In this document: positions 1 through 45,877 of the stretch, piece by piece
Layout: the number at the start of each line of letters is the position of its first letter
Numbering within the stretch: the stretch's first letter is position 1
IMG/VR virus record: IMGVR_UViG_3300012920_000071
Span: 1 to 45,877 of that record
DNA length: 45,877 nucleotides
From: a virus
Reading direction: 5' to 3' (one strand)
Made by a program: the position numbers and the translations under genes
Notes under the pieces: model-generated
Databases searched by the model: none
What the model saw: only the letters and a program-made list of their open reading frames with translations
Told to the model about the DNA's origin: nothing

Positions 1-445
1 CTACTCTCGTGCCATCATGGGTTGGGTGCATCTTACCGGGTCGCCTTGAACGACCAAGAGCTTCAACCCTTGCATCCTCAAACACGTTAAGGAGAACGAA
101 TGGTAGTTTTCTCTTAGCCAAGAGGTCATTGAGCTCCTTGAGCTTACGTGTTGTGTACAGACCATGAAAGACCTCATGGAAGTGTACAGCCTTGAGATAA
201 GCAGTCTCCTTACGCTTCCCGCGAGGAAGGCAAGTCATGCTCGGATTGTCGATGTACTCAGGCAAGCCCTCGTACATCTGTATCTTGTGGACTCCGCCTG
301 GAAACGACCAACAAGCCGTTTCTGGTGGCTTACCAGACTTCCACTCAAGTTCCGCTTTTGCATCTAGCGCATTGAGTGTTTGTTTTAGGTGTTGTTGTGC
401 AACGGACTTCTTTGAAGCCGCGTATGCGTGGTATGGTGATGACAT
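1..445 (-). CDS. HExxH metallopeptidase-like / CobT-VWA-type partner protein (partial)
   Basis: A leftward frame open from ATG at 445 to the window edge (148 codons, no stop), so the C-terminus is missing. The start is supported by AAAGG about 8 nt upstream. Around residue 90 it carries FHEVFHGLY, an HExxH zinc-site motif, followed about 35 residues later by NVFEDARVEAL. A histidine pair followed by an EDxRxE segment is the signature I know from the N-terminal part of CobT/NorD-type proteins, which end in a von Willebrand A domain and work with MoxR/CobS-type AAA+ ATPases. The AAA+ gene two to three genes upstream (1028-2284) fits such a pair. The VWA domain itself would lie outside the window, so that part is inference. 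An alternative is a stand-alone phage metallopeptidase. Confidence 0.6.
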   Translation of the reverse strand, partial: MSSPYHAYAASKKSVAQQHLKQTLNALDAKAELEWKSGKPPETACWSFPGGVHKIQMYEGLPEYIDNPSMTCLPRGKRKETAYLKAVHFHEVFHGLYTTRKLKELNDLLAKRKLPFVLLNVFEDARVEALGRSRRPGKMHPTHDGTRV

Positions 446-449
446 ATTA

Positions 450-851
450 TTACCTTTCTGTTGGTGTTTTATACACCGATGTCTCAATAACGACATCGAT
501 GTTGTGTCTTCTTCCTAGGATCATCGCAGCGCCTAAATCAACGTGGCACCAGCTTCTATACCCCGTAGTCGACTTTTCAATTTGTCTCTCAGATATCACG
601 GGAACGTCTGCATAAAGACCACCTGTGATGTGTGAAACCTTGAGTACGATTTTTGGGGTTACACCATAAGGTTGATGACCGAACTTGGCATCAAACCTTA
701 ATGGTCCGTCGTCGCAAGTGCTAGGGACTGCTCCGCTGTTATCGCAGATGTAGGTGTGGTCCTTATGATCCAAAATACCCGTTCTCACAAATAGGTGAGT
801 ACAGGTTTCAGACCGGTATAACCTTTTCCATTTTTCTGTCTTTTCTGACAT
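450..851 (-). CDS. hypothetical protein, 133 aa
   Basis: Leftward gene between two others, 4 nt upstream of the HExxH gene, so probably co-transcribed. I do not recognise a family. It is a soluble, mixed-charge protein (starts MSEKTEKWKRLYRSET) with four cysteines scattered through the N-terminal two thirds and no membrane segment. The upstream neighbour's stop lies 1 nt away, a compact operon arrangement. Function unknown. Confidence 0.7.
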   Translation of the reverse strand: MSEKTEKWKRLYRSETCTHLFVRTGILDHKDHTYICDNSGAVPSTCDDGPLRFDAKFGHQPYGVTPKIVLKVSHITGGLYADVPVISERQIEKSTTGYRSWCHVDLGAAMILGRRHNIDVVIETSVYKTPTER

Positions 852-852
852 A

Positions 853-1005
853 TTAATCCTCCTCTCTTTTGATTTCGTTATCGTCCATCATTTCGCCGAC
901 TTGATCATCGGACATGTACTTTAGGCATCCCCGTAGGGCATACATTGGATCGAGCAGACCTTCGTCTATCTGCTCCAGTAGTGCGTCAGTGTTTTTGCGT
1001 GGCAT
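853..1005 (-). CDS. small acidic hypothetical protein, 50 aa
   Basis: I start this gene at ATG 1005 because AGGAAGG lies about 5 nt upstream. The frame is open further (to 1134), but that extension overlaps the end of the AAA+ gene and has no better site. The product (MPRKNTDALLEQIDEGLL...) is a short helical acidic protein ending in EIKREED. It contains ALRGCLKYMSDDQVGEMM, a pattern I associate with small early proteins of unknown function in several phages. No membrane segment. It sits directly after the AAA+ gene in the same operon. Confidence 0.7.
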   Translation of the reverse strand: MPRKNTDALLEQIDEGLLDPMYALRGCLKYMSDDQVGEMMDDNEIKREED

Positions 1006-1027
1006 GATTCCTTCCTGTTTTCTGTTG

Positions 1028-2284
1028 TTATTTGATTGCATTGGCGACAATGGATTTCCAAGCATCCACTTGGTCTTGCATCGGTTCGCCATCGATGTCT
1101 TCTGCCACGAACCATGTGGCAAATTCTTCTTCATTGAAGATTTGGTTTAGACAAGCAGTTGCATCCGCAGCATCTGTCACTCCACCACTACCAGCAAGCA
1201 AATCCATGGCATGCATGAAGTTCCTCAATGATGGTGCTTCGTCTAGAAGTGACTTCTTTACTGCACTTGCAGCATCCTTCCAAAGCTTGACCACTTTGTT
1301 GGTTACTGTCTTGGCATGTGCTGCAGATAAGCCCATAACCTTAAGACGATCACCTACAACTCTCTTGATGAGGGTTGAGTCTGTCTTAACGTATATAGAC
1401 TTGAATCGTGCCTTCATGGCTGGAGTGTCGGTATCGCAGTCGTACTTAGCCCCCACATTCTGAGTGCCAACGATACTGATGTTCTTCATTGGGCAATCAA
1501 TTACCTCCTGCTCAATGATCTCGATACCATGTGCATCCTTCTTGCCTGTGGGGATTGGGCGACCTGTCTTGAGGGTCAACCACTCTTCACCATCCTTACC
1601 GATGTAAGGTGATGTTGCAGATAGGAAGGCTTGCTTTTGCTTTCTTGGTACAAGACCAATCTCGTCAAGAAGCAAGAACACCGTCTTACCTTCGGCTGCC
1701 TTACGATATGCAGTGGCTAGTGGCCCGTCCACAAAGACGAAGTCACTAGTGCCATCACCCTTGACCGTTGGGCCACCGATGAAGTCACTAGCCTGCATGT
1801 CTTCCATGCAATGAACTTCAATGTACTCATCAAAGCCAGCGGTCTGGCCGAATTGCCTTGATGTCCATGTCTTTGATGTGCCTTGCCCGCCCTTGATGGA
1901 CAGGAAGTATTTGCCATGGGATTTCATAAGCCCCGGTGCAGCATATTTCATAAGCGCACGTGTAATTGGGTCACCACTTGGTGTCCCCTTTGCCGCTGAT
2001 GAAACAATAGCTGCAGCAGTTGCAGTTGTTGGCCCACCAGCTTTGATCTTGTCCTCCAACATGGAGAACAAAGCTTCCGCGACCTTGCTTGGGTCGGAAG
2101 CTCCACCTCCACTGTGTTTCTTAGCCTCATCAACCGCTGTGTTTATTATGCTTTGTACAGCAGCATCTGGGAGGCTAATAGACATCGATTTAACGACATC
2201 CTTGATGGCATCGGATACTACCTCCGTGGATATTTTACTTGCTAGTTCTTTTGGGTCTACGTCGACCTCGATTACTGATGGCAT
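1028..2284 (-). CDS. MoxR/CobS-like AAA+ ATPase
   Basis: 418 aa. The N-terminal 100 residues are Ala/Ser-rich and probably helical or flexible. The AAA+ core follows: P-loop GGQGTSKT at residues 132-139, Walker B VFLLLDEI at about 202-209, and an Asn sensor-1 region (NISIVGTQNVG). In the P-loop the glycine usually found before the catalytic Lys is Ser, a deviation from GxxxxGK[ST]. The family (MoxR/CobS type) uses ATP to remodel or load partners, often with a VWA/CobT-type protein. The HExxH gene downstream at 1-445 is the likely partner. Known phage relatives are usually of unknown purpose; I infer a chaperone-like role in takeover or replication. The second cistron below it starts 22 nt away. 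Confidence 0.85.
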   Translation of the reverse strand: MPSVIEVDVDPKELASKISTEVVSDAIKDVVKSMSISLPDAAVQSIINTAVDEAKKHSGGGASDPSKVAEALFSMLEDKIKAGGPTTATAAAIVSSAAKGTPSGDPITRALMKYAAPGLMKSHGKYFLSIKGGQGTSKTWTSRQFGQTAGFDEYIEVHCMEDMQASDFIGGPTVKGDGTSDFVFVDGPLATAYRKAAEGKTVFLLLDEIGLVPRKQKQAFLSATSPYIGKDGEEWLTLKTGRPIPTGKKDAHGIEIIEQEVIDCPMKNISIVGTQNVGAKYDCDTDTPAMKARFKSIYVKTDSTLIKRVVGDRLKVMGLSAAHAKTVTNKVVKLWKDAASAVKKSLLDEAPSLRNFMHAMDLLAGSGGVTDAADATACLNQIFNEEEFATWFVAEDIDGEPMQDQVDAWKSIVANAIK

Positions 2285-2311
2285 ATATACCTCTCGTTAT
2301 TGTTATTGTTA

Positions 2312-2449
2312 TTAGTGACAGAACAGGCTCCTGAGCAGGTCATTCTGCTCTTCGGTAGCCAATTCCTCGCAGCCCTCGTGGGCTCCATCGAATGAGCCAT
2401 TAGGCTCATGTTTTGTGTTGGTGTTTGTGGTGTTTGTGTTTTCGGGCAT
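2312..2449 (-). CDS. small hypothetical protein, 45 aa
   Basis: A short leftward gene upstream of the AAA+ gene. It is preceded by a near-perfect SD (AAAGGAGG, about 6 nt before ATG), one of the best in the window and the main reason to believe it. The product begins with an Asn/Thr-rich run (MPENTNTTNTNTKHEPNG) and continues acidic (CEELATEEQNDLLRSLFCH), with two Cys. No family recognised. Confidence 0.65.
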   Translation of the reverse strand: MPENTNTTNTNTKHEPNGSFDGAHEGCEELATEEQNDLLRSLFCH

Positions 2450-2462
2450 TTCTGCCTCCTTT

Positions 2463-3230
2463 CTAGTTGAACCAGCGGAGTTTAGTCCAATCTGGTGTTT
2501 TTACGTTTACATCCCTCGCGGGTGTGTATTTTGACTCGCACTTGCAGGCCACAAAGCCTTCAATTACGGGTAACTCTTCGGAAAGCTCTCGCGCATTATC
2601 GCGCCACTCTTTCCATTTTTGTGGGAACCTTGAGGCATCACTTACTAGGCCACATTCATCCATAGCCCAATCAAGCGTTCCTATCTTCCAAGGTAAGTAC
2701 ACGATGCTCCCTCTCTGAACAGGAGATAGCAACCCATAGCAACCACCGATGTCCTCTCCGAACATATAGCTAAACGGAGCAGTCATTCCAAGAGCACTCC
2801 GTGTTTGTTGCTCCCACGCCCACCTTATGAGGTAACAGACTTCCATGAACGTATGATCACGTTCTGGGAAATCTAATATCACCACCGGGGTGTACGTGTA
2901 GTTGGGTATGATACCCTTTTTGTTCAGGACTTCAACATCGATCCAGCGCGCGCCTACTGGTTTGATGAAATTAGTTACTTCATCCCAGTTGATGCGATGT
3001 GGAAATCGCGCTGGTTGTCCGAACCGATTGTAGACAATGCGCTCTTCTACATCCAGGAGTCCACGGCTTCCGTCCAGCTTTAGACGAAAGATGTGGGTGT
3101 CGAGGAAGGTAGAATCTACCATCTCCGGCACAGCCATTCCTGGACGCATGGGAATGACTGGAGATGAGCCCCACTTTTCACCTATGGCCTTTGGTGTGCC
3201 ATAAGTGTGGAAGTAGGCTTTGCTTCTCAA
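2463..3230 (-). CDS. DNA-ligase-like nucleotidyltransferase (divergent)
   Basis: 255 aa. Residues 49-56 read RLKLDGSR, matching motif I of the ATP-dependent ligase/capping superfamily (KxDGxR, K51 as the nucleotidyl acceptor). A segment VYNRFGQPARFP follows at the distance where ligases have the nxSRnG motif Ia. Then come WIDVEVLN (about 97-103, motif III-like D-x-E) and PVVILDF (about 116, motif IIIa-like). Motif IV (EGxVxK) and motif V are not clear; GLLSPVQRGSIVYLPWKIG may be their remnants. No OB domain is obvious, and the length is short for a full ligase. I infer an adenylation-type domain, active or degenerate. Its stop-side neighbour and start overlap indicate an operon with the next three upstream genes. 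Confidence 0.5.
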   Translation of the reverse strand: MRSKAYFHTYGTPKAIGEKWGSSPVIPMRPGMAVPEMVDSTFLDTHIFRLKLDGSRGLLDVEERIVYNRFGQPARFPHRINWDEVTNFIKPVGARWIDVEVLNKKGIIPNYTYTPVVILDFPERDHTFMEVCYLIRWAWEQQTRSALGMTAPFSYMFGEDIGGCYGLLSPVQRGSIVYLPWKIGTLDWAMDECGLVSDASRFPQKWKEWRDNARELSEELPVIEGFVACKCESKYTPARDVNVKTPDWTKLRWFN

Positions 3231-3550
3231 CGTCCAGTCCTCCTTTCGTCAGCATAGAGGATATGTTGGCGAACGATCTTCACCACGCTCCTCCAGTCCT
3301 CATTTGTGAGGTAAAGCTCACAGAGGAGAACTCTGTCATTGGCTCCTTCGGCTTCTTTGGCAAAGAGGACATGCTTTAGAAGTTTGTCTCGCAGTGCCTC
3401 TCGAGGATCAGGTGGAACTAGACTAGCGAGTTCCTCGATGTCCTCGTGATCGAGGTATGGGAGGATCGTCTCCCATACCACAATGGCACTGTAAACGCTG
3501 AGTAGTGGGACTAAATCCGCGTTCATCCACGGATATTCAGCAGCGGTCAT
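3227..3550 (-). CDS. hypothetical protein, 107 aa
   Basis: Overlaps the ligase-like gene by 4 nt (translational coupling) and is itself overlapped 4 nt by the gene upstream. The product is predicted helical (ETILPYLDHEDIEELASLV, REALRDKLLKHVLF) with a basic C-terminus (YADERRTGR). No recognised family, no membrane segment. The coupling suggests coordinated production with the ligase-like protein. Confidence 0.7.
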   Translation of the reverse strand: MTAAEYPWMNADLVPLLSVYSAIVVWETILPYLDHEDIEELASLVPPDPREALRDKLLKHVLFAKEAEGANDRVLLCELYLTNEDWRSVVKIVRQHILYADERRTGR

Positions 3551-4023
3551 CCGTCAACTTCCCCGCAGGCCTCCAAGAGTTCCATGTCGGTCATGCTATC
3601 CAGCCTTTTCTGTATAGCTTCCCTATATGCTTGCCCGGGAAACCAAGTGGAGAGTGCGCTTCGCTTTACAGAGAAACAGAAGTCCATTACAACTTCTTTG
3701 TCTCCGTCTATGTCCCAATGACGGGTGTCATAGTTTGGGCGTTCGACTTCGAAGCCGAAGCCGACCTCTCCTAGTGTTTCGGGTGCGTCGAGATATGACT
3801 CAAGAGAGTTCCATTTGTCCCAAGACAGCTCAAGTAGGCTATCTTGGAAGTGGAAGGCGAAGACGGTTCCATCCGTCATACGCCACAGGAGGTGGTAAAG
3901 ACCACCTCCGCTGTGCCATTCTAGTTTCTCAACAACGTCGCCGAAATGGTCGTCATTGTTCACGTCCTCCATTATGCCCTTTATGGCATAATCTTGGCTG
4001 TGGGTTAGAGAAGGGAACGTCAT
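3547..4023 (-). CDS. hypothetical acidic protein, 158 aa
   Basis: Leftward gene overlapping both neighbours (ATGA-type junctions), so part of a tightly coupled operon. Rich in Asp, Glu and Trp (e.g. WDKWNSLESYLDAPETL). No membrane segment and no motif that I recognise. Function unknown. Confidence 0.7.
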   Translation of the reverse strand: MTFPSLTHSQDYAIKGIMEDVNNDDHFGDVVEKLEWHSGGGLYHLLWRMTDGTVFAFHFQDSLLELSWDKWNSLESYLDAPETLGEVGFGFEVERPNYDTRHWDIDGDKEVVMDFCFSVKRSALSTWFPGQAYREAIQKRLDSMTDMELLEACGEVDG

Positions 4024-4724
4024 TATGCTGACGCCCCTTCCGTTAGATACCTTGGGTTCTCTAGGGTTCTATGAACCAGTTCATGGAGACGCATTGTGCG
4101 ACCCCATGTGTCTTTGATAATTATCGCACCAAAGACCGTGGTGGTGTGTTGACCCGGCTGGGTCGTGGTAAGCGTGGTTAGACGCTGGTCTGCCGTGCAG
4201 TCTCCATCGTACGCCCGGCTTAGTGACCGAGCACTGTTGAAGATTTCCGCACGGTGGACAGTGCCGCCGTAGTTACCACCGTGAAGGGCATCCATACCAT
4301 GGTTTGTTGTGGGTTGCCCCTTGCTGTCCCATGGGACCAAGTGTAGCCCAAGCCTTTGAAGGCTTAGACCATCACAGCCTAGGGTTACTAGCACGATGTG
4401 AGGCAGGATAGCCTCAAGCACCTGTTTGAACTCCGCTCTAACGCGGAAGTTCTTACGTGCCTCTGGTGTGGTGTCTCCGGTTGTCTTCACACGTGCCGCT
4501 TTAGTGAGCTTCTCAACTGCCTTACGTAGGGCTTCCTTACCCTTGCGTAAAGCCGCTGTCAGTTGCTCGGCCTCTTGGCCGGTGACAACTTGCCCCTTGT
4601 GGAGCAACAAACGTCCTCCACTAGGTTTGGTTACTTGAGGTGCTTTGATGGCTTCCCCAGTCTCTAATTTATAGGCGACTGGATTCATGTATAGGCGGCG
4701 TCCGCCTTTTATAAGGATTGGCAT
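4023..4724 (-). CDS. hypothetical protein, 233 aa
   Basis: Starts at ATG 4724 with AAAGGAAAAG upstream. The N-terminal third is basic and probably coiled (residues about 50-90: QEAEQLTAALRKGKEALRKA...). The C-terminal part is Thr/Gly-rich with LHELVHRTLENPRYL near the end. No known family seen. It is the first gene of the 2463-4724 overlapping set. The gap before it (4725-4895) is non-coding and hairpin-rich, so it may be read from the upstream leftward transcript or from its own promoter. Confidence 0.7.
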   Translation of the reverse strand: MPILIKGGRRLYMNPVAYKLETGEAIKAPQVTKPSGGRLLLHKGQVVTGQEAEQLTAALRKGKEALRKAVEKLTKAARVKTTGDTTPEARKNFRVRAEFKQVLEAILPHIVLVTLGCDGLSLQRLGLHLVPWDSKGQPTTNHGMDALHGGNYGGTVHRAEIFNSARSLSRAYDGDCTADQRLTTLTTTQPGQHTTTVFGAIIIKDTWGRTMRLHELVHRTLENPRYLTEGASA

Positions 4725-4829
4725 GTTTGCTTTTCCTTTACATCCACACGGACTAGGTGGGGATGGGGCTGGTGATTATGTTACGCAAGTCGATGTAGCC
4801 CAACATTAACTCGCGTTGAGAAAATTGGC

Positions 4830-4911
4830 CTGGTGAGTTAGTGTGCCAGGACACACCACGTAGGGGGTCGGACCCTACGCGATTGTGTGAATCGCTTAAC
4901 TTAGGTTAAGC
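4830..4911 (-). other. cluster of four tandem hairpins
   Basis: In and just after the stop of gene 4896-5630, four perfect hairpins stand head to tail: GCTTAAC/GTTAAGC (4894-4911, includes the stop), GCGATT/AATCGC (4879-4895), CGTAGGG/CCCTACG (4859-4879) and GTGTG/CACAC (4841-4856). None is followed by a U-run in the leftward direction, so this is not a classic intrinsic terminator. It could be an mRNA-stabilising 3' end, a processing site or a small structured RNA. The rest of the 171-bp gap (4725-4829) shows no ORF. Confidence 0.5.
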
Positions 4912-5630
4912 TCAAACCCCACCAGTGTTGGGGTGGTGGAGGTTTCCTCAACCGCAACCTCTGGCGTCACGTCCTGCACAACGTTAATCATGTGCGGGTT
5001 ATGAGCGGGCTGTCCAAGAATTTGGAGAACTTTGGCTACGCCAATCGCGTTAGGCTTAAGCCCCCCTGTGCTGGCGCCCCAGTACGCGACCACGTCCCCA
5101 ATCTTAGCGAAGTGATCCTTTAGGATAGGTGAGGTTGATGCCAATGGCAAAGCCATTTCGTACGTCTTGGCGCCATTCCCTAGCGTCACAGGCGTGAACT
5201 TGCCTGCTTCATCCAAACGCCCAATTCCCTTGGTGGGATTGAACGCCACAACCGCCATGGCGTAGTGTGAGCGGTCACCGCCCGCGTCCTTGATGGCTTG
5301 GAATAAGTTTTTTCCATCGGACGTTGCAAGCGGGGAAAGGCGCTTGTACTGCGTCTTGGTGTTTGTCTTTAGGGGAACTAGGTTCCCCCCTACGTTCTCG
5401 GTTGGGATGATCACGCGACCAACGTAACCGTCTGGGCGTGTGACCCAGTAGTAGCCCCTTTGGGGGTTGTAGCATTTGAGCGTCTTGAACATGGCATCAA
5501 GGACGCGTCCGACCTCATCGGACGTGAAGCCGATGTTTATCAGCTTGTGGTTTTTCGCTTTTGCGGAGGTGACCTTCGCGATTGCAGCCGTCAATGCGGC
5601 TGAGGGTATGGTTGTGTTGGTGAGTTGCAT
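4896..5630 (-). CDS. hypothetical protein, 244 aa, first gene of leftward operon
   Basis: I start at ATG 5630 (AGGAAG about 7 nt upstream), not at the farther in-frame ATG (5735), which would place the hairpin leader inside the protein. The product begins MQLTNTTIPSAALTAAIAKV and has a basic Lys-rich N-terminal half and a Val/Thr-rich end. No family recognised. It is the first gene of the leftward transcript and is bracketed by unusually structured RNA on both sides, which suggests a strongly expressed early transcript or one controlled after transcription. Confidence 0.75.
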   Translation of the reverse strand: MQLTNTTIPSAALTAAIAKVTSAKAKNHKLINIGFTSDEVGRVLDAMFKTLKCYNPQRGYYWVTRPDGYVGRVIIPTENVGGNLVPLKTNTKTQYKRLSPLATSDGKNLFQAIKDAGGDRSHYAMAVVAFNPTKGIGRLDEAGKFTPVTLGNGAKTYEMALPLASTSPILKDHFAKIGDVVAYWGASTGGLKPNAIGVAKVLQILGQPAHNPHMINVVQDVTPEVAVEETSTTPTLVGFELNLS

Positions 5631-5944
5631 TTTTATGCTTCCTCTTAACGACTCGTCGCGGAGTCGGCCGCATGAATAAAAGGCAAAACAGGCGCGGCGA
5701 CCCATTTCACCTATGGTGAAAGTGAAGGCTACCAATGGTCACCATGCGAGCGCACCCACATGTTAGTGCCATGGTAGCCAAGTTTCGTTTCACATGCAGC
5801 ACATACGCATCATGTATCGCCTGCACGTGCTCACTCTCTCCGAGTGCTTTGCTCTTGCCTTTTCAGACACCACCATCATATCACCCTTGTCAAGTTTGGC
5901 TCTATCACTAGCCTCAAGCCCCATTTTTTAGGGGTTTATACCTA
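5631..5944 (-). promoter_or_regulatory. long structured 5' leader of leftward operon
   Basis: About 315 nt without a credible gene between the predicted leftward promoter and ATG 5630. It contains CGACTC/GAGTCG (5649-5666, just upstream of the SD), TTTCACC/GGTGAAA (5705-5721), ATGGT/ACCAT (5735-5745) nested in GGCTACCA/TGGTAGCC (5727-5779), and CACTC/GAGTG near 5832-5846. Such density suggests a structured leader RNA (regulatory leader or small RNA). I do not recognise a known riboswitch class. Confidence 0.5.
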
Positions 5945-5990
5945 CTTATGCATAATAAGTTTAACGCAAACTTAAGTTAAACTGTATGAT
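5945..5990. promoter_or_regulatory. overlapping divergent promoters with palindromic operator
   Basis: Leftward: -35 TTAACT (complement of 5975-5980), 17-bp spacer, -10 TATTAT (complement of 5952-5957). Rightward: TTAACG (5961-5966), 18-bp spacer, TATGAT (5985-5990). The perfect inverted repeat AGTTTAAC-N10-GTTAAACT (5958-5983) covers the elements of both promoters, and CTTAT/ATAAG (5945-5959) lies beside it. A dimeric repressor bound here would block both directions. Promoter matches are 4/6 and 5/6 to sigma70 consensus; the operator role is inferred. Confidence 0.5.
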
Positions 5991-6046
5991 TTTGGGGCCT
6001 CAAAAAATCTTGAATTTGCCCTCCAGTTATAGATAACTATATATAA

Positions 6047-6613
6047 ATGAGCGACTTAAAGTGGGCAAAAGGCATTCTCGAGAAGGTTGAGCAGGGCAAA
6101 GAAGTAAGCCAGGAAGACCTTCAGCGAGCAACAGAGATAACGCTAGACGAGGTGAAGAACAATGCTCCTCGTTATGCTAAAAACCAGACGGAACTTGCAG
6201 CCATATTTAAAGTAGACCGCAAAACCATACAAAGATGGCGTAAAGAGCCCGGTTTTCCTGTCCCCGCATCCAATGGTAAGTGGGATGTAGCCGCTACGCG
6301 CGAGTGGCTACGCGCGAATAATAAGATTGATAATAGTGACATTGAAGAGGAAGACCTGCATGAGCTCAAAATCCGTCAGTTAAAATTGATATGTGAAAAA
6401 CTGGAGCACGAGTTGAAGGTAAAGCGAGGTGAATATACCTTAAATGAGGATGTCCGTAGATGGGTTGCTACCATGGTGCAGGAGTCAAAAACCGTGCTTT
6501 TAAGCATTCCATCCAAGCTTGCTCCAATAATGGCTGGACTAGAACCTGCTGATGCTGAAGAGCGCCTCAAGGAAGCAATTGATGAGGCTTTGGAGCAACT
6601 GCACACCAGTTGA
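6047..6613 (+). CDS. terminase small subunit (Nu1-like)
   Basis: 188 aa. Residues about 45-95 (NQTELAAIFKVDRKTIQRWRKEPGFP ... WDVAATREWLRANN) form the winged helix-turn-helix DNA-recognition domain of lambda Nu1-type small terminases. The rest is a helical region (ELKIRQLKLICEKLEHELKV...) ending in a helix typical of oligomerisation or large-subunit contact. It recognises the packaging site and recruits the large terminase. It lies upstream of TerL but is separated from it by five small genes. No SD is visible before ATG 6047, and the predicted rightward promoter lies about 50 nt upstream. Confidence 0.85.
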   Translation: MSDLKWAKGILEKVEQGKEVSQEDLQRATEITLDEVKNNAPRYAKNQTELAAIFKVDRKTIQRWRKEPGFPVPASNGKWDVAATREWLRANNKIDNSDIEEEDLHELKIRQLKLICEKLEHELKVKRGEYTLNEDVRRWVATMVQESKTVLLSIPSKLAPIMAGLEPADAEERLKEAIDEALEQLHTS

Positions 6614-6632
6614 CATATGCCACTAAAGTATG
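6610..6632 (+). promoter_or_regulatory. GTTGACA-N14-ATG element (gene 6630)
   Basis: TTGACA at 6610-6615, 14 nt, then ATG 6630. The TGA inside it is the stop codon of the small terminase gene. No SD is present. Confidence 0.6.
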
Positions 6633-7304
6633 TTCGACCTTGAGCCATTTCATAACAATCCTACGCTAACGCTTTGCGATAGCTGCAAGTACAAGCCTAC
6701 TTGTTTGTCAAAAGGGAAGTGCTTATTGAAGTCTGCTCATTCTTTTACTGAGAAGTACCACTCAATGTTGTCTTTATTTAATGAGTCACCCGCGGGTAAC
6801 ATTGAATTAGCGAGGTATAAGACTAACCCTAAGACAGGGGAAAGAGTCCAAGTTACGGAGGTTAAAGATAAGGCTGTAGCAAAGAAATTGGATACACAGA
6901 AGAGTTGGACTCCCAGCAAGGTAAAGGACGATAAAATCAGAAAAAAGATAACAGAAGGTGAACTCTCCAAGAAAGAAGTTCCCCAGATGGATAAACCATT
7001 ACCATCACAGGGTGGAACTACCAGTACGGGTCAGCATAACAAGTTTAAACCTGAAGTACCTGAAGGGGGCAAAGTTCGCAGTACCACAAAGAACAGACCT
7101 AGCGTTACCCCAAAGACCCAATCGAAGTTGAAGGAGAAAGCAGGGGAATTATATGATTTATTTAGAGGCCAAGCAAAGGGAACATTAAACTCAGAGGATG
7201 TTGAGAAACTTGAAGGAGTGGTAAAGCGTCTCGCAGATAGAAGAGGCATATCAAGAGCGAAAGCCATCGGGATGCTGAAAAAAGTTGCAAGGCTACGTAA
7301 GTAA
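6630..7304 (+). CDS. basic protein with N-terminal Cys cluster, 224 aa
   Basis: Follows TerS. The N-terminus carries CDSCKYKPTCLSKGKC (residues about 16-31), a possible metal-binding Cys4 cluster. The remainder is Lys/Thr/Ser/Pro-rich and probably disordered, then a helical basic end (residues about 170-224, LKEKAGELYDLFRGQAKGTL ... AKAIGMLKKVARLRK). No family recognised. The start is fixed by the GTTGACA-N14-ATG element. Its position between the terminase subunits and its charge suggest a virion or DNA-associated protein. Confidence 0.65.
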   Translation: MFDLEPFHNNPTLTLCDSCKYKPTCLSKGKCLLKSAHSFTEKYHSMLSLFNESPAGNIELARYKTNPKTGERVQVTEVKDKAVAKKLDTQKSWTPSKVKDDKIRKKITEGELSKKEVPQMDKPLPSQGGTTSTGQHNKFKPEVPEGGKVRSTTKNRPSVTPKTQSKLKEKAGELYDLFRGQAKGTLNSEDVEKLEGVVKRLADRRGISRAKAIGMLKKVARLRK

Positions 7305-7306
7305 GT

Positions 7307-7328
7307 TGACATAGGGAACTTTATTATG
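7307..7328 (+). promoter_or_regulatory. GTTGACA-N13-ATG element (gene 7326)
   Basis: TTGACA at 7307-7312, just after the previous stop, 13 nt, then ATG 7326. The only near-perfect copy with a 13- rather than 14-nt gap. Confidence 0.6.
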
Positions 7329-7634
7329 AGTAAAATCGATGAATTAAACCGCCGGGTCATCGAGTTAGACGCGGCTCTCGACCAAGTGATTATTGCACGT
7401 GGCGAGAATCTAGCCGCTGAAATGGAATTTATGCATGGAGACTCCCATGAAAATGGGAAGAAACTTGCTGGTGGTGCTGCTCTTGCTGGTGGCGCAATCT
7501 ATGGGGGCATGGCAATGAAAAGAGCTGGTGGCCTTAAGCCCAAAAGAATGGGACGGGTTATGAAATATGATGCAAAGAGAGCCGGACGCTCTTTAGGTCG
7601 TGGTTTAAAAAAAATCGGAGGTTTCTTTAAATGA
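7326..7634 (+). CDS. small glycine-zipper protein, LxELN-type start, 102 aa
   Basis: Starts MSKIDELNRRVIELDAALDQ, an amphipathic helix similar to the starts of the genes at 7631, 8166, 8486 and 45433. A Gly/Ala run (KLAGGAALAGGAIYGGMAM, about residues 55-75) has the small-residue spacing of a glycine zipper and could insert in a membrane. The tail is strongly basic (KRMGRVMKYDAKRAGRSL...). Family role unknown; I infer a virion-ejected or membrane-active protein. Its stop overlaps the next start. Confidence 0.65.
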   Translation: MSKIDELNRRVIELDAALDQVIIARGENLAAEMEFMHGDSHENGKKLAGGAALAGGAIYGGMAMKRAGGLKPKRMGRVMKYDAKRAGRSLGRGLKKIGGFFK

Positions 7635-8173
7635 GTCGTATAATTGAACTAGGTGAATACCTCGATGAGGTAATTGATTCTAACATAGAGTTCCGCTCTA
7701 AATCGGATGAGAAGGATGCTTATGCTCCAACTCGCCCTATATCAAGAGCCCTTACTAGCCCAGCTACAGCTGGTGCTGTATATGCTGGTGGTGGTGCTTA
7801 TATGGCCAAAAAAGCATTTGATAAATTGCCAGCCAGCCAAAAAGATCGAATGGGTCAACAACTTGGTAAAATGGCAGGAGCTGTCTCAGGTAGACGTAAA
7901 GTTCCAGCAGCATTACGCAATCCAAAGACTGGTAGAATTTTACCAAAATACGTAAAACGCGGCAAAATAGGAGCTTTGGCTGGAGTAGGCGCACTTGCTG
8001 GTGGAACCGCAATGGCAACACAAAAACTTGCAAATGTATTGCAAGCAAGAGCTGCAGAAGGTCGCATCAACAAGCTAAAGCGCAAGGTTCGTAAGGCTGA
8101 TGCACTTGGTAAGACCAATAAGGCTGAAAGACTTGAACGTAAATTAAAGAAGAAGCAGAGCCGCTATGTATAA
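7631..8173 (+). CDS. glycine-zipper protein, LxELx-type start, 180 aa
   Basis: N-terminus MSRIIELGEYLDEVIDSNIE parallels the other LNELLDEAIE-type starts. Two Gly/Ala-rich segments follow (AGAVYAGGGAYMAKKAF at about 46-62 and IGALAGVGALAGGTAMATQK at about 113-132), separated by a very basic region; the C-terminus is a Lys/Arg coiled region. Good SD (GGAGG, 9 nt upstream). Overlaps both neighbours by a few nt. No annotated family recognised. Likely two membrane-prone segments in a cationic protein. Confidence 0.65.
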   Translation: MSRIIELGEYLDEVIDSNIEFRSKSDEKDAYAPTRPISRALTSPATAGAVYAGGGAYMAKKAFDKLPASQKDRMGQQLGKMAGAVSGRRKVPAALRNPKTGRILPKYVKRGKIGALAGVGALAGGTAMATQKLANVLQARAAEGRINKLKRKVRKADALGKTNKAERLERKLKKKQSRYV

Positions 8174-8489
8174 TACTGATAAACTTTACGAATTGAATGA
8201 GCTTCTTGATGAAGCTATTGAGTTTACTACCTTTAAGTACAAGCCACTCGGTAACCAAAGTGGCAATCAACCTGAGATTAGTGCTCCTGCTGTTGCTGAT
8301 ATTGAGCATGACAAAAAAGCAGCTGAGAGCAAACCTAAGACCTCACGTGCTAAGAAAGCCACCACTCCTGCTAAGAAAAAGTTCAATTTGAAAAAAGCAG
8401 GTAAGTATGGTGCTGTAGGTGCTGGAGCTTTAGGATTGGGTTATGGTGCTCACCACCTTTATCGTCAACATATGGCGAAAAAGAAGTGA
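8166..8489 (+). CDS. small glycine-zipper protein, LNELLDEAIE start, 107 aa
   Basis: Begins MYNTDKLYELNELLDEAIEF. A Lys/Ala/Thr-rich linker follows, then KYGAVGAGALGLGYGAHHLY (about 79-98) as the single Gly/Ala hydrophobic segment and a basic end (RQHMAKKK). The DNA encoding NELLDEAIE is almost identical to that at 8511-8531 of the next gene, pointing to recent duplication. Function unknown; same inferred class as its neighbours. Confidence 0.65.
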   Translation: MYNTDKLYELNELLDEAIEFTTFKYKPLGNQSGNQPEISAPAVADIEHDKKAAESKPKTSRAKKATTPAKKKFNLKKAGKYGAVGAGALGLGYGAHHLYRQHMAKKK

Positions 8490-8791
8490 AAAATCTCATT
8501 GCCCTAAATGAGCTTCTTGATGAAGCTATTGAGCTAGGTCACGGTACAGATCAGCCTTACAAGAAAAAGAACGCAAAGCGTGACGCAAGGACAGCGAAAA
8601 TGTCCGCGAAGAAGCAGGCTAAGATTCAAAAGTACATGGATAAGGGCGATTCCAAGTCAGAAGCTGAAAACCGATACGAACGACGTAGGTTGGCTAGAGC
8701 CATGTTTGTACCATACTCAACTCCTTTTGGTGCTGTAGGTGAAATATCCAGACAGCGACGCATTAGGGAGTATGAATCCCGTGCCAAGTAA
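8486..8791 (+). CDS. small basic protein, LNELLDEAIE start, 101 aa
   Basis: GTG start at 8486 overlapping the previous stop. The N-terminus MKNLIALNELLDEAIELGHG matches its neighbour. The rest is a highly basic helical protein (RDARTAKMSAKKQAKIQKYM ...) with a short less polar segment MFVPYSTPFGAVGEI but no full glycine zipper. Lys+Arg is far in excess of Asp+Glu. It may bind DNA or the capsid interior. Function unknown. Confidence 0.6.
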   Translation: MKNLIALNELLDEAIELGHGTDQPYKKKNAKRDARTAKMSAKKQAKIQKYMDKGDSKSEAENRYERRRLARAMFVPYSTPFGAVGEISRQRRIREYESRAK

Positions 8792-8827
8792 GAATTGACT
8801 TGTTATTACATGCCTCTTTAGTGAGGT

Positions 8828-10558
8828 ATGGACAATATAGTAGCGCAATCTGCGCGTGAAGCATGGAAGCCGGCTGACCGAAGAGCTCCTTGGGAGTGGG
8901 CAGAGGATAACTTTAAAGTAGCTGTTTCACCTTTCCCGGGAAAGTGGCGTTCAGACAACTCCCCATGGGTTAAGAAATTCATGGAGACTTTTGCGGATAA
9001 TAGAGTCCGTACTATTTCTGTAATGTGTTCTGCTCAGTCAGCTAAAACTGAGACAATGATCGCATGTCTTTGTTGGCTTATATCTGAAGATCCTGGGCCA
9101 ACTATGTGGGTAACATCTAATGAAGATGAGGCACTAAAGTTCGCTAAGGAGCGCATGATGCCATCACTTAAGGAATGCCCATTGGTAGAACAATTGATAC
9201 CGAAGTCTAGAGAACTTGCGAAGGCTAAGGAAATCTTCTTCCCGCATATGACTTTGGAGATTGTAGGCTCAAATGCACCATCTAAGCTACAATCTAAGCC
9301 TCGTAGATGGCTCCTACTTGATGAGGTACGAAACTGGCCGCCAGGTGCGTTACCTATGGTACTAAAACGTACACGTACCTACTGGAATGCTAGACAGCTG
9401 ATTATATCAACACCAGATGTAGAGCATGATGCTGTTCACCAAGAGTTCCTAAAAGGCAATCAGCAGATATGGAACGTAGTTTGTCCGAAGTGCGGAGAAA
9501 AGCATGAGCTTTCGTGGGAGTTCATAAAATGGGATAGTAACGATGTCACAAAGCCTGGTGGGAAGTACAACTTTGATGAACTATCAAAAACAATTCGCAT
9601 GGAGTGTCCAAATTGTGCCTACGCAACATATGACACACCTGCTGAAAGAAGAAGGCTTACGCATGGAGAGTGGGTAGAAACAAACCCAGATGCATCAGAG
9701 AAACGTAAGTCTTTTACGTGGTCGGCTCTTTTACCTACATGGGTGAGGTGGTCAGAGTTGGTTGAGGAGTTTCTTTCTGCTAAAAAAGCCCTATCATGGG
9801 GAGACCCACAGCCACTAAAGACTTTCATAACCGAATCACTGGGACAACCTTGGCAAGACCGACTTCGCTACAATCAAGGTGGTAACTGGTCTGAGGACAG
9901 AAAAGGCACATTTAGGCTTCTAGATAGGTGGGAAAATGAAACCCGCAGATTCCTAGGTGTAGATGTGCAAAAAGACCACCTTTTTTATGTATGTAGAGCG
10001 TTTGGAGAAAGAGGAATATCTCGCTTAATAGACTATGGTAAGATACCTGACTTTTCTTCACTACGGGAGAAGATAACTGAATTGCGTGTAGATGATGATG
10101 ATGTGGTCATTGACTCTGGTTATAATGCCACATCTATATACAATGAAGTGACCAAAAGTGGCTACTCATGGAAACCTATGAAGGGAGATGACTATCAATA
10201 CTTTGTAGTGGATGGTGTACGCCAACCATATAAAGATACCTTGGTAGACCCGGCAATGGGTACTACAATGCAAGGTCAAGTGAGACCAGTTCGGTTGTTT
10301 GTATTCTCAAATCCAGCAATCAAAGACCTTCTCTCAGAGTACACTCGAGGCATTGGTCCATCATGGGAGATCGCAGAGAATATCACCATGGATTATGTCC
10401 AGCAGATGAGTGCGGAACATCGTGAGGAAATAACAGATACTTACGGAAAAGTTTCCTATAAGTGGGTAAATAAACCCCGCCGACCAAACCACTACTGGGA
10501 CTGCGAGTGTATGATTATGGTGGCGGGGCTTGTAACGGGTTGCATTGGGGTCGCGTGA
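8828..10558 (+). CDS. terminase large subunit (GpA-like)
   Basis: 576 aa, GpA family. The ATPase half has a Walker A-like CSAQSAKTE (about 67-75) after SVM and a Walker B RWLLLDEVRNWP (about 158-170). Two CxxC pairs (CPKCGEKHEL and CPNCAYATY) form a probable zinc ribbon. The nuclease half follows with FLGVDVQKDHLFY and VVIDSGYNATSIY, the conserved acidic residues of the RNase H-like fold. It cuts and pumps DNA into the prohead. Start at 8828 is not preceded by an SD; a related TTGACT lies 27 nt upstream (8795-8800) and a three-codon ORF (8810-8821) sits between them. Confidence 0.92.
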   Translation: MDNIVAQSAREAWKPADRRAPWEWAEDNFKVAVSPFPGKWRSDNSPWVKKFMETFADNRVRTISVMCSAQSAKTETMIACLCWLISEDPGPTMWVTSNEDEALKFAKERMMPSLKECPLVEQLIPKSRELAKAKEIFFPHMTLEIVGSNAPSKLQSKPRRWLLLDEVRNWPPGALPMVLKRTRTYWNARQLIISTPDVEHDAVHQEFLKGNQQIWNVVCPKCGEKHELSWEFIKWDSNDVTKPGGKYNFDELSKTIRMECPNCAYATYDTPAERRRLTHGEWVETNPDASEKRKSFTWSALLPTWVRWSELVEEFLSAKKALSWGDPQPLKTFITESLGQPWQDRLRYNQGGNWSEDRKGTFRLLDRWENETRRFLGVDVQKDHLFYVCRAFGERGISRLIDYGKIPDFSSLREKITELRVDDDDVVIDSGYNATSIYNEVTKSGYSWKPMKGDDYQYFVVDGVRQPYKDTLVDPAMGTTMQGQVRPVRLFVFSNPAIKDLLSEYTRGIGPSWEIAENITMDYVQQMSAEHREEITDTYGKVSYKWVNKPRRPNHYWDCECMIMVAGLVTGCIGVA

Positions 10559-10568
10559 CCACCCAACC

Positions 10569-10620
10569 CAAAACCCTATAATAGGTAGTGAGCTACCGCC
10601 TACCTATTATTTTAGGGGGT
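10569..10620. terminator. hairpin between convergent genes
   Basis: Perfect 11-bp stem ATAATAGGTAG / CTACCTATTAT (10578-10588 / 10600-10610), loop 11 nt, followed by TTTA; outer CCCT/AGGG can extend it. It lies between the TerL stop and the stop of the leftward gene, so it could serve both directions, although the U-run is short. It is preceded by CAAAACCCTATAATA, a 15-mer repeated exactly at 43260-43274. Confidence 0.6.
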
Positions 10621-10628
10621 TATTGGGA

Positions 10629-11192
10629 TTAGAGGAGGGCCTTGTAGATTTCCATGATGGGCTTCATCGAGTTTGCTAGTAGACGCTTTTCATCATCAGT
10701 CCAAGAAGTCACAGGCTTTGATTTACATGCTTTCTTCCAATATTGCTCAATCTTAGAGCACAACCCAGGTATGCTTTCAAACCGTTGGTCTGAGCTTTTT
10801 GAGTATGTTGATTTCTCTCCATCGTGATCAATACCAAGGCACTGACGCAAGGAAGTGTACTTCCCACTATCCAAGTCCAATTGCCCTGATGCTTTTAGCT
10901 CATGCAGTTTGATATACTGATATGCTGTCTTTCTATTGAAATCGAGATTTTCCTTACACCAAGCTTTGAAGTCTTCAACTTCATCTCTAACTTGTGAAAG
11001 AACCTCACCCGCGCGTGCGAAATGCACAAGTGAAGAGGACATTGACTGTAAACCAGCCTGATGTGCTTCACGCACTTCCTCTACTCTATTGCGAGAACTA
11101 ACTATAACTCCCACTTCCTCTGTCTTCTCTATTACGGATACATGACCAGTAACGGTCAGGTTATCTAACTTACGTTCAGTAGCTGTACTCAT
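10629..11192 (-). CDS. DUF3102-like protein, 187 aa
   Basis: Leftward. Helical protein with VEDFKAWCKENLDFNRKTAYQYIKLHEL (here split over residues about 72-98), the pattern of DUF3102-type phage/plasmid proteins (fxxWcxxnlxfskrtAyxYixlxe) that look DNA-associated. The C-terminal half is basic. It overlaps the HTH gene by 4 nt, so both form one unit. It sits on the opposite strand inside the head operon. Likely a regulator or DNA-binding partner; function not proven. Confidence 0.6.
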   Translation of the reverse strand: MSTATERKLDNLTVTGHVSVIEKTEEVGVIVSSRNRVEEVREAHQAGLQSMSSSLVHFARAGEVLSQVRDEVEDFKAWCKENLDFNRKTAYQYIKLHELKASGQLDLDSGKYTSLRQCLGIDHDGEKSTYSKSSDQRFESIPGLCSKIEQYWKKACKSKPVTSWTDDEKRLLANSMKPIMEIYKALL

Positions 11193-11602
11193 TTATTTCT
11201 CTCTAACTGTATTTTTCTGTATTTTTCACAAGCGGCCAAAGATTTCTGACCTCTTGTGGGTGGAAGTCCAAAGTTTTTTTGAAATAGTTTCACTGATTTA
11301 CTCAGTGCTTGTTTAGTAACTCCATGCATCTCTGCAATCTCTTTCATTGATTTACCAAGGAAAAGAGGCAGACCGAAAGAGCAAACGATAGTTGCGATCT
11401 TTAGCCTGTAGTTACTGGAATCATATATCAGCGCAATGACTCTCGTTAGAGCATCCTGTACTTCGCGTCTCACCTTTTCTTTTATGTACTCCTGGAGCAC
11501 ATCTGGCATTTCTGAAAGAATACCGTCTTTATCAAGCTTGTCGTAATCGAAATCTATACTATCATAGTCGAACTCTACTTTGCCCTCGAGTAATGTTGAC
11601 AT
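11189..11602 (-). CDS. helix-turn-helix (sigma-like region) protein, 137 aa
   Basis: Leftward. The N-terminus is acidic (VEFDYDSIDFDYDKLDKDG). Residues about 92-112 (KSMKEIAEMHGVTKQALSKS) form a helix-turn-helix of the sigma-4 or resolvase type. SD AAGGAAAA precedes ATG 11602. Its ATG lies inside the GTTGACA box of the opposite-strand gene 11616, so the two divergent starts share DNA. A candidate transcription regulator of the late genes or of its own cassette. Confidence 0.65.
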   Translation of the reverse strand: MSTLLEGKVEFDYDSIDFDYDKLDKDGILSEMPDVLQEYIKEKVRREVQDALTRVIALIYDSSNYRLKIATIVCSFGLPLFLGKSMKEIAEMHGVTKQALSKSVKLFQKNFGLPPTRGQKSLAACEKYRKIQLERNK

Positions 11603-11618
11603 CGTTTTCCTTGGTATG
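11596..11618 (+). promoter_or_regulatory. GTTGACA-N14-ATG element (gene 11616)
   Basis: TTGACA at 11596-11601, 14 nt, then ATG 11616. Overlaps the start codon of the leftward HTH gene. Confidence 0.6.
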
Positions 11619-11894
11619 AGCGTGGCTAACTGGAAGGTAATCTACCGAGATTACACGAGTGAAGAAATTGCAGAGGAACTTGCAACATTAAAAAAAGAGG
11701 CTAAAAATATGTACTTAGCCCAGAGTGTTGGCAATAAATCTTACCAACGCAGCATCACAAGTGTAGAGGAGCGGCTACGGGCTATCGCGGAAATCAAACG
11801 TGAGCAGGGTGGAAATTCATATAACGACTCTTACTATGTTGACTTTCGTGGCGAAGGTCAAATTGAATGGGGTAACCGCAATAGAATACCATGA
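11616..11894 (+). CDS. head-to-tail joining protein, gpW-like
   Basis: 92 aa. Start chosen at ATG 11616 because the GTTGACA element sits 14 nt upstream and the upstream extension would overlap the divergent gene. Helical protein with IAEELATLKKEAKNMYLAQS and a C-terminus WGNRNRIP. Size and place (immediately before the portal) match lambda gpW-type head completion proteins. Overlaps the portal start (ATGA). Confidence 0.65.
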   Translation: MSVANWKVIYRDYTSEEIAEELATLKKEAKNMYLAQSVGNKSYQRSITSVEERLRAIAEIKREQGGNSYNDSYYVDFRGEGQIEWGNRNRIP

Positions 11895-13426
11895 GCAATA
11901 AACCTTCATTCTTAGATAAGACAATCGCGTTCATCAATCCTGAGTGGGGCTTAAAGCGCAAGTACCATTCAGACCGTCTTGAATTTGCCTATGATGCGGC
12001 TAGGCATACGCGGGCGCATGAGAGCGCGGGACATAGCCTTTCAACGGCTGCATCAGAGAGCCTACAGAATCAACGTGACCGTGTTAAGATGATGTGGGAA
12101 GCACGTAACCTCGTGCAAAACTACTCATTCTTTAAGAGCATCCTTCTAAAGGAGAGCATGTATGTTTGCGGATCAATCCGTTACCAAAGTCAAACTGGCG
12201 AGCCTTCAATAGACCAGGCATACGAAGAATACTTTAACAATTGGCAGAAGAAGTGTGATATAACAGGTCGCCATCAATTTCGTCACCTAGTGCAACTTGC
12301 CCACATGGGAATGCGTAGAGACGGTGATGCGGGCTTTGTTATGGTCACGCAGGGCAAGGATGTTAAAATCCAGTCAATTGAGGCAGACCGAATTGGTAAC
12401 CCAAATGAGCTTGGTAAGAAGCAAGACAATTACATTGGTGGCATAACCATCAACGAGTTTGGCCAACCAACAGGGTATAAGATTTATAAGCGCACACTTC
12501 ATGGTCAATACAAAGACCCAAGAGACATACCTGCGCCCAACTTCGTCCACTACTTTGACCCAATGAGGTCAGACCAGTATCGTGGAATAACAGCATTTGA
12601 AACTGCAATCCCCCACGCAAAGGATTTGTATGAACTGCTTAAGATGGAGAAGTTAGCAGTCAAATGGGGATCAGCTCATGCCGGCGTGATCACTAAGAAT
12701 GATCAAGGGCCTGACAAGTGGACGTCAAAAGTCCCTGTGGATTCGCAGGGCAAAGCTGTTGATATGAAGCTGGAGAAGATAGATCCAGGAAAAATTCTTC
12801 GTTTACAGCCAGGGGATTCCGTCAACATGTTCCCTACCAGCAGCCGTCCTTCCGCGACTTTCAATGGATTTATCAACACTCTTGTAAGAGAGATGGCAAA
12901 TGGCTTGAACTTGCCTTTCGCTTTCGTCTGGGACATGAGTGCGTTTGGTGGTGCAACAGCCCGCTTAGAGGTTCAACAAGCACAAAGAGCCTTCATGCGC
13001 CACCAAACACTTCTTAAGGAACAAGTCCTCGATCGCATCAAGGATGCAGTAATAGGACGAGCTATAGCTTATCAAGACTTGCCCGCGCACCCCAACTACA
13101 AGAAGGGACGCTGGCAGTTCAATTCTCAGATTACTGCTGATTTAGGGCATGAGGTTCAAGCCAACCTAAATCTAATGCAAGCAGGGCTAAAGACATCTGA
13201 AGCTATATTTGGTGAAATGGGCTTAGACTTCCAAGAGGAAAGTGAAAAAGTCGCTAAGGAGCTTTCATACCTACAGGAACTAAGCCAGAAGTATGGCATT
13301 CCACTTGGTGTATTGGCTCAAAGACTACAAGGTTCTGATCAAGCCATAATGGAGTATAGGCAACTACTATCCGGCGAACAGCCACAACAACAACAGCAAG
13401 GTGAGCAAGAAGGCCAAGGGAATTAA
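11891..13426 (+). CDS. portal protein (lambda gpB-type)
   Basis: 511 aa, lambda-type portal family. Conserved features seen: VQNYSFFKSILLKESMYVCG, HMGMRRDGDAGFVM, VKIQSIEADRI, HYFDPMRSDQYRGIT and GLNLPFAFVWDMS. It forms the dodecameric DNA channel at the capsid vertex, contacts the terminase during packaging and the connector afterwards. C-terminus is Gln-rich (QPQQQQQGEQEGQGN), which looks like a flexible tail. Starts four nt inside the gpW-like gene. Confidence 0.92.
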   Translation: MSNKPSFLDKTIAFINPEWGLKRKYHSDRLEFAYDAARHTRAHESAGHSLSTAASESLQNQRDRVKMMWEARNLVQNYSFFKSILLKESMYVCGSIRYQSQTGEPSIDQAYEEYFNNWQKKCDITGRHQFRHLVQLAHMGMRRDGDAGFVMVTQGKDVKIQSIEADRIGNPNELGKKQDNYIGGITINEFGQPTGYKIYKRTLHGQYKDPRDIPAPNFVHYFDPMRSDQYRGITAFETAIPHAKDLYELLKMEKLAVKWGSAHAGVITKNDQGPDKWTSKVPVDSQGKAVDMKLEKIDPGKILRLQPGDSVNMFPTSSRPSATFNGFINTLVREMANGLNLPFAFVWDMSAFGGATARLEVQQAQRAFMRHQTLLKEQVLDRIKDAVIGRAIAYQDLPAHPNYKKGRWQFNSQITADLGHEVQANLNLMQAGLKTSEAIFGEMGLDFQEESEKVAKELSYLQELSQKYGIPLGVLAQRLQGSDQAIMEYRQLLSGEQPQQQQQGEQEGQGN

Positions 13427-15533
13427 GCGATTATTTCGTGCTTATCTCGATAAGCTAGATAAAAAGTCTAGAGCCAAGTTAGCCAAGTTACCCGCGGGTG
13501 ACTTCGCTACTGATAAGTTCTACACTCCAAAGGTGACGATGGACAAGCTCAAGACCAAGGCTATTGACTATGGGGGTGCAGGTGCTGCGGGAACGGGTGG
13601 TTACATCATAGGCGGCAAGGATGATCCCAATAAGAAGGACACTAGTGGTCGCCCAGATAAAAGGCTTAATAGGAAGATAAGTGCTTACAAGGCTGCTGGG
13701 CTTATATCAGAAAAAGAAGCTGAGAGCCTTAGAAAAAGCACTACCAATGTGATCAATAGAAGGCTTGATGGCATGAAGCCTACAACTGATCAACGTGCAA
13801 AAATTGAGAGGTCATTAGGCTTCAAGGATGGTCAAGCAGCTCGACAATCACGCGAGTATGATGAAAAATATGCCAAAACCAATCGAGATGTTGATGAGGC
13901 TAAAAAAGCTGCTAACCGTGAAAGAAGACAAGCTCAAAGAAAATATAGCGAAATAGCAGAGCAAAGAAGAAGAGATGCCTCAATCGCAGGTAATACATCA
14001 CGATCTACTCTTACTGAAAGTCAAAAGAGAAACATTAAGAGGCAAACACGTGCAAAACTACCAGCAGAATTAAATGACAAGATTGAGCGAGTAGGGGTAC
14101 AAGGACTTCGTGGAGCTGATAAATTAGCTTACAACTCTGCATATCGGGTACAAGAGGATCGTTTTGTAAAGAGACTTAGCTCTGGTTCTAAGGGTAGATT
14201 AACTCAAGAGCGTAGCAAAAGAAAAACCTTTGTTGATGAGCGAGAAAAGAAATATGTAGGTGAAGGACTAGAGCGCGCAGAAGCTCGCAAACTTGCAAAC
14301 ATTGACTACAATTCAAGGTCAAGAAAGAATCCGGTTCCTAAAAAAGTGCGAGGTAAGAAATCTAAGTTTGAATCTGTCAAAGAGACATTAACGGAAGAGG
14401 CTAAAAAAGGGAACAAAAAGGCTCAAGACGAACTCAAGAAGTATAATGAAAATCCACCAACAACGACTGGGGGGATGCAGCAAAGACTTGATAATATAAA
14501 AGGCAATACTGGAGAAGGTCTAGAGATTACACCAACAGGTACTTCAACAGGCAGACTACAGGGACAAACAAAAGAATCTCAGCAAGCCGCAAAGAAAAGC
14601 ATAGAAGTCGAAAAGGGTAGCCAAGAGGATGTTAAAATTAAGCCTCTTTCTAAAGTTATTGGTGAAATGCCTGAACTACAGGGTGAAAGAGGAGAAGCAT
14701 ATGTAAGTGCAAGGGAGGCCATAGGAAGCGCATATCGTTCTGGAAAGATAACTGCAGCACAGGCTAAAGCACGAAATAAAAAAGCTTTAGCAAACCTTCG
14801 GTCCCCTAAAACAACTGTTGCTGACTTAACGCGCAAAACACAACGTAGATCAAAGAAAATTGATCAACCAGGCTCCAAGCCTCAATTCGATCCTTCTGCT
14901 AAAGTTGAAGGAGGTAAGTATGGTCTTAAGAAAAATGAAAAAGGCCAGAAGGTAGTTGATAAAAGACCTGCTCAGGAAATCACTCCAACTGCAAAAGATA
15001 GAGCGAAGCTTGATCAAGCAATTGCTGTATCTAGTAACATCAAGAAAACCACTAAGGCTGACTCTCAAGCTGAACAGCAACAGGAAGCTGCAAGGAATAA
15101 AATTTTAGCAGACAAGGATAGGCGCGATAAAAAGAAGAAGAAGAATAACGAGCTTGCTTCAAAAATTACACAAACCTTTTTTGAGGAGAAAAAAGAAAAG
15201 AGAAAAAGTAAACGTTTGGCCGCAGGCGCAGCCGCGGGAACCCTTACTGGTGCAGAGATAGCTAGACGCTATGTAATGCATGATGTGCCGGCTCGTCATC
15301 GTCAGTACGACAAGGCTGGATACTCAAAAAAACAACCAACCACAGGTGGAGTTGAGGGGCAAGATTTGACGGGCTGGGCTAAAGGCAAAAAAGGCTTATA
15401 TAGCAAGGATGCCCCAACAGGATTCCGTAGGAAAGTTACTGGAAGAGCACTAGCTCGATTGTTGACAGGGACAGGCTTAGGTATAGCCGCCGGAGGACTT
15501 TATCATCATGCCAAGCAGAAACGAAGAGATTGA
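13401..15533 (+). CDS. large Lys/Arg-rich protein with C-terminal glycine zippers, 710 aa
   Basis: GTG start at 13401 overlapping the portal end. Almost the whole chain is charged and predicted helical or disordered, with strong Lys/Arg excess. A short Gly/Ala stretch lies near residues 54-68 (GGAGAAGTGGYIIGG). Two Gly/Ala hydrophobic segments lie at the C-terminus (LAAGAAAGTLTGAEIARRYV and LTGTGLGIAAGGLYHHAK). No family recognised. Place and composition suggest a capsid-interior protein that is ejected with DNA, as in other phages with internal proteins after the portal; this is inference. Confidence 0.6.
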   Translation: MSKKAKGIKRLFRAYLDKLDKKSRAKLAKLPAGDFATDKFYTPKVTMDKLKTKAIDYGGAGAAGTGGYIIGGKDDPNKKDTSGRPDKRLNRKISAYKAAGLISEKEAESLRKSTTNVINRRLDGMKPTTDQRAKIERSLGFKDGQAARQSREYDEKYAKTNRDVDEAKKAANRERRQAQRKYSEIAEQRRRDASIAGNTSRSTLTESQKRNIKRQTRAKLPAELNDKIERVGVQGLRGADKLAYNSAYRVQEDRFVKRLSSGSKGRLTQERSKRKTFVDEREKKYVGEGLERAEARKLANIDYNSRSRKNPVPKKVRGKKSKFESVKETLTEEAKKGNKKAQDELKKYNENPPTTTGGMQQRLDNIKGNTGEGLEITPTGTSTGRLQGQTKESQQAAKKSIEVEKGSQEDVKIKPLSKVIGEMPELQGERGEAYVSAREAIGSAYRSGKITAAQAKARNKKALANLRSPKTTVADLTRKTQRRSKKIDQPGSKPQFDPSAKVEGGKYGLKKNEKGQKVVDKRPAQEITPTAKDRAKLDQAIAVSSNIKKTTKADSQAEQQQEAARNKILADKDRRDKKKKKNNELASKITQTFFEEKKEKRKSKRLAAGAAAGTLTGAEIARRYVMHDVPARHRQYDKAGYSKKQPTTGGVEGQDLTGWAKGKKGLYSKDAPTGFRRKVTGRALARLLTGTGLGIAAGGLYHHAKQKRRD

Positions 15534-16623
15534 GCGTAAGGAACGGGCTGCAAAGCTACGAAAAGAGCGAGCATTAGATCGTAAGATTGCTCGCACAACT
15601 GCGTTGATAGGTACTGGTGTAGGTGTTTCTGGGTTACTTGCTGCAACTCAAGCACGTAAGGGAGTAAAGTCCACTGCTGCTGTTGCAGAAATTGCGAAGG
15701 ATAAAGGAATACTAGGAGCCCTTGCAGGCAAGGAGCATGGCTACTCTTTACGAAGAAGATTCTTAGATGGATTTAGGAGAAAAGTTAAGTTAAACGCCAA
15801 AGGGCGTCAGATTCTATTATCTTTAGGAGAAAGCCTTGGCCTAGAAGACAAGATTTGTGAAAAACGCTTTGCTACTGAACTTGCAAAGTTTATCACGTTT
15901 GATGAAGTAACAGACGCGATGCGTGATGCGCGTCGAGTGCGTAATCAAATGAAGAAATTTGTTAAGCAGGGTCGTACTGGATACAGTGCAGCTAGGGATA
16001 TAGAAGACAAGGTTAAAGGCGAGAAACGTAATCCTCGTAAAAAGTTTTTTTGGGAAAAGCAGGGATTTAAAGATGCTGCACTAGCAACGGCACTTACTGG
16101 AGCCATTGGAGGAGGAGCGATTCTTGCTAACAAAAAAGGTTGGATGGGTCGCATAGCTAGGGGAGCTAAAGCAACCAAACCAAATACAGGATACACTCCT
16201 GATCCAAACTTTAAACTTAATGCAATTTCTGAGCTATTTGAGCTTGATGCCATTGACATGCTTGATGGCGACAAAGGGTGGAGAACTTCACGTCCCACTT
16301 CTTCTTCTGTAAGAGTCCATAAAGATGGATCATCTCGTAGAGATCGTCGTCGCAAGTACTGGTATGAAAGAAAAGCAAATCGTGACAAAATGATAGCAGG
16401 TGGAATTGCTACAGGAGTTCTCGGTCTAACAGGTGGACTAGTTGCCGCAAAGCGTTCTGGCAAGAAAGCTAAAAAAGCACTCGACGCTCTTAAGAGACAA
16501 AGAAGGCGTACTGTTCCCGTTGCTATAACTCAAGCTGGTGATGACGGTGGTGATCTCCAAAGTGTCATTACTAAAGTGCGGAATAAAAATCTTACAAAAG
16601 AAAAGATAAAGATCGGTGGCTAA
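15508..16623 (+). CDS. Lys/Arg-rich protein with three glycine-zipper segments, 371 aa
   Basis: Starts at ATG 15508 with GGAGG upstream, inside the previous gene. Three Gly/Ala hydrophobic segments: TTALIGTGVGVSGLLAATQ (about 30-48), ALATALTGAIGGGAILANKK (about 191-210) and MIAGGIATGVLGLTGGLVAA (about 295-314). Between them lie basic regions and an internal copy-like segment KLNAISELFELDAIDM (about 231-246) related to the start module of the small glycine-zipper proteins. Probably multi-pass or membrane-inserting once released; candidate ejection protein. Function unproven. Confidence 0.6.
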   Translation: MPSRNEEIERKERAAKLRKERALDRKIARTTALIGTGVGVSGLLAATQARKGVKSTAAVAEIAKDKGILGALAGKEHGYSLRRRFLDGFRRKVKLNAKGRQILLSLGESLGLEDKICEKRFATELAKFITFDEVTDAMRDARRVRNQMKKFVKQGRTGYSAARDIEDKVKGEKRNPRKKFFWEKQGFKDAALATALTGAIGGGAILANKKGWMGRIARGAKATKPNTGYTPDPNFKLNAISELFELDAIDMLDGDKGWRTSRPTSSSVRVHKDGSSRRDRRRKYWYERKANRDKMIAGGIATGVLGLTGGLVAAKRSGKKAKKALDALKRQRRRTVPVAITQAGDDGGDLQSVITKVRNKNLTKEKIKIGG

Positions 16624-16747
16624 GAAAAAAACAAAGACTCAAAAAAAACAGGAGTTGAAGGAGCAAACGGTTAAAGTTACTCCCCAAAACTTTGCTAGTG
16701 TTTTCAATATCGTATTTAATGAACGCAAGGAAGTGGCCAGTAGGTAG
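16616..16747 (+). CDS. small basic ORF, 43 aa
   Basis: GTG start (16616) overlapping the previous stop; product MAKKKTKTQKKQELKEQTVK... ends NERKEVASR. It fills the otherwise unexplained gap before 16719 and overlaps that gene by 29 nt in another frame. Coupled starts are common here, but there is no SD and the protein is short, so it may not be translated. Confidence 0.35.
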   Translation: MAKKKTKTQKKQELKEQTVKVTPQNFASVFNIVFNERKEVASR

Positions 16748-16946
16748 AACCCCACCACCTGGTTGGGTTGTAAGTCCAGAGCTATCAGAGCTTTATGGAT
16801 ACAATGTCATAGTTAGAGATAATGAGCGTTCACGTATAGAGCGCAGGATTGACACTCCATCCGTGCGTAGAATGAAAAGATCAGGGCGTAGACAAGCTTT
16901 ACTAGGAGCCGCACTTATGGCTCTTGGTATTTCTTTACGTAGATAA
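16719..16946 (+). CDS. small basic protein with C-terminal hydrophobic segment, 75 aa
   Basis: ATG 16719 is chosen over an upstream TTG. Begins MNARKWPVGRTPPPGW, then a charged middle and a Gly/Ala/Leu hydrophobic end (QALLGAALMALGISLRR). Same style as the surrounding glycine-zipper proteins but with one short segment at the very C-terminus. No SD; directly abuts the next gene. Function unknown. Confidence 0.55.
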   Translation: MNARKWPVGRTPPPGWVVSPELSELYGYNVIVRDNERSRIERRIDTPSVRRMKRSGRRQALLGAALMALGISLRR

Positions 16947-16947
16947 A

Positions 16948-17373
16948 ATGCAAGAAGAAGAACGTAAAGAAGCGATTAAGAAAGCAGGTCGAGCCGCTGG
17001 TGCTGTCGCAGCTGGTGGTGCATACTGGAAAGCCGCAAGAGATAATCAAATACTCAAAAATGCTAATGAAGACCGAAAGGGCTTTAGGCGGGATTTGGAG
17101 CAAAAGAAAAAAGCTGCTTTTGAAGAATATAAAGCAAAGAGGGGTGGAGATGCATCCATGGATAGCTGGCTAAAAGGAGAGGGTAAAGAGCACGCAGGTA
17201 TTGAGGCAAAGAAAAACAAGTATAATGACTTTATAGAGAAGAGAGATAAGGTAAAATTCATAGACACTCCAGGAAGCCACAAAACTGCGATATTTAAAAA
17301 TCGCTTTAGGCATCTGTACAACAGAATGAATCTCGGAAAAGCAAGGCTCCCCAGAATCCTCACACGTGTATGA
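16948..17373 (+). CDS. basic protein with N-terminal glycine-zipper segment, 141 aa
   Basis: ATG 16948 immediately after the previous stop. Starts MQEEERKEAIKKAGRAAGAV, then AVAAGGAYWKAA; Gly/Ala spacing suggests a short amphipathic or zipper helix. The rest is a Lys-rich helical chain. Ends over the start of the decoration fusion (4-nt overlap). Same inferred class as the previous genes. Function unknown. Confidence 0.55.
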   Translation: MQEEERKEAIKKAGRAAGAVAAGGAYWKAARDNQILKNANEDRKGFRRDLEQKKKAAFEEYKAKRGGDASMDSWLKGEGKEHAGIEAKKNKYNDFIEKRDKVKFIDTPGSHKTAIFKNRFRHLYNRMNLGKARLPRILTRV

Positions 17374-20288
17374 ACCACAATGATGTTATATCTTTGCCCA
17401 CAGCAGGCTCTGGCGTTACCGCTGGAGACTTTGTGTATTTGGACACTGATGGTAAGTGTGCTCGATTAACTGGGTCCATTGTAAAAGAACGCGCGATAGG
17501 AGTAGCTTTACATGACCAAAAGCCTGATGTTGATGCATCTAACAATGCTGTAGACGTTCACCTACTATCCTCATCAGGTGTCGCATTGGTCAACTACCCG
17601 CTACAGGTAGCGCCTGGTACAGAAATTTTCGTTAATGATGGTAATCCTGCCGGCACAACAAGTGGACGGCATATTGGTATAGCTCTTGAAAGTAAGGTAA
17701 GTGGGTCAGGCTTACTTCGCATTATACTAGTATCCTCTGATGCCTATAGTGCTGGGGCGGCTCCAAACCTACTAGGTCAAGCCATTGGTGAGGCAATAGC
17801 ACGATCAACAGCAAGCGCGAGATTAGACACGCCACCATTGGGGCAAACCAATACTCAAGGCAACTTTAGCGGAGAGTCAACAAGTGAAGCCTCCTTCTAT
17901 AGTACCACCGCTACACAAACAATATTCCAGTCAGGGAGCGCAACTTCTTCTGGTTCATTCTTTGCTTCAGGAGCTACACAGCCTGTTATCTTTAATGCAA
18001 CATCAGAATCTAAAGGTTCACTAATAATTACAGCATCAAGTGTTAGTGCCAATAAGTTCCTATTAGGTGGGTCTGAGTCTTCATCTTCATTTACCGTTAC
18101 TATAGCACCTTGGACCCCAAGTACTAATGGAGGCAGCATCTCAAGTGGTCAATTTACTGGAAGTGTAGCACCTTGGACTCCAGCTACTCATGGAGGTAGC
18201 ACTTCAAATGGTCAATTTGCAGGAAGTGTAGCACCTTGGACTCCAAGTACCAATGGGGGTAGTACATCAAGTGGGCAATTTACTGGAAGTGTAGTTACAC
18301 CATCCATGGCAGGCCACGCAATAGGCCAAGCAAGTGCTGAAGTTACCGCAGGTGGTGTCCTAACCTCACCATCAGCTATGGGAGGATATGCTGAAGGAGA
18401 ATCCACTACTGAAGCAACTGCCTCTGCATCAACGTCAATCGCAGGATTAAGTGGAGAAGCTGTTGGAACGTCTACTACCGAAGCAAGTGCATCCGCGGCC
18501 ACTTCTACAGCAGGAGTAAATGGAGAAGCCATAGGTGAATCCACGACCGAAACAACTGCATCTGCATCAACCTCTACAGCAGGGGTGAATGGAGAGGCTA
18601 TAGGTGAGTCTACGACCGAAACAACTGCATCTGCATCAACTTCATCAGTAGGTCTTACCGGGGAAGCGATAGGGGAGTCCTCTACTGAAGGAACCGCAGG
18701 GGGTACAGTATCAACGACCTCAGCTCCCATTAGTGGCGAGGCTATCGGTGAGGCTTCAACTGAAGGCGCGGCTACCGGTAACATAGCGCAACCGTCTAAT
18801 GAAAGTCTAGTAGCAGCAATGAGCGGCAAAGAGATTTGGCTCGATGCTTCAGTTTTTGATGGAAGCGACGCAAGTAACAATCCTTCAGACTTAACAGAGG
18901 TAGGTGATGGAACCTATGATTGGACTGACCGGACTGGGAATTACACTTTAAGCCAAGAATTTCCTACACTTTCAGACCAACCTTACTACCGAAACACCTT
19001 TAGTGATTTTAACGGTAAAGGGGCAGTGCATTTCCCCGCCGGGGACAGACCTCTATACCTTAGTTCAGGTATGACAAGTGGCTTTAAACATTTGTTTGTG
19101 GTTCATAATGCACCCTGGACGAGTGAAGCGGGTAACACCAATAGTGCCACTACATATCTAACTCCATACGGTCACAGCCGTACACACAGGAATGATAGTG
19201 GAAGTATCCATCTAATCAATAAAGCTAACGTCACTGATGCGTCTGCTTTTCGTTATAAGTATGGTAGTAATTACGGAAACCACTACTTCGATGATGCAAC
19301 AAAAGACGGAGTTGCAGTTCCCGATGCAGATCAAGCAACTTATGTGGCAAGTTCAAGAACTTCAGCAAATGAACCAATAGGTAGGTATAATCTAACAAAC
19401 AATTACACTTACCCTTCGGGTCTTGTGGATGGAAGTAAACCTGTGATATGGGAACATAAATTTACTTCTTCAACTGACCAAGCATTCCGTCACTTTAATA
19501 AAGGCGAAACTAATAGCAGTGACCCAGGTTTCATGTGCCACTGGGGAGAGTTTATAGCTTTTACAGACGTACTATCTGATGCAGATCGTCTGATTGTCCT
19601 TAAATACTTATCTGACAAATACGGAATTCCAATTTACACAGGAGAGACTGAGATCACTCAAGAGTCTAACCTCACGAACTGGTACAAATTTGAGGAAGGT
19701 ACAGCAGGGCAAACCAATAAATACATAAGAGACTGGGCAGGTACAAAACCTACCTTTGTTCGTAACGGTGCAACTATTGAGGCTGGCAGACGGGGTGGCT
19801 GCGTTCGTATGGCAGATGGCAGTAACGATGAAGTTTCTTGGACAGCACAAACTCTAACAATTGCATCTTCTTACACATTTTCTTTCTGGGCAAAGAGAGA
19901 TAGTTCTGGTGGTGGTAGTGCAGTAACTATAGTTGCATCAAGCAGCACTGGTATCGAAGTCGAACTAGATGGCAGTAATACCATCTTCAAACATGACTCG
20001 ACCTCGATTAGCTCTACAACTGTACCAACTCAGGGGACTTGGGCTCACTATGCTATTACTTATGACGGCACTACAATGGAAGCCTTCATAGACGGAACTT
20101 CTGTTGGTTCTACTTCATTATCATCACCTTCAACCAGTGGATATCTTCGGATTGGGAGAGGCATCGCATCTGTTAACGCTTTTATTGGTGATGTAGACGA
20201 TGTTCGGCTTTACAGCACCAATCTTAGTTCATCAGAAATTCAAGCAGTTGCAAATGATGACGCGGACAACCCTTACTACAACATATGA
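17370..20288 (+). CDS. capsid-decoration/lectin fusion protein, 972 aa
   Basis: Residues 1-120 (MNHNDVISLPTAGSGVTAGD ... GLLRIILVSS) are a clear paralog of the stand-alone proteins at 22194 and 23674, which look like head decoration proteins. Then come two repeat arrays (about 245-308 and 313-475), a lectin-like domain starting IWLDASVFDG with a DRTGNY... pattern (about 481-755), and a LamG/concanavalin-like domain (about 760-970: WYKFEEGT..., SFWAKRD, WAHYAITYDGTTMEAFIDG, GDVDDVRLYSTNLSSSEI). This domain class binds glycans in other proteins. I infer display on the capsid surface through the decoration domain, with binding of polysaccharide, mucus or host surface. A tail-associated role is an alternative. 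Confidence 0.7.
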   Translation: MNHNDVISLPTAGSGVTAGDFVYLDTDGKCARLTGSIVKERAIGVALHDQKPDVDASNNAVDVHLLSSSGVALVNYPLQVAPGTEIFVNDGNPAGTTSGRHIGIALESKVSGSGLLRIILVSSDAYSAGAAPNLLGQAIGEAIARSTASARLDTPPLGQTNTQGNFSGESTSEASFYSTTATQTIFQSGSATSSGSFFASGATQPVIFNATSESKGSLIITASSVSANKFLLGGSESSSSFTVTIAPWTPSTNGGSISSGQFTGSVAPWTPATHGGSTSNGQFAGSVAPWTPSTNGGSTSSGQFTGSVVTPSMAGHAIGQASAEVTAGGVLTSPSAMGGYAEGESTTEATASASTSIAGLSGEAVGTSTTEASASAATSTAGVNGEAIGESTTETTASASTSTAGVNGEAIGESTTETTASASTSSVGLTGEAIGESSTEGTAGGTVSTTSAPISGEAIGEASTEGAATGNIAQPSNESLVAAMSGKEIWLDASVFDGSDASNNPSDLTEVGDGTYDWTDRTGNYTLSQEFPTLSDQPYYRNTFSDFNGKGAVHFPAGDRPLYLSSGMTSGFKHLFVVHNAPWTSEAGNTNSATTYLTPYGHSRTHRNDSGSIHLINKANVTDASAFRYKYGSNYGNHYFDDATKDGVAVPDADQATYVASSRTSANEPIGRYNLTNNYTYPSGLVDGSKPVIWEHKFTSSTDQAFRHFNKGETNSSDPGFMCHWGEFIAFTDVLSDADRLIVLKYLSDKYGIPIYTGETEITQESNLTNWYKFEEGTAGQTNKYIRDWAGTKPTFVRNGATIEAGRRGGCVRMADGSNDEVSWTAQTLTIASSYTFSFWAKRDSSGGGSAVTIVASSSTGIEVELDGSNTIFKHDSTSISSTTVPTQGTWAHYAITYDGTTMEAFIDGTSVGSTSLSSPSTSGYLRIGRGIASVNAFIGDVDDVRLYSTNLSSSEIQAVANDDADNPYYNI
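18097..18290 (+). repeat. three 63-nt in-frame tandem repeats
   Basis: Three copies of a 21-aa unit of the type APWTPSTNGGSTSSGQFTG (copies begin near 18103, 18166 and 18229), inside gene 17370-20288. Copies differ at a few positions. Probably an extended linker or beta-repeat stalk; also a hot spot for length change. Confidence 0.75.
18306..18800 (+). repeat. seven to eight degenerate in-frame repeats (about 69 nt)
   Basis: Units of about 23 aa of the type GEAIGESTTETTASASTS, seven or eight degenerate copies, inside gene 17370-20288. The two middle copies (near 18525-18650) are nearly identical. Thr/Ser/Ala/Gly-rich, suggesting a flexible stalk between decoration and lectin domains. One related unit appears earlier, near 17780. 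Confidence 0.7.
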
Positions 20289-20488
20289 GTAGTTACGCTG
20301 TAATAGATTCTTCTAAACGCGATTCCGTGGATTGGAATGACGTACTAGAAGAAGAAGGTTACGAGAGATGGAGTTTAGACGGCTCTAAGTTTCTTGTAGA
20401 ATTCCCCGGCGCAATACCTACCTGGGCCGGTGGGGAAACTATTTTAACACAAGAAACTGCTCGACAGCGCGTAGCAGAAGAATTTTAA
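20285..20488 (+). CDS. small hypothetical protein, 67 aa
   Basis: Overlaps the fusion gene end (ATGA). Acidic protein (MSSYAVIDSSKRDSVDWNDV...). The composition and spot after a fibre-like protein resemble small accessory proteins next to phage tail or capsid fibres, but I cannot name a family. Likely translationally coupled to the fusion protein. Confidence 0.65.
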   Translation: MSSYAVIDSSKRDSVDWNDVLEEEGYERWSLDGSKFLVEFPGAIPTWAGGETILTQETARQRVAEEF

Positions 20489-20513
20489 CCAACAACAAAA
20501 AATTGCGTAAAAG

Positions 20514-20536
20514 TTGACTCCAACGTTTTTATTATG
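20514..20536 (+). promoter_or_regulatory. GTTGACT-N14-ATG element (gene 20534)
   Basis: TTGACT at 20514-20519, 14 nt, then ATG 20534. One mismatch from TTGACA. No SD upstream. Confidence 0.55.
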
Positions 20537-20992
20537 GCTACTACATCTAATGCTGCAGGCGACTGGTTTGAAGAAAATGCACTAAACCATCTTTTTGGTT
20601 ACATGTCTGTCTCACAACCAACTTCTATTGATATTAAACTTTACTCTTCTGATCCAGGCGAAGATGGATCAAGTTCAACTGAGCTTGATACTTCTAATGA
20701 CCCAGGATATAGTGCCGTAACACTATCAAGTCTTAGTAGTGATGGCACAGTAGGCACAGACAGTGATGGTTACTACTGGGCTCCAAACTCTGATGTGACT
20801 TGGACTGCTAGTGGTGCTTGGACAACTGCCCCAGGTGGCATTGCATTATGGGCTGATGGCTCCTATATTCTAATGCATGGATCACTAGATGATGGGTCAG
20901 GTGGGTCACTTTCGGCTTTGAGTAATGGACAAACTTTGACGATTAGCTGTGATGGCACGTCATCATCTTCCTTAAAATTTAAACTCTCATAA
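20534..20992 (+). CDS. fibre-like protein with xLYSSDPGEDG motif, 152 aa
   Basis: Ser/Thr/Gly-rich, no membrane segment. Contains DIKLYSSDPGEDGSSSTELD, paralogous to KLGLYTSDPGEDGTSGTEVS in the next gene. This motif is familiar from phage virion proteins often annotated as tail-fibre proteins. The rest is beta-prone (VTWTASGAWTTAPGGIALW). I infer a capsid or tail fibre component; location between portal and protease hints at a capsid-associated role. Confidence 0.6.
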   Translation: MATTSNAAGDWFEENALNHLFGYMSVSQPTSIDIKLYSSDPGEDGSSSTELDTSNDPGYSAVTLSSLSSDGTVGTDSDGYYWAPNSDVTWTASGAWTTAPGGIALWADGSYILMHGSLDDGSGGSLSALSNGQTLTISCDGTSSSSLKFKLS

Positions 20993-20994
20993 CA

Positions 20995-22197
20995 ATGGCA
21001 CTCACAGGATCGTTTACTACCGCATTCCAGAATAAGCTACTAGACGCTTTAGCGTCTAATGATGTTTTAGATACCTGCCTTGATGGACTAAAGCTTGGTC
21101 TTTACACCTCAGACCCAGGCGAAGATGGCACATCAGGAACTGAAGTTTCAGGTGGTAACTATTCTCGCCAGTCATTTACTGTTGGAGCAGCAACTGAGGA
21201 TACTTCAGTTACACCATCTGTAGGTAAAATCTCGAATGCTGCAGCTATTAATTTTGCAGCTAACGGTGCAGCTTGGAATGGCATTGAATACGCTGCTATC
21301 TTTAGGACTAAGAGTCTTACTCGTTCAATAGTTGGCATTACAAATGCCAGTGAAGTAAACGCAAGCGGAGATTCGGTTTCGTATAACAAAATAATCATTC
21401 CTGCTTCACATTGCTCAACTGTAGCGACTTTGACGATCACAGGATTTGATGTTGTAGACCGTGCTGGTGGTGATGGTGTTGCAGATTGGCATTCAACCCT
21501 TACCTATAGTGGAAGTAATGCTACTTACTACACTGAAGAATCAAATGGGGCGGCTGCAAACAGCGCCCAAAATTCAACGAACTTTATTCGCGTAAAAACA
21601 GGACCATTAGCTGGTATTTGTTATGATATTGTTGGTGAAGGAACCAACACCATAACAATTGATTCCTACTACAAATTCTTGGATGAAGATATTTTAAATC
21701 AACAAGTTGAAGTCATGGCAAAAGTGACTTTGGCAGATTTATCTGGTATTGTTCACAATAGCTCAACTACCCTTGATAGTAATGGCTATGCCGCATCTGG
21801 ATCAGGTTTCCTTTCGGGTAGTTCGTCTACTGCTGACCGATTTTATATCCATAATACTTTACAAACAGCAGTCGTTTACTATTTACAAAACGCACCAGTT
21901 TTTGCTGGCGACGTAGGCTGGCGACAACTAGGTGTAGCAGCATCTGCGGATGCTGGTGGTGCTGTAATCCCCCCAGCAGAACTATGGCCACATACAGACC
22001 AGACAACTGATGATTACTGTATGTTGGATACAAGACAAACCGCTGACTGGACTCTAACTAGCCAGGTTTCAACCACCGACGAACTAGTTGCTCGCCTTCG
22101 TGCTGTTGATGGCTCTGGAAATAATGCTACACTCAACGTAGCGGATGGTTCAAGTTTAGAGATTTCCGCAGGCGATCTTAAGCTCACACTTTCGTGA
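20995..22197 (+). CDS. fibre-like protein with xLYTSDPGEDG motif, 400 aa
   Basis: N-terminal 130 aa (MALTGSFTTAFQNKLLDALA ..., with GLYTSDPGEDG and GGNYSRQSFTVG) match the same phage fibre-type family as the previous gene. The remaining 270 aa are Ser/Thr/Gly-rich and beta-prone with no motif I know. Overlaps the next GTG start (GTGA). Paired duplication with gene 20534 suggests two interacting subunits. Confidence 0.6.
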   Translation: MALTGSFTTAFQNKLLDALASNDVLDTCLDGLKLGLYTSDPGEDGTSGTEVSGGNYSRQSFTVGAATEDTSVTPSVGKISNAAAINFAANGAAWNGIEYAAIFRTKSLTRSIVGITNASEVNASGDSVSYNKIIIPASHCSTVATLTITGFDVVDRAGGDGVADWHSTLTYSGSNATYYTEESNGAAANSAQNSTNFIRVKTGPLAGICYDIVGEGTNTITIDSYYKFLDEDILNQQVEVMAKVTLADLSGIVHNSSTTLDSNGYAASGSGFLSGSSSTADRFYIHNTLQTAVVYYLQNAPVFAGDVGWRQLGVAASADAGGAVIPPAELWPHTDQTTDDYCMLDTRQTADWTLTSQVSTTDELVARLRAVDGSGNNATLNVADGSSLEISAGDLKLTLS

Positions 22198-22547
22198 ACC
22201 ATAATGATGTTATATCATTACCTGTCACCACTGCATCGTCAGCTGGTGACATTATGGTTTTAAATAGTGATGGTACTTGTACTCCTTATGGAGCCGGCAA
22301 TACTAAAGAGAAGGCAATAGGCGTTGCATTACATGATGTTGATCCTACGGAAGTAGGTGATCCACATGCCATCCACTTATTCGGTGGGATATTCGTAGCT
22401 AAGGCAGGTGGCCCCATATCAATTGGTGATATCGTGGGCATACGTGATGGTGTAGCTACCTTGCAAAACTCCGGCACAATACGTCAAGTTGGGATAGCAC
22501 TTGAAAACCTTACAGGTGTCGGTCTAATTAGAGTCATATCAACATGA
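22194..22547 (+). CDS. head decoration-like protein, copy 2, 117 aa
   Basis: GTG start overlapping the previous stop. Begins MNHNDVISLPVTTASSAGDI, same start as the domain at 17370 and the protein at 23674. Pattern of Gly-x-V and small beta strands (EKAIGVALHDVDPTE ... VGIALENLTGVGLIRVI) fits decoration/DUF2190-type capsid proteins. Lies just before the protease gene. A capsid surface or assembly role is inferred. Confidence 0.65.
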   Translation: MNHNDVISLPVTTASSAGDIMVLNSDGTCTPYGAGNTKEKAIGVALHDVDPTEVGDPHAIHLFGGIFVAKAGGPISIGDIVGIRDGVATLQNSGTIRQVGIALENLTGVGLIRVIST

Positions 22548-23659
22548 ACGAAGACATTCATTTTTTTAACGCAGTAGATGGTCGTATCGACCCTGATGCG
22601 GGTGTAGTAAGAGGTGTTTCCTTAATAACCATGGGTACTGCTCGTGGTCACAATCTTGAGGTAGATGATAAAACACTCACACAACTAAAAGAATCACTTG
22701 ATAGCACACCACCACCAGGTATCAAAGCTAAGTTGAATCATCGCTCTGGGGTTGAAGCTGTATTCGGTTATATCAACAACTTCCAAGTTGAAGGTAATAA
22801 GCTTACTGGTGACCTAAACATGCTAAGGCATCACAAAGACTTTAATCAGACGATGGAGCAAATAACTACGATGCCCGGTCAGATAGGACTTTCGGTTGCT
22901 TTTCAAGGAGACAAAGAACCGGGTAAGGATGGAAAAGTTTATGCTCGCTGTAAGCGAATAGTCTCCGTAGATTTAGTACCTGATCCGGCAGCTAACCCGG
23001 ACGGGATGTTTGAAAGTAAAGTTGACAACGACATAGTGTATATGGACCAGGAACCTAATGTAGAGGAACTCCTTCAGGGCATCGCAGAGCGCCTTGACGG
23101 CGTTGAGGAATTTCAAGGCAACTTGGAAGAAGCAATCGCAGACCAGCTAACTGAAGATTACTCTGATGAAGATTACTCTGATGAGGATTATTCTGATGAA
23201 GCTGATTATGCCGACGATGAAGTCGAATATGAGGATTCTTACGAGGATTCTGAAGCAGAGTACGAGCCAGTCGAATACTCCAGCATTGATGATGCCTTGA
23301 CTTACCTTGAGGCTAAAGCTGAAGGCGCTCTTGCCGCTGAAGAGGAAGCTCGTGAAAATATGCTTTTTGAAAATGTAGAGGACAAAGTTGTTGAGCTCGC
23401 TGAGATCAACCAGCAGCTACAAGCTGAAAACGAAGTACTACAGGAAGCTCTTGAACTTCAAGAGGTAGAGGCTGTACCAACTTCATCAGAAGCTTTCTTG
23501 TTCGGCGCAGATGCCGGTGAAGGAACTTTTGAGTTCGCTATTCAACAACACGCTTCTGGCGAAGCTGAAAGTAGCCACGAAGCAATTCGTTCTGCTGTTG
23601 CTGACTCTCCAGCTGCTCACCGTGACTGGCTAATACGCCAAGGAATCTTAGAAAACTAA
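22544..23659 (+). CDS. prohead serine protease with scaffold-like C-terminus
   Basis: 371 aa. Residues 1-160 are a capsid maturation protease: KAKLNHRSGVEAVFGYINNF (His66), a loop TTMPGQIGLSVAF (Ser117 as likely nucleophile) and VDLVPDPAANPDGMFES. Downstream is an acidic part with DYSDE repeats (about 205-219), then a coiled coil (AEINQQLQAENEVLQEALEL, about 284-303). This matches protease-scaffold polyproteins such as lambda C, whose second half (Nu3) is also made separately from an internal start; here see 23042. It lies just upstream of a decoration gene and the capsid gene. Confidence 0.85.
   Translation: MNEDIHFFNAVDGRIDPDAGVVRGVSLITMGTARGHNLEVDDKTLTQLKESLDSTPPPGIKAKLNHRSGVEAVFGYINNFQVEGNKLTGDLNMLRHHKDFNQTMEQITTMPGQIGLSVAFQGDKEPGKDGKVYARCKRIVSVDLVPDPAANPDGMFESKVDNDIVYMDQEPNVEELLQGIAERLDGVEEFQGNLEEAIADQLTEDYSDEDYSDEDYSDEADYADDEVEYEDSYEDSEAEYEPVEYSSIDDALTYLEAKAEGALAAEEEARENMLFENVEDKVVELAEINQQLQAENEVLQEALELQEVEAVPTSSEAFLFGADAGEGTFEFAIQQHASGEAESSHEAIRSAVADSPAAHRDWLIRQGILEN
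23022..23044 (+). promoter_or_regulatory. internal GTTGACA-N14-ATG element
   Basis: TTGACA 23022-23027, 14 nt, then in-frame ATG 23042 (Met167 of the protease gene). Same spacing as in front of other late genes. Confidence 0.55.
23042..23659 (+). CDS. predicted internal start: scaffold protein, 205 aa
   Basis: Same frame as the protease; would start at Met167 (MDQEPNVEELLQGIAERL). Contains all the acidic repeats and the coiled coil but none of the protease domain, which is what a scaffolding protein should look like. Evidence is the GTTGACA-N14-ATG element (23022-23041), identical in spacing to that of other late genes, plus the known lambda C/Nu3 precedent. Expression itself is inferred. 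Confidence 0.5.
   Translation: MDQEPNVEELLQGIAERLDGVEEFQGNLEEAIADQLTEDYSDEDYSDEDYSDEADYADDEVEYEDSYEDSEAEYEPVEYSSIDDALTYLEAKAEGALAAEEEARENMLFENVEDKVVELAEINQQLQAENEVLQEALELQEVEAVPTSSEAFLFGADAGEGTFEFAIQQHASGEAESSHEAIRSAVADSPAAHRDWLIRQGILEN
23156..23200 (+). repeat. three 15-nt tandem repeats (DYSDE)
   Basis: GATTACTCTGATGAA repeated three times with one or two substitutions, coding DYSDE x3 in the acidic linker of the scaffold region. Likely slippage-prone and of variable copy number. Confidence 0.8.
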
Positions 23660-23673
23660 GGAGATAGAAACTT

Positions 23674-24027
23674 ATGAATCATAATGGTGTAATTTCTCTC
23701 CCGTCTGACGGCTCTTCCACCTATACGGCTGGAATGATCGTTAGCCTTAATTCTTCAGGACAAGCCGCTGCAAACGGTGGAACTGGTGATGGCATCGGTG
23801 TTGTACTACATGATGTGAAGGCTGATGAAACTGGACGCCCTTTAGACATTCAACTATTTAGTGCTGGAGGTTCTGCTCTCGTCAAAGCCAATGGTTCAAT
23901 TACCGTTGGTCAAGAAGTTGGCTATGCTGACAATGACAGTGACGTGGATTCCTCTGGTGCCAATAAAATCGGATATGCCCTTGAAGTTGGTGCGACAGGT
24001 GGCTTAGTACGAGTCATACTAAAGTAG
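23674..24027 (+). CDS. head decoration-like protein, copy 3, 117 aa
   Basis: Strong SD (AGGAGA) upstream of ATG 23674. Begins MNHNGVISLPSDGSSTYTAG; third paralog of the decoration-type domain. The gene sits immediately before the major capsid gene, the classical place of a decoration protein (lambda D position). Its beta-rich sequence (GSITVGQEVGYADND ... GYALEVGATGGLVRVIL) fits. Probably the main decoration protein, stabilising the expanded capsid. Confidence 0.7.
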   Translation: MNHNGVISLPSDGSSTYTAGMIVSLNSSGQAAANGGTGDGIGVVLHDVKADETGRPLDIQLFSAGGSALVKANGSITVGQEVGYADNDSDVDSSGANKIGYALEVGATGGLVRVILK

Positions 24028-24046
24028 AACAGGATACTAAAAGACA

Positions 24047-25105
24047 ATGTATAAGAATAGCCACGCTATCATTCGCCACGACCTCAACGCGTTTGTTGAA
24101 GAGGCCGCTTCCACTGACAAGCTTCTTTTCGGCTCACAAATTTTGCCACAACTTCCTGTGGATGCCCGCGCTGGCATTTACCCGAAGATTGAAATTGGTA
24201 ATGGTGGTGAGCTTCTTAAGAAAGACAGCACATTACGTGGACCAACCGGCACCTACAACGAAACAACTCGCAAGTTCACCACTGACACCTATGAGTGTTT
24301 AGATCGTGGTATGGAAGAGCGAATTGATGACGTTGTTGTACGTGATTACGCAAAATTCTTTGACGTAGAGGTTCTTACCTCCAAGCTCATCATGCGCACA
24401 ATGAAGCTCGATTATGAGTCTCGTGTGTACAATCTGCTACAAGGCGCTACTACATCTAGTAATAGTAACTTCCTTCAACTCGATGGTGTTACCGTTGCTA
24501 ATGGTAATAATGCTGCTAATGGATGGGGAACTACTGCTGGTCTCGCTGACTGCGACTTTCCTCTTCTACTCATGAATGCTATCACCGAGCTCACAAAGCG
24601 TGGTGAAACCCCTAATACCTTGGTAATGGGTCAGCAAGCATGGAATTGGTTCCGTCGCTCAACCAAGCTTAACACCTTCCTATACGGATCGTTAGGTACT
24701 GGTCTTGGGTACAAGATGGTGACAGAATCTGATATCGCTAAGCAGTTCCGTTTACAAAACATTTACATCGCTGCGGCTCACTATGATGAAGCTAATCGTA
24801 ATGCCTCTGCTTCCTTAACCCCACTTTGGAATAATGACCGTATGTGGTTGGGTGAAGTCAAGGGTGGTGAGGTTTCCGCTGGTGGCGCAGGACGTACCTT
24901 CGTGTGGTCCAAAGATGGCTCTGGCCTCTTCACCACAGAAACTTATCGCTCTGAGCCTCGCCGAGGTGATATGGTACGCGTTCGTCATCACACCTCTGAG
25001 AAGGTTGTGAACAAGAATGCTGGCCTCGAAATCATCCTCAATGAGCAAGGAACAGATAACGAAGGCAATTGGGGCGCAACTGCTAACTCAATTAGCTGGG
25101 AATAA
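24047..25105 (+). CDS. major capsid protein
   Basis: 352 aa, placed after protease and decoration and followed by a strong terminator, as expected for the most abundant product. Recognisable capsid-type pattern: IGNGGELLKKDSTLRGPTG, RKFTTDTYECLDRGMEERI, LDYESRVYNLLQGATTSS and a C-terminal region EVKGGEVSAGGAGRTFVWSK with HHTSEKVVNKNAG. Probable HK97 fold. No N-terminal delta domain is obvious, consistent with a separate scaffold. SD is weak (AGGA, 12 nt upstream). Confidence 0.85.
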   Translation: MYKNSHAIIRHDLNAFVEEAASTDKLLFGSQILPQLPVDARAGIYPKIEIGNGGELLKKDSTLRGPTGTYNETTRKFTTDTYECLDRGMEERIDDVVVRDYAKFFDVEVLTSKLIMRTMKLDYESRVYNLLQGATTSSNSNFLQLDGVTVANGNNAANGWGTTAGLADCDFPLLLMNAITELTKRGETPNTLVMGQQAWNWFRRSTKLNTFLYGSLGTGLGYKMVTESDIAKQFRLQNIYIAAAHYDEANRNASASLTPLWNNDRMWLGEVKGGEVSAGGAGRTFVWSKDGSGLFTTETYRSEPRRGDMVRVRHHTSEKVVNKNAGLEIILNEQGTDNEGNWGATANSISWE

Positions 25106-25128
25106 TTTCTCCTAATATTCTCCTATCG

Positions 25129-25162
25129 AAAAGGGGCGGCTCAATCGAGTCGTCCCTTTTTG
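25129..25162 (+). terminator. intrinsic terminator after the capsid gene
   Basis: GGGGCGGCTC (25133-25142) pairs with GAGTCGTCCC (25147-25156) over a 4-nt loop, flanked by AAAA and TTTTTGTT; ten pairs, two of them G-U. A textbook rho-independent terminator, which separates the head operon from the tail operon. The next gene's GTTGACA box starts directly behind it. Confidence 0.85.
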
Positions 25163-25185
25163 TTGACATAAACATTCTTGTTATG
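25163..25185 (+). promoter_or_regulatory. GTTGACA-N14-ATG element (gene 25183)
   Basis: TTGACA 25163-25168, 14 nt, ATG 25183. Directly downstream of the terminator, so this copy opens a transcription unit or follows read-through. Confidence 0.6.
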
Positions 25186-25524
25186 AGCATATTCACTGAC
25201 GGGCTTAATCTTTCAATTGAACCTGCAATGGATCAGATGGCTGAGACTGTCTGGATTAATGGTAGTAATCCCGTCCTTGCGATCCCTGATCCAGTAGAGA
25301 AATCTACATCACGCACAATAGCTGGAAAAATGACTGAAATCGCGAGTGTCGTGTATATGAGGAGACAAGATGTTGATACCTTTAACGTGAAGAAGGGTGA
25401 TAGAATATCCTTCTCACACCTAGGAGGAGTTGTAGCGGGTCGTGTGGTTGCTGTAGAAGATGATGGCACACAAATGATCACCCTCACTTGTGGGCCTGTT
25501 CTAAAAGGAGTTGTTCCAGTATGA
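25183..25524 (+). CDS. head-tail connector protein, gpFII-like
   Basis: 113 aa, first gene after the capsid terminator. The C-terminal half has the GDRISFSHLGGVVAGRVVAV pattern and a beta-strand rich end (MITLTCGPVLKG), which resembles small head-tail joining proteins (lambda FII type). Size and place fit. Function by position and fold impression only. Confidence 0.55.
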   Translation: MSIFTDGLNLSIEPAMDQMAETVWINGSNPVLAIPDPVEKSTSRTIAGKMTEIASVVYMRRQDVDTFNVKKGDRISFSHLGGVVAGRVVAVEDDGTQMITLTCGPVLKGVVPV

Positions 25525-25706
25525 ACATGGATAAACTATTTAAGATTGATCCATCAATCGACTCAGATGATCCAAGACAGCAGAAACTCAATGAAGCAGC
25601 TTTAACTGGCTTCGGGGAAATCTTCCTTAGCTCTGAGTGGGGAGCTGAAGAACCTTCCTATGGGCCTGAGCTAGATAAGTACATGAGAAGGGTAAAAGAT
25701 GATTGA
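25521..25706 (+). CDS. small hypothetical protein, 61 aa
   Basis: ATG 25521 overlaps the previous stop (ATGA); SD AAAGGAG lies upstream at about 13 nt. Acidic protein (MNMDKLFKIDPSIDSDDPRQ...) without a known motif. Overlaps the next gene by 8 nt. Probably a connector-region accessory protein. Confidence 0.65.
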   Translation: MNMDKLFKIDPSIDSDDPRQQKLNEAALTGFGEIFLSSEWGAEEPSYGPELDKYMRRVKDD

Positions 25707-26451
25707 TTCATATCAAGACCCCAAAAGAGAAGTAGAGCTTACAATATGTAGGCATCTAAAAGAAGCTACCCAAGTACCATTTTTTCCAAACAAAGGAGAC
25801 CTGGAGCATGAGCTTCCATTTGGAGCTGTTCTATGTGAGTCCATGAAACCGCTACTTGGTGGTAGTCTACCAAGAGGTTACAGATGCGATGTGCGAGTGG
25901 TTTACGTAAGTCACATGGATGAAGTTGGCTCCTTAGAGCACTCAATGGCTATCGCAAGGATAGAAGATGCTTTGAATAAGATACCCCAAGACAAAACTAG
26001 CCCCCAGGTGGTCGAGTTTATAGTTCAAGGAGGCAGGGGCGATAAGTTTGATTACGACATTGGTAATGGTATGACTACCTTAGAATCTGGTAATAATACA
26101 AACCCCGGTTTATTACTTGCTCAAGAAGTTGATAAAGACCCAATACTAAGCGCGTCTTATGAAATCATAAATGAGTATTCAGTTTTTTCTGAGACAAAAG
26201 TAAAGGTCACAGGTGATAGGGATGGTAGACCTTTTACTTTTAACATTAGTGTAAATACTGATGAATCTACAATAGCAAACATCAAGGAATTCACTCAAAC
26301 TAATGGAGTGGTCAATGAGTATGATCTTGAGAATAATCACACAAAGATTGTTGGTCTTTACGTAATGGACATTCAGGAGTCAAGTGAAGCACAATCCTTT
26401 GGTGACCTTTTTGTGTGTAGAGTTGCTGTTGTTGGGGAAAGCAACTGTTAG
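25699..26451 (+). CDS. tail terminator/completion-like protein with C-terminal extension, 250 aa
   Basis: Residues about 1-105 (REVELTICRHLKEAT ... RCDVRVVYVSHMDEVGSLEH ... ARIEDALNKI) resemble the small tail terminator (gpU/tail completion) family, where a strand of this type precedes a helix. Residues 106-250 form a second part (GGRGDKFDYDIGNGMT..., SYEIINEYSVF, DLFVCRVAVVGESNC), which a standard terminator lacks. Possibly an N-terminal terminator domain fused to a second virion domain. Confidence 0.5.
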   Translation: MIDSYQDPKREVELTICRHLKEATQVPFFPNKGDLEHELPFGAVLCESMKPLLGGSLPRGYRCDVRVVYVSHMDEVGSLEHSMAIARIEDALNKIPQDKTSPQVVEFIVQGGRGDKFDYDIGNGMTTLESGNNTNPGLLLAQEVDKDPILSASYEIINEYSVFSETKVKVTGDRDGRPFTFNISVNTDESTIANIKEFTQTNGVVNEYDLENNHTKIVGLYVMDIQESSEAQSFGDLFVCRVAVVGESNC

Positions 26452-26474
26452 TTGACAAAGGGCTTTTTAGTATG
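26452..26474 (+). promoter_or_regulatory. GTTGACA-N14-ATG element (gene 26472)
   Basis: TTGACA 26452-26457, overlapping the previous TAG stop region, 14 nt, ATG 26472. Confidence 0.6.
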
Positions 26475-26846
26475 GCTACTACAAAATTAGGCGACTGCGC
26501 GTATATTTACGGAATTGATACCAATGAAGAAATCGCTGGTATGATTATAACTGGCCTAACGAAGGAAACTTCTCCTGAGTTTGAGGCTGAAGCAACCGAT
26601 GATACCGGTAATGTAAAATCGGTCGTTAGGGGTGGTGATAAGATAAGTTACACAGTTTCAGGCTTTGCTAAAAATACAGCACTGCTTAGTACACATGGTG
26701 GAGATGGATGTACAACTACCATTGATGAAAAAACATGTATTATTGAAAAGTGGTCAATCAATAGCGCAAATAATGACTTTGCAAAGTGTGAATTGACTGC
26801 GGTACATTATCCGGTAGCAACTTACTGCTGTTCTCCAGATGCATGA
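26472..26846 (+). CDS. tail tube-like protein, copy 1, 124 aa
   Basis: Small beta-rich protein with ITGLTKETSPEFEAEATDD followed by NVKSVVRGGDKISYTVSGF. The next gene carries the same layout, so they are paralogs. Place (after the terminator-like protein, before chaperone and tape measure) is that of tail tube proteins. Two Cys pairs near the end (CTTTIDEKTCIIEKW, TYCCSPDA). Inferred tail tube or tube-related. Confidence 0.6.
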   Translation: MATTKLGDCAYIYGIDTNEEIAGMIITGLTKETSPEFEAEATDDTGNVKSVVRGGDKISYTVSGFAKNTALLSTHGGDGCTTTIDEKTCIIEKWSINSANNDFAKCELTAVHYPVATYCCSPDA

Positions 26847-26883
26847 TTTGTAAACATCACTAAAATTTAAACAAAGTAGTAAA

Positions 26884-27237
26884 ATGGCAAAAGAAGAATG
26901 TGGTAAGTTTTTATTTGGTACAACAGCTGTTACAGGCATCTCAATTGCGGTTGAGAGTACATCATCTGAGTCAAATCCTCAGTACCAAGCTGAAGCTAAA
27001 AATAAAGATGGAGAAACTGAGGCTATCAAGGTTGGAAAGCTTACAGGCTCTTGTACTGTAAGTGGCTTTAAGAAAAGTGGAGCGGAAGAACCTAAAATTG
27101 GCGACACGTTTCCTCTTGATGGAGAAACTTTTTTTGTAGACAAAGTTACAGTTACACAATCCAATGAAGATTTCCAAAAAATGGAAGTTGTAGGGAAATT
27201 CTGGCAAGGTGTAACCACGGTGTGTCCGAATGCTTAA
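26884..27237 (+). CDS. tail tube-like protein, copy 2, 117 aa
   Basis: Paralog of the previous gene: ISIAVESTSSESNPQYQAEA, then TEAIKVGKLTGSCTVSGF, with the same spacing. No GTTGACA box and no clear SD before ATG 26884. Duplication of a tube gene could give two tube components or a tip/terminator variant. Which copy is the main tube protein cannot be told from sequence. Confidence 0.55.
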   Translation: MAKEECGKFLFGTTAVTGISIAVESTSSESNPQYQAEAKNKDGETEAIKVGKLTGSCTVSGFKKSGAEEPKIGDTFPLDGETFFVDKVTVTQSNEDFQKMEVVGKFWQGVTTVCPNA

Positions 27238-27252
27238 TTAGAGCTTTGTAAT

Positions 27253-27840
27253 GTGGGTATTGATGAACAATTCGCTCAAGCATGGCTAAATGTTGAGCAC
27301 AAAGTCTTTGGGTTTAAACTAAAGCCATTTAGTCTTTGGCATCGATTCCTACTTAAAGTAACACAGTCAAAAATCCTCGATGCGGGAAGTGAAATCTCCG
27401 CAATGGATGTTTATAAGGCAGCTTACGTTTGTACCCTTAAATACCCCAAAGCTCCTCGCCTTGGACCTCTTTCCAAGTTTAGGAGCTTTGTTTATTTACT
27501 AAGAGATGTGCATGTGAATGTTGAAAAATTCACGGCATACATTCAAGACTATGTAACTCAACCTGAGTTCTGGGAAAGTAAAGATTCTTCGGGCAGCTCC
27601 ACAAGTGGTCCACCAGAAGAACTATCAACCGTTGTCGCTTTGATGCAGATGGGAATGACTGAGCGTGAAGCATGGGATTGTCCTTGCGGAATGGCTAGTT
27701 GGTACGCTGCGGCTCATGCATCATGGAATGGAGCAAACTTAGATTTTAAAACAGAAGAAGATAGGCATGTAATGGAGAATTTTGATGCAATAATGGCAGC
27801 GGCTAAGGCTAAGGAAGGAAAAGACAATGGCGAGTCTTAA
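27253..27840 (+). CDS. tail assembly chaperone candidate, 195 aa
   Basis: GTG start at 27253 (MGIDEQFAQAWLNVEHKVFG). It is the gene directly before the tape measure, where the gpG-like chaperone normally sits, and overlaps its start by 14 nt. Helical, with a C-terminal AAAKAKEGKDNGES. I looked for a slippery site for a G/GT-type frameshift near the end and saw no convincing heptamer. Assigned by position. Confidence 0.5.
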   Translation: MGIDEQFAQAWLNVEHKVFGFKLKPFSLWHRFLLKVTQSKILDAGSEISAMDVYKAAYVCTLKYPKAPRLGPLSKFRSFVYLLRDVHVNVEKFTAYIQDYVTQPEFWESKDSSGSSTSGPPEELSTVVALMQMGMTEREAWDCPCGMASWYAAAHASWNGANLDFKTEEDRHVMENFDAIMAAAKAKEGKDNGES

Positions 27841-30800
27841 TGATGGATTAGAACAAGCAAAGGGAGCCATGAGTGGCCTAATCGAGCCAGCTCTCATATT
27901 CGCATCCACAGGAAGCAAGGCCGCTGCTACATGGGGTGGACTTAAAGCAGTCTTACTAACAAAGGTTCTTGGTCCAGTTTCGCTCTTGTCTGGTGCTTTG
28001 CTTGGTGTCGTTGGTATAACTAAGCAAATTGTAGCCCAGACAAACCTCATGGCGAATGGGATGCAGAAGTTACGCCAGCTTGAAACCCTAAAGACACAAT
28101 TTGCACCATTAGTGGGTGGCGCAAAGTCAGCAGAAAATAGATTGAAAGAACTTTACACTTTTGCTGCTAAGACTCCTTTCCAGCTTAGTGAAATAGCAGA
28201 AGCATCAAAGACTTTAGAGATATTAACACGTGGGGCGCTATCAACAGGCGAGAACTTACGTATGCTAGGTGATGTGGCCGCGCAGACAGGTCAATCAATG
28301 CAGACGATATCCTTTTGGACTGGACGATTATATTCAGCACTAAAAGGTGGGCAGCCTATCGGAGAAGCCACTGCACGATTGCTTGAGATGGGGGTTATAT
28401 CTGGGGAAGTACGTACAAGGCTTCAAGACTCAGCAGCTGCTGGTGACAGTTTCATAAAAACTTTTGATATTCTAACTAAAGAGATGGAAAGAGCAAAAGG
28501 TGGGATGGAGGATTTATCCAAAACACTTGAGGGCTTAGAATCCACTCTTGTTGATGTTAAGGGTCAATTTGCCGCAGGTTTTGCGATGAACTTCAAGGAG
28601 GGAGAGACTGCTGCATTAAAAACTCAAATTAGTTTATTTGAATCAATGGCTGAACCTGTTCAGCGTATAGGTTTTTGGCTAAGTAGAACTTCTGTAGCTT
28701 TTTCTAAACTTGTAGGTAGAATGGCTCCTGCGGGTGAAGGCACAAGGCAATTAGGAAAAAACCTGTCATTACTAGTTGATGCCTTCGTAGCAGTTGGTAC
28801 TGCAATAGCTGGCGTTCAAATTGCCACACTTATTTCTGGTATGATGGGTCTTAGTAAGGCTACTGGAGTAGCTACACTTGCTACAGCTAAGTCAAAATTT
28901 GAATCTATCAAAGCGGCACTAGCTCGAAAAACTGAGTATGGTGCTGTAAGGTTAAACACAATCGCGTATAGTAGACTAAGCCTTGCCCATAAGAAGGCAT
29001 TGATTTCAGGTGGAGTACTTGCCGGAGGAACTAAAGTTCTAACACTGGTTTTTACCTCTCTCACAAATGCGGTCAAGGCTTCCTTTGCGGCTATGGTTGC
29101 GAATCCATTGACGGCTATAATCACAGCTGCTTTAACACTTGGGACTGCAATATACTCCACGTTCAATAGAATGAAGCAACTCGAGGAGGAGGTTAATAGC
29201 ATAAGGCAAAGCACAAAAGAAATGAGCGCAGAGTTCCTAAAAGCAGCAGCAGCTGTAAAGACACTCGATGATAAGCTTCAGCTCATTGGTGATGTGGATG
29301 CTAAAATCGCGGCAACTACAAGTGAAATCAAAAAACTCGCGGATGAGTCAAAGAAAGGATTTTTTGGTGGGATAGCATCAGGGATTGGAAATGCTTTTAA
29401 AGAGGTAATCACACTCGGTAAGTTTGACGGAAAGTCAGAGGAAACTGCGAAACAAGAAGCCTTACTAGCAAAACTTAAGGAACAACAAGAGCTGCGACGA
29501 CAAGCATTAAATTTAGACCGAAGTAGCCTACAGCTTGTTCAGCAAAGAATTGATCACATAAATCGTGAGCTTGAGGTTCAACGAGCCATGAAAGACCTTG
29601 CGAGAGAGCGGGCTTTGCAAGACGCAACTGCTGCTGAAAGAATATTCATACTATCAAAGCAAATAGCTGAAGTTCAAAAGAAAGGCAGTGAAGGTCGAGC
29701 AATTTCAGAGCAAAAAGCAATTTTAGCAGAAGAATCCAGAGAAAGGCAGATTAGGCAAAGCGAGCAACAAGTTTCGGGTAGGGGAGACTTTAGGGGAGAT
29801 GAACAACTTGAGCAAATGAAAGCTCAACTACAAATGCTCAAAGCATTGGAAAACCAGACTAAAGGCATAACTGATGCTAAAAAAGCAGCCGCAGCTGTCA
29901 CTGCTTTTACTCCACCAACGCAGGCTATTGTTGCGTTCAATAAGATCAAGAAAACCTTAACGGGATCAGCCGACCCAATTGCTTACTTGTCCAAAGAAAT
30001 TGAGAAGATTACACGCTTTGTAGATCAACAAGATAAAGCAAGAAAGAGTCTCGTGGCGACACAAAAAGAAGAGGCACGAACGGCTTCTGGAGCTGCGGCT
30101 ATTACCAAAGATGCTTTGGCCTCAATAGTTGCCGCGCAAGGTGATCTTGATAAGATTGATTTCGTTGATGAAAGTAAACTTGGTACTGGTGGTCTACTTG
30201 GTGCTTTAAATGAACTCCTTAGTTCCGGGGAAAGTACGACTGGGAAGTTGAACCAAGCTGAGAGGAAGGCAATCCAGGCGACTATAGAATCTTTAAATCA
30301 AAAAGCCACAGCTTACCAGGAACAACTAAAGTTGGTCGAGAAGTTAAAGATTGAAGTAGAGAGTCTAGCGAGAAAAGAGAAGATGCGGGTAGGTAAAGAA
30401 TTATCTGACCAAACATTAAGAGCAGATAAGATGGCAGCTAATGACATGAAGGGCGGACGTATTATCGCTGACCTAGAAGCCCAAATAAGACACCAAGGGC
30501 GACTAATTGCCCTCACAGCGGCTCATGGTGATAAAGCAAAGTCCTTAGCCGACCTAAAGAAAGAAGCAAGGCAAGTATCTGAGGAAATATTAAATATAGA
30601 GAATAAAGCCGCAAAAGGAGGATCAGGTGGGACTGGCGACGGACTAACTGATAAAGAAGCTAGGCGTATGCTCACACTCGATCAGCAGGCTGTTGAACTG
30701 AAGAAAGCCATCAAAAAAGCGGAGCAAGATGTAACCCTTGAAAGACAGAAGCAAGTTGATGTTATGAAGAAACTGCTTCAGCAACTGAATAAGGTCGTTG

Positions 30801-31492
30801 AGGAAAACAAACGTTTAATGAGAAACTTGCGTGAAGACCTTGAGAATGAATTACGCGATATTGCTATAGATGTAAACATTAGGCAAAACAACCTTGATAA
30901 GGCTGCTGACCTAATAAAAAAGGATCAGGAGACAGAGGATCGTCAAGCAGATAGAAATCTACGAGAAAAGCTTCAAAGTGAAGGTAAGTTGAATGCTGGT
31001 CAGATTGATGAAAGAGTACGCTTGCAACAGGAGAAGCGACAAGCACAGCGTCAAGAGGGTAGAGACAAAACAGTGTTCGCAGTTGAGCGTGACCTAGCAA
31101 AGGCAAGGCTTGAGATGCAAGCAAACTTAGGTGATGGAAAAGCACGTAGAGAACTTGATACCATGCAGAACTTTGATCTATTTAAAGAGAACCTAGCGAA
31201 AAACTTGAGGCTAGGTATGGAAAAGGGTGAAGCTAAACGTTTAGCTACAGACACAGTCAATGCCAAATTAATGCGTGAAGTGAACTTAAAGCAACCCGTT
31301 GCTGATTCATTTCGTGCTGTGGGTCTTGGTGGCACAGCTGTTTCCACTGACCCATTAAAACAGTTAGCCCAAAAGCAAGCTGACCTCCTTAAGAAGATCG
31401 CAGAGAATACAGCACCTTTAGCGAACAATAAAGTGAAGAAGGTAGATATTGACAAGGTGAATGAGTTCTTAAATAACTTACCAGTTAATTAG
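27827..31492 (+). CDS. tail tape measure protein, 1221 aa
   Basis: Longest gene of the window; the length fixes the tail. N-terminal region carries hydrophobic segments (about 45-65 KVLGPVSLLSGALLGVVGI; about 320-340 and 410-440). Long coiled-coil regions fill residues about 450-1180 (e.g. KLKEQQELRRQALNL, QAEQ-type heptads). No peptidase domain (lysozyme or NlpC/P60) is apparent. At roughly 1.5 Angstrom per residue the tail would be near 180 nm. ATG 27827 lies inside the preceding gene. Confidence 0.85.
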   Translation: MASLNDGLEQAKGAMSGLIEPALIFASTGSKAAATWGGLKAVLLTKVLGPVSLLSGALLGVVGITKQIVAQTNLMANGMQKLRQLETLKTQFAPLVGGAKSAENRLKELYTFAAKTPFQLSEIAEASKTLEILTRGALSTGENLRMLGDVAAQTGQSMQTISFWTGRLYSALKGGQPIGEATARLLEMGVISGEVRTRLQDSAAAGDSFIKTFDILTKEMERAKGGMEDLSKTLEGLESTLVDVKGQFAAGFAMNFKEGETAALKTQISLFESMAEPVQRIGFWLSRTSVAFSKLVGRMAPAGEGTRQLGKNLSLLVDAFVAVGTAIAGVQIATLISGMMGLSKATGVATLATAKSKFESIKAALARKTEYGAVRLNTIAYSRLSLAHKKALISGGVLAGGTKVLTLVFTSLTNAVKASFAAMVANPLTAIITAALTLGTAIYSTFNRMKQLEEEVNSIRQSTKEMSAEFLKAAAAVKTLDDKLQLIGDVDAKIAATTSEIKKLADESKKGFFGGIASGIGNAFKEVITLGKFDGKSEETAKQEALLAKLKEQQELRRQALNLDRSSLQLVQQRIDHINRELEVQRAMKDLARERALQDATAAERIFILSKQIAEVQKKGSEGRAISEQKAILAEESRERQIRQSEQQVSGRGDFRGDEQLEQMKAQLQMLKALENQTKGITDAKKAAAAVTAFTPPTQAIVAFNKIKKTLTGSADPIAYLSKEIEKITRFVDQQDKARKSLVATQKEEARTASGAAAITKDALASIVAAQGDLDKIDFVDESKLGTGGLLGALNELLSSGESTTGKLNQAERKAIQATIESLNQKATAYQEQLKLVEKLKIEVESLARKEKMRVGKELSDQTLRADKMAANDMKGGRIIADLEAQIRHQGRLIALTAAHGDKAKSLADLKKEARQVSEEILNIENKAAKGGSGGTGDGLTDKEARRMLTLDQQAVELKKAIKKAEQDVTLERQKQVDVMKKLLQQLNKVVEENKRLMRNLREDLENELRDIAIDVNIRQNNLDKAADLIKKDQETEDRQADRNLREKLQSEGKLNAGQIDERVRLQQEKRQAQRQEGRDKTVFAVERDLAKARLEMQANLGDGKARRELDTMQNFDLFKENLAKNLRLGMEKGEAKRLATDTVNAKLMREVNLKQPVADSFRAVGLGGTAVSTDPLKQLAQKQADLLKKIAENTAPLANNKVKKVDIDKVNEFLNNLPVN

Positions 31493-31494
31493 TT

Positions 31495-32301
31495 ATGGCA
31501 CAGACATCAAACTGTCCTCCTTCAGGAGAGCTTGTTTTACAGCCTGGTTCAGCTGTTGTTGAAAACAAATACACACTCGATACTGGATCAGAGAAGTATA
31601 TTGCTAACAAATCAGGATTTAGAATGCTTGCACCTGCTATAGGTGATGCCCATCTGAAATATAGCAATTTATATGTTAAGTCTTTACAATTTACTGAAGC
31701 GGAAGCATGGATGATAATAGATGTGCAATATGAAGGCTTTCTTACTTTAGGTGATAAAGACCCAACTGGAGGAGCCAGCTTAGCGAGTGGTCAATTCCCC
31801 ATACAAACACATCCAAATTATAGTGGAAGTCACCCCAAGAAATGGGGGACAGTATTTGGGGAGGGAGGATCACCTAATGAATTTGGTAGATACCTAAAAG
31901 ATGGAGAGTTTTCCCATTTTGGTAAGTTACCCAATGGTGATGGTAAGCATAAAAGACCTAAAAAAAGCACAGCAAAAGGTGCTAATATGCTAGAAGGTGT
32001 GACTAGCTATCTAGATGCATCAAATGGCAAATACACATACTCACGTATAACAACGAGAAGTATTGCCAAGTGGGATAAGTTAGGGAAAAGAGTAAAACCC
32101 AAATCAACAAGGATACCAGTACCTTCATTAGGAGACGATAGAGACTGGATACTTGTTTCGATTAATGAGTCACCTCTTTACTTGAGTGCTTCGTTGACCG
32201 CATACAATACTACAGTTGAGTTCCTAGGCTCTGGTCCTGGTGGAGCAAATCCATTAATTTATGAGGATGGTGGTGGTTGGACACTTGACTCTTTAGCATA
32301 A
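31495..32301 (+). CDS. tail protein (distal), 268 aa
   Basis: Right after the tape measure. Beta-rich, Gly/Ser/Pro-rich, no membrane segment. Motifs seen: LVLQPGSAVVENKYTLDTGS and AWMIIDVQYEGFLTLGDKD. I do not recognise a named family; order suggests a distal tail or tip component. No SD; the ATG follows the previous stop by 2 nt. Confidence 0.55.
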   Translation: MAQTSNCPPSGELVLQPGSAVVENKYTLDTGSEKYIANKSGFRMLAPAIGDAHLKYSNLYVKSLQFTEAEAWMIIDVQYEGFLTLGDKDPTGGASLASGQFPIQTHPNYSGSHPKKWGTVFGEGGSPNEFGRYLKDGEFSHFGKLPNGDGKHKRPKKSTAKGANMLEGVTSYLDASNGKYTYSRITTRSIAKWDKLGKRVKPKSTRIPVPSLGDDRDWILVSINESPLYLSASLTAYNTTVEFLGSGPGGANPLIYEDGGGWTLDSLA

Positions 32302-33665
32302 TGAATGAGTTTCAAGATATGCCAGTGGTCGCGATCGGCGATCCATTGAAAGATGTCATAAGTGTTCGCAGAATGAATGCTATACAAGATGGTATAGTAA
32401 ACCTTGCGAAAGGAGAAAATATACAAGCAGGAGACGGCTTACGAGGGCAAACTATTGGAAATCAATTCAAGCTTGAGCTTGAAAAGAAAGCATCCTCTAT
32501 TAATGATAATTATACTACATTTCAGTATGTTGCTGATGGGATTTTTGAATGTGTTAGAAGTATAACATCAGAAGGAAAGCCAACCGGAACTCATGGTGAT
32601 GCAAGTCTTAAACGAGCGCCAGGATTTGATAAGGTTGATGGCTTGGCTATAAATACCTGTGAAGGTAATAATAAGTCCTTCAACCGTGATGGCAACGGAT
32701 TGTCTACAGACAAAGTGCCACCAATAAATCTCTGTAAGTGTTTATTTCAGTATGATCTCCAAGGAGACGAGATAGTGCGCTTAACTGACGAACACTACTT
32801 TGAATTTCTAGTGGAAGGTAAATATGAGATCGAGTATGAGGTAACCACTTATGTCAAGGAGAGACAAGGAGGTGTGGATCAACACGTTTACTGTTGGGCT
32901 GGGATTGGAGGTGCTGGTGAAGACGCTGAAAACTTAAATCTAATAGGCAAGAAAGAAGAGGATCAAAGACTTGCCTACTATTTTCCAGTGAAACAAAGTC
33001 TATCCGTGTCGAAGTTTGATGCAATCTCTTCTCATCCCTTCAAGGTTTACGTTGGTACAGACACGGAGGGACTTTCGGAAGGACCTTTGGATGGGCCTGC
33101 AGTTAGATGTGATATGAGCTATATTGACAGTCTTGGGGAAGGTGGAGGAGAGATTCTAATAGCAAATGCTGGGACGTGGTTTAAGTGTAATGGTGATTTT
33201 TTTGATGGTAATTGCCCAGAAGATGGCGTGAAAACTCAACACCATGCATGGATACCGATAGACTGTGAGCCACGTCCTGATGGAAATCTACTATATTTAG
33301 AAATTCACTTTGAAAAAGAAAGTGGGGGACATACGAAAAAAGAGTTTGTTCCTGAGTTTAGGTATAGTGATGGTACAACAGCTGAAGAAAACTTACCGGC
33401 AAAGTTTTTCATAAGTGACTATGGTGGTTTTGAAACAGGTAAATTTGAGCCAATCGAAACCTATGAGCTGACTGAAGTTTTTCCTTTAAAAGCAACAAAA
33501 CTAATTCGCATACCAATTGCAAAACTCTATTTAACGAAATATGAGGATGGTATCGTTGTTGATGCAGTATCTCAAATAAGAACAACTGCAATACACTTGA
33601 TACCTGCTGGGCTCGATGAGGCTTGGGGATACTCACCCTTATCTGGCCTTAATACTAACTACTGA
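32301..33665 (+). CDS. tail-tip/fibre-type protein, 454 aa
   Basis: ATG 32301 overlaps the previous stop. N-terminal part contains RRMNAIQDGIVNLAKGENIQ and AGDGLRGQTIGNQFKLEL, a pattern common in phage collar/tail fibre proteins. The remainder is acidic and beta-rich. Related TTGACT (32285-32290) occurs 10 nt before the ATG but with different spacing. Function inferred from place. Confidence 0.5.
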   Translation: MNEFQDMPVVAIGDPLKDVISVRRMNAIQDGIVNLAKGENIQAGDGLRGQTIGNQFKLELEKKASSINDNYTTFQYVADGIFECVRSITSEGKPTGTHGDASLKRAPGFDKVDGLAINTCEGNNKSFNRDGNGLSTDKVPPINLCKCLFQYDLQGDEIVRLTDEHYFEFLVEGKYEIEYEVTTYVKERQGGVDQHVYCWAGIGGAGEDAENLNLIGKKEEDQRLAYYFPVKQSLSVSKFDAISSHPFKVYVGTDTEGLSEGPLDGPAVRCDMSYIDSLGEGGGEILIANAGTWFKCNGDFFDGNCPEDGVKTQHHAWIPIDCEPRPDGNLLYLEIHFEKESGGHTKKEFVPEFRYSDGTTAEENLPAKFFISDYGGFETGKFEPIETYELTEVFPLKATKLIRIPIAKLYLTKYEDGIVVDAVSQIRTTAIHLIPAGLDEAWGYSPLSGLNTNY

Positions 33666-33669
33666 GTTT

Positions 33670-36027
33670 ATGGGTTGGTATGGCATAGCAGGGAGGTACA
33701 CGCATATTGATATGGCTGGACTCCAGCCACATCACGACACAACACTGCCCGCCGCTGCACTCTTTCCTAATAGACCAGACATTAAGCCTGAGTTTTACAA
33801 TTTAAATCCAGACCTAGGCGAAATTAAAACTCCATGGGACGCTATACAAGATAAGTATGATGCTGTTCTTGCTCCTCCTGGCTTGTATCCTCCCGCAAGA
33901 GAATATAGTTACGTTGCTTACTCTGAGCCACATAGTTCAGAGTATGTTCATAAAATGCTATATCATCTAAAAGGGGCAAAAATTAAGTTTGAATGTAATA
34001 TCCAGCCAAACCCCATCAAATATGATTCTGATGATATGAGGCCAGCTTGGGAGCAAACATATTCTTGTGAGGATGAGGAAGGATGGTCGCCTGATAGACC
34101 TCGTTTTACTGGATTGGAAGGCTATGGTCGAGATGGAAAGCTTGATAAGGAGTTAGGTTACACCCCAAACCAAACATTTATTTTAGAAGGTGAGTTTTTA
34201 GGTCATACTGAAATTTGGTTTGATAAAGACTTGCGTAATGGTGGAAGAGATAAAGGTAATCTTTCAAAAAGAATACTATATACACACCCAACACAAAAAT
34301 ACCTTAGTAAAACAGAAGGAGTATCTCTAACAGGACACTACTTAGGTGCAACATACCGCCCTGCAACAAAAGCTGATGTGGAACAATGTCCAACTGTAGA
34401 TGACGGTGTAATTTGGACAGAAGGTGATATTATGGGTGATATATTTGAGGCAGGTTCCATCCATTACTCATTCAGAGTCGTGCGTGAGGATCAGTTTTAT
34501 AATCACTATTATGACTATGTTGACGCAGGGAACCCTCTCATACCTGGGCAGCCAGGCTGGGTAGAGGGGGGTAATACTACTGCAGCTTTCACTAGGGAAC
34601 AACGTGGTGATCATAAGTGGCATTTGGTTCATCGTTTCCACTTTCATCCTCATGGGATATTAGACCCTGAAGTTCGTGGTAAATATTATGAAATTATAGA
34701 AGACAAGTATTCAGGCTATGGTGATAACATACCTTCTTTTGGGTGTGAAAATGGTGATCTTCAGACTGAAGAAGCTGAATTACCAAAGCGTTTTGATTTG
34801 CAGACATGTAGTGAAGTTGATGGAAAGTTTGCCACAGTATATAGTTCATCCTACATTGAGCGCCTCACGGAAATAGAGGGAGTTGATTGTAGCATTCCCT
34901 ATAATTACCCTGACTACGATCATGAGTTTCATCCCAAAGGCCCGCCTTATGAGCCCGAACCTTGTTTCCCGCCTTCACAGGAAGCCATCATAAGAAATCA
35001 TGGCTATGATGAACTAAGGAGACGTCAGGAAAAATGTCCTCATGGCCCGTATGGTTCTGCTGTGTGGGAATACTGGGCTTATCAAAAAGGGGAGAATGGA
35101 GACTTACATTGCCCACTAAAGTTTAGTGAAGCTATCACTTACTACAAAAATACCGACCTATCTAAGTGCGGTGGTGGAAGAATGAAGTCAAACACTGGCT
35201 TAAAACACCTTTGCGAAGGAATGCCAAGATATGTTGGGTATGATGATGAGGAAATCATGCCTCTTAATCATACACGCACTTTAGCAGGAGACGAAGACTT
35301 GACCTTTTTTGTCCATAACCGATTTAAGCAAAAATGGGGGAGCGAGGCGAACTTAGATGGTAAACCTCCTAGACCTAATTCAGGGGTAGAAGCACACGCT
35401 AAATCTATGCTCCCTAATATATTTGAAAGAGGTGTGGATGTATTTTCGAATGACTTTAATGAACCTAGCTTTGCGCAGTCTCCTTTACCAATTTATCCAT
35501 ACAAACCACCTGTAAATGGAATCCCACAGTCATGGGATGAATCTTTCAATGGGGGAGAGGGCAACCAATACCGATCAATGTGGTATGATGGTGGCGACAA
35601 ATATACACCTCGGTTAATCAGTTGGCGACCTCCTAATAATAAAGGTCGCTATGGTGGTCCTAATAGCTTAATAAGAGATGAGGCAAGGGAGGAAAAAGGT
35701 CAGGCATTTATTGATGACTATGAAATTGAATGGATAGCACCAGTTGAATATATTACAGGGCAGGCAACAATATTCGGTGAGAGTTACAAGATAGCGGTTA
35801 GGTTGCCTGGTAAAAATGTGTGGAATGGTGGCTATAGTGGAAGTGTATCCTTAGAAATTGAACCTATATTTGAAGAAGAGCCAACGAAATGCTGGACACC
35901 AAGAAGTGAGAATATCCCCAAAAAAGATAAGGATTTTCCGTGGGCAGAAGAGGTATGTATAGATTTTGATAAAGCTTCTAAAGAAGAAGTGCCAGAAGAG
36001 GAACCTGAAGAGGAAGAAGGACCATGA
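33670..36027 (+). CDS. large tail-associated protein, 785 aa
   Basis: Start chosen at ATG 33670 (MGWYGIAGRYTHIDM), because the farther ATG (33616) would overlap the previous gene by 50 nt. Very rich in Tyr, Asp, Pro and Gly, with many Cys; ends in an acidic run (KEEVPEEEPEEEEGP). No recognised domain. It may be the receptor-binding or tip spike protein, but this is only an inference from length and place. Confidence 0.55.
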   Translation: MGWYGIAGRYTHIDMAGLQPHHDTTLPAAALFPNRPDIKPEFYNLNPDLGEIKTPWDAIQDKYDAVLAPPGLYPPAREYSYVAYSEPHSSEYVHKMLYHLKGAKIKFECNIQPNPIKYDSDDMRPAWEQTYSCEDEEGWSPDRPRFTGLEGYGRDGKLDKELGYTPNQTFILEGEFLGHTEIWFDKDLRNGGRDKGNLSKRILYTHPTQKYLSKTEGVSLTGHYLGATYRPATKADVEQCPTVDDGVIWTEGDIMGDIFEAGSIHYSFRVVREDQFYNHYYDYVDAGNPLIPGQPGWVEGGNTTAAFTREQRGDHKWHLVHRFHFHPHGILDPEVRGKYYEIIEDKYSGYGDNIPSFGCENGDLQTEEAELPKRFDLQTCSEVDGKFATVYSSSYIERLTEIEGVDCSIPYNYPDYDHEFHPKGPPYEPEPCFPPSQEAIIRNHGYDELRRRQEKCPHGPYGSAVWEYWAYQKGENGDLHCPLKFSEAITYYKNTDLSKCGGGRMKSNTGLKHLCEGMPRYVGYDDEEIMPLNHTRTLAGDEDLTFFVHNRFKQKWGSEANLDGKPPRPNSGVEAHAKSMLPNIFERGVDVFSNDFNEPSFAQSPLPIYPYKPPVNGIPQSWDESFNGGEGNQYRSMWYDGGDKYTPRLISWRPPNNKGRYGGPNSLIRDEAREEKGQAFIDDYEIEWIAPVEYITGQATIFGESYKIAVRLPGKNVWNGGYSGSVSLEIEPIFEEEPTKCWTPRSENIPKKDKDFPWAEEVCIDFDKASKEEVPEEEPEEEEGP

Positions 36028-36533
36028 ACTCATACACACATAGCTCAAAGTTTACAGTAGAAGTCTCATTAAAGAACGACAATGTGACAGCTACGCCTTT
36101 TGACACAGCATCAGCAACGGGTGATGCGGAGCCACTAGACCCCGAAAAAGACTTGGAGATTAGGGTAATGGACACGAAGTACATTGGCACAGGACTCGGT
36201 AAAGACGATAAAGGTCGTCCTGCTAATCCAGAGGTTAAGAGGGAATTGCATAACTCATTATCTTTTCATGCTCTTGCTGCTGGTAGCTCAGTGAGTCCAT
36301 ACCTCCAAAAAGTTTGTGTGAAAATTAAAAGAATTGGAGACATTGAAGATATCAATAGTGTTAATCGACAGCCTCCCAATCCTTATAGTAAATTAGTGCA
36401 GATTGGGGTAGATGACCTACCAATAGCAGGTACGAATGGTGGCAACGCTTTCACCGGTAATCTTTCGCCTGACAAGGAGTTGGGACAAGAAAGTGTAACA
36501 GAATTTCCAGAGAAATACGCAGATTATGACTAA
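36024..36533 (+). CDS. hypothetical protein, 169 aa
   Basis: Purine-rich GGAGGAAGAAGG upstream of ATG 36024 acts as SD but also codes the acidic end of the previous protein. Product starts MNSYTHSSKFTVEVSLKNDN, beta-prone, acidic. No family recognised. Probably the last tail gene. Confidence 0.6.
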   Translation: MNSYTHSSKFTVEVSLKNDNVTATPFDTASATGDAEPLDPEKDLEIRVMDTKYIGTGLGKDDKGRPANPEVKRELHNSLSFHALAAGSSVSPYLQKVCVKIKRIGDIEDINSVNRQPPNPYSKLVQIGVDDLPIAGTNGGNAFTGNLSPDKELGQESVTEFPEKYADYD

Positions 36534-36783
36534 AGGAGAAATACTTAGAGATGAAGCCATCGAGCACTTTCGTAATCGAGCAAAAGCAAAATACGATGCA
36601 GGGCAGGAACAACATGGTGGATTTCTTAAAGATAGGGTAGATTGGAAGGACTTAGAGGACGAGTCTATTGACTTTATGTTTTACCTTTATGCTCTGATGA
36701 ATAAAAAAGAAGAGGAGATACTACAACTTAAGAATAAGATAAAGTCTCTTGAATCTAGAATGTTAGAAATAGACTCGCGTTGA
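36526..36783 (+). CDS. MazG-like protein, 85 aa
   Basis: Contains AKAKYDAGQEQHGGFLKDRV ... LEDESIDFMFYLYALM. The KYxxGQxEHGG ... EsiDxxxYL pattern is that of small MazG-like all-alpha phage proteins (possible nucleotide pyrophosphohydrolase). The acidic ExxxD residues of the second helix are present. C-terminal coiled coil (KEEEILQLKNKIKSLESRML). Overlaps the previous gene by 8 nt. Confidence 0.6.
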   Translation: MTKGEILRDEAIEHFRNRAKAKYDAGQEQHGGFLKDRVDWKDLEDESIDFMFYLYALMNKKEEEILQLKNKIKSLESRMLEIDSR

Positions 36784-36802
36784 CAACACTCGGTAGGTTG
36801 TG
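36780..36802 (+). promoter_or_regulatory. GTTGACA-N14-GTG element (holin-like gene)
   Basis: TTGACA 36780-36785 contains the previous TGA stop; 14 nt, then GTG 36800. The spacing rule identifies this start. Confidence 0.5.
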
Positions 36803-36940
36803 AGAGACGCAAATACCCTATTCATAGGTTCGGCTGGAACAGGTATCGCTATTAGTGATATAAACCCTTGGGTCAGCCTCATATGCGGATTGATGACGAT
36901 AATTTACTTATCAATATCGATCTACAAGAAACTCAAGTAA
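36800..36940 (+). CDS. holin-like small membrane protein, 46 aa, GTG start
   Basis: Starts with GTG, exactly 14 nt after a GTTGACA box, like other late genes. Product MRDANTLFIGSAGTGIAISD continues INPWVSLICGLMTIIYLSIS and ends IYKKLK: a single hydrophobic segment of about 20 residues (about 21-41) and a short basic tail. The pattern sagtGiaisdinpWvsliCGlmtiiyLsisIYKkLK is that of small phage holins I know by pattern. Lies before a metallophosphoesterase, not an endolysin, so lysis is only inferred. Confidence 0.6.
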   Translation: MRDANTLFIGSAGTGIAISDINPWVSLICGLMTIIYLSISIYKKLK

Positions 36941-36943
36941 TGT

Positions 36944-37837
36944 ATGCCTACCAAAAAAGAAAAACCTGGCACTATTGAAGTAAAATCAGTTAGTGAAAAC
37001 GTTGCTCATATAAAATACCAGCTGAAGAAGCCCACAGATAGGCTTACGGTATTACTTACATCAGATCGGCACCATGATCATGTGGATTGTCGAAGGGATA
37101 TGGAAAAAAGACACTTGGAAGAGTGTCGTAAACGTGGGGGTATAATCGTTGATATAGGCGATCTATTTTGCGCTATGCAGGGACGTAAGGACTTTCGTGG
37201 TGGCAAGAAGGCATTAGACCCTGAGCTTAAGAAAGAGGATTACTTTGATGCGTTAGTAGACCAAGCCGAAAAGTTCTACAAACCTTATGCGGATATGTTT
37301 GCTGTGCTTGGCACGGGCAACCATGAGACTGGCATTCTAAAGCACAATGAAACTAACTTAACGAAAAGGTTAGTAGGGCGACTCAAAAAATATGGCTCTC
37401 CCTGTGTGCTTGGAGGCTATTCTGGTTTTGTGCGATTCCAGTTGGTTTATGGAACTACCTCGATCTCAATACCTCTATGGTATTTTCATGGATCAGGTGG
37501 GGATGCTCCAATGTCTTTCGGTACTCTTAGCGTAAAGAGACTCGCATCACAAGTGCCTGATGCACGGATTATTGCTACGGGTCACTCTCATAATCATTGG
37601 TTGCTACCATTACCACGAGTGCGCCTAAGTCCTACTCAAAACAAAGTTTACCATGATGAGCAATTACACATCAAAGTAGGCACTTACAAAGATGAGTACA
37701 AACAAGGTATTGGGGGTTGGCATGTGGAGCGTGGAGGTATGCCAAAACCTGTTGGGCAAGTTTGGCTCAAACTTGGTATGCAAAAAAGTGACAAAACTGG
37801 AGTGAATCCAGTTATTGAGCCTGAACGTGCTATTTAG
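36944..37837 (+). CDS. metallophosphoesterase, 297 aa
   Basis: Calcineurin-like motifs are present in order: TSDRHHDH (D-x-H-type), GDLF (GDxx), GTGNHETG (GNHE) and GHSHNHW (GHxH). These bind two metal ions. Substrate is unknown; related phage enzymes hydrolyse nucleotides or phosphodiesters in DNA. Starts 3 nt after the holin-like stop; a second ATG (36940) is in another frame. A terminal Lys/Glu run precedes the stop. Confidence 0.8.
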   Translation: MPTKKEKPGTIEVKSVSENVAHIKYQLKKPTDRLTVLLTSDRHHDHVDCRRDMEKRHLEECRKRGGIIVDIGDLFCAMQGRKDFRGGKKALDPELKKEDYFDALVDQAEKFYKPYADMFAVLGTGNHETGILKHNETNLTKRLVGRLKKYGSPCVLGGYSGFVRFQLVYGTTSISIPLWYFHGSGGDAPMSFGTLSVKRLASQVPDARIIATGHSHNHWLLPLPRVRLSPTQNKVYHDEQLHIKVGTYKDEYKQGIGGWHVERGGMPKPVGQVWLKLGMQKSDKTGVNPVIEPERAI

Positions 37838-37974
37838 TACCCCCAAAGGGGGTAAAAAAAAGTTCATAAAAAACTCTTGACGGTCACCTTAATGTTGACC
37901 AAAAACCATCTCATGCATGGGGTATGACCCTGCTACAATGAGACACGGGCAATGCCCAAAACCACAGGAGAAAT
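37838..37974. promoter_or_regulatory. intergenic control region before the recombination operon
   Basis: 137 nt without a gene. It contains the hairpin TACCCCC-AAA-GGGGGTA (37838-37854, followed by A8, not by a U-run), the inverted repeat GGTCA-N9-TGACC (37882-37900) with TTGACG just before it, a TACAAT box (37934-37939) and a small GGGC/GCCC hairpin (37947-37957) just before the SD of gene 37975 (AGGAG 37966-37970). A promoter/operator is likely; a -35 at proper spacing is not clear. Confidence 0.45.
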
Positions 37975-38709
37975 ATGAACGAATTAGCTACAGCTGAATA
38001 CTCTCCATCAGTGTATTCAAGTTTAAATACTCAGATGGATGCAATACAACAACTTGGTCTTGCCATCACCAAAAGTGGCTTTGCCGGTTGTGAGAAAATC
38101 GAACAGGGTGTAATTATTGCCTTCACTTGCTTGGCGGAAAAAATAACGCCAATTGAGTTTAGTAGAACCTATGACCTCATCCATGGTCAACCAACCAAGA
38201 AAGCTTCCGTTATGCTTGCGGAATTTCGTAGCCAACATGGTGGTGACTTTGATTGGATTGATGACGGTGAGGATGGTAAAAAGGCAACAATTCAGATTAT
38301 CTACAAGGGTAAGCAGAAAAAGCCTGTTAGCTTCACACTAGAGGAAGCCAAAACCAAGGGGCTTGCCAATAAGACTAACTATAAAATGCATTTGCCTGAG
38401 ATGCTTAGAGCTAGGGCTATCACTAAAGCACTTCGTATGTATGTACCAGAGATTGCTGCAGGGATTTATGATCCCTATGAGGTTGATGCAAATGCTACGG
38501 TTGAAAAGCTTTTGAATACACCAGTAGAGGAATCAACTGACTACGTCAAATCCGTGAAGAACCTTGTGGCTGAGAGACCTGAAGAGCAACAGAAGCAAAT
38601 TATGGATATTCTGAAAAAGAAATTCAAGATAGCTGAGTTGGATTCGCTCAATCAAGGTCAGGCAGAAAAAGTCTGCAATGGTTGGGAAGCCTTCATGGAG
38701 TCTCTCTAA
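37975..38709 (+). CDS. RecT-like recombination protein, 244 aa
   Basis: Strong SD (AGGAG). Central pattern FTLEEAKTKGLANKTNYKMH followed by LPEMLRARAITKALRMYVPE and GIYDPYEVD is that of phage RecT-type annealing proteins (ML..RA..KA.R...PE...G.Y...E). The N-terminal half contains FTCLAEKITPIEFSRTYDLI. Such proteins anneal single strands and work with an exonuclease, here the Cas4/RecB-like enzyme two genes downstream. The exact subfamily is not certain. Confidence 0.65.
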   Translation: MNELATAEYSPSVYSSLNTQMDAIQQLGLAITKSGFAGCEKIEQGVIIAFTCLAEKITPIEFSRTYDLIHGQPTKKASVMLAEFRSQHGGDFDWIDDGEDGKKATIQIIYKGKQKKPVSFTLEEAKTKGLANKTNYKMHLPEMLRARAITKALRMYVPEIAAGIYDPYEVDANATVEKLLNTPVEESTDYVKSVKNLVAERPEEQQKQIMDILKKKFKIAELDSLNQGQAEKVCNGWEAFMESL

Positions 38710-38918
38710 TGCGTAAAAAAACAGGTCCTACCAAACACATAGCAATGCGTATCCCTATTGCATTATCTAAACGCATTGACCGACTCACTTCTGAGTCTGG
38801 AACAACTATGTCAGGTTTTATCCGTGAAGCCATCGTGACAAAAATACGTAATGAGGAGCTTGCCCTACGCCATCTAGGTGTTGATTTGGATGCTCTTGGT
38901 AGAGCGGAGAATATTTGA
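38709..38918 (+). CDS. ribbon-helix-helix regulator, 69 aa
   Basis: ATG 38709 overlaps the previous stop. MRKKTGPTKHIAMRIPIALSKRI then DRLTSESGTTMSGFIREAIV: a beta strand (HIAMRIP) followed by two helices, the classical RHH DNA-binding layout. Likely autoregulates the recombination operon; may bind one of the palindromes at 37838-37974. Confidence 0.7.
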   Translation: MRKKTGPTKHIAMRIPIALSKRIDRLTSESGTTMSGFIREAIVTKIRNEELALRHLGVDLDALGRAENI

Positions 38919-39931
38919 TGTCCAAACATCACAATCACTCACCATCTAGTTTTCCAATGCGGCTCAGGTGTCCACGCTACCAAAGTGGTGCACCTGGGGC
39001 CGCTGCGGAACATGGTACAGCAATGCATGAGGTTTTTGCATCGCTTTTTGAGGATAGGCTTCCTCTATTTAACTCTGACATATCTGATGATGACCTCGAT
39101 GCATTAAAGTGGGCAAAAGATGAAGTTGATATTCGTACTACTTTAGAGTTCCCCATTGAGGTCGAGACAAAGCTTACTTACTCAGACGCAAAGCTGAAAG
39201 AGGTTTACTTCGGAACAGGTGATGTAGTCAATGGACCACAACTATTTGACTTAAAGACCGGTGATCAACATGGATATTGGCCACAAATGGCTGGATATGC
39301 ATTAGCTCTAATGGATGAGCGAGGATATAAGACCGTGGAAACCCACATTCTCTACACTCGTTTTCGTAAGGTTTACTCACGGACTATTGAGAAAAAGCAA
39401 GCTGAAGCCATCATCAATGATATAATATACAAGGCCGAGGATCCAGGTGCCAAGGAAATACCCAATGAATATTGCGGATGGTGTGCTCGCAGACTTGAGT
39501 GTGAAGCCCTGAAAGATAGGGCTAATACAATAGTCGCTCATCAAGACTGGGCTTTAGATAGCTATAGGATTGATGAAATTGCTAAAAACCCAAATGAGCT
39601 ATCAAAGGCTTTATCATTGGCCAAGCTTATGAAGCAATGGGTATCAGCGATTGAAGATGAGGCCAAGAACCATGAGGAGATACCCGGCTATAAATGGAAG
39701 GAAGTAAAAGGGCGTAGAAACATAAAGGATGCTCTTGCTGCTTCCAAGCGGGTAAATTTACCCATAGAAACTTTTCTGACAGCCTGTAGTGCATCTGTGA
39801 CATCTCTAGAGAAAATATATAGAGAGGAGCTTGGTATTACACCAAGTGAAGCACGAGCAATGCTACAGGAGAACCTATCAGAAGTAATCAATGAAACTAA
39901 GTCATACAAAAAACTAGAACCTAAGAAATGA
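38918..39931 (+). CDS. Cas4/RecB-like exonuclease, 337 aa
   Basis: ATG 38918 chosen. PD-(D/E)XK pattern: AEHGTAMHEVFASLF (helix with H), FGTGDVVNGPQLFDLKTGDQ (D ... D-x-K), and YWPQMAGYALALMDERG (QxxxY). Four Cys occur: C near residue 12 (LRCPRYQ) and CGWCARRLEC (about 187-196), the layout of an iron-sulfur Cas4/RecB-like nuclease. It would resect DNA ends for the RecT-like protein. The C-terminal 120 aa are a charged helical domain. Confidence 0.8.
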   Translation: MSKHHNHSPSSFPMRLRCPRYQSGAPGAAAEHGTAMHEVFASLFEDRLPLFNSDISDDDLDALKWAKDEVDIRTTLEFPIEVETKLTYSDAKLKEVYFGTGDVVNGPQLFDLKTGDQHGYWPQMAGYALALMDERGYKTVETHILYTRFRKVYSRTIEKKQAEAIINDIIYKAEDPGAKEIPNEYCGWCARRLECEALKDRANTIVAHQDWALDSYRIDEIAKNPNELSKALSLAKLMKQWVSAIEDEAKNHEEIPGYKWKEVKGRRNIKDALAASKRVNLPIETFLTACSASVTSLEKIYREELGITPSEARAMLQENLSEVINETKSYKKLEPKK

Positions 39932-40398
39932 TTAACTATACCTACACTGACGCGGACGCTAGTATCAAGCGTCCAATTGAACCCGGCGAGTATGCCACTA
40001 AAATTACCTCCTGTGTTTTCGGGATGGCAAAGACAGGCACGGACAAGCTTGATATTACATTAAGTTTTCCAGAAATAGATTCTACATTGATTGAGAGCAT
40101 ATACTTCACTGCGAAGTCTCAATGGAAGTTTGATCTTGTTCTCAAGTGCTTTGCTAAGAGCAAGGGTGCAACACTTCCTGCTAAGGGAACTGAAATCACG
40201 ATCAATGAGGATTTCGTGAACAAGTTTTTACTTGGTGCTCATGGCAGGGTTACTGTTGAGGATGAGGAGTATCCCATTGGTAGCGGATCAACACGAAGTC
40301 GTGTGAAAATCTTTCACCCAAGTGTTGAGCAAATTAAGATGGATGTTGGGTTGGCAACTCAGCAAGCAAAAGAAGAAACCGACGACCTACCTTTCTGA
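39928..40398 (+). CDS. single-stranded DNA-binding-like protein, 156 aa
   Basis: Overlaps the nuclease end by 4 nt. Beta-rich core (KITSCVFGMAKTGTDKLDIT ...) and an acidic tail ending DDLPF, the tail seen in SSB proteins that recruits repair partners. No clear OB-fold motif beyond that. Position in a recombination operon agrees. Confidence 0.65.
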   Translation: MINYTYTDADASIKRPIEPGEYATKITSCVFGMAKTGTDKLDITLSFPEIDSTLIESIYFTAKSQWKFDLVLKCFAKSKGATLPAKGTEITINEDFVNKFLLGAHGRVTVEDEEYPIGSGSTRSRVKIFHPSVEQIKMDVGLATQQAKEETDDLPF

Positions 40399-40679
40399 TG
40401 GATATATTTTGGAATATTTGTACTGGCCTTGGAGCCTTCGTCTTTGGACTAACCACTATAATATTAGTGTGGGGGTTAGTTCTTAGTATCACAGGTAAGG
40501 TTGCTGAGACACGTGATCGTGATGAGCTAATTAAGCTTCTCGATCCTGATGCTCGACTCAAGCGCGTTGATGACTTAATTAAGGAACTTGAGGAGCGTAA
40601 GGTAATATCCGATGGTTTGGATATTAAGGAGGAGGAGACTAAAGCTTCTGATATTTCTACTACAAAGTCTGGGGACTAG
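40398..40679 (+). CDS. small membrane-anchored protein, 93 aa
   Basis: ATG 40398 overlaps the previous stop. One clear transmembrane segment near the N-terminus (LGAFVFGLTTIILVWGLVLS, about 11-30), then a charged coiled-coil tail (RDELIKLLDPDARLKRVDDL ...). No family recognised. Possibly a membrane-attached accessory of replication or of holin type. Confidence 0.65.
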   Translation: MDIFWNICTGLGAFVFGLTTIILVWGLVLSITGKVAETRDRDELIKLLDPDARLKRVDDLIKELEERKVISDGLDIKEEETKASDISTTKSGD

Positions 40680-40789
40680 TGTGGTTGTTTCATTGTTGGG
40701 AGTGAGGTTCACGGTGTTTTTTCATACCTTTCCACACCAAAGGGATATTGCTTTTATATGTAGGGCATAACCTGCCTCACTCCCATACA
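40680..40789. repeat. intergenic gap with 10-bp inverted repeat
   Basis: GGGAGTGAGG (40698-40707) and CCTCACTCCC (40775-40784) are perfect complements, 67 nt apart, the right arm ending 5 nt before ATG 40790. Between them lies GGTGT/ACACC. No SD precedes the next gene, so this could be a long-range leader structure hiding or presenting the start. Confidence 0.55.
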
Positions 40790-41302
40790 ATGAATATCAT
40801 AGCGTTAGATTTAGGAAGCACCACAGGCTGGGCAAGCTACTGTAACGGTGTTTACAATAGTGGAACTAAATCCTTTGCCCTCACAAAGTATGAGGGTAGG
40901 GGGATGCAGTTTCTTAAATTCCGTAGATTCCTGGGAGAACTCGCATCAATGGTGCGACCTGAGTTCATAGCTCTAGAGGAAGTTCGTAGACACTTAGGGA
41001 CAGATGCTGCTCATGCTTACGGAGGTTATCTTGCTCATGTAGGTAGCTATTGTGAGGAAGCTGAAATACCCCATGTGGGTGTGCCTGTGGGAACAATCAA
41101 AAAGTTTGCTTGCGGAAAGGGTAATGCAAATAAAGACGAGATGGTTGAGGCTGCTAAGATTAAGTATCCCGATCAAGTAATAGAGGATGATAACCAAGCT
41201 GATGCATTGATGTTGCTTGGTTATGCAATGAGAGAAATAGCATCTCCTGAGTGGGGTGCTTTATTAAAAGGAGAAAACAATGGAATTACCAAAGATACCT
41301 AG
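40790..41302 (+). CDS. RuvC-like Holliday junction resolvase, 170 aa
   Basis: Start placed at ATG 40790 (MNIIALDLGSTTGW), giving the RNase H-fold first strand with its Asp. Other acidic residues: FIALEEVRRH (Glu) and DDNQADALMLLGYA (Asp pair). This is a phage RuvC-like resolvase, which resolves branched DNA before packaging or in recombination. Overlaps the next gene by 23 nt. Confidence 0.8.
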   Translation: MNIIALDLGSTTGWASYCNGVYNSGTKSFALTKYEGRGMQFLKFRRFLGELASMVRPEFIALEEVRRHLGTDAAHAYGGYLAHVGSYCEEAEIPHVGVPVGTIKKFACGKGNANKDEMVEAAKIKYPDQVIEDDNQADALMLLGYAMREIASPEWGALLKGENNGITKDT

Positions 41303-43253
41303 AAAGACTAGGGAGTACTTGGAGCTTGGTGCTCCAGAAGGACAGCGTAATGCTGAACTATTCAACGCTGCATGTCAGCTACGTGATGCCAACTGGCCAC
41401 TTCATGTAATGGATGAGCTTTTAACCCGTAGAGGGCGCCTTGATGGTTTGCCTGAGAGCGAGATAAAAGCCTGTATACAGTCGGTGTTAAAGTCACCTGC
41501 TAGACAACCCTTACTGGAGAGTAAGCATCGCATACCTAATCTTATTAACCAGTTTAAGATTCAACAGCCTGAACCTGAACCTGAGCCAATTGTTTATGCG
41601 TTGGATGAAGGAGACAGATTACCTGAGCCAATTGAGGAAGATGCTACAAAGATATTCTTAGAGACCATATTCTCTCCAGAGGATAAGATACAGATAGTTG
41701 TAGGTCACAAGAACGAGGAGGGTGTCGAAGTCCCTTCAGGTAATCACCCAACTCTTCCTTTGCGCCTTTGGTTAGATAAGATTGAATCAAAGGGTGGCAT
41801 TCAGAACGTCTTTCCTGCGATGGATGAGGGGGGTCGGATTAATCAAGGAATGTACATTGCTATCAACCCACTCATCGATCCTAAGTTGGGGAGGAAAAAG
41901 AAGAATGTATCAAGATTTGATCACGCTTTAATTGAGTTTGATTCGATTAGTACGACTCAGCAGTGGCAATTGATAAAGAAAAGCCGGATACCTTGTGCTA
42001 CTGTGTGCTTCTCAGGTGGTAAGTCACTTCATGCTTTGGTGCGTGTAAATGCAAGAAACCAAGAGGAGTATGACACACGTGTTGATAAGTTACTTCAGCA
42101 TTTCTCGGAGTATGAGGTAGATACCCAAAACCGTGACCCATCAAGACTGTCTAGGCTACCTGGAGTCATCCGAGGTGACACGGGTAATGCCCAGACTTTG
42201 TTGGCAACAAACATGGGCGCAAAGAGTTGGAATGAGTGGGAAGACTTCACCTCTGACAACTTTCCATCAATACTCACACAGGAGGATTTCTATAATGAGG
42301 ATATTACTGAGCCAACTCCCATAATAGAGGGTCTACTCAATAGACAGTTGAGCCTAGTGATTGGTGGAAGTTCTAAAACTTATAAGTCATGGACACTATT
42401 GGACATGGCGATATCCACAGCCAATGGTTTGCCCTTTTGGGGGTTCAATACCCATGCAGGAAAGTGCCTCTACATCAACTTTGAGATACCTGACTATTAT
42501 ATGCGGGAAAGGGTTAAGAGTATATGCTCTGCGAAGAACCTAGAGCTGCCATCAGAGAACCTATACATATGGAACTTACGTGGTAGAGCACAAGCACTAG
42601 AGACTATAAGGCCAAAGTTCCAGAAGATGATGGCTAATGCAAACTTCGCTATGGTTATCCTTGATCCAATATACAAGACTCTTGGTAACCGAGATGAGAA
42701 CGCTGCGGGTGATATAAATTCACTAATGAATGAGATGGAGCACTTGGCTCTAGAGACAGGAGCCGCGGTTGTATTCGCAACACACTTTAGTAAGGGTAAT
42801 CAGGCTCAAAAGAGCTCAATTGATCGCATATCAGGTAGTGGGGTTTTCGCAAGGTCACCTGACACTATCCTAGTGATGACGGAGCATGAGGAGGATGGTT
42901 GTTTTAGTGTCGAATCAACGGTGCGTAACTATCAGACACCGAAGCCTTTTGTGGTTCAAATGGACTTTCCTTTATTCAAGAGGGTTGATGAATTTGACCC
43001 CGCAAAACTAAAGAGACCAGGTGGAAGACCAGAGGCTCCTGATGTGGTTCCAGAGATCATAGATTTACTTTCCAAGGAAGATTGGGTTGACCAGCCAATA
43101 GTAGTTGCAACCATGACTGAAAGAGGACATTCAGCTTCAACAATCAAGCGGCAAATACAAAAGGCCGTATCTGAGAAGAAGATAGTCCGCGAAAGTAAGC
43201 CAGGTAAAGCATCCAAGCTCAAACGAGGTAACTTAACCCACAAGTTGGGGTAG
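41280..43253 (+). CDS. RepA-like ATPase with primase-like region, 657 aa
   Basis: SD AAAGGAG. N-terminal helical part (about 1-100), then a primase-like segment (about 205-320: SRFDHALIEFDSISTTQQ ... CATVCFSGGKSLHALVRVNA ... NRDPSRLSRLPG), then a RepA/RecA-like ATPase (LVIGGSSKTYKSW as P-loop near 359, FAMVILDPIYKTLGNRDEN as Walker B, VVFATHFSKG). The C-terminal 80 aa look like a winged helix (WVDQPIVVATMTERGHSAST). A combined primase-helicase for phage replication. No separate DNA polymerase is seen in the window. Confidence 0.8.
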   Translation: MELPKIPRKTREYLELGAPEGQRNAELFNAACQLRDANWPLHVMDELLTRRGRLDGLPESEIKACIQSVLKSPARQPLLESKHRIPNLINQFKIQQPEPEPEPIVYALDEGDRLPEPIEEDATKIFLETIFSPEDKIQIVVGHKNEEGVEVPSGNHPTLPLRLWLDKIESKGGIQNVFPAMDEGGRINQGMYIAINPLIDPKLGRKKKNVSRFDHALIEFDSISTTQQWQLIKKSRIPCATVCFSGGKSLHALVRVNARNQEEYDTRVDKLLQHFSEYEVDTQNRDPSRLSRLPGVIRGDTGNAQTLLATNMGAKSWNEWEDFTSDNFPSILTQEDFYNEDITEPTPIIEGLLNRQLSLVIGGSSKTYKSWTLLDMAISTANGLPFWGFNTHAGKCLYINFEIPDYYMRERVKSICSAKNLELPSENLYIWNLRGRAQALETIRPKFQKMMANANFAMVILDPIYKTLGNRDENAAGDINSLMNEMEHLALETGAAVVFATHFSKGNQAQKSSIDRISGSGVFARSPDTILVMTEHEEDGCFSVESTVRNYQTPKPFVVQMDFPLFKRVDEFDPAKLKRPGGRPEAPDVVPEIIDLLSKEDWVDQPIVVATMTERGHSASTIKRQIQKAVSEKKIVRESKPGKASKLKRGNLTHKLG

Positions 43254-43322
43254 GTAACTCAAAACCCTATAATATATATTGGTTCACCCCCAAGGTGGGC
43301 TTAAAGGCCACCACCTTGGGTA
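43245..43322 (+). promoter_or_regulatory. putative promoter and hairpin
   Basis: TTGGGG (43245-43250), 17 nt, TATAAT (43268-43273). It is followed by a perfect 10-bp hairpin CCCAAGGTGG/CCACCTTGGG (43289-43298 / 43311-43320). The 15-mer CAAAACCCTATAATA recurs at 10569. Either a promoter with an attenuator hairpin or a terminator-like end of the replication operon; no U-run is seen. Confidence 0.45.
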
Positions 43323-43646
43323 GTGGACACCAACACAATTACTACCATGGAAGTTGAAATGATAAACAGGGACGGAGTTCCCTTTGGGAGAATCTACAAA
43401 AAAATCTTAACACTCAAATCACGGATTGGTGACATCAATAGGATTTGTGCAAACACGATCCTAGAGCATGGAAACAAATTTAATTGGGTGTGGCTATCCA
43501 ATTTGGAGACAGGTGGGATTCATTGCATGGATACCGCCGACCTCATCAAGCAACCATGTGATGATGATGGTTATCTTCTGGTCAAGTGCGATGACTTTAG
43601 GGTTATAGGCCCAGATGAGATACAGGAGCAGTTTGATGATTTCTGA
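43323..43646 (+). CDS. hypothetical protein, 107 or 99 aa
   Basis: Start uncertain: GTG 43323 lies 2 nt after the hairpin, ATG 43347 (MEVEMINRDGVPFG) is further in; neither has an SD. No family recognised; mixed polarity with a Cys pair (GGIHCMDTADLIKQPCDDDG). Ends inside the next gene. Confidence 0.55.
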   Translation: MDTNTITTMEVEMINRDGVPFGRIYKKILTLKSRIGDINRICANTILEHGNKFNWVWLSNLETGGIHCMDTADLIKQPCDDDGYLLVKCDDFRVIGPDEIQEQFDDF

Positions 43647-43941
43647 TCTATCAGAAGGACCAGAGTCCACTCCACCAAGACTGCTATTTCCTATAGTAAA
43701 TGCTATAATACATTCACATGATGAACCCATTTGGGAAGCAACTATACCTGTGTTTGCTAAATGGATAAAGAGTCATGTGGATGTTATATCAAGAGACAAG
43801 GATTGGAGTGTGGAGTCTATAATGGACGGAAAGTGTCCTGTTGAGTTAGAGGTTGAAAAAGATAATGGATTAACAATTGTTATATTTGTGGAAGGATGGG
43901 AGTACGCAAATCTAAGAACAATGATAAATATAGGAGAATGA
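43636..43941 (+). CDS. hypothetical protein, 101 aa
   Basis: ATG 43636 overlaps the previous gene by 11 nt; an upstream ATG (43615) exists. Starts MISDLSEGPESTPPRLLFPI. No known family; acidic C-terminal half. The stop is followed directly by the SD and start of the methyltransferase, so likely co-transcribed. Confidence 0.6.
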   Translation: MISDLSEGPESTPPRLLFPIVNAIIHSHDEPIWEATIPVFAKWIKSHVDVISRDKDWSVESIMDGKCPVELEVEKDNGLTIVIFVEGWEYANLRTMINIGE

Positions 43942-43942
43942 G

Positions 43943-45331
43943 ATGTGGATATTAGCGACAAAGAAATTACGTGCATTGGCTTGTTTACCGGAGGAGGAGC
44001 GCTCGAGCTCGGAGTTAGAAGAATTATCCCAAACCTGCGAATGCTCGCTTATGTGGAGATCGAAGCCTATGCGGTCACCCTCTTGGCTCAAAAAATTGAA
44101 AGGGGGGAGTTGGATGAAGCACCTATCTTCACTGATGTTACCCAATTCCCTGCAGAACTCTTTCGTGACAAAGTACACCTCGTCGTTGCCGGATATCCAT
44201 GCCAAGATTTCTCCACCGCAGGGAAAAGAGCAGGACTGGAGGGTAATCGCGGAAAGATGTGGGGATACACCAGGTCAGTTGTATCTAGACTTCGAGCCAG
44301 AGCCTTCTTTGGAGAAAATGTTGAAGGCCACGTGTCGCTTGGACTCGACACAGTCGTCAGCGATTTGGTTGAAGATGGTTTCATGGTTAAGGGAGGATTA
44401 TATTCGGCGTTCGAGGTTGGTGCGCCTCATCTTAGAAAGCGAATATTCACATTATCATTCCGAACAGACCCACACACAGGTGGATGGGAGCATGCAAGAA
44501 CAGGAAACCAAGGATGGCTTGACCTCGCAGACGCAGAGTTCCAAGCAATTACCACAGGAAGAGTGCAACTGGCCGACCCCTCAAGTATCAGACGGGAACG
44601 GAGCAGCGAATCCACTACGAGAGGATCATCGGAAGCAATTGAGAGATGTGGAGACGGGCTTGGGGGAGATGTGGCCAACACCAACAACAGCAGAGGGGGG
44701 GAAGATCAGTTGTCAGCCGAACTACGGACAGACGGGACTGAGCAATCATCCATCGATTGTGGGGGAGGTTACCAGACCCAAGGGAGAGAAGAGCCGAAGC
44801 TGGCCGACCCCAGTAGTGACGGATTGCTCAGACGAAGACCTGAAGACATGGGAGAAGAGGTGCGAGAAGCACGGAGAAATGATGCAGAGACCTCTCAGGA
44901 TTGCGGTTCAACAGGATATGCTAGAGGAAGCCATGAAGAGTGGCCAATTAGGTGGCCAGCAAGACCCGGAAACCGACAGCATGACTGGGAAGCCCCTAGA
45001 GTCTTGGGCAACCCCGAACACAATGGATCACCTGCCGCCGAGATCGGAGGAAGCCACAGAGAGGATGATGACGGGGGCAAGGAAGGGGAGATCAGCTCCA
45101 AGCAACCTTCGGGAGCAAGTAGACCCAAAGACGATGAAAGCATGGGCGACTCCAAGGACACTGGATGCGGACGGGCTGATGATGAATGTAAAGAAAAGGG
45201 GTCTACAGCCAGAGAACACACTTTGCGGTCAAGCAGCGAATCAAGTGAAGAGCAAGAAGCTCAATCCGTCATGGGTGGAGAGTCTGATGATGTTACCCGC
45301 GGGTTACACTCAAATAGAATCGACAGACTAA
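43943..45331 (+). CDS. overlapping second-frame protein with WPTP repeats, 462 aa
   Basis: Open for 462 codons in another frame over nearly all of the methyltransferase. The C-terminal half repeats WPTP/WATP (44570, 44672, 44801 and further at about 45008 and 45143) and ends KLNPSWVESLMMLPAGYTQI. I know this pattern (WPTP tracts ... LNPxWVExLMGxPxGWT) from stand-alone phage proteins, so this frame looks conserved rather than accidental. Each WPTP pairs with a LADP/VANT/LGNP unit of the methyltransferase frame. The true start is unknown; ATG 43943 with the same SD is only one option. The N-terminal third may be non-coding noise. Confidence 0.5.
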   Translation: MWILATKKLRALACLPEEERSSSELEELSQTCECSLMWRSKPMRSPSWLKKLKGGSWMKHLSSLMLPNSLQNSFVTKYTSSLPDIHAKISPPQGKEQDWRVIAERCGDTPGQLYLDFEPEPSLEKMLKATCRLDSTQSSAIWLKMVSWLREDYIRRSRLVRLILESEYSHYHSEQTHTQVDGSMQEQETKDGLTSQTQSSKQLPQEECNWPTPQVSDGNGAANPLREDHRKQLRDVETGLGEMWPTPTTAEGGKISCQPNYGQTGLSNHPSIVGEVTRPKGEKSRSWPTPVVTDCSDEDLKTWEKRCEKHGEMMQRPLRIAVQQDMLEEAMKSGQLGGQQDPETDSMTGKPLESWATPNTMDHLPPRSEEATERMMTGARKGRSAPSNLREQVDPKTMKAWATPRTLDADGLMMNVKKRGLQPENTLCGQAANQVKSKKLNPSWVESLMMLPAGYTQIESTD

Positions 45332-45426
45332 GAATGCTTGGAAATGGTGTGGTATGGCTTACTGCGGCAAAAGCCTTTAGCGAAATGCTTGACCAACATA
45401 GGTCAGACTGGGTTGACACAACCTAG
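43945..45426 (+). CDS. DNA (cytosine-5) methyltransferase
   Basis: GTG start 43945 after AGGAG. Motifs in order: I FTGGGALELG (about 14-23), IV GYPCQDFS (catalytic Cys86), VI ENV (124-126), VIII LRKRIF, then the C-terminal motif IX/X RMLGNGVVWLTAAKAF. It methylates cytosine, protecting phage DNA from host restriction, or marking DNA. Between motif VIII and X (about 180-440) the chain is a long hydrophilic insertion with repeats LADAEF, LADPSS, VANTNN, LADPSS, LGNPEH, MGDSKD. This insertion is where a second open frame overlaps it (see next feature). Confidence 0.9.
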   Translation: MDISDKEITCIGLFTGGGALELGVRRIIPNLRMLAYVEIEAYAVTLLAQKIERGELDEAPIFTDVTQFPAELFRDKVHLVVAGYPCQDFSTAGKRAGLEGNRGKMWGYTRSVVSRLRARAFFGENVEGHVSLGLDTVVSDLVEDGFMVKGGLYSAFEVGAPHLRKRIFTLSFRTDPHTGGWEHARTGNQGWLDLADAEFQAITTGRVQLADPSSIRRERSSESTTRGSSEAIERCGDGLGGDVANTNNSRGGEDQLSAELRTDGTEQSSIDCGGGYQTQGREEPKLADPSSDGLLRRRPEDMGEEVREARRNDAETSQDCGSTGYARGSHEEWPIRWPARPGNRQHDWEAPRVLGNPEHNGSPAAEIGGSHREDDDGGKEGEISSKQPSGASRPKDDESMGDSKDTGCGRADDECKEKGSTAREHTLRSSSESSEEQEAQSVMGGESDDVTRGLHSNRIDRLRMLGNGVVWLTAAKAFSEMLDQHRSDWVDTT

Positions 45427-45435
45427 TTTAGTATG
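45413..45435 (+). promoter_or_regulatory. GTTGACA-N14-ATG element (gene 45433)
   Basis: TTGACA 45413-45418 inside the methyltransferase end, 14 nt, ATG 45433. Confidence 0.6.
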
Positions 45436-45877
45436 AATCGCTTAATTGAACTTAATGAATACCTTGATCAGGTCCTCTTAGAGGAAAAAGAGAAAGGCTC
45501 CCCTGCGGCAGCCATAGGGGCAGGTTTAGTTGGAACAGGCGCAGCTGCTGATTACATGGGGTATCGTCGTCGCAAGAAAAGAACCCTAGCAACTCAAGCT
45601 GAGAACCTCAAAGCGGCACAAGGACGGAGAAAGGGCTTACTAAGGCGCATGTTTAGCAAGCAAGCCCGCTTGGATGACGCAAAGGCAAGGCGTGATATTT
45701 CTTCTCTCCGTGGTGCTATGGAGCGCACTGAGGCTAGTGGTTATGGTAGGGATATTTCCCGTAGAGCTAAAGCCGCCACCAGAGGTAGCAAGATGGCTTT
45801 AAAACGCACAGGACGTAAGGTTGCAGGTGCTGGCCGTAAGGTCGTGGATTCTGTAAAGGGCATCCGTGGGCGTGGAA
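45433..45877 (+). CDS. glycine-zipper protein, LIELNEYLDQ start (partial)
   Basis: Begins MNRLIELNEYLDQVLLEEKE, the same start module as the small proteins at 7326-8791. Gly/Ala segment PAAAIGAGLVGTGAAADYMG follows at about 25-44, then a long Arg/Lys-rich chain continues past the window end (148 codons seen). Its partner genes lie 37 kb away in this window. Candidate virion-ejected or membrane-active protein by analogy. Confidence 0.6.
   Translation, partial: MNRLIELNEYLDQVLLEEKEKGSPAAAIGAGLVGTGAAADYMGYRRRKKRTLATQAENLKAAQGRRKGLLRRMFSKQARLDDAKARRDISSLRGAMERTEASGYGRDISRRAKAATRGSKMALKRTGRKVAGAGRKVVDSVKGIRGRG

Follow-up and report, generated by a model that had tools for sequence, protein, structure and literature searches.

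In the 45,877-nt stretch of DNA analyzed here, called the window (IMG/VR virus record IMGVR_UViG_3300012920_000071, positions 1 to 45,877), the element GTTGAC(A/T) stands exactly 14 nt ahead of nine start codons, and related phages keep it at several of the same genes. On balance, we read it as a late promoter that would act in DNA and give leaderless or very short-leader mRNAs. The original prediction had offered two readings, a signal for translation or a phage-specific one for the transcription of virion and lysis genes; contacts with terminators and spacings of 28–71 nt in distant relatives favor the latter.

The element in the window

All nine sites proposed earlier (starts at 6630, 7326, 11616, 20534, 23042, 25183, 26472, 36800, and 45433) were located, and each has G ahead of TTGAC(A/T) and T just before the ATG or GTG. 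The single 13-nt gap reported among them is an error, since the gap is 14 nt everywhere. The elements and the neighboring features are as follows.

6609..6632, + strand: GTTGACA-N14-ATG, gene 6630, behind the gene labeled small terminase (shuffle test, 10/10 homologs)
7305..7328, + strand: GTTGACA-N14-ATG, gene 7326, a small basic protein (shuffle test, 7/7 homologs)
11595..11618, + strand: GTTGACA-N14-ATG, gene 11616, small, between terminase and portal (14/16 homologs)
20513..20536, + strand: GTTGACT-N14-ATG, gene 20534 (pattern and shuffle test; no homolog found)
23021..23044, + strand: GTTGACA-N14-ATG, in-frame internal start of ORF 22544-23659, a putative scaffold start (8/10 homologs)
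25130..25161, + strand: strong intrinsic terminator that follows the major capsid gene and whose T-run directly touches the next element
25162..25185, + strand: GTTGACA-N14-ATG, gene 25183 (4/6 homologs at the gene start)
26451..26474, + strand: GTTGACA-N14-ATG, gene 26472 (6/7 homologs)
36779..36802, + strand: GTTGACA-N14-GTG, ORF of 46 aa resembling a membrane protein (holin-like in appearance only)
45412..45435, + strand: GTTGACA-N14-ATG, ORF running off the right end (pattern and shuffle test)
11189..11602, − strand: 137-aa helix–turn–helix (HTH) protein, candidate factor, with its start codon within the element at 11595
10629..11192, − strand: 187-aa protein behind the HTH gene, possible partner (homologs in 9/9 relatives compared)

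The labels scaffold, small terminase, holin-like, tape-measure position, and connector (for 11616) are given by position and look, and family searches did not confirm them.

The pattern GTTGACW-N13-TATG occurs eight times in the window, against a mean of 0.04 (largest 1) in 100 dinucleotide shuffles, and the proposed shuffle check thus bears out the excess; the GTG start at 36800 is a ninth site beyond these ATG matches. All eight lie on the forward strand, with none on the reverse strand and none for the reversed pattern. By itself, GTTGACW is not over-represented in the window (12 seen vs. 13.8 expected). Nine of these 12 copies are 14 nt ahead of a start codon (the exceptions are 11838, 15461, and 17875), and it is the position of GTTGACW, rather than the number of copies, that is enriched. 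When 6-mers of the window are ranked by position, GTTGAC at 12–15 nt before ORF starts comes out on top (uncorrected p 1e-7). The additional copy at 8795, in front of TerL, has the 27-nt gap ascribed to it, but it reads ATTGACT. Among the 14 TerL homologs with upstream sequence (18 rows, four without a start codon), only that of L002 has a similar TTGACT, and for that reason the copy is left out of the element set. An Rfam search of the window gave no match.

Over 56 non-redundant N14 sites, the base at −1 of the start codon is T in 49, C in six, A in one, and never G; spacer positions 9–13 are AT-rich. No conserved sequence is found upstream of the element in these sites, nor any conserved −10 or −35 at a fixed place alongside it. 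Anti-Shine–Dalgarno pairing at −5 kcal/mol or better, compared over a gene list chosen by hand, occurs at 2/9 element starts (7326 and 36800), 6/7 left-arm genes, 1/2 leftward TerL–portal genes, 4/7 right early genes, and 7/22 other late genes. Shine–Dalgarno sequences had been described as lacking at the element and good at early or leftward genes; the lack is mostly borne out, with weak pairing at seven of the nine element starts. The element itself contains no Shine–Dalgarno core.

Conservation and spacing in related phages

The homolog counts listed for the elements come from a comparison over 18 records or loci of related IMG/VR phages, some of them close (L029 and G011); the counts include rows without a start found, and at least one element, at 8913 in G008, escaped the comparison. 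The same comparison gives 0/10 for capsid genes and 0/18 for terminase genes. The proposed preference of the element for late genes holds. For gene 25183, a fifth homolog, in G009, has the element at a short upstream ORF. The single homolog found for gene 45433 (G006, 29% identity) is without it, and gene 20534 has no homolog among the 18 records. The phages that carry the element are a group of uncultivated phages, with Verrucomicrobiota as the probable hosts.

GC-rich relatives keep the core GTTGAC with a strand bias; between strands, the element occurs 11:1 in G401 and 9:0 in G403. It is absent from the top position-ranked 6-mers in G012, G013, L038, and L041. A second clade (L111–L161) has a partial relative of the HTH protein, yet few element-like sites.

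The distance from the conserved GTTGAC to the start codon is mostly 13–17 nt and is tight in the core clade; the set of 97 sites is conditioned on a start codon 12–18 nt away, and distances were also taken unconditioned. In the core records, the triplets found 13–16 nt after the element are ATG (67), GTG (8), ATT (2), ATA (2), CTG (1), and TTG (0). In distant relatives (G009, G010, G013, and G014), eight elements, hand-picked from 50 rows, stand 28–71 nt from the start codon, with 32–71 nt for some start codons of G013 and G014. Because of these distant elements, the wider group does not keep the spacing strictly, and a position fixed relative to the start codon, as originally proposed, describes the core clade only.

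Promoter or translation signal

At six of 10 capsid-gene ends, a strong terminator is followed 0–9 nt on by [AG]TTGAC[AT] and then by the next start (the window, G010, L019/G007, L011/G008, L021/G011, and G009; of 11 rows, L022 is cut off and 10 have enough sequence past the stop). At the capsid end of G014 (L045), terminator and element are both absent; in G013, the order is reversed, with the element ahead of the hairpin. In the GC-rich relatives L043 (21513) and L046 (16709), GTTGAC lies inside the terminator hairpin, and the T-run comes before the start codon, so that an upstream RNA holding the element would end ahead of that codon. A first count gave terminators at 7/145 element starts vs. 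11/3140 other start triplets (p 6e-6), five of the seven being one orthologous junction and the plus-strand site at 3268 in G007 being weak. Since its controls were mostly not gene starts, the count was redone with homolog-supported ORFs (at least 80 aa, with homologs in at least two other records), and a terminator is then present at 5/22 ORFs with the element vs. 1/258 without. All five concern a single gene, the one that follows the capsid gene, in five relatives, and thus are not independent; most of the terminator evidence comes from one junction between genes. Taken over 80 sites, there is no general enrichment of hairpins ahead of the element (mean −6.1 vs. −6.4 kcal/mol).

With a promoter, GTTGAC(A) would be bound upstream of the start site, and transcription would begin about 14–15 nt downstream, at a pyrimidine–purine step. 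In the core clade, this step would be that from T to the A or G of the start codon, and late mRNAs beginning there would have leaders of a few nucleotides or none. A pyrimidine–purine step between spacer positions 13 and 14 or 14 and 15 is present at 17/22 sites not tied to a start codon at 13–15 nt, vs. 202/477 in the background (p 9e-4, post hoc); in this sample, the eight long-distance sites are hand-chosen, L006 and L007 are near duplicates, G014 13304 is doubtful, and G012 7703 (18 nt, no such step) was dropped. It is also conceivable that the T ahead of the start codon favors translation. Since no −10 is seen, the promoter reading has to suppose that DNA can be opened from a single motif. 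The transcribing enzyme would presumably be the host RNA polymerase. Sigma region 2 was not found in 10 records, and the search for a single-subunit RNA polymerase (PF00940) gave no match, but its controls were silent too.

Alternatively, the element could be a translation signal: GUUGACA in the mRNA, 13–17 nt before the start, would be read by rRNA or by a protein of phage or host and would bring the 30S subunit to late genes without Shine–Dalgarno sequences. The tight spacing in the core clade, the weak or lacking Shine–Dalgarno sequences at seven of nine element starts, the element at an in-frame internal start, its absence from many overlapping late genes, and the short ORF of G009, which keeps its ATG 14 nt from the element, all fit such a signal. 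We nevertheless consider it unlikely, because the terminator T-run of L043 and L046 separates element and start codon, because some starts in G013 and G014 are 32–71 nt off, and because GTTGACA has no perfect 7-nt complement in the 16S pieces of two genomes (model positions 359–1520 of G001 and 9–873 of G005, with the very 3′ end outside). Base pairing to 16S rRNA was rejected for the pieces covered. Locus L162 has two copies of the 6-mer GTCAAC, counted over the whole locus and not the rRNA alone.

Repressor or roadblock sites, at which the HTH protein would keep late genes silent early, make an improbable reading. The model would be the stoperators of L5-like cluster A mycobacteriophages, more than twenty oriented, asymmetric, HTH-bound 13-mers (PMC9283540) that lie within promoters or in the short spaces between genes and serve immunity and repression. 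As in L5, the sites of the window (eight forward, none reverse) are asymmetric, multiple, in one orientation, and in short intergenic spaces, and the HTH gene overlaps one of them. Against this, a roadblock should not require the start codon to lie at a fixed distance, nor should it need the step from T to a purine, and the 10 records, which may be fragments, have no Phage_integrase match (tyrosine type) and thus no sign of lysogeny. Stoperators are not known to keep a set distance from start codons.

In sigma70 promoters, the −35 (consensus TTGACA) and −10 hexamers are 16–18 nt apart, and the start site is about 7 nt past the −10. A host −35 box with an unrecognized −10 is very improbable despite the identity of TTGACA with that consensus: as already noted in the original prediction, the geometry does not fit; the −10 would come after the start codon, inside the gene, and none is seen in the 56 sites. 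Pattern counts in 387 Verrucomicrobiota genomes also resemble the control by eye; a match is present in 152 of them, with counts (unsummed) like those of the reversed control, and a host-wide element is not supported. The GTG starts and the absent −10 argue against an extended −10 or TATG-only promoter. As a repeated promoter, the TTATRNATAACTA motif that precedes the small terminase gene was discarded (nine matches with up to two mismatches vs. 8.5 expected). That the set arose by chance, or by common descent of coding sequence, is hardly conceivable: the element at the internal start does encode a conserved Lys/Arg-Val-Asp, but the excess over shuffles is large and the element is kept at several different genes, in records of 40–66% GC.

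A candidate factor and known systems

The HTH gene is present in 22/23 loci (L001–L023; L016 ends just after TerL) and is divergent from gene 11616, the CAT of the element at 11595 being also its start codon. Sequence and fold searches went no further than generic HTH matches or a family whose function is unknown; for the structural model, matches are confined to generic HTH folds. Comparison shows no likeness to the small terminase. Tentatively, we propose this protein as the phage factor of the candidate promoter: It would recruit the host RNA polymerase to the element and, bound over the start codon of its own gene, would repress that gene. The adjacent 187-aa protein has a weak DUF3102 match (E 0.11).

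It is possible, if somewhat doubtful, that this is a new class of promoter, in which a 137-aa HTH protein redirects the host RNA polymerase to a single motif without −10 and the start site is the start codon. GTTGAC would then lie at about −21 to −15, in a phage of ordinary size; late genes, including the internal scaffold-type start, would have separate leaderless mRNAs; and some relatives would have one unit's terminator lying within the promoter of the unit that follows. A search of open-licence papers found nothing on this element. The T4 late promoter (gp55) is a single motif used by the host polymerase with phage factors, much as proposed here; unlike GTTGAC, its motif is a −10-type TATAAATA, and the protein search here was for sigma region 2.

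The late promoters of the jumbo phage AR9 are AACA-N6-T[A/G], with A/G the start site (PMC5312081), and are used by a non-virion RNA polymerase. Both systems have one short upstream motif and T[A/G], but the distance from motif to T is 6 nt in AR9 vs. 13 nt here, and AR9 leaders are untranslated over 26–491 nt, vs. none or short ones proposed here. AR9 encodes two multisubunit polymerases; the searches here covered PF00940 and sigma region 2. In phiKZ late promoters, TATG likewise overlaps the start site (PMC7618050), with G as +1; here, GTG starts occur too and the conserved part is GTTGAC. With the AR9 and phiKZ motifs (AACA-N6-T[A/G] or TATG), only T[A/G] is common. The start-associated sequence (SAS) of cluster K mycobacteriophages (PMC3203893) is also a repeated asymmetric motif, in front of many gene starts, with nearly all copies in one orientation; it holds AGGAG, able to pair with the 16S 3′ end, at the ribosome-binding position, whereas GTTGACA is further upstream and lacks that core.

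If the promoter reading is true, sequence alone would mark the late regulon in a group of uncultivated phages, with exact start sites for late genes, nested ones included, and one small protein would be singled out as the switch. There would be a further kind of bacterial promoter, working from a single upstream motif whose distance to the start codon is nearly fixed, and it would become possible to test directly for leaderless translation in the hosts, presumed to be Verrucomicrobiota.

Position of the element in the window

The original prediction placed GTTGAC(A/T) at a fixed distance before the start codons of late genes, and this is confirmed at nine sites, at each of which GTTGAC(A/T) is separated from an ATG or GTG by 14 nt whose last letter is T (genes are named by their start coordinates; 23042 is an internal start of ORF 22544). 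The TATG form of the pattern occurs eight times against 0.04 per shuffle, with eight matches on the forward strand and none on the reverse strand. The heptamer GTTGACW alone is not enriched (12 observed, 13.8 expected), so that its position is the non-random feature; three additional copies in the window lack a start codon 14 nt downstream. Among 56 non-redundant N14 sites (where GTTGACA is fixed by the selection of sites), spacer positions 9–13 are AT-rich, position –1 is T in 49, C in 6, A in 1 and never G, and the start codon is ATG (49) or GTG (7). We did not observe conserved sequence upstream of the element in these 56 sites. Shine–Dalgarno sequences are weak at 7/9 element starts in the window and good at 6/7 genes of the leftward arm around 1028–2284, where most genes are without family matches. 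An AAA ATPase (AAA_5; 1028–2284, minus strand) lies inside that arm.

Related phages and the presumed host

The window (a 45,877-base IMG/VR virus record without exact terminal overlap of ≥15 bases) encodes a gpA-type large terminase (TerL), a lambda-type portal, a primase-like AAA protein, a major head protein, recombination genes and a cytosine methylase. Among named phages, a search with the first 25 kb gave no near match. When cellular genomes were scanned once with the terminase profile, five relatives (31–44% identity) emerged, one a MAG; because the other four carry a Verrucomicrobiota title or are members of that phylum, it is, judging from sequence, the likely host phylum. Across Verrucomicrobiota as a whole, 152 of 387 genomes contain the pattern, with counts resembling the reversed control.

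Relatives were gathered by TerL and capsid searches (terminase identity 44–87%). Many carry the element with the same spacing. In the set of 97 distinct sites followed by a start codon at 12–18 nt, the gap is 12 nt in 1, 13 in 10, 14 in 61, 15 in 10, 16 in 11, and 17 or 18 in 4.

Homologs (rows) with the element, by gene, in 18 records
Gene 6630: 10/10
Gene 7326: 7/7
Gene 11616: 14/16
Internal start 23042: 8/10
Gene 25183: 4/6
Gene 26472: 6/7
ORF 22544 start: 2/11
Portal: 2/18
Small terminase: 1/13
Gene 26884: 1/7 (probably the neighbouring gene's element)
Capsid: 0/10
TerL: 0/18
Gene 27827: 0/7
RecT: 0/6
Primase: 0/6

In these records no homolog of gene 20534 was found for comparison, and the sole homolog found of gene 45433 lacks the element. 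With all 6-mers ranked by distance from ORF starts (p values uncorrected), GTTGAC or TTGACA is top in the window and in G006, G007, G010, G011 and L043 (G and L, records or loci of related phages), within the top six in G008, G009 and G014, and outside the top six in G012, G013, L041 and L038. The strand ratio of GTTGAC-N14-18-ATG is 11:1 (control 0) in G401 (locus L043, 66% GC) and 9:0 (control 1) in G403 (locus L046, 61% GC). The overall signal is weaker in G402 (5:2, control 1), G014 (11:3, control 2), G405 (4:0, control 2) and G404 (2:0, control 3). The seventh base varies in GC-rich relatives. L029 and L030 are inverted here relative to the window: their terminase is on the strand opposite to that of the gene 11616 homolog with its element.

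Proteins and motifs beside the late genes

11189–11602, minus strand: 137-aa helix–turn–helix (HTH) protein, divergent from gene 11616
10629–11192, minus strand: 187-aa protein, behind the HTH gene
6027–6039: TTATAGATAACTA, directly upstream of the gene labelled small terminase
Starts 7326, 7631, 8166, 8486 and 45433, plus strand: small basic proteins sharing an N-terminal peptide (L-x-E-L-x-E-x-L-D-x-x-I type, loosest in 7326)
Starts 17370, 22194 and 23674, plus strand: proteins of 972, 117 and 117 aa with a near-identical N-terminal segment, M/V-NHN-x-VISLP

In core relatives, the gene 11616 element is GTTGACAT, and its CAT serves as start codon for the divergent gene in 17/21 rows as called by script (in G009, L014 and L015 the script picked a longer reading frame; the L043 ORF is unrelated). 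The HTH protein is present in 22 of the 23 loci L001–L023 (the exception, L016, ends just past TerL), with more distant relatives in G013, G014, L038, L041–L044 and L046. In a second clade (L111–L161), similarity is confined to the HTH segment; element-like sites are few there, and they include one at an internal start and another ahead of the gene that takes the place of 11616. The HTH region is well modelled; the N-terminus, acidic and with a conserved F-x-Y, is poorly modelled. The fold search gave generic matches, none at E ≤ 0.001, and the best PHROG match is a family without known function. We tentatively consider the HTH protein a candidate late activator, with which the 187-aa protein (homolog in 9/9 relatives compared) may work.

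Stretches resembling the 6027–6039 motif, possibly a separate promoter or operator, occur upstream of the small terminase gene in several relatives. The peptide of the small basic proteins may be akin to the propeptides of internal virion proteins, whether capsid-targeting or cleaved. The three M/V-NHN-x-VISLP proteins are possibly capsid decoration proteins.

Promoter or translation signal

Three results, all read from sequence, favour action at the DNA level: terminator contacts, long distances and a pyrimidine–purine step. At 6/10 informative capsid-gene ends, window included, a strong terminator is followed within 0–9 nt by [AG]TTGAC[AT] and the next start. At that end, GTTGAC is inside the hairpin in L044 and L046, the element precedes the hairpin in G013, and neither terminator nor element is found in L045 (G014). 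At L043 21513 and L046 16709, GTTGAC is followed by the terminator T-run before the start codon is reached, so that transcripts reading through from upstream would end ahead of the start codon and a new RNA would begin past the element. This speaks against the main rival, a translation signal, which we consider less likely. Among homolog-supported ORFs, such a terminator is present in 5/22 with the element (the five being one orthologous junction) vs. 1/258 without; hairpins upstream of the element show no general enrichment.

Long distances point the same way: at eight leftover copies, hand-picked from 50 in ten records, the next ORF starts 28–71 nt from the element, and some of these may be chance copies.

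G009: 13654
G010: 32245, 2417
G013: 10086, 15488, 19698, 20683
G014: 32309

As the third result in favour of DNA, a pyrimidine–purine step between spacer positions 13 and 14 or 14 and 15 occurs at 17/22 sites vs. 202/477 in the background (p 9e-4, post hoc); the letters of these 22 sites are not fixed by the start codon, and G012 7703, itself without the step, was dropped. Against these three results, ATG stays close to 14 nt throughout the core clade; this includes G009, where an upstream ORF of 20 codons overlapping the real gene has it too. Such constancy is compatible with leaderless initiation and also with a translation signal. That ORF is opened by the variant ATTGACA-N14-ATG (minus strand from 29081), and the overlap of its stop with the real gene's start resembles translational coupling.

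Partial resemblances exist to the late promoters of AR9 and phiKZ, to the start-associated sequences (SAS) of cluster K mycobacteriophages and to stoperators, and every one of these departs from the element in one feature or more; in open-licence literature we did not find the element described. The element is real, conserved, phage-specific and belongs to late genes, and we lean towards predicting that it is a one-motif promoter of leaderless or nearly leaderless mRNAs.

Follow-up and report, generated by a model that had tools for sequence, protein, structure and literature searches.

In the parts of the literature cited here, the basic internal proteins of bacteriophage T4 carry capsid-targeting (CTS) propeptides of 10 to 19 residues, co-purify with the scaffold protein gp22 and are cut by gp21 (PMC9026906). 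In SPN3US and phiKZ, the prohead protease is described as stripping propeptides from internal proteins (PMC5694885), and phiKZ head proteins as being cut after Glu at S/A-X-E (PMC9026906). For phage P1, the N-terminal 30 residues of DarB are reported to suffice to direct a reporter into heads (PMC9024508). The DNA analysed here is a stretch of 45,877 nucleotides from an uncultivated tailed phage (IMG/VR record IMGVR_UViG_3300012920_000071), referred to in full as the window, in which several cationic proteins, their genes near those of the capsid, share a short module. By analogy with T4, this module is probably a capsid-targeting tag on virion-internal proteins, in a system that would work like that of the T4 internal proteins; we infer that the cationic proteins are located in the virion, dock and are cleaved.

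The likeness to T4 lies in a short N-terminal segment on divergent basic proteins, as described in the cited text for IPI, IPII, IPIII and Alt (PMC9026906), in a gp21-type protease (here a predicted fold) and in acidic core proteins, the net charge per 100 residues being -31.2 for gp67, -10.4 for gp22 and -26.9 for the scaffold part of the window. However, T4 ipI is only weakly charged (net +2), whereas the proteins described here are strongly basic; the portal here is of the lambda family, the scaffold-like part is fused to the protease, and the tag is sometimes internal, unlike a classic N-terminal propeptide. Models of the module matched none of six T4 proteins, namely ipI, gp20, gp21, gp22, gp67 and gp68 (best gp22, E 0.21). 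In the giant myoviruses SPN3US and phiKZ, several propeptides exceed 100 residues in the accounts cited, whereas the tag here spans 15 to 35 residues. In P1, the passages cited describe no common consensus among the Dar proteins (PMC9024508), whereas here one consensus is found in several proteins.

The module, RLIELxxxLDxxLEF, is common to the N termini of five genes of the window, beginning at positions 7326, 7631, 8166, 8486 and 45433. A start module in these same genes had been claimed in the first-pass annotation, and the claim was borne out by a profile built from 20 rows of relatives and no window row, the rows having been picked after the module of the window was seen. Among 482 six-frame window peptides, this profile ranked exactly the five genes top (iE 2.7e-6 to 1.5e-3; 13.9 to 22.4 bits). 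The next window match reached 2.6 bits and the maximum over 100 shuffled sets was 9.7 bits, against 13.9 bits for the weakest of the five, which places the similarity above chance. In the reverse test, a model made from the five window rows matched the modules of the relatives (best iE 2.3e-5) and gave no match with reversed peptides. With the seed module model, reversed peptides gave no match at E <= 1, and with later models a best iE of 1.3 or none. Matches in the other module searches include model-building rows, and the relatives-only profile applied to the window is the cleanest test; a strict regular expression missed most relatives, and the profile was used instead. The module was matched in 26 of 35 related records, by models partly trained on those records and in a set that was assembled for this count and in which several records carry identical module copies. 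Several of the nine records with no match are short or start past the usual place. Module-like segments were seen, by eye only, in L105, L106 and L030, where the module profile had no match. The start module is genuine and not a product of chance. A related internal segment had also been claimed for the gene at 15508; it was absent from the module search and is not kept in four aligned orthologs, and this part of the claim is not supported.

Four tagged genes lie in a row on the plus strand, as do all the features given below. The gene at 7326..7634 codes for a cationic protein of 102 residues made up of the module, a Gly/Ala segment and a basic tail; its module is of a long form (residues 10 to 35, 7353..7430; held-out iE 6.8e-5) and ends in MEF. 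The next, at 7631..8173, encodes 180 residues with a net charge of +25, was aligned with L002:8875 and carries a module ending in NIEF (7637..7693; held-out iE 2.5e-5). The cationic protein of 107 residues encoded at 8166..8489 has a Gly/Ala segment, is 49% identical to L002:9272 and bears a module ending in AIEF (8181..8225; held-out iE 0.0015). At 8486..8791, a cationic protein of 101 residues without a long Gly/Ala segment starts with a module ending in AIEL, not EF (8492..8536; held-out iE 5.3e-4), and a unit similar to this protein sits within a longer protein (L083) of relative G001. The fifth copy is the best held-out match (45439..45489; iE 2.7e-6); it lacks a Glu-Phe end and belongs to a cationic protein at 45433..45876 whose 3' end is cut by the end of the record. 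A second cationic cluster probably opens with this gene. In relatives G001 and G009, such a cluster adjoins a gene of about 320 residues followed by minus-strand genes, the setting to which the right edge of the window would lead. The second clusters of G001 and G009 support the earlier claim that the family is present at both window ends.

In the eight members of the 7326 family, all nine invariant columns are M1 or fall within residues 10 to 35. The AlphaFold model of 7326 has a helix at residues 3 to 38, the module being its sole confidently modelled part (mean pLDDT of 87 for residues 1 to 10, 92 for 11 to 20 and 82 for 21 to 30, then 55); the Gly/Ala segment is of low confidence and without helix. 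The module is portable: what follows it may be a Gly/Ala-rich chain, a cationic chain that lacks a long Gly/Ala segment or a zincin-like protein. It can also be internal to a longer protein, as in L083 and, weakly, in L003. The zincin-like protein, in one record (G009), has a HELIH...E pattern in which HExxH was recognised by eye; it had no Pfam match above the cut-off (best E 0.14), and in the viral collection its only match was to itself. Enzymes such as a zincin may be among the cargo, a suggestion drawn from one record. None of the five tagged window proteins matched a PHROG at E 0.1 or Pfam at the cut-off, and none of the three scanned against NCBIfam matched at its cut-off. In the 7326 family, of which eight members were scanned, the matches were to two functionally uncharacterised PHROGs, one member each (best E 5.6e-4). 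Among the matches listed in the open-licence literature, no published description of the tagged cationic family was found.

The cationic genes cluster between the genes for the small terminase (6047..6613; phrog_57, 1.1e-28) and the large terminase (8828..10558; tblastn matches to an annotated terminase large subunit), presumably of the GpA type, and between those for the lambda-family portal (11891..13426; PF05136, 5.6e-46) and a predicted prohead protease; the major capsid protein is encoded at 24047..25105 (phrog_1005, 3.7e-29). Their number and sequence vary among relatives. In P8625 and Dulem virus 34, distant lambda-portal phages judged by annotated gene order, a protease or capsid gene directly follows the portal. 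The genome also holds a tape measure, and no match to a sheath family was found among the proteins scanned. To look for a host, genome contigs were scanned with the portal alignment; of the 84 stretches matched, none encodes a relative.

The product of the gene at 22544..23659 is predicted, from its model, to join a prohead protease like T4 gp21 to an acidic scaffold. The protease takes up about residues 13 to 150, and residues 156 to 371 form an acidic, largely helical part of net charge -58. The top three Foldseek matches were T4 gp21 (5jbl chains; probability 1.00), with E values of 3.4e-3 to 7.8e-3, none of them reaching 0.001. The comparison with gp21 gave a VIA Z of 11.5 over 129 residues at 3.4 A, the next matches, to herpesvirus proteases, having Z values of 7.1 or lower, for a protease model of moderate quality (mean pLDDT 65.9, pTM 0.36). 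When solved structures were searched by sequence with the protease profile, there were nine weak matches, none better than E 0.17 and several to coiled coils.

The scaffold part was set to run from residue 156 to the C terminus in all proteins, long or short, and its net charge was compared across 33 records with both a protease and a portal match at E <= 1e-5 in the locus, identical proteases being counted once. This charge was -34 to -58 in all 13 records with at least two cationic genes between portal and protease, 0 to -13 in the six records with one small cationic gene there, and -1 to -18 in the 14 with none. In this set, L021 and L022 are near-copies, L108 is missing, having no portal match in its locus, and L030, which has a module-like N terminus by eye and lies below the cationic cut-off, was counted among the records with none. 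In a portal tree of 32 rows, which drops L021, labels L030 cationic and carries long-branch warnings, the 13 cationic-labelled rows are set apart from the rest by a single branch (92/91). The charge pairing between scaffold and cargo therefore provides no independent replication, and it fits one evolutionary origin.

Ten proteins of the window (6630, 7326, 7631, 8166, 8486, 13401, 15508, 16719, 16948 and 45433) have the ten highest positive charges per residue among the 40 plus-strand genes compared, a selection of the open reading frames; the cationic character noted earlier was confirmed. The protein at 6630..7304 has an N-terminal Cys pattern. In its counterparts in relatives L014 and L016, module-like segments were seen by eye (RLTELNEKLEFA and RLIELNRKLEFA), that of L014 scoring only 4.1 bits. 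After the portal, a large protein of 710 residues and net charge +85 is encoded at 13401..15533; relative L003 holds an internal module-like ELNETLDNILYFQKK (E 0.0065 in one search and 1.1 in another). It is followed by three cationic proteins without the module, namely one of 371 residues and net charge +46 at 15508..16623, with the conserved block GWRTSRPTSxSVRVH...KYWHERK...RDK, a small one of the PPGWVxSPELSELY type at 16719..16946, and one of 141 residues with a Gly/Ala run at 16948..17373.

Membrane-active ejection proteins are known in short-tailed phages, and those of the P22 and T7 type are virion proteins that accompany the DNA into the cell, as the proteins described here would do. 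The Gly/Ala segments could then be membrane-spanning zippers, with the module aiding insertion or oligomerisation, a role that we regard as quite unlikely. Runs of the form [GA]xxx[GA]xxx[GA] numbered 14 in 13401, against 5.2 in shuffles of the same protein (0 of 300 as high), and exceeded shuffles in 16948, 16719, 15508, 8166 and 6630 (1 to 13 of 300 as high); there was no clear excess in 7631 (24 of 300), 7326, 8486 and 45433. The glycine-zipper character proposed in the first-pass annotation thus held for the former six and not clearly for the latter four. The membrane threading that it had also proposed drew some support from these runs and little from the membrane assessment, which was made from hydropathy values. 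Over the best 19 residues (Kyte-Doolittle), nine of the ten cationic proteins gave 0.08 to 1.16, low for ordinary membrane helices, and 15508, at 1.70, was near the soluble-type terminase (1.65), with 1.93 for the tape measure. Moreover, 8486 and the zincin-like protein are tagged without a long Gly/Ala segment, the low-confidence model of 7326 has no helix in its Gly/Ala stretch, and searches of Pfam and PHROGs (E <= 0.1) matched no P22- or T7-type ejection family.

A hydrophobic-Glu-Phe motif ends many of the tags. In another reading, the module is a protease recognition site or propeptide only: the acidic scaffold would draw the proteins into the head by their charge, and the helix would serve just to place the cut. 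The strong charge pairing agrees with it, as do the cationic proteins 13401, 15508, 16719 and 16948, which lack the module, and the recurrence of the motif without the full helix. Among 35 cationic proteins made non-redundant at 40% identity (L018, one contig with L026, was set aside; diverged orthologs count separately), the motif had the top enrichment score, with 18 cases against 2.7 expected (shuffle maximum 7, z 9.7), two other classes being nearly as high (z 8.8 and 8.6, 7 cases each), and it was not enriched in 47 other proteins (12 against 8.4). For 28 of 39 copies of the motif, the next 60 residues hold a Gly/Ala-rich stretch (random positions, mean 14.8 and maximum 24), which would also suit a membrane role. 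One of the twelve proteins in the relatives' motif comparison (L107:7) may not be a gene. Residues 30 to 32 of the portal (LEF) were left uncounted as a motif copy; the P8625 portal N terminus also has NEF. Seven of the ten cationic window proteins lack the motif, and it ends only three of the five window tags (8486 ends in IEL and 45433 has neither), which lowers our expectation that it is the protease cut site to a tentative one. A strict Glu-cleavage rule fits poorly, since Gln or Arg often replaces the Glu in L108. The incomplete set of Glu-Phe ends also argues against a module that is a recognition site only, as does a helix core conserved beyond the need of a short cut site, and we consider that reading unlikely. 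It is improbable that the proteins are motor or connector accessories rather than cargo, with a module that binds terminase or portal and a role in packaging DNA or completing the head. The gene positions, between TerS and TerL and behind the portal, would suit this, but G001 and G009 have a second cluster remote from those genes, as the window probably does at its right edge, gene number and sequence vary between relatives, and a zincin-like protein bears the tag. That K/R-rich chains merely have a common leader look by chance or composition is scarcely credible: the motif is short, the proteins are of low complexity and the relatives' rows were chosen in knowledge of the module, but the held-out, shuffled and reversed-peptide tests refute it for the module, though not for its function.

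For the capsid-targeting tag, the following course may be envisaged. The gene order and overlapping reading frames show the cationic proteins to be made together with the head genes. Their N-terminal amphipathic helix would dock on the acidic helical scaffold fused to the protease and so bring diverse cargo into the growing procapsid. The gp21-like protease would then cut scaffold and cargo, perhaps at hydrophobic-Glu-Phe. Retained in the head alongside the DNA, the basic chains would be delivered to the cell during infection and might there condense DNA, aid ejection or act on the host. Judged from sequence, the helix looks like an address label for head loading, possibly worked by a T4-type protease. 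The earlier suggestion of a packaging signal gains support from the portability of the tag, the position of the genes around terminase, portal and protease, the gp21-like fold and the co-occurring acidic scaffold.

More tentatively, a clade of uncultivated lambda-portal phages may possess a portable cargo-loading code, in which one helical tag, often with a protease-like motif at its end, brings many unrelated proteins into heads by way of an acidic protease-scaffold fusion, as an independently evolved counterpart of the T4 CTS. Tag and acidic scaffold form a testable partner pair. If this is true, tag-based head loading of effector or DNA-binding proteins would extend beyond P1, giant phages and relatives of T4, and such tags could serve to locate virion cargo directly in metagenomic genomes.

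Genes 7326, 7631, 8166, 8486 and 45433 (named, as are all window genes here, by their start coordinates) were recovered, and no others among 482 window peptides, by a profile of 20 module rows taken from relatives, which excluded the window rows and whose members had been picked after the window's module had been seen. Scores ranged from 13.9 to 22.4 bits, and the match was N-terminal in all five proteins. The next window match reached 2.6 bits, and 100 shuffled sets all stayed at or below 9.7 bits. The start module that the first-pass annotation had assigned to these same five genes is almost certainly real; the related segment it had ascribed to 15508 was missed by the profile, was not kept in that protein's aligned orthologs, and is not supported. 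Of 35 records of the clade, 26 had one or more modules (iE <= 0.05) when scanned with models trained in part on those records; several of the remaining records are short or start past the module's usual place.

In the 7326 family (n = 8), the invariant columns were M1, R10, L14, D15, L18, D19, I22, R25 and F35. The AlphaFold model contained a single confident helix, residues 3-38 (mean pLDDT of 87, 92 and 82 over the first three ten-residue blocks and 55 afterwards), and a second helix, 75-98, at low confidence. The module occurred in a short form, RLIELxxxLDxxLEF, and a long form, RIIxLDxxLDxVIxxRGxxLAxxxEF. Many modules, not all, terminated in hydrophobic-Glu-Phe: 7326, 7631 and 8166 ended this way, 8486 ended in IEL and 45433 in neither.

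The tag preceded Gly/Ala chains in 7326, 7631, 8166 and 45433, a cationic chain without a long Gly/Ala segment in 8486, and a protein with a HELIH...E pattern in the relative G009. In another relative, G001, an 8486-like unit was embedded in a longer protein (L083), and in a more distant lineage (locus L055 and kin) a tag was found after the portal (LQELNEMLDAQLTEF). Both G001 and G009 have a second cationic cluster far from the terminase, matched by the tagged gene at the right edge of the window, which supports the earlier proposal that the family lies at both window ends. The order of genes in G001 (L244) suggests a circularly permuted and incomplete genome, in which the right-edge cationic cluster of the window should join the left-edge minus-strand block through a gene of ~320 aa. 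Near the right edge (43943-45426), a 462-aa open frame runs parallel to the DNA methylase gene on the same strand in another frame, which is probably mechanical.

Several cationic proteins showed additional features. L108:3-4259, a cationic Gly/Ala-rich protein of 1418 residues, carries repeated I(Q/R/E)F motifs together with a segment, DGNHRVNAAL, that is ParB-like by eye. L055:5713-7782 is a cationic 689-aa protein immediately before the portal, in which Pfam HNH_3 matched an HNH-like segment below its cut-off (E 0.037). The cationic protein 6630-7304 has an N-terminal CxxC...C...C pattern, similar to Cys patterns in several relatives, that suggests a small metal-binding knob.

The window covers a virus record in full (45,877 bases), and its head genes encode a small terminase (6047), a large terminase (8828), a lambda-family portal (11891), a protease-scaffold (22544) and a capsid protein (24047). 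A tblastn search of 50,697 phage records returned nothing for the capsid protein, for the protease or for 15508, so no close relative is known from that set; no portal relatives turned up in the single scan made of bacterial and archaeal genomes. Overlaps of 4 to 8 bases (7631/7634, 8166/8173 and 8486/8489) join window genes as in a coupled operon. Two regulator-like genes lie on the minus strand between TerL and portal (10629-11602), and similar pairs occur in L018, L030, L048 and L069. Three proteins (17370-20288, 22194-22547 and 23674-24027) share an MNHNxVISLP start; 17370 additionally has a Laminin_G_3 domain, and 23674 matched two families, phrog_122 for head decoration (E 2.5e-5) and phrog_673 for scaffolding (E 2e-6). 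The relatives L004 and L014 encode a comparable protein (MNQSNVISL / MNNNNTQSFP) between the cationic genes and TerL.

For 22544, modelled from six homologs at a mean pLDDT of 65.9, the three best Foldseek matches were all T4 gp21 (probability 1.00, E 3.4e-3 to 7.8e-3; none at 0.001). VIA-align gave a Z of 11.5 with gp21 over 129 residues at 3.4 A, followed by herpesvirus proteases (Z <= 7.1) amid some unrelated rows near Z 5. His66 and Ser117, invariant in 6/6 homologs, would be catalytic. The acidic scaffold part spans residues 156 to 371, has a net charge of -58 and is more than half helical in the model.

Among 40 plus-strand window genes compared, 22544 was the most acidic, and the ten cationic proteins (6630, 7326, 7631, 8166, 8486, 13401, 15508, 16719, 16948 and 45433) were the ten most basic per residue. 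The net charge of the scaffold part was -34 to -58 in 13/13 records with at least two cationic genes between portal and protease, 0 to -13 in 6/6 with one small cationic gene there, and -1 to -18 in 14/14 with none (Spearman -0.73, 33 records). In a portal tree of 32 rows, which carries long-branch warnings, the 13 rows labelled cationic, with L030 among them and L021 omitted, formed one side of a branch (92/91). Since these rows share one side, the charge pairing is consistent with a single co-occurrence maintained through long divergence rather than with repeated evolution.

When every tripeptide class with one hydrophobic end was enumerated in 35 non-redundant cationic proteins, hydrophobic-Glu-Phe scored highest (18 versus 2.7 expected, z 9.7; maximum of 200 shuffles, 7), followed by classes with z of 8.8 and 8.6 and 7 cases each. 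The enrichment was absent from 47 other proteins (12 versus 8.4). In twelve proteins of the mid-distance loci L105 to L108, two of them shared with the 35, the most over-represented residues between L, I, V or M and Phe were Glu (10 versus 1.64) and Gln (6 versus 0.73). The ten cationic proteins of the window alone held 3 hydrophobic-Glu-Phe motifs versus 0.56 expected, a count equalled or exceeded in 2% of 2000 shuffles. A Gly/Ala-rich stretch followed the motif within 60 residues in 28/39 cases (15 loci); random positions gave 14.8 on average and 24 at most. The motif may be a cut site, which we hold to be somewhat less likely than not.

According to PMC9026906, the internal proteins of T4 are basic, bear targeting propeptides of 10 to 19 residues, are cut by gp21 and co-purify with gp22; the net charge of ipI in the T4 record is only +2. 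The packaging signal of P1 DarB is N-terminal, the first 30 residues being sufficient (PMC9024508). The propeptides described for giant phages are longer than the present tag (PMC5694885). No similarity of the tag to T4 ipI, gp20, gp21, gp22, gp67 or gp68 was detectable, and the arrangement is therefore one that would work like the T4 system, rather than a demonstrated member of it.

The annotation had also proposed that these proteins are packaged in the capsid and threaded through the membrane on ejection. Support for threading from hydropathy was weak, the best 19-residue values being 0.08 to 1.16 in nine cationic proteins and 1.70 in 15508, compared with 1.65 in the terminase. We consider it quite probable that the cationic proteins are virion-internal cargo. 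The cargo would dock through its tag, for which a docking role is moderately favored, on the acidic scaffold part, and the protease, with its predicted gp21-like fold, would then release it by cleavage. The basic chains may remain with the DNA inside the virion and be delivered with it.

Follow-up and report, generated by a model that had tools for sequence, protein, structure and literature searches.

The window, a tailed-phage record of 45,877 nucleotides (IMG/VR record IMGVR_UViG_3300012920_000071, taken at its full length), encodes a 972-residue fusion protein with which a virus of bacteria appears to mount a stalk and a lectin-family domain on a small capsid-cementing protein. The fusion gene (17370) is the first of a five-gene cassette located between the portal and capsid genes, and a gene of the prohead protease/scaffold type directly follows the last one. 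All the features given here from the cassette to the major capsid gene lie on the plus strand. After the fusion, the cassette comprises a 67-residue ORF (20285..20488) without assignment in Pfam and PHROG searches; a 152-residue protein (20534..20992) with the podophage GP4 fibre-I domain (gp80, PF23140; Pfam E 6.9e-7, over the cut-off); a 400-residue protein (20995..22197) with the same domain (E 3e-15) and a match to PHROG 240, 'head protein' (E 7.1e-18), for which neither a match among annotated phages nor a relative in the viral-contig scan was found; and a second cement paralog (22194..22547). The protein encoded at 22544..23659 received no name from Pfam or PHROGs and was assigned to the protease/scaffold type from its position and conserved motifs; it is 58-66% identical to its counterparts in related records L001-L006 and L010. 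The third paralog, the canonical cement gene (23674..24027), is placed directly 5' of the major capsid gene (24047..25105; PHROG 1005, E 3.7e-29), a position that it also occupies in the relatives. No match to the capsid protein was found among annotated phages, and a presumed tape measure is located at 27827. Two genome-contig scans yielded no relative and therefore no host or prophage clue. The strength of ribosome sites was considered as a guide to copy number and abandoned, the capsid genes' own sites being weak.

The original prediction proposed three decoration-type paralogs sharing an MNHNxVISLP start, and the frames and starts of all three were found. The fusion (17370-20288, ATG start) and the second paralog (22194-22547, 117 residues, GTG start) begin with MNHNDVISLP, and the third (23674-24027, 117 residues, ATG start) with MNHNGVISLP. 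Comparison of the fusion with the other two gave E values of 4.1e-16 and 1.3e-12 at 42-43% identity, and 18 columns were invariant in an alignment of the three window paralogs with four relatives. A broader alignment, A4, contained rows from the window and from records L001, L003-L005, L010, L016, L019 and L020. Here, the first ten residues of the fusion were identical to those of the 12 other rows at 8 to 10 of ten positions, and identity beyond them was 24-36%. Based on Pfam searches, the third paralog belongs to Phage_cement_2 (PF09956; E 5.6e-6, 27.1 bits against a curated cut-off of 24) and it also matches PHROG 122, head decoration. The PF09956 search, at E values up to 1, gave no match for the fusion or the second paralog; the fusion is therefore tied to PF09956 only through its paralogs. 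The whole fusion had no match among annotated phages at E 1e-3, and no relative in the viral-contig scan.

Paralogy, a structure model and PDB matches identify residues 1-121 of the fusion (17370..17732), including the MNHNDVISLP N-terminal arm, as an anchor with a predicted cement fold of the beta-tulip type. Residues 1-131 were modelled with a pLDDT of 85.3, and the best Foldseek match of the model was to HFTV1 (8qsy, a PDB entry described as capsid stabilization protein; E 1.3e-5), with further matches to a Pam3 capsid chain (4e-5) and to the base of phi29 gp8.5 (4.8e-4). In the VIA comparison the model scored Z 11.4 to a capsid chain of Sf11, 11.2 to HFTV1 and 10.3 to a capsid chain of TW1, and the phi29 gp8.5 base aligned over 113 residues at 3.3 A (Z 9.1). 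The solved structures listed as matches are mostly capsid entries, and Z scores of 9-11 to several capsid cement chains identify the cement fold. The profile built from A4 matched the phi29 capsid fibre protein in the PDB (E 1.2e-4 and 5.2e-4) and nothing else below 0.01. The beta-tulip fold is not exclusive to capsid caps, as it is also present in the phi29 tail appendage gp12. A decoration-type anchor, as originally predicted, is thus indicated by the gene position, the PF09956 match of the third paralog, the phi29 head-fibre base as best PDB profile match and a confident model whose fold resembles that of decoration proteins. Anchoring of the fusion on the capsid is a well-supported prediction.

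The stalk follows at about residues 126-478 (17745..18803) and is rich in Ser (19%), Thr (16%), Ala (15%) and Gly (14%). Both of the predicted repeat arrays are present and in frame. One, of 63 bp x 3.0 at 18103-18294, encodes 21-residue APWTP units with three starts over residues 246-308; the other, a 69-bp unit in about four copies (18395-18680), encodes 23-residue units of the GEAIGE type with five starts, the last spaced 25, over residues about 362-478. The stalk and the C-terminal domains are acidic, with net charges of -21, -14 and -8.

Concerning the C-terminal domains, the prediction of two lectin-like modules held for the second and found no backing for the first. Residues 816-958 (19815..20243) form a LamG/ConA-like domain (Laminin_G_3, PF13385; E 2.5e-24, with 86.6 bits where the curated cut-off is 27.6), which a genome search placed at the same coordinates and which also matched an S-layer domain protein in the PDB (4qvs, E 7.1e-9). 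Two NCBIfam matches fell below cut-off, the better one to the fimbrial protein TafC (E 2e-5) and the other to the GTA head spike fibre domain (NF048003; E 5.4e-5, with 23.8 bits where 36 are required). Membership in the head-spike fibre family was accordingly dropped, although the domain may work like one. About residues 481-775 (18810..19694) showed no match in Pfam or NCBIfam, no convincing one in the PDB (best E 0.45) or among annotated phages (best E 0.8) and no relative in the viral-contig scan; PHROG 11772, of unknown function, was the sole PHROG match (E 1.1e-4), and a single-sequence structure model of this first C-terminal domain reached a pLDDT of 32. Its designation as a lectin was dropped for want of a match. 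The region may share the LamG/lectin fold, and it contains a motif, YLSDKYGI, which we take to be reminiscent of phage ConA-like domains. Paralogs, repeat arrays and the LamG domain of the original observation were thus all recovered, and the lectin-like domain at 481-775 was not.

The site of the cassette could be read in 23 other records and the cassette was absent from 21 of them; a cement gene is there in the remaining two, L010 and L053, which makes three carriers with the window. In L053 the contig ends after 69 residues of the cassette cement gene. The layout of three paralogs recurs in L010, where an FG-GAP beta-propeller (FG-GAP_2, Pfam E 2.4e-17) takes the place of LamG. The payloads of L010 and the window gave no blastp match under E 4 and no phmmer match, so that by sequence comparison they are unrelated. 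The second cement of L010 passes the PF09956 cut-off (26 bits) and is 54% identical to its counterpart in the window. Homology between a 145-residue ORF of L010 and the gp80-type proteins was considered and lacked support. In the tree, the second cement of the window is sister to that of L010 (L010:10001-10360; 97/92), the anchors of both phages pair at 93/79, just below the program threshold on both measures, and both anchors plus both second cements form a clade among the canonical cements (96/95). The prediction that such a fusion is uncommon applies to its particular form: of 27 other records of this phage group that were searched, 25 had a cement match, and 5 of these encode enlarged cement-type proteins with differing added domains. 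Cement-type proteins of L036, L039, L020 and the record of L006 carry other additions, and the stalk-plus-LamG version was found in the window only. Likewise, among 19 records searched, the LamG and gp80 domains were each present in one, the window. A cement-LamG fusion was not found in the literature searched, a search confined to papers outside subscription, and papers that it returned give decoration and ConA-like lectin genes as separate genes.

We consider it rather probable that the product of 17370 decorates the head in the manner of a head fibre, with interchangeable adhesins displayed on its cement base, likely for reversible adsorption to surface polysaccharide. The anchor would derive from a duplicated copy of the canonical cement gene. 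In the virion, where we infer the fusion to be present, the N-terminal domain would sit on the capsid exterior, where it would probably trimerise at (quasi-)three-fold sites like beta-tulip cement proteins, and the repetitive stalk would hold the C-terminal adhesin domains, including the LamG/ConA-like one, at a distance from the capsid. The LamG domain would most likely provide a multivalent, reversible grip on a polysaccharide of the host surface or matrix, and this binding would concentrate virions at the cell ahead of tail attachment. By analogy with the RcGTA head spikes and the HFTV1 turrets, binding to polysaccharide or mucus is plausible. The anchor would be the base of the cassette, with payloads swapped between phages (LamG or FG-GAP beta-propeller) and the anchors and cement paralogs retained; the different domain that L010 carries on the same mount suggests interchangeable grips outside the virus head. 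More tentatively, we propose as a reasonable possibility a modular cassette for adsorption from the capsid side, in which a duplicated cement would be a socket for unrelated adhesins, the co-encoded plain cements would set, through mixed trimers, the number of adhesins per head, and head-borne binders would be exchanged like tail fibres.

A different location for the protein, as a neck or tail fibre with a beta-tulip anchor like that of phi29 gp12 and LamG as a tail receptor-binding domain, seems quite unlikely to us. Fragments of gp12 did match the anchor model (Z 8.1-8.2; 8.2 for 3gqh), but several capsid cement chains score higher, up to Z 11.4. Likewise, several of the 50 viral predicted structures listed bear the names of preneck appendages, tail-fibre-like proteins or tropism determinants, yet the same 50 include head fiber or capsid fiber names. 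Two cassette proteins have the GP4 'fiber I' domain, and in annotated phages LamG-like domains are part of structural or baseplate proteins of cyanophages, both of which would agree with a tail fibre; against it, the anchor sequence nests among cements encoded beside the capsid gene and retains their N-terminal arm, and the gene precedes those for protease/scaffold and capsid, with the presumed tape measure only at 27827.

It is also unlikely, though less so, that the protein is capsid-borne with a payload other than a glycan lectin, one whose partners would be proteins, other virions or inert surfaces, or that would shield or stabilise the head. LamG/ConA-like folds take part in protein contacts as well, the beta-propeller payload of L010 has no glycan assignment, the stalk and C-terminal domains are acidic, and the better of the sub-threshold NCBIfam matches was the fimbrial protein, whereas the other was the GTA head-spike fibre. 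Among known head proteins, T4 Hoc affects particle dispersal (PMC7602432), while the RcGTA spike fibre binds capsule (PMC10218006). Finally, the absence of the cassette from most of the readable related records would fit a neutral or transient gene-duplication insertion without a role in the virion. We regard this as very improbable because every frame is open, the stalk repeats are in frame, the second cement is conserved with that of L010 and both extra paralogs have been retained in both phages.

Phage adsorption has been studied mostly on tails. If exchangeable adhesins do plug into cement proteins, domains on the head would add a second level at which host or niche is recognised, one that would be predictable in metagenomes from oversized cement-fold proteins near capsid genes, and phages of this group would trade head-borne receptor binders as is done with tail fibres. 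The cement-adhesin fusion would then be a natural design for capsid display.

We regard the fusion as a variant of known head-borne fibres and decorations such as phi29 gp8.5, the RcGTA head spikes and the HFTV1 turrets. The phi29 head fibre (6qyy, 6qvk) has an N-terminal base of ~110 residues with the same fold as the modelled anchor, and likewise carries a C-terminal extension on a cement-fold base, which in phi29 projects from the capsid; it is a trimer at quasi-three-fold sites (PMC6542822, PMC7602432), and its role is a functional precedent (PMC7602432). The phi29 extension is a helix-turn-helix supercoiled spike of ~165 residues; that of the window, judged by sequence, would differ in having a 350-residue Ser/Thr-rich repeat stalk plus ~490 residues including LamG, and its genome encodes two more cement paralogs. 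The PF09956 (DUF2190) and PF22758 cements and their structural kin (TW1, Pam3, E217, HFTV1 CSP) resemble the window proteins in the capsid-adjacent gene and Pfam match of the third paralog and in the anchor fold, but they are mostly single-domain caps, while in the window one paralog misses the Pfam model and anchors extra domains. In the RcGTA head spikes (Rcc01079 base, Rcc01080 fibre) a lectin-like head fibre binds capsular polysaccharide (PMC10218006, PMC7296036), and the LamG part of the fusion has its sub-threshold GTA_spike_fiber match to this type; the RcGTA base, however, is a separate jellyroll pentamer on capsid pentamers, whereas in the window base and fibre form one polypeptide with a cement fold. 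For the anchor, Foldseek ranked the capsid stabilization protein (CSP, gp18) of HFTV1 first, and host glycans are the proposed ligands of the head of the HFTV1 turret (gp30/gp31; PMC12494034). HFTV1 divides these roles between two distinct proteins, turret and CSP, and in the window both would share one polypeptide. Decoration proteins with Ig-like domains also combine a capsid-binding domain with projecting adhesion domains (PMC7602432, PMC11821841), but with an Ig-like payload instead of LamG or propeller and a different capsid-binding part.

Three ORFs beginning with MNHN[DG]VISLP were found where the original prediction had placed them: the first (17370-20288, + strand) encodes a fusion of 972 residues, the second a cement protein (22194-22547) and the third the canonical cement protein (23674-24027). 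Their description as paralogs was confirmed, as the fusion retrieves the other two with E values of 4.1e-16 and 1.3e-12, and an alignment of the three with four relatives contains 18 invariant columns. The repeat stalk reported after the shared domain is also present; it is rich in Ser, Thr, Ala and Gly and comprises three 21-residue and four to five 23-residue units. Two lectin-like domains had been proposed to follow. The LamG domain was recovered (Pfam Laminin_G_3, residues 816-958, E 2.5e-24), whereas the label is unsupported for the region of about 295 residues between the stalk and LamG, which has no family assignment and gave no usable model in single-sequence structure prediction. The observation holds, save for the label of this one domain.

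The strongest addition to it is a related phage, L010, with the same anchor and locus and a different payload. Its fusion gene (613 aa) is followed by a 145-aa ORF and then, in order, by the genes for the second cement, the protease, the third cement and the capsid protein. Within the fusion, a short linker made of repeats joins the cement domain to FG-GAP_2 repeats (E 2.4e-17), which we take to form a beta-propeller. In the cement tree the second cements of the window and L010 pair (97/92), and both anchors and both second cements form one clade (96/95) among the canonical cements; the two anchors also pair, with support (93/79) that on either measure falls slightly short of the program thresholds (95 and 80). 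If this last pairing holds, the duplication preceded the split between the window and L010. Since no resemblance between the two payloads was found (blastp at best E 4.4, nothing by phmmer), the payload would then have been replaced or have diverged past recognition.

Viral contigs were scanned with the capsid protein and with alignments of the cement, capsid and protease proteins. The cement gene lies immediately before the capsid gene wherever both are readable, and at this canonical site it is enlarged in L036 (243 aa) and L039 (357 aa) by C-terminal additions that matched no named family. Apart from the window, 23 records could be read at the site 5' of the protease/scaffold gene (L001-L006, L010, L016, L017, L019, L020, L023, L024, L027, L029-L036 and L053, with near-duplicates L001/L002/L017, L003/L006, L023/L024, L029/L030 and L031/L032); L022, L025, L026, L028 and L039 were excluded for want of a visible site or protease gene. 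A cement gene occupies this site in two of the 23, complete in L010 and partial in L053, the closest kin of the window (terminase 87% identical), where the contig end cuts the gene after 69 residues. Of 27 whole records searched by profile, 25 contain the cement domain, as a single match in 21 and as multiple matches in four (G006, G007, G011 and G025); two of the three matches in G011 fall within one interrupted protein. The LamG and gp80 families, searched in 19 of the 29 records with handles, were each found in the window only, gp80 being absent from the 18 others. Enlarged cement-type proteins occur in five of the 25 cement-positive records (L010, L036, L039, L020 and the record of L006). 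That of L020 (L020:711-1466, 251 aa) is encoded just 5' of the terminase gene, and its cement-like domain is apparently split by an insertion matching tail-fibre and baseplate PHROGs; the 230-aa protein in the record of L006 (weak cement match, E 8.8e-5) is probably interrupted likewise. At L040:406-1098 a cement-like domain, weakly matched and judged by eye, also appears to be interrupted by an inserted domain.

The anchor (residues 1-131) was modelled from a 24-sequence alignment with a mean pLDDT of 85.3. Among solved structures, Foldseek ranked HFTV1 chains, named capsid stabilization protein, at the top (E 1.3e-5); a chain of the Pam3 capsid came next, then Borrelia phage BB1 and the base of phi29 gp8.5. 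VIA-align gave Z scores of 11.4 for an Sf11 capsid chain, 11.2 for HFTV1 and BB1, 10.3 for TW1 and 9.1 for the phi29 base, and when only the sequence profile was compared, phi29 capsid fibre entries were the nearest solved relatives (E 1.2e-4 and 5.2e-4). Counting against a place on the head, the phi29 tail appendage gp12 matches as well (VIA-align Z 8.2), the fusion has no cement match of its own in Pfam, and among the 50 viral predicted structures listed for the anchor there are proteins of preneck appendage, tail-fibre-like and tropism-determinant type next to others named DUF2190, head fiber or capsid fiber. Head location is therefore unproven by fold alone. As several of those listed have 300 to 1489 residues (matches are given per protein, without the matched segment), long proteins with an anchor-type domain occur elsewhere, mostly unnamed. 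What argues for the head is kinship, judged from sequence, to the cement gene beside the capsid gene, together with the shared N-terminal arm: 8-10 of its 10 residues are identical in the 12 nearer alignment rows, against 24-36% over the remaining sequence, and 2 to 9 of 10 in 11 more distant rows. The anchor part of the proposed capsid display is supported.

In this 45,877-base virus record, PHROGs named the terminase (8828), portal (11891) and major capsid protein (24047) genes, and a 1221-residue ORF at 27827 is, from its expected position, the presumed tape measure. Upstream of it lie two adjoining paralogous genes (26472-26846 and 26884-27237), possibly duplicated tail-tube proteins; the pair is also present in relatives. 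Two proteins with gp80 (GP4 fibre I) domains are encoded between the fusion and the second cement (20534-22197). At E 1e-3, a collection of annotated phages held no match to the fusion or to the capsid protein; genome contigs, scanned twice, yielded no relative and hence no host clue.

The motif GTTGAC followed by exactly 15 bases and ATG occurs eight times in the window (6609, 7305, 11595, 20513, 23021, 25162, 26451 and 45412, + strand) against 0.35 expected, a count reached in 0 of 100 shuffles. Six of the eight ATGs coincide with the first start of a listed ORF, and the same arrangement precedes the L010 fusion and the L001 protease ATGs. The motif appears to be an initiation signal with fixed spacing in this phage group, of which we found no account in the literature searched. 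One copy (23021-23044) lies inside the protease/scaffold gene (22544-23659), before an internal in-frame ATG at codon 167 that could serve as the start of a separate scaffold protein, as in lambda C/Nu3. This internal signal is found in 14 of 19 sources with the gene visible, distant ones included, and is not present in L023, L027, L029, L030 and L036.

The LamG part gave NCBIfam matches below cut-off to the TafC fimbrial protein (E 2e-5) and a GTA head-spike fibre domain (E 5.4e-5), and matched cyanophage structural and baseplate proteins among annotated phages (best E 5e-4). By analogy, the function of the fusion would most likely be reversible multivalent glycan binding, and the role originally proposed for the capsid display is plausible. 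In published accounts, phi29 gp8.5 has a trimeric base at quasi-three-fold sites and an outward-projecting fibre (PMC6542822, PMC7602432), the head-borne lectin-like fibre of RcGTA binds capsular polysaccharide and aids adsorption (PMC10218006, PMC7296036), and HFTV1 turrets are proposed as first binders of host glycans (PMC12494034). The likeness to gp8.5, with its capsid-seated base and projecting part, is the basis for placing the anchor and stalk: the anchor would be seated on the capsid and the stalk would hold the C-terminal domains outward. The fusion is a new variant of the known head-fibre and decoration proteins.

Follow-up and report, generated by a model that had tools for sequence, protein, structure and literature searches.

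A GTTGACA start-site element inside a phage head protease gene and the separate scaffold gene predicted to begin there

Scaffold genes in described systems

In bacteriophage T4 the head protease and the scaffold are encoded by separate genes, unlike the arrangement in the virus DNA described here; the T4 protease, gp21, has the protease-domain fold found at this locus (5jbl). In gene C of phage lambda, an in-frame scaffold start follows the head protease within the same open reading frame. The lambda scaffold is Nu3 (PMC3224144). Lambda C resembles one set of relatives described below (the L096 type) in having an S49 protease, but it differs from the present locus, which has a gp21 fold rather than S49 and which displays a GTTGACA element and no Shine-Dalgarno sequence at the internal start.

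Herpesviruses provide another parallel. In HSV-1, UL26.5 is transcribed from a promoter inside the coding region of UL26, giving transcripts that are 3′-coterminal (PMC2949831; PMC4498786). As predicted for the phage locus, the 3′ half of a protease gene doubles as a separate in-frame scaffold gene. However, herpesviruses are eukaryotic viruses that use normal RNA polymerase II promoters, whereas here a seven-base element is found right at the start codon, and the message would be expected to lack a leader. In-frame nesting of a scaffold in a protease gene is thus an already known layout, and it is the start signal that differs.

Short sequences associated with start codons have been found in other phages. 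In the cluster K mycobacteriophages many start codons are immediately preceded by a short, asymmetric repeat in a single orientation, and a role in initiation has been proposed (PMC3203893). That sequence is the 13 bp GGGATAGGAGCCC, located just before the start codon; the present element is a different word, lies 13–17 bases off, has no Shine-Dalgarno character and does not belong with the cluster K sequence. No description of GTTGACA as a start element was found in the open-access papers searched.

A further comparison is with the isolate P8625, a Verrucomicrobia phage that displays TTGACA-N30-ATG at four annotated starts (5448, 10772, 15594 and 22442). A TTGACA-type word at a fixed distance from ATG is common to both phages, but the distance is 30 bases in P8625 versus 14 here, and the Clp-like protease gene of P8625 has no such internal site. 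The P8625 words are at 5411, 10735, 15557 and 22405, two of them with a GTATCCA/TGGATAC inverted repeat or a near copy in between. The helix-turn-helix protein considered below is absent from P8625, and only one unannotated N13 match to the motif is present. The pattern suggests that the P8625 words are ordinary -35 boxes of leaderless genes.

The protease-scaffold gene

The window, i.e., the whole stretch of DNA analysed, comprises 45,877 nucleotides (IMG/VR record IMGVR_UViG_3300012920_000071). The protease gene (Table 1) is in a normal head module, with terminase, portal and major capsid protein genes as neighbours and two decoration-like genes that flank it. The two decoration-like proteins, of 117 amino acids, have the N-terminus MNHN(D/G)VISLP in common with a 972-amino-acid lectin-domain protein (window positions 17370, 22194 and 23674 for the three).

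The encoded protein has no Pfam or PHROG family match. An AlphaFold model based on a seven-member alignment gave T4 gp21 as the best PDB match (5jbl, E 8.5e-4), followed by herpesvirus proteases, whose matches are not significant; the fold is gp21-like and not the S49/ClpP-like domain of the lambda C type. The model has the protease fold at residues 21–146, a disordered linker at residues 151–172 that includes KVDN...M167, and helices at residues 173–204 and 248–306, separated by a segment highly enriched in D and E. Residues 167–371 (22.9 kDa) contain 63 D+E versus 7 K+R, with a pI of 4.05. An EDYSD tandem repeat is present in the acidic part (23155–23200), and the length of this region differs among homologs. 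Within the protease domain H66 and S117, the latter in a GLSV motif, are conserved (alignment A1) and are the probable catalytic residues. From fold and composition, the open reading frame is predicted to represent a T4-gp21-like head protease fused to a scaffold.

The ATG at 23042–23044 is in frame with this gene. Protease domain and scaffold are thus found in one open reading frame with a conserved in-frame start at the junction. Shine-Dalgarno pairing at 23042 has an energy of +0.1 kcal/mol, i.e., an internal ribosome-binding site of that kind is not seen. The initial annotation had placed the GTTGACA element at 23022; the element is real and in frame, but begins one base earlier. The annotation also had Met167 at the end of the protease domain and the beginning of an acidic, coiled-coil scaffold, which agrees with the modelled linker and the low pI. 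Its proposal of a separately started scaffold is supported by the homolog comparison, the codon-level conservation and the split-gene relatives described below.

Table 1. Positions in the window of the protease-scaffold gene, the start-site elements and associated features
Feature	Position	Strand	Basis
Head-maturation protease and scaffold open reading frame, 371 aa	22544..23659	+	Open reading frame, homologs, AlphaFold model
Protease domain, codons 1-160	22544..23023	+	Invariant columns in alignment A1; fold
Start-site element GTTGACA within the protease gene; covers the codons of V160-D161 and the first base of codon 162	23021..23027	+	
Nested scaffold gene (predicted), ATG codon 167, 205 aa, acidic, coiled-coil-like	23042..23659	+	
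GTTGACA-N14-ATG before gene 6630-7304	6609..6615	+	Pattern search
GTTGACA-N14-ATG before gene 7326-7634	7305..7311	+	Pattern search
GTTGACA-N14-ATG before gene 11616-11894	11595..11601	+	Pattern search
GTTGACT-N14-ATG before gene 20534-20992, one mismatch	20513..20519	+	
GTTGACA-N14-ATG before gene 25183-25524	25162..25168	+	Pattern search
GTTGACA-N14-ATG before gene 26472-26846	26451..26457	+	Pattern search
GTTGACA-N14-ATG before open reading frame starting at 45433	45412..45418	+	Pattern search
Terminator-like hairpin with T-run, abuts the motif at 25162	25132..25161	+	
Conserved helix-turn-helix protein, candidate motif reader	11189..11602	-	Inference from co-occurrence

The element in the window

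GTTGACA is present nine times on the plus strand of the window and is absent from the minus strand. A search for GTTGACA-N{10,18}-ATG gave seven matches where 1.07 are expected, all on the plus strand and all with exactly 14 bases. None of 100 shuffles reached seven matches, and the reversed GTTGACA pattern before ATG, searched in the window as a control, gave none. Six of the matches are at gene starts and one is at codon 167 of the protease gene; an eighth start, at 20534, carries the element with one mismatch (Table 1).

That the element occurs once inside a gene, in frame at Met167, holds true for the 14-base version, as the initial annotation stated, with three qualifications. The element at 11595 coincides in part with the opening codons of a gene on the minus strand, that at 45412 falls in the last codons of the open reading frame 43945–45426, and a GTTGACA at 15461, inside gene 13401–15533, has no ATG at N14. 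In this last case (15461–15508), the word is followed 40 bases later by an ATG that has a strong Shine-Dalgarno motif, GGAGG, and the arrangement is kept in L014 at 16815; it may represent leadered use of the element or chance within coding sequence. GTTGACA-N14-GTG is found at 36779–36802, just past gene 36526–36783 and ahead of a short open reading frame. Two other starts (20955–20995 and 26844–26884) have neither motif nor Shine-Dalgarno sequence and have TAAAATTTAAAC in common ∼10–13 bases upstream of their ATG; this may be a second element linked to starts.

Conservation in gp21-type relatives

Close isolates were not detected among 50,697 phage records: the capsid protein gave no match and TerL matched at only ∼25%. 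A scan of viral contigs with the single protease sequence found nothing; the alignment-based scan found 62 loci. IMG/VR contigs carry protease-scaffold homologs that are 50–65% identical, and every close homolog of the gp21-type clade has GTTGACA-N14-ATG and the in-frame Met at the same place. V160 and D161 are invariant in alignment A1. Between V-D and Met the sequence differs among homologs (NDIVY, NNNHN, SITMG, NIALD), whereas the number of residues is constant. In nine homologs, 119 columns are amino-acid-invariant and code-degenerate, of which only five are codon-invariant; three of these five are consecutive, AAA (K159), GTT (V160) and GAC (D161), and therefore selection acts on the nucleotides.

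More distant gp21-type homologs can be aligned only over the protease domain. They carry the element with N14 in two loci (L045, L099) and with N17 in five (L042, L044, L102, L134, L143). Presence of the internal site goes together with use of the motif at other places in the same contig (counts 12/3/3/41; Fisher 1.5e-7, not corrected for ancestry, and all statistics over homologs given here are inflated by shared ancestry). One of the cases counted as having the motif elsewhere only, L030, is cut off before the junction. A GC-rich contig (G132, locus L053) has 21 GTTGACA in 20 kb; these peaks were set aside, the copies appearing to be part of a short tandem repeat and not to mark gene starts.

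In contigs that lack the motif altogether, distant gp21-type genes have an internal ATG or GTG, in frame and preceded by a strong Shine-Dalgarno sequence, in most cases 60–73 codons past the domain. A pairing energy of -7 or better was found in 11/23 of these, versus 51/924 control windows (p 3e-8).

S49-type relatives and split genes

The same element is found at the scaffold junction of an unrelated protease of the S49 family (Pfam E 2e-25), in a contig from a Verrucomicrobia bin (L096). In eighty related loci, most fused genes carry the in-frame element with 14, 17 or 23 bases. The codons of the motif are again uniform (GTT for V in 18/18, GAC for D in 19/19), and other V columns are mostly GTG or GTC.

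In eight loci (L179, L182, L184, L185, L215, L223, L228 and L231) the protease stops at the motif and is followed by a separate scaffold open reading frame. In split S49-type genes the TGA within GTTGACA often serves as the stop codon of the protease reading frame, and the ATG of the scaffold comes 15–17 bases downstream, in a different frame in L223, L226, L228 and L231. The separate and fused scaffolds are homologous by blastp, and in several pairs the alignment begins at the first residue of both the separate protein and the predicted internal product. Since the split-gene scaffolds start at the motif's ATG and are homologous to the fused scaffold, Met167 very probably starts a separate scaffold, and these relatives constitute the strongest evidence that the internal ATG would start a real one. 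We consider it highly probable that a second in-frame gene from Met167 makes the 205-residue acidic scaffold alone, which would let scaffold exceed protease.

Cellular contigs with a related terminase were found only in Verrucomicrobiota (a Pedosphaera bin, Geminisphaera colitermitum TAV2 and one other bin), and the hosts are probably members of this phylum. Across 96 Verrucomicrobiota genomes the motif is not enriched (41 forward/reverse matches, the reversed control giving at least as many).

Spacing and sequence context

Among 150 distinct GTTGACA contexts of the S49 group, ATG is found at N13 (40), N14 (23), N16 (11), N17 (12) and N23 (9), and GTG or TTG at N13 (33); other spacings have ∼0.5 each. 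The reversed word has a flat spacing distribution in this group. Sequence logos display nothing else conserved upstream, neither a -10 box nor a second box. In the AT-rich group T is present at -1 in 33/37, and in the GC-rich group GC is preferred before the start. Shine-Dalgarno sequences are depleted at S49 sites (2% versus 25% in shuffled sequences); in gp21-group spacers their content, 14%, equals that of shuffled sequences.

Sites with displaced start codons have an initiator-like step that is fixed to the motif. Where the spacing at S49 sites is N16, N17 or N23, 11/16 keep a pyrimidine-A step at motif offset 13/14, other offsets having 0–6, and at gp21-type N17 sites T stays at offset 14 in 5/6. 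At gp21-group N13–N15 sites, T at -1 follows the ATG and not the motif. Longer leaders of at least 16 bases occur, as in L197 at N29 and in L196, which has a Shine-Dalgarno sequence. The element persists in contig G023 with no start codon at the usual distance from it. A hairpin similar to that at 25132 abuts the orthologous site in L033; a general enrichment of terminators upstream of sites was tried and set aside as weak, with terminators abutting 3/156 sites versus 0.74 expected.

A candidate reader

Among proteins common to gp21-type and S49-type motif phages, leaving out terminase subunits, portal and spurious antisense open reading frames, the clearest is the helix-turn-helix protein. 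It is encoded in 8/8 gp21-type and 3/6 S49-type motif-bearing contigs, the other three S49-type contigs that use the motif having no detectable copy, and it was not found at E<1e-3 in seven motif-less contigs (Fisher 0.001). The site at 11595 is read on the opposite strand, with the next base, as ATGTCAAC, the start of the gene for this protein; in six phages the ATGTCAAC start and a GTTGACAT site are reverse complements of one another, so that a divergent gene pair overlaps the element. The fold has no significant PDB match. The association is a correlation that makes this protein a candidate for reading the motif. Only two motif-bearing phages encode a stand-alone Sigma-70 region 4 protein with a TRERVRQIE recognition helix (84 amino acids in L258, G006:45950-46204; 87 in L259, G012:15849-16112; Pfam E ∼1e-10), and such proteins were rejected as a general reader for that reason.

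How the element may act

We infer, with moderate confidence and from comparative sequence data, that the element is a promoter that gives a leaderless or short-leader mRNA, in an arrangement resembling herpesvirus UL26/UL26.5. GTTGACA, 14 bases upstream, would set the start at ATG 23042 by acting in the DNA as a compact phage promoter, with transcription starting 13–15 bases after the motif. The 5′ end of the mRNA would coincide with the start codon or slightly precede it, and the mRNA would be translated as a leaderless message into the predicted scaffold protein; a phage factor, the best candidate being the helix-turn-helix protein, would probably help to read the element. An ordinary sigma-70 promoter was rejected, as the logos display no -10 box and the start codon would be inside the 16–18 base spacer of a TTGACA/TATAAT pair. 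A promoter for a T7-like single-subunit RNA polymerase was likewise rejected: PF00940 is not found in the related phage records searched, several of which are fragments, and the T7 control was positive.

The initial annotation held that the scaffold is made in the same way as lambda Nu3. The layout is the same, but internal ribosome entry is doubtful in view of the missing Shine-Dalgarno sequence and the displaced-start sites. Such entry would be expected if GUUGACA were a translational element in the mRNA, with ribosomes starting at an AUG 13–17 bases downstream on the long protease message and a protein or ribosomal contact replacing the Shine-Dalgarno sequence; the scaffold would still be separate. 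The tight spacing to ATG or GTG, the starts poor in Shine-Dalgarno sequences and the many sites situated in tightly packed gene runs, also in the window, are all compatible with this, and the T at -1 that tracks the ATG at gp21-type N13–N15 sites would fit as well, as it could reflect extended codon-anticodon pairing. A translational element is nevertheless rather unlikely. It explains the spacing but not the displaced starts, where the start codon has moved to N16, N17, N23 or N29 and the pyrimidine-purine step stays with the motif 13–14 bases away; a transcription start does explain these, and a promoter is favored on this account. The G023 site, the site between divergent genes and the terminator hairpins that abut some sites also argue against it.

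An endoribonuclease that recognizes GUUGACA and cuts ∼13–14 bases downstream would leave leaderless messages and would also fix 5′ ends to the motif. Processing of this kind is very unlikely, as long precursor RNAs would have to extend over terminators and divergent genes. Cleavage between domains is known for prohead proteases, and the invariant V160 and D161 could then represent protein-level conservation of a V-D-N/T linker, e.g., a cleavage site, the motif match being incidental. This is contradicted by codons that are invariant here and variable at other V and D positions, and by separate-gene relatives that keep the motif outside the coding sequence or in another frame; moreover, the residues from D161 to M167 vary while their number is fixed, and the same DNA word is found before many unrelated genes. 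Conservation of the linker as protein is thus extremely improbable as the explanation. The promoter reading may be extended to a new class of phage promoter, a single 7 bp element ∼20 bp upstream of the transcription start, with no -10 box, a phage helix-turn-helix reader and leaderless late mRNAs, that nests scaffold genes in two unrelated protease families; this is proposed tentatively, at somewhat less than even probability.

Significance

The phages compared here seem to satisfy a requirement for more scaffold than protease in several ways: by Shine-Dalgarno starts, by GTTGACA in gp21-type genes, by GTTGACA in unrelated S49-type genes and by fully split genes. These alternatives provide an explanation, open to test, of how capsid stoichiometry is set, and a parallel with herpesvirus UL26.5. 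Gene starts can be predicted from the element across a large set of uncultured phages that probably infect Verrucomicrobiota, and the element points to what may be a new mechanism of gene expression, for which there is a candidate protein.

Follow-up and report, generated by a model that had tools for sequence, protein, structure and literature searches.

A C5 cytosine methyltransferase gene of a virus is overlapped along almost its full length, for 1.39 kb, by a second reading frame, and sequence comparisons give good support to dual coding over about this distance with selection on both frames. The DNA analysed (the window, 45,877 nucleotides) is a 45.9-kb virus record in which terminase, portal, head, exonuclease, annealing-protein and primase/helicase genes are present. 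Frame A specifies the methyltransferase, and frame B, which is the +1 frame relative to A, specifies a protein of the PHROG 1008 family. From sequence features, structural models and the analogy of known enzymes, we regard it as likely that the two products form a two-subunit C5 methyltransferase, in which A would be the catalytic subunit and B would supply target recognition and motif IX in trans. The features of the pair are listed below, the repeats being read directly from the sequence.

43932..43936, + strand: AGGAG, Shine-Dalgarno-like, 6 nt upstream of the ATG of B and 8 nt upstream of the GTG of A
43943..43947, + strand: ATGTG double start, with ATG as the start of B and GTG as the start of A; kept in the related locus L005
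43943..45331, + strand: frame B, 462 aa, ATG start; PHROG 1008 family; proposed recognition/motif IX subunit
43945..45426, + strand: frame A, 493 aa, GTG start; C5 cytosine methyltransferase, putative catalytic subunit (PF00145, PHROG 363, AF2)
43945..44469, + strand: motifs I-VIII of A, residues 1-175; catalytic core with PCQ, ENV and the motif VIII arginines
44570..44581, + strand: WPTP repeat 1 of B, reading LADP in A
44611..45297, + strand: A residues 223-451, predicted disordered linker replacing the recognition domain and motif IX; pLDDT below 50
44672..44683, + strand: WPTP repeat 2 of B, reading VANT in A
44801..44812, + strand: WPTP repeat 3 of B, reading LADP in A
45005..45016, + strand: WATP repeat 4 of B, reading LGNP in A
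45143..45154, + strand: WATP repeat 5 of B
45260..45313, + strand: LNPSWVESLMMLPAGYTQ, motif-IX-like C-terminal end of B; 20.8 bits with a 20-residue profile built from relatives
45316..45399, + strand: motif X region of A, RLRMLGNGVV, and the next helix; a block with pLDDT 96

The second open reading frame of 462 codons that had been reported in the first-pass annotation is thus real. Dual coding had been put there at about 1 kb; the dual coding itself stands and its extent becomes about 1.39 kb.

Start sites and upstream genes

The pair is preceded by the primase/helicase gene and then by two small genes. These (43323-43941; 107 and 108 aa) overlap each other and gave no match in PHROG, and in L005 a 104-aa gene lies at the site of the second one.

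The start of L005 is organized like that of the window, GGAGG preceding the same ATGTG. In the phage C75C1 the starts of A and B are separated by 7 nt, and in the IMG/VR relatives B mostly starts inside A. From these sequences, the start of B in the window and L005 is one that has moved to the shared ATGTG. A Shine-Dalgarno sequence was found before the first B-frame ATG in 53 of 77 relatives, against 22.6 expected under synonymous shuffling of A, and this excess points to independent initiation of B. In the proposed scheme, one ribosome-binding site with the overlapping ATG and GTG would serve to initiate both proteins.

Coding and selection in both frames

The openness of frame B was compared with chance in 5000 permutations of the synonymous codons of A, which leave the A protein and its codon usage unchanged. 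The longest open run in frame B was 461 codons, against a mean of 165 and a maximum of 427 in the permuted sequences; when the phage's own codon usage was applied, no run exceeded 283. The third frame of the window gene is ordinary, with 39 codons open. The second frame also stays open in relatives, a check that had been suggested at the outset: the B-frame runs of L005 (464 codons), the C75C1 phage (460) and the Paenibacillus larvae phage Jacopo (236) exceed those of all 5000 permutations, and the permutation p value was 0.01 or lower for 82 of 93 IMG/VR loci.

As had been noticed at first, the LADP/VANT repeats of A and the WPTP/WATP repeats of B are paired, i.e. they are one DNA in two readings. 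Where the second half of A has tripeptides of the form [LVM]A[DNHY], B reads WPT 127 times; the codon usage of neighbouring genes predicts 11.0.

Codons of B start at the second base of A codons, and therefore each wobble change in A alters the middle base of a B codon. The reduced synonymous change that the first-pass annotation had asked for in the overlap was observed in the comparison of the window with L005. Counting only sites with an unchanged amino acid, 15 of 66 fourfold sites in A residues 1-178 differ (23%), against 124 of 185 in neighbouring genes (67%; Fisher p = 5e-10), while 5 of 7 differ in the part of A past the B stop, which is coded once. For third positions, the differing fraction is 0.41 within the methyltransferase, compared with 0.61-0.62 for two genes close to it. 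In A codons 421-480, close to the 3′ end, changes at A positions 1, 2 and 3 number 22, 6 and 13, a signature of frame B.

Among the IMG/VR relatives, fourfold differences amount to 60.4% upstream of the B start and 30.1% downstream of it, and the dual-coded part has the lower value in 95 of 99 relative pairs, or in 19 of 23 pairs without a common member (p = 6e-5). The contrast with neighbouring genes is the cleaner one, because the 5′ and later parts of a methyltransferase may differ in other constraints. Third-position rates are mixed in the few relative pairs that have control genes, since the single-coded 5′ part is included in that count.

Profile searches led to a similar picture. With HMMs of the N-part and C-part of B built from the IMG/VR families, the window being left out, B of the window scores 51.2 and 63.0 bits, respectively, and the maxima over 200 synonymous rewrites of A are 47.3 and 19.6 bits. 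This result holds for most relatives in a comparison that left out L009 (PMG1). The weakest case is the N-part of B in L005, whose score is reached by 22 of 200 rewrites and so does not stand beyond them.

A frame of this kind could in principle be an untranslated shadow whose openness and motifs simply follow from A and base composition. Shadow frames are common in GC-rich DNA, and many relatives are GC-rich (the window gene has 52% GC). However, the permutation, fourfold-site and profile tests reject this explanation and the B-frame pattern persists in loci with less than 50% GC, making a shadow frame highly improbable.

Synonymous rewriting of B wrecks motifs I-VIII of A and introduces a mean of 15.4 stops into frame A, against 0 in the actual sequence. 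In this reverse test, the middle of A in the window showed no conservation beyond the level dictated by B. This part of A, open yet not conserved beyond B, seems to be held open only to reach motif X. Therefore, in the 3′ half of the gene it is A, not B, that looks overprinted.

Distribution of methyltransferase motifs between A and B

Frame A matches PF00145 with E 3e-26 (residues 9-177; profile 2-166 of 324) and PHROG 363 with E 7e-41. In the AF2 model the core of residues 1-175 is mostly of high confidence, with blocks up to pLDDT 96, and the top fold matches of the model are M.HhaI and M.HaeIII. The motif residues of motifs I-VIII are invariant in our alignment of relatives (alignment A5), as are R458, R461, L465, G466 and N467. 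The methyltransferase motifs at both ends of the gene are thereby confirmed as motifs I-VIII and motif X by PF00145, AF2 and the alignment.

The stretch of M.HhaI and M.HaeIII that is absent from A corresponds to the target-recognition domain and motif IX, i.e. the small domain (PMC3404938). A PF00145 domain with recognition region and motif IX in a single chain is not found in A. From sequence and model, A is without a recognition domain or motif IX, and about 230 residues at their place are predicted to be disordered. The region with LADP/VANT repeats had been regarded as a long insertion; the repeats are there, but the region sits at the place of the recognition domain and motif IX and so is not an insertion.

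Frame B matches PHROG 1008 with E 7e-12 in two stretches, an N-part and a C-part, the second of which (44780-45328) has E 9e-6. The PHROG carries the label 'DNA methyltransferase', though the B family is without catalytic motifs. B of the window gave no match in Pfam or NCBIfam, a profile search with B against PDB returned nothing useful, and AF2 of a typical B (L082) alone gave a low-confidence model without a fold match.

We identify the end of B, LNPSWVESLMMLPAGYTQ, as motif-IX-like, judging from a short motif, its position directly before motif X and natural variants in which it shares the methyltransferase frame. In L066 a single frame holds the methyltransferase, this motif and motif X, giving a protein that matches PF00145 over 2-322 of 324. 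Gordonia phage Gudmit has the similar RLSAAFAEWMMMLPAGW, also in frame with GNGV. Motif IX of E. coli Dcm is LTPRECARLMGF, and the 20-residue profile of the B end scores Dcm at noise level only; a phmmer search of in-frame motif IX-X fragments against PDB gave no match. Because its C-terminal motif behaves like motif IX, we read B as the missing recognition half of the enzyme.

The middle of B has a median identity of 38%, against 80% for the N-terminus of A, in pairs whose A proteins are at least 75% identical. A fast-diverging B middle next to a conserved A core is the pattern expected of a specificity region. In the proposed enzyme, A would contribute SAM binding, motifs I-VIII, a long disordered linker and motif X. 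B would be a partner with an N-terminal part encoded over motifs I-VIII, a variable WPTP-repeat region acting as the target-recognition part, and motif IX. Once assembled, A and B would mark the phage DNA, presumably as protection from host restriction. Translation of B from its own ATG, binding of A and B, specificity supplied by B and the anti-restriction role are what we infer from these features.

The main mechanistic rival is a single chain made by programmed frameshifting, in which ribosomes would initiate in A and change to frame B downstream of motif VIII, A itself being a by-product or second form. The A core and the B C-part together do resemble one canonical methyltransferase, and motif IX is naturally joined in frame in L066, L017 and L243. 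Nevertheless, we consider frameshifting unlikely: in most families conservation of the B N-part exceeds what A accounts for, Shine-Dalgarno sequences lie at B starts, and A stays open as far as motif X, a motif that would be missing from a chain shifted once into B.

Relatives and known split or nested methyltransferases

An IMG/VR search with an exact DNA pattern for LNPxWVEWLMG[FY]P gave at least 120 loci. Among the matches listed, a methyltransferase N-terminus stands in the +1 relation at 107 of 121 sites; L066 has it in the motif frame, L079 in the third frame, and 12 sites run off the sequence. A similar pattern in bacterial genomes of many phyla gave the same +1 relation at 112 of 119 sites among the matches listed, with one in frame, one in the third frame and five cut by the extracted stretch. 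Over the matches listed in both scans, a methyltransferase is visible at 223 B-motif sites and has the offset frame at 219 of them. In the converse search, for the A-frame motif with all synonymous codons permitted, 113 of 117 methyltransferases among the matches listed carry the exact B motif, the rest being near matches or cut off. Both scans have part of their content in common and each selects for the motif IX region, so that the figures are proportions and not a census. In single-protein scans of IMG/VR, B of the window had no match, and A of the window or of L005 matched L005 only.

The matches listed, with more than 200 related sites, show by their sequences that the nested arrangement is real, common and mostly mis-annotated. 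In public phage records (L002, L015), often just one of the two frames is annotated.

A match to a phage protein type known as a stand-alone gene had been put forward for B. We rejected this candidate: wherever the sequence suffices B is found with this methyltransferase, either in the +1 frame or in one of the few natural frame variants, and no complete stand-alone B occurs among the matches listed from IMG/VR and bacterial genomes. The related idea of an independent protein overprinting a methyltransferase is not supported either, since B accompanies the methyltransferase, has a motif-IX-like end, and overlaps a 3′ half in which A looks overprinted.

Accessory roles are frequent among overprinted viral proteins. 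B could have an independent role outside methylation, such as regulation or anti-restriction, and merely occupy the same DNA, and its lack of a recognised domain and its poor model when folded alone would agree with this. Against it stand the absence of a complete B without methyltransferase among the matches listed, the joining of the B end to the methyltransferase in natural variants, and a domain missing from A that B would supply. We find such an unrelated function quite unlikely.

Several loci vary in frame arrangement. In L066 (105-1154, - strand) the methyltransferase, LNPDWVEWLMGYP and motif X share one frame, and the LPTP/FPTP part lies in the other. L287 has motifs IX and X in one frame apart from motifs I-VIII, and L243 shows a fusion of the motif with the methyltransferase core and no visible motif X; sequencing error could account for either. 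In L073 (motif at 4987) the methyltransferase N-terminus and WPTP/LNPTWVEWLMGYP are in one frame and motifs VIII and X in another, the frameshift after ENVPG being genuine or a sequencing error. L077 holds two tandem nested pairs in one contig, with B motifs at 809 and 1851; the second core is missing its 5′ part, and its A frame has LKALGRK in place of LGN near the end.

Lee, Kam and Shaw reportedly found in 1995 that the small polypeptide of M.EcoHK31I is encoded inside the large gene in a different frame, a layout like that of B in the +1 frame of A (43943-45331). In M.EcoHK31I, which recognizes YGGCCR, motifs I-VIII and X belong to the larger polypeptide and motif IX to the smaller one, and the recognition domain was predicted in the large subunit (PMC3404938). 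Similarly, A has motifs I-VIII and X, and motif IX is not in A, the motif-IX-like end being in B. Unlike the large subunit of M.EcoHK31I, A offers no more than a disordered linker at this place, the variable part being carried by B; the near-complete overlap, the 462-residue B with WPTP repeats and the ATGTG start also set the window pair apart, by description.

M.AquI is a two-subunit C5 methyltransferase whose recognition part and motif IX lie on a separate polypeptide (PMC3404938), as proposed here for B. However, motif X joins motif IX in the small subunit of M.AquI, whereas motif X is in A in the window, B ending at 45331 before GNGV in its frame. L287 looks closer to M.AquI than the window does.

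Phage methylases can also contain an out-of-frame HNH endonuclease, which in ShiLan is an inserted mobile element (PMC11855218). The window gene resembles ShiLan in having a second protein out of frame inside a phage methylase gene, and B might by this known arrangement (PMC11855218) be a hidden homing endonuclease. We consider this extremely unlikely, as no endonuclease match was obtained for B of the window or of 60 relatives, and B covers the catalytic region rather than being an insert and is present family-wide.

The same nested pair exists in Paenibacillus larvae phages (gp56 and gp57 in Jacopo) and Xanthomonas phage PhiXhv-28, annotated as overlapping 'DNA methyltransferase' CDSs, with a B that is shorter than that of the window and starts inside A. 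No description, function or dual-coding analysis of these nested phage pairs was found in the literature searched. The nested pair is already known from existing annotation, and its principle from M.EcoHK31I. The apparently new elements are the near-full overlap, the shared ATGTG start, the evidence that both frames are under selection, the almost invariable occurrence of B with this methyltransferase, and the interpretation of PHROG 1008 as a recognition subunit.

On balance we favour reading the pair as mutual overprinting, with the catalytic and recognition parts of a single enzyme placed in different frames. The 5′ half would be mainly A with B on top of it, and the 3′ half mainly B, where A would remain open solely as a disordered linker towards motif X; B would be an exchangeable specificity subunit. 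The pair would belong to a large class of such C5 methyltransferases in phages and prophages across phyla, and in the lineage of the window the overlap would have been extended to full length, with ATGTG as a common start.

It is rare for 1.39 kb of DNA to be coding in two frames with selection shown on each. Should B be the recognition subunit, database entries for many phage methyltransferases describe a single protein where the enzyme consists of two, recoding of the annotated gene for expression could unknowingly abolish activity, and PHROG 1008 acquires a function. The A/B pair would then be a naturally occurring two-part methyltransferase with exchangeable parts, well suited to studies of the evolution of two interacting proteins on shared DNA.
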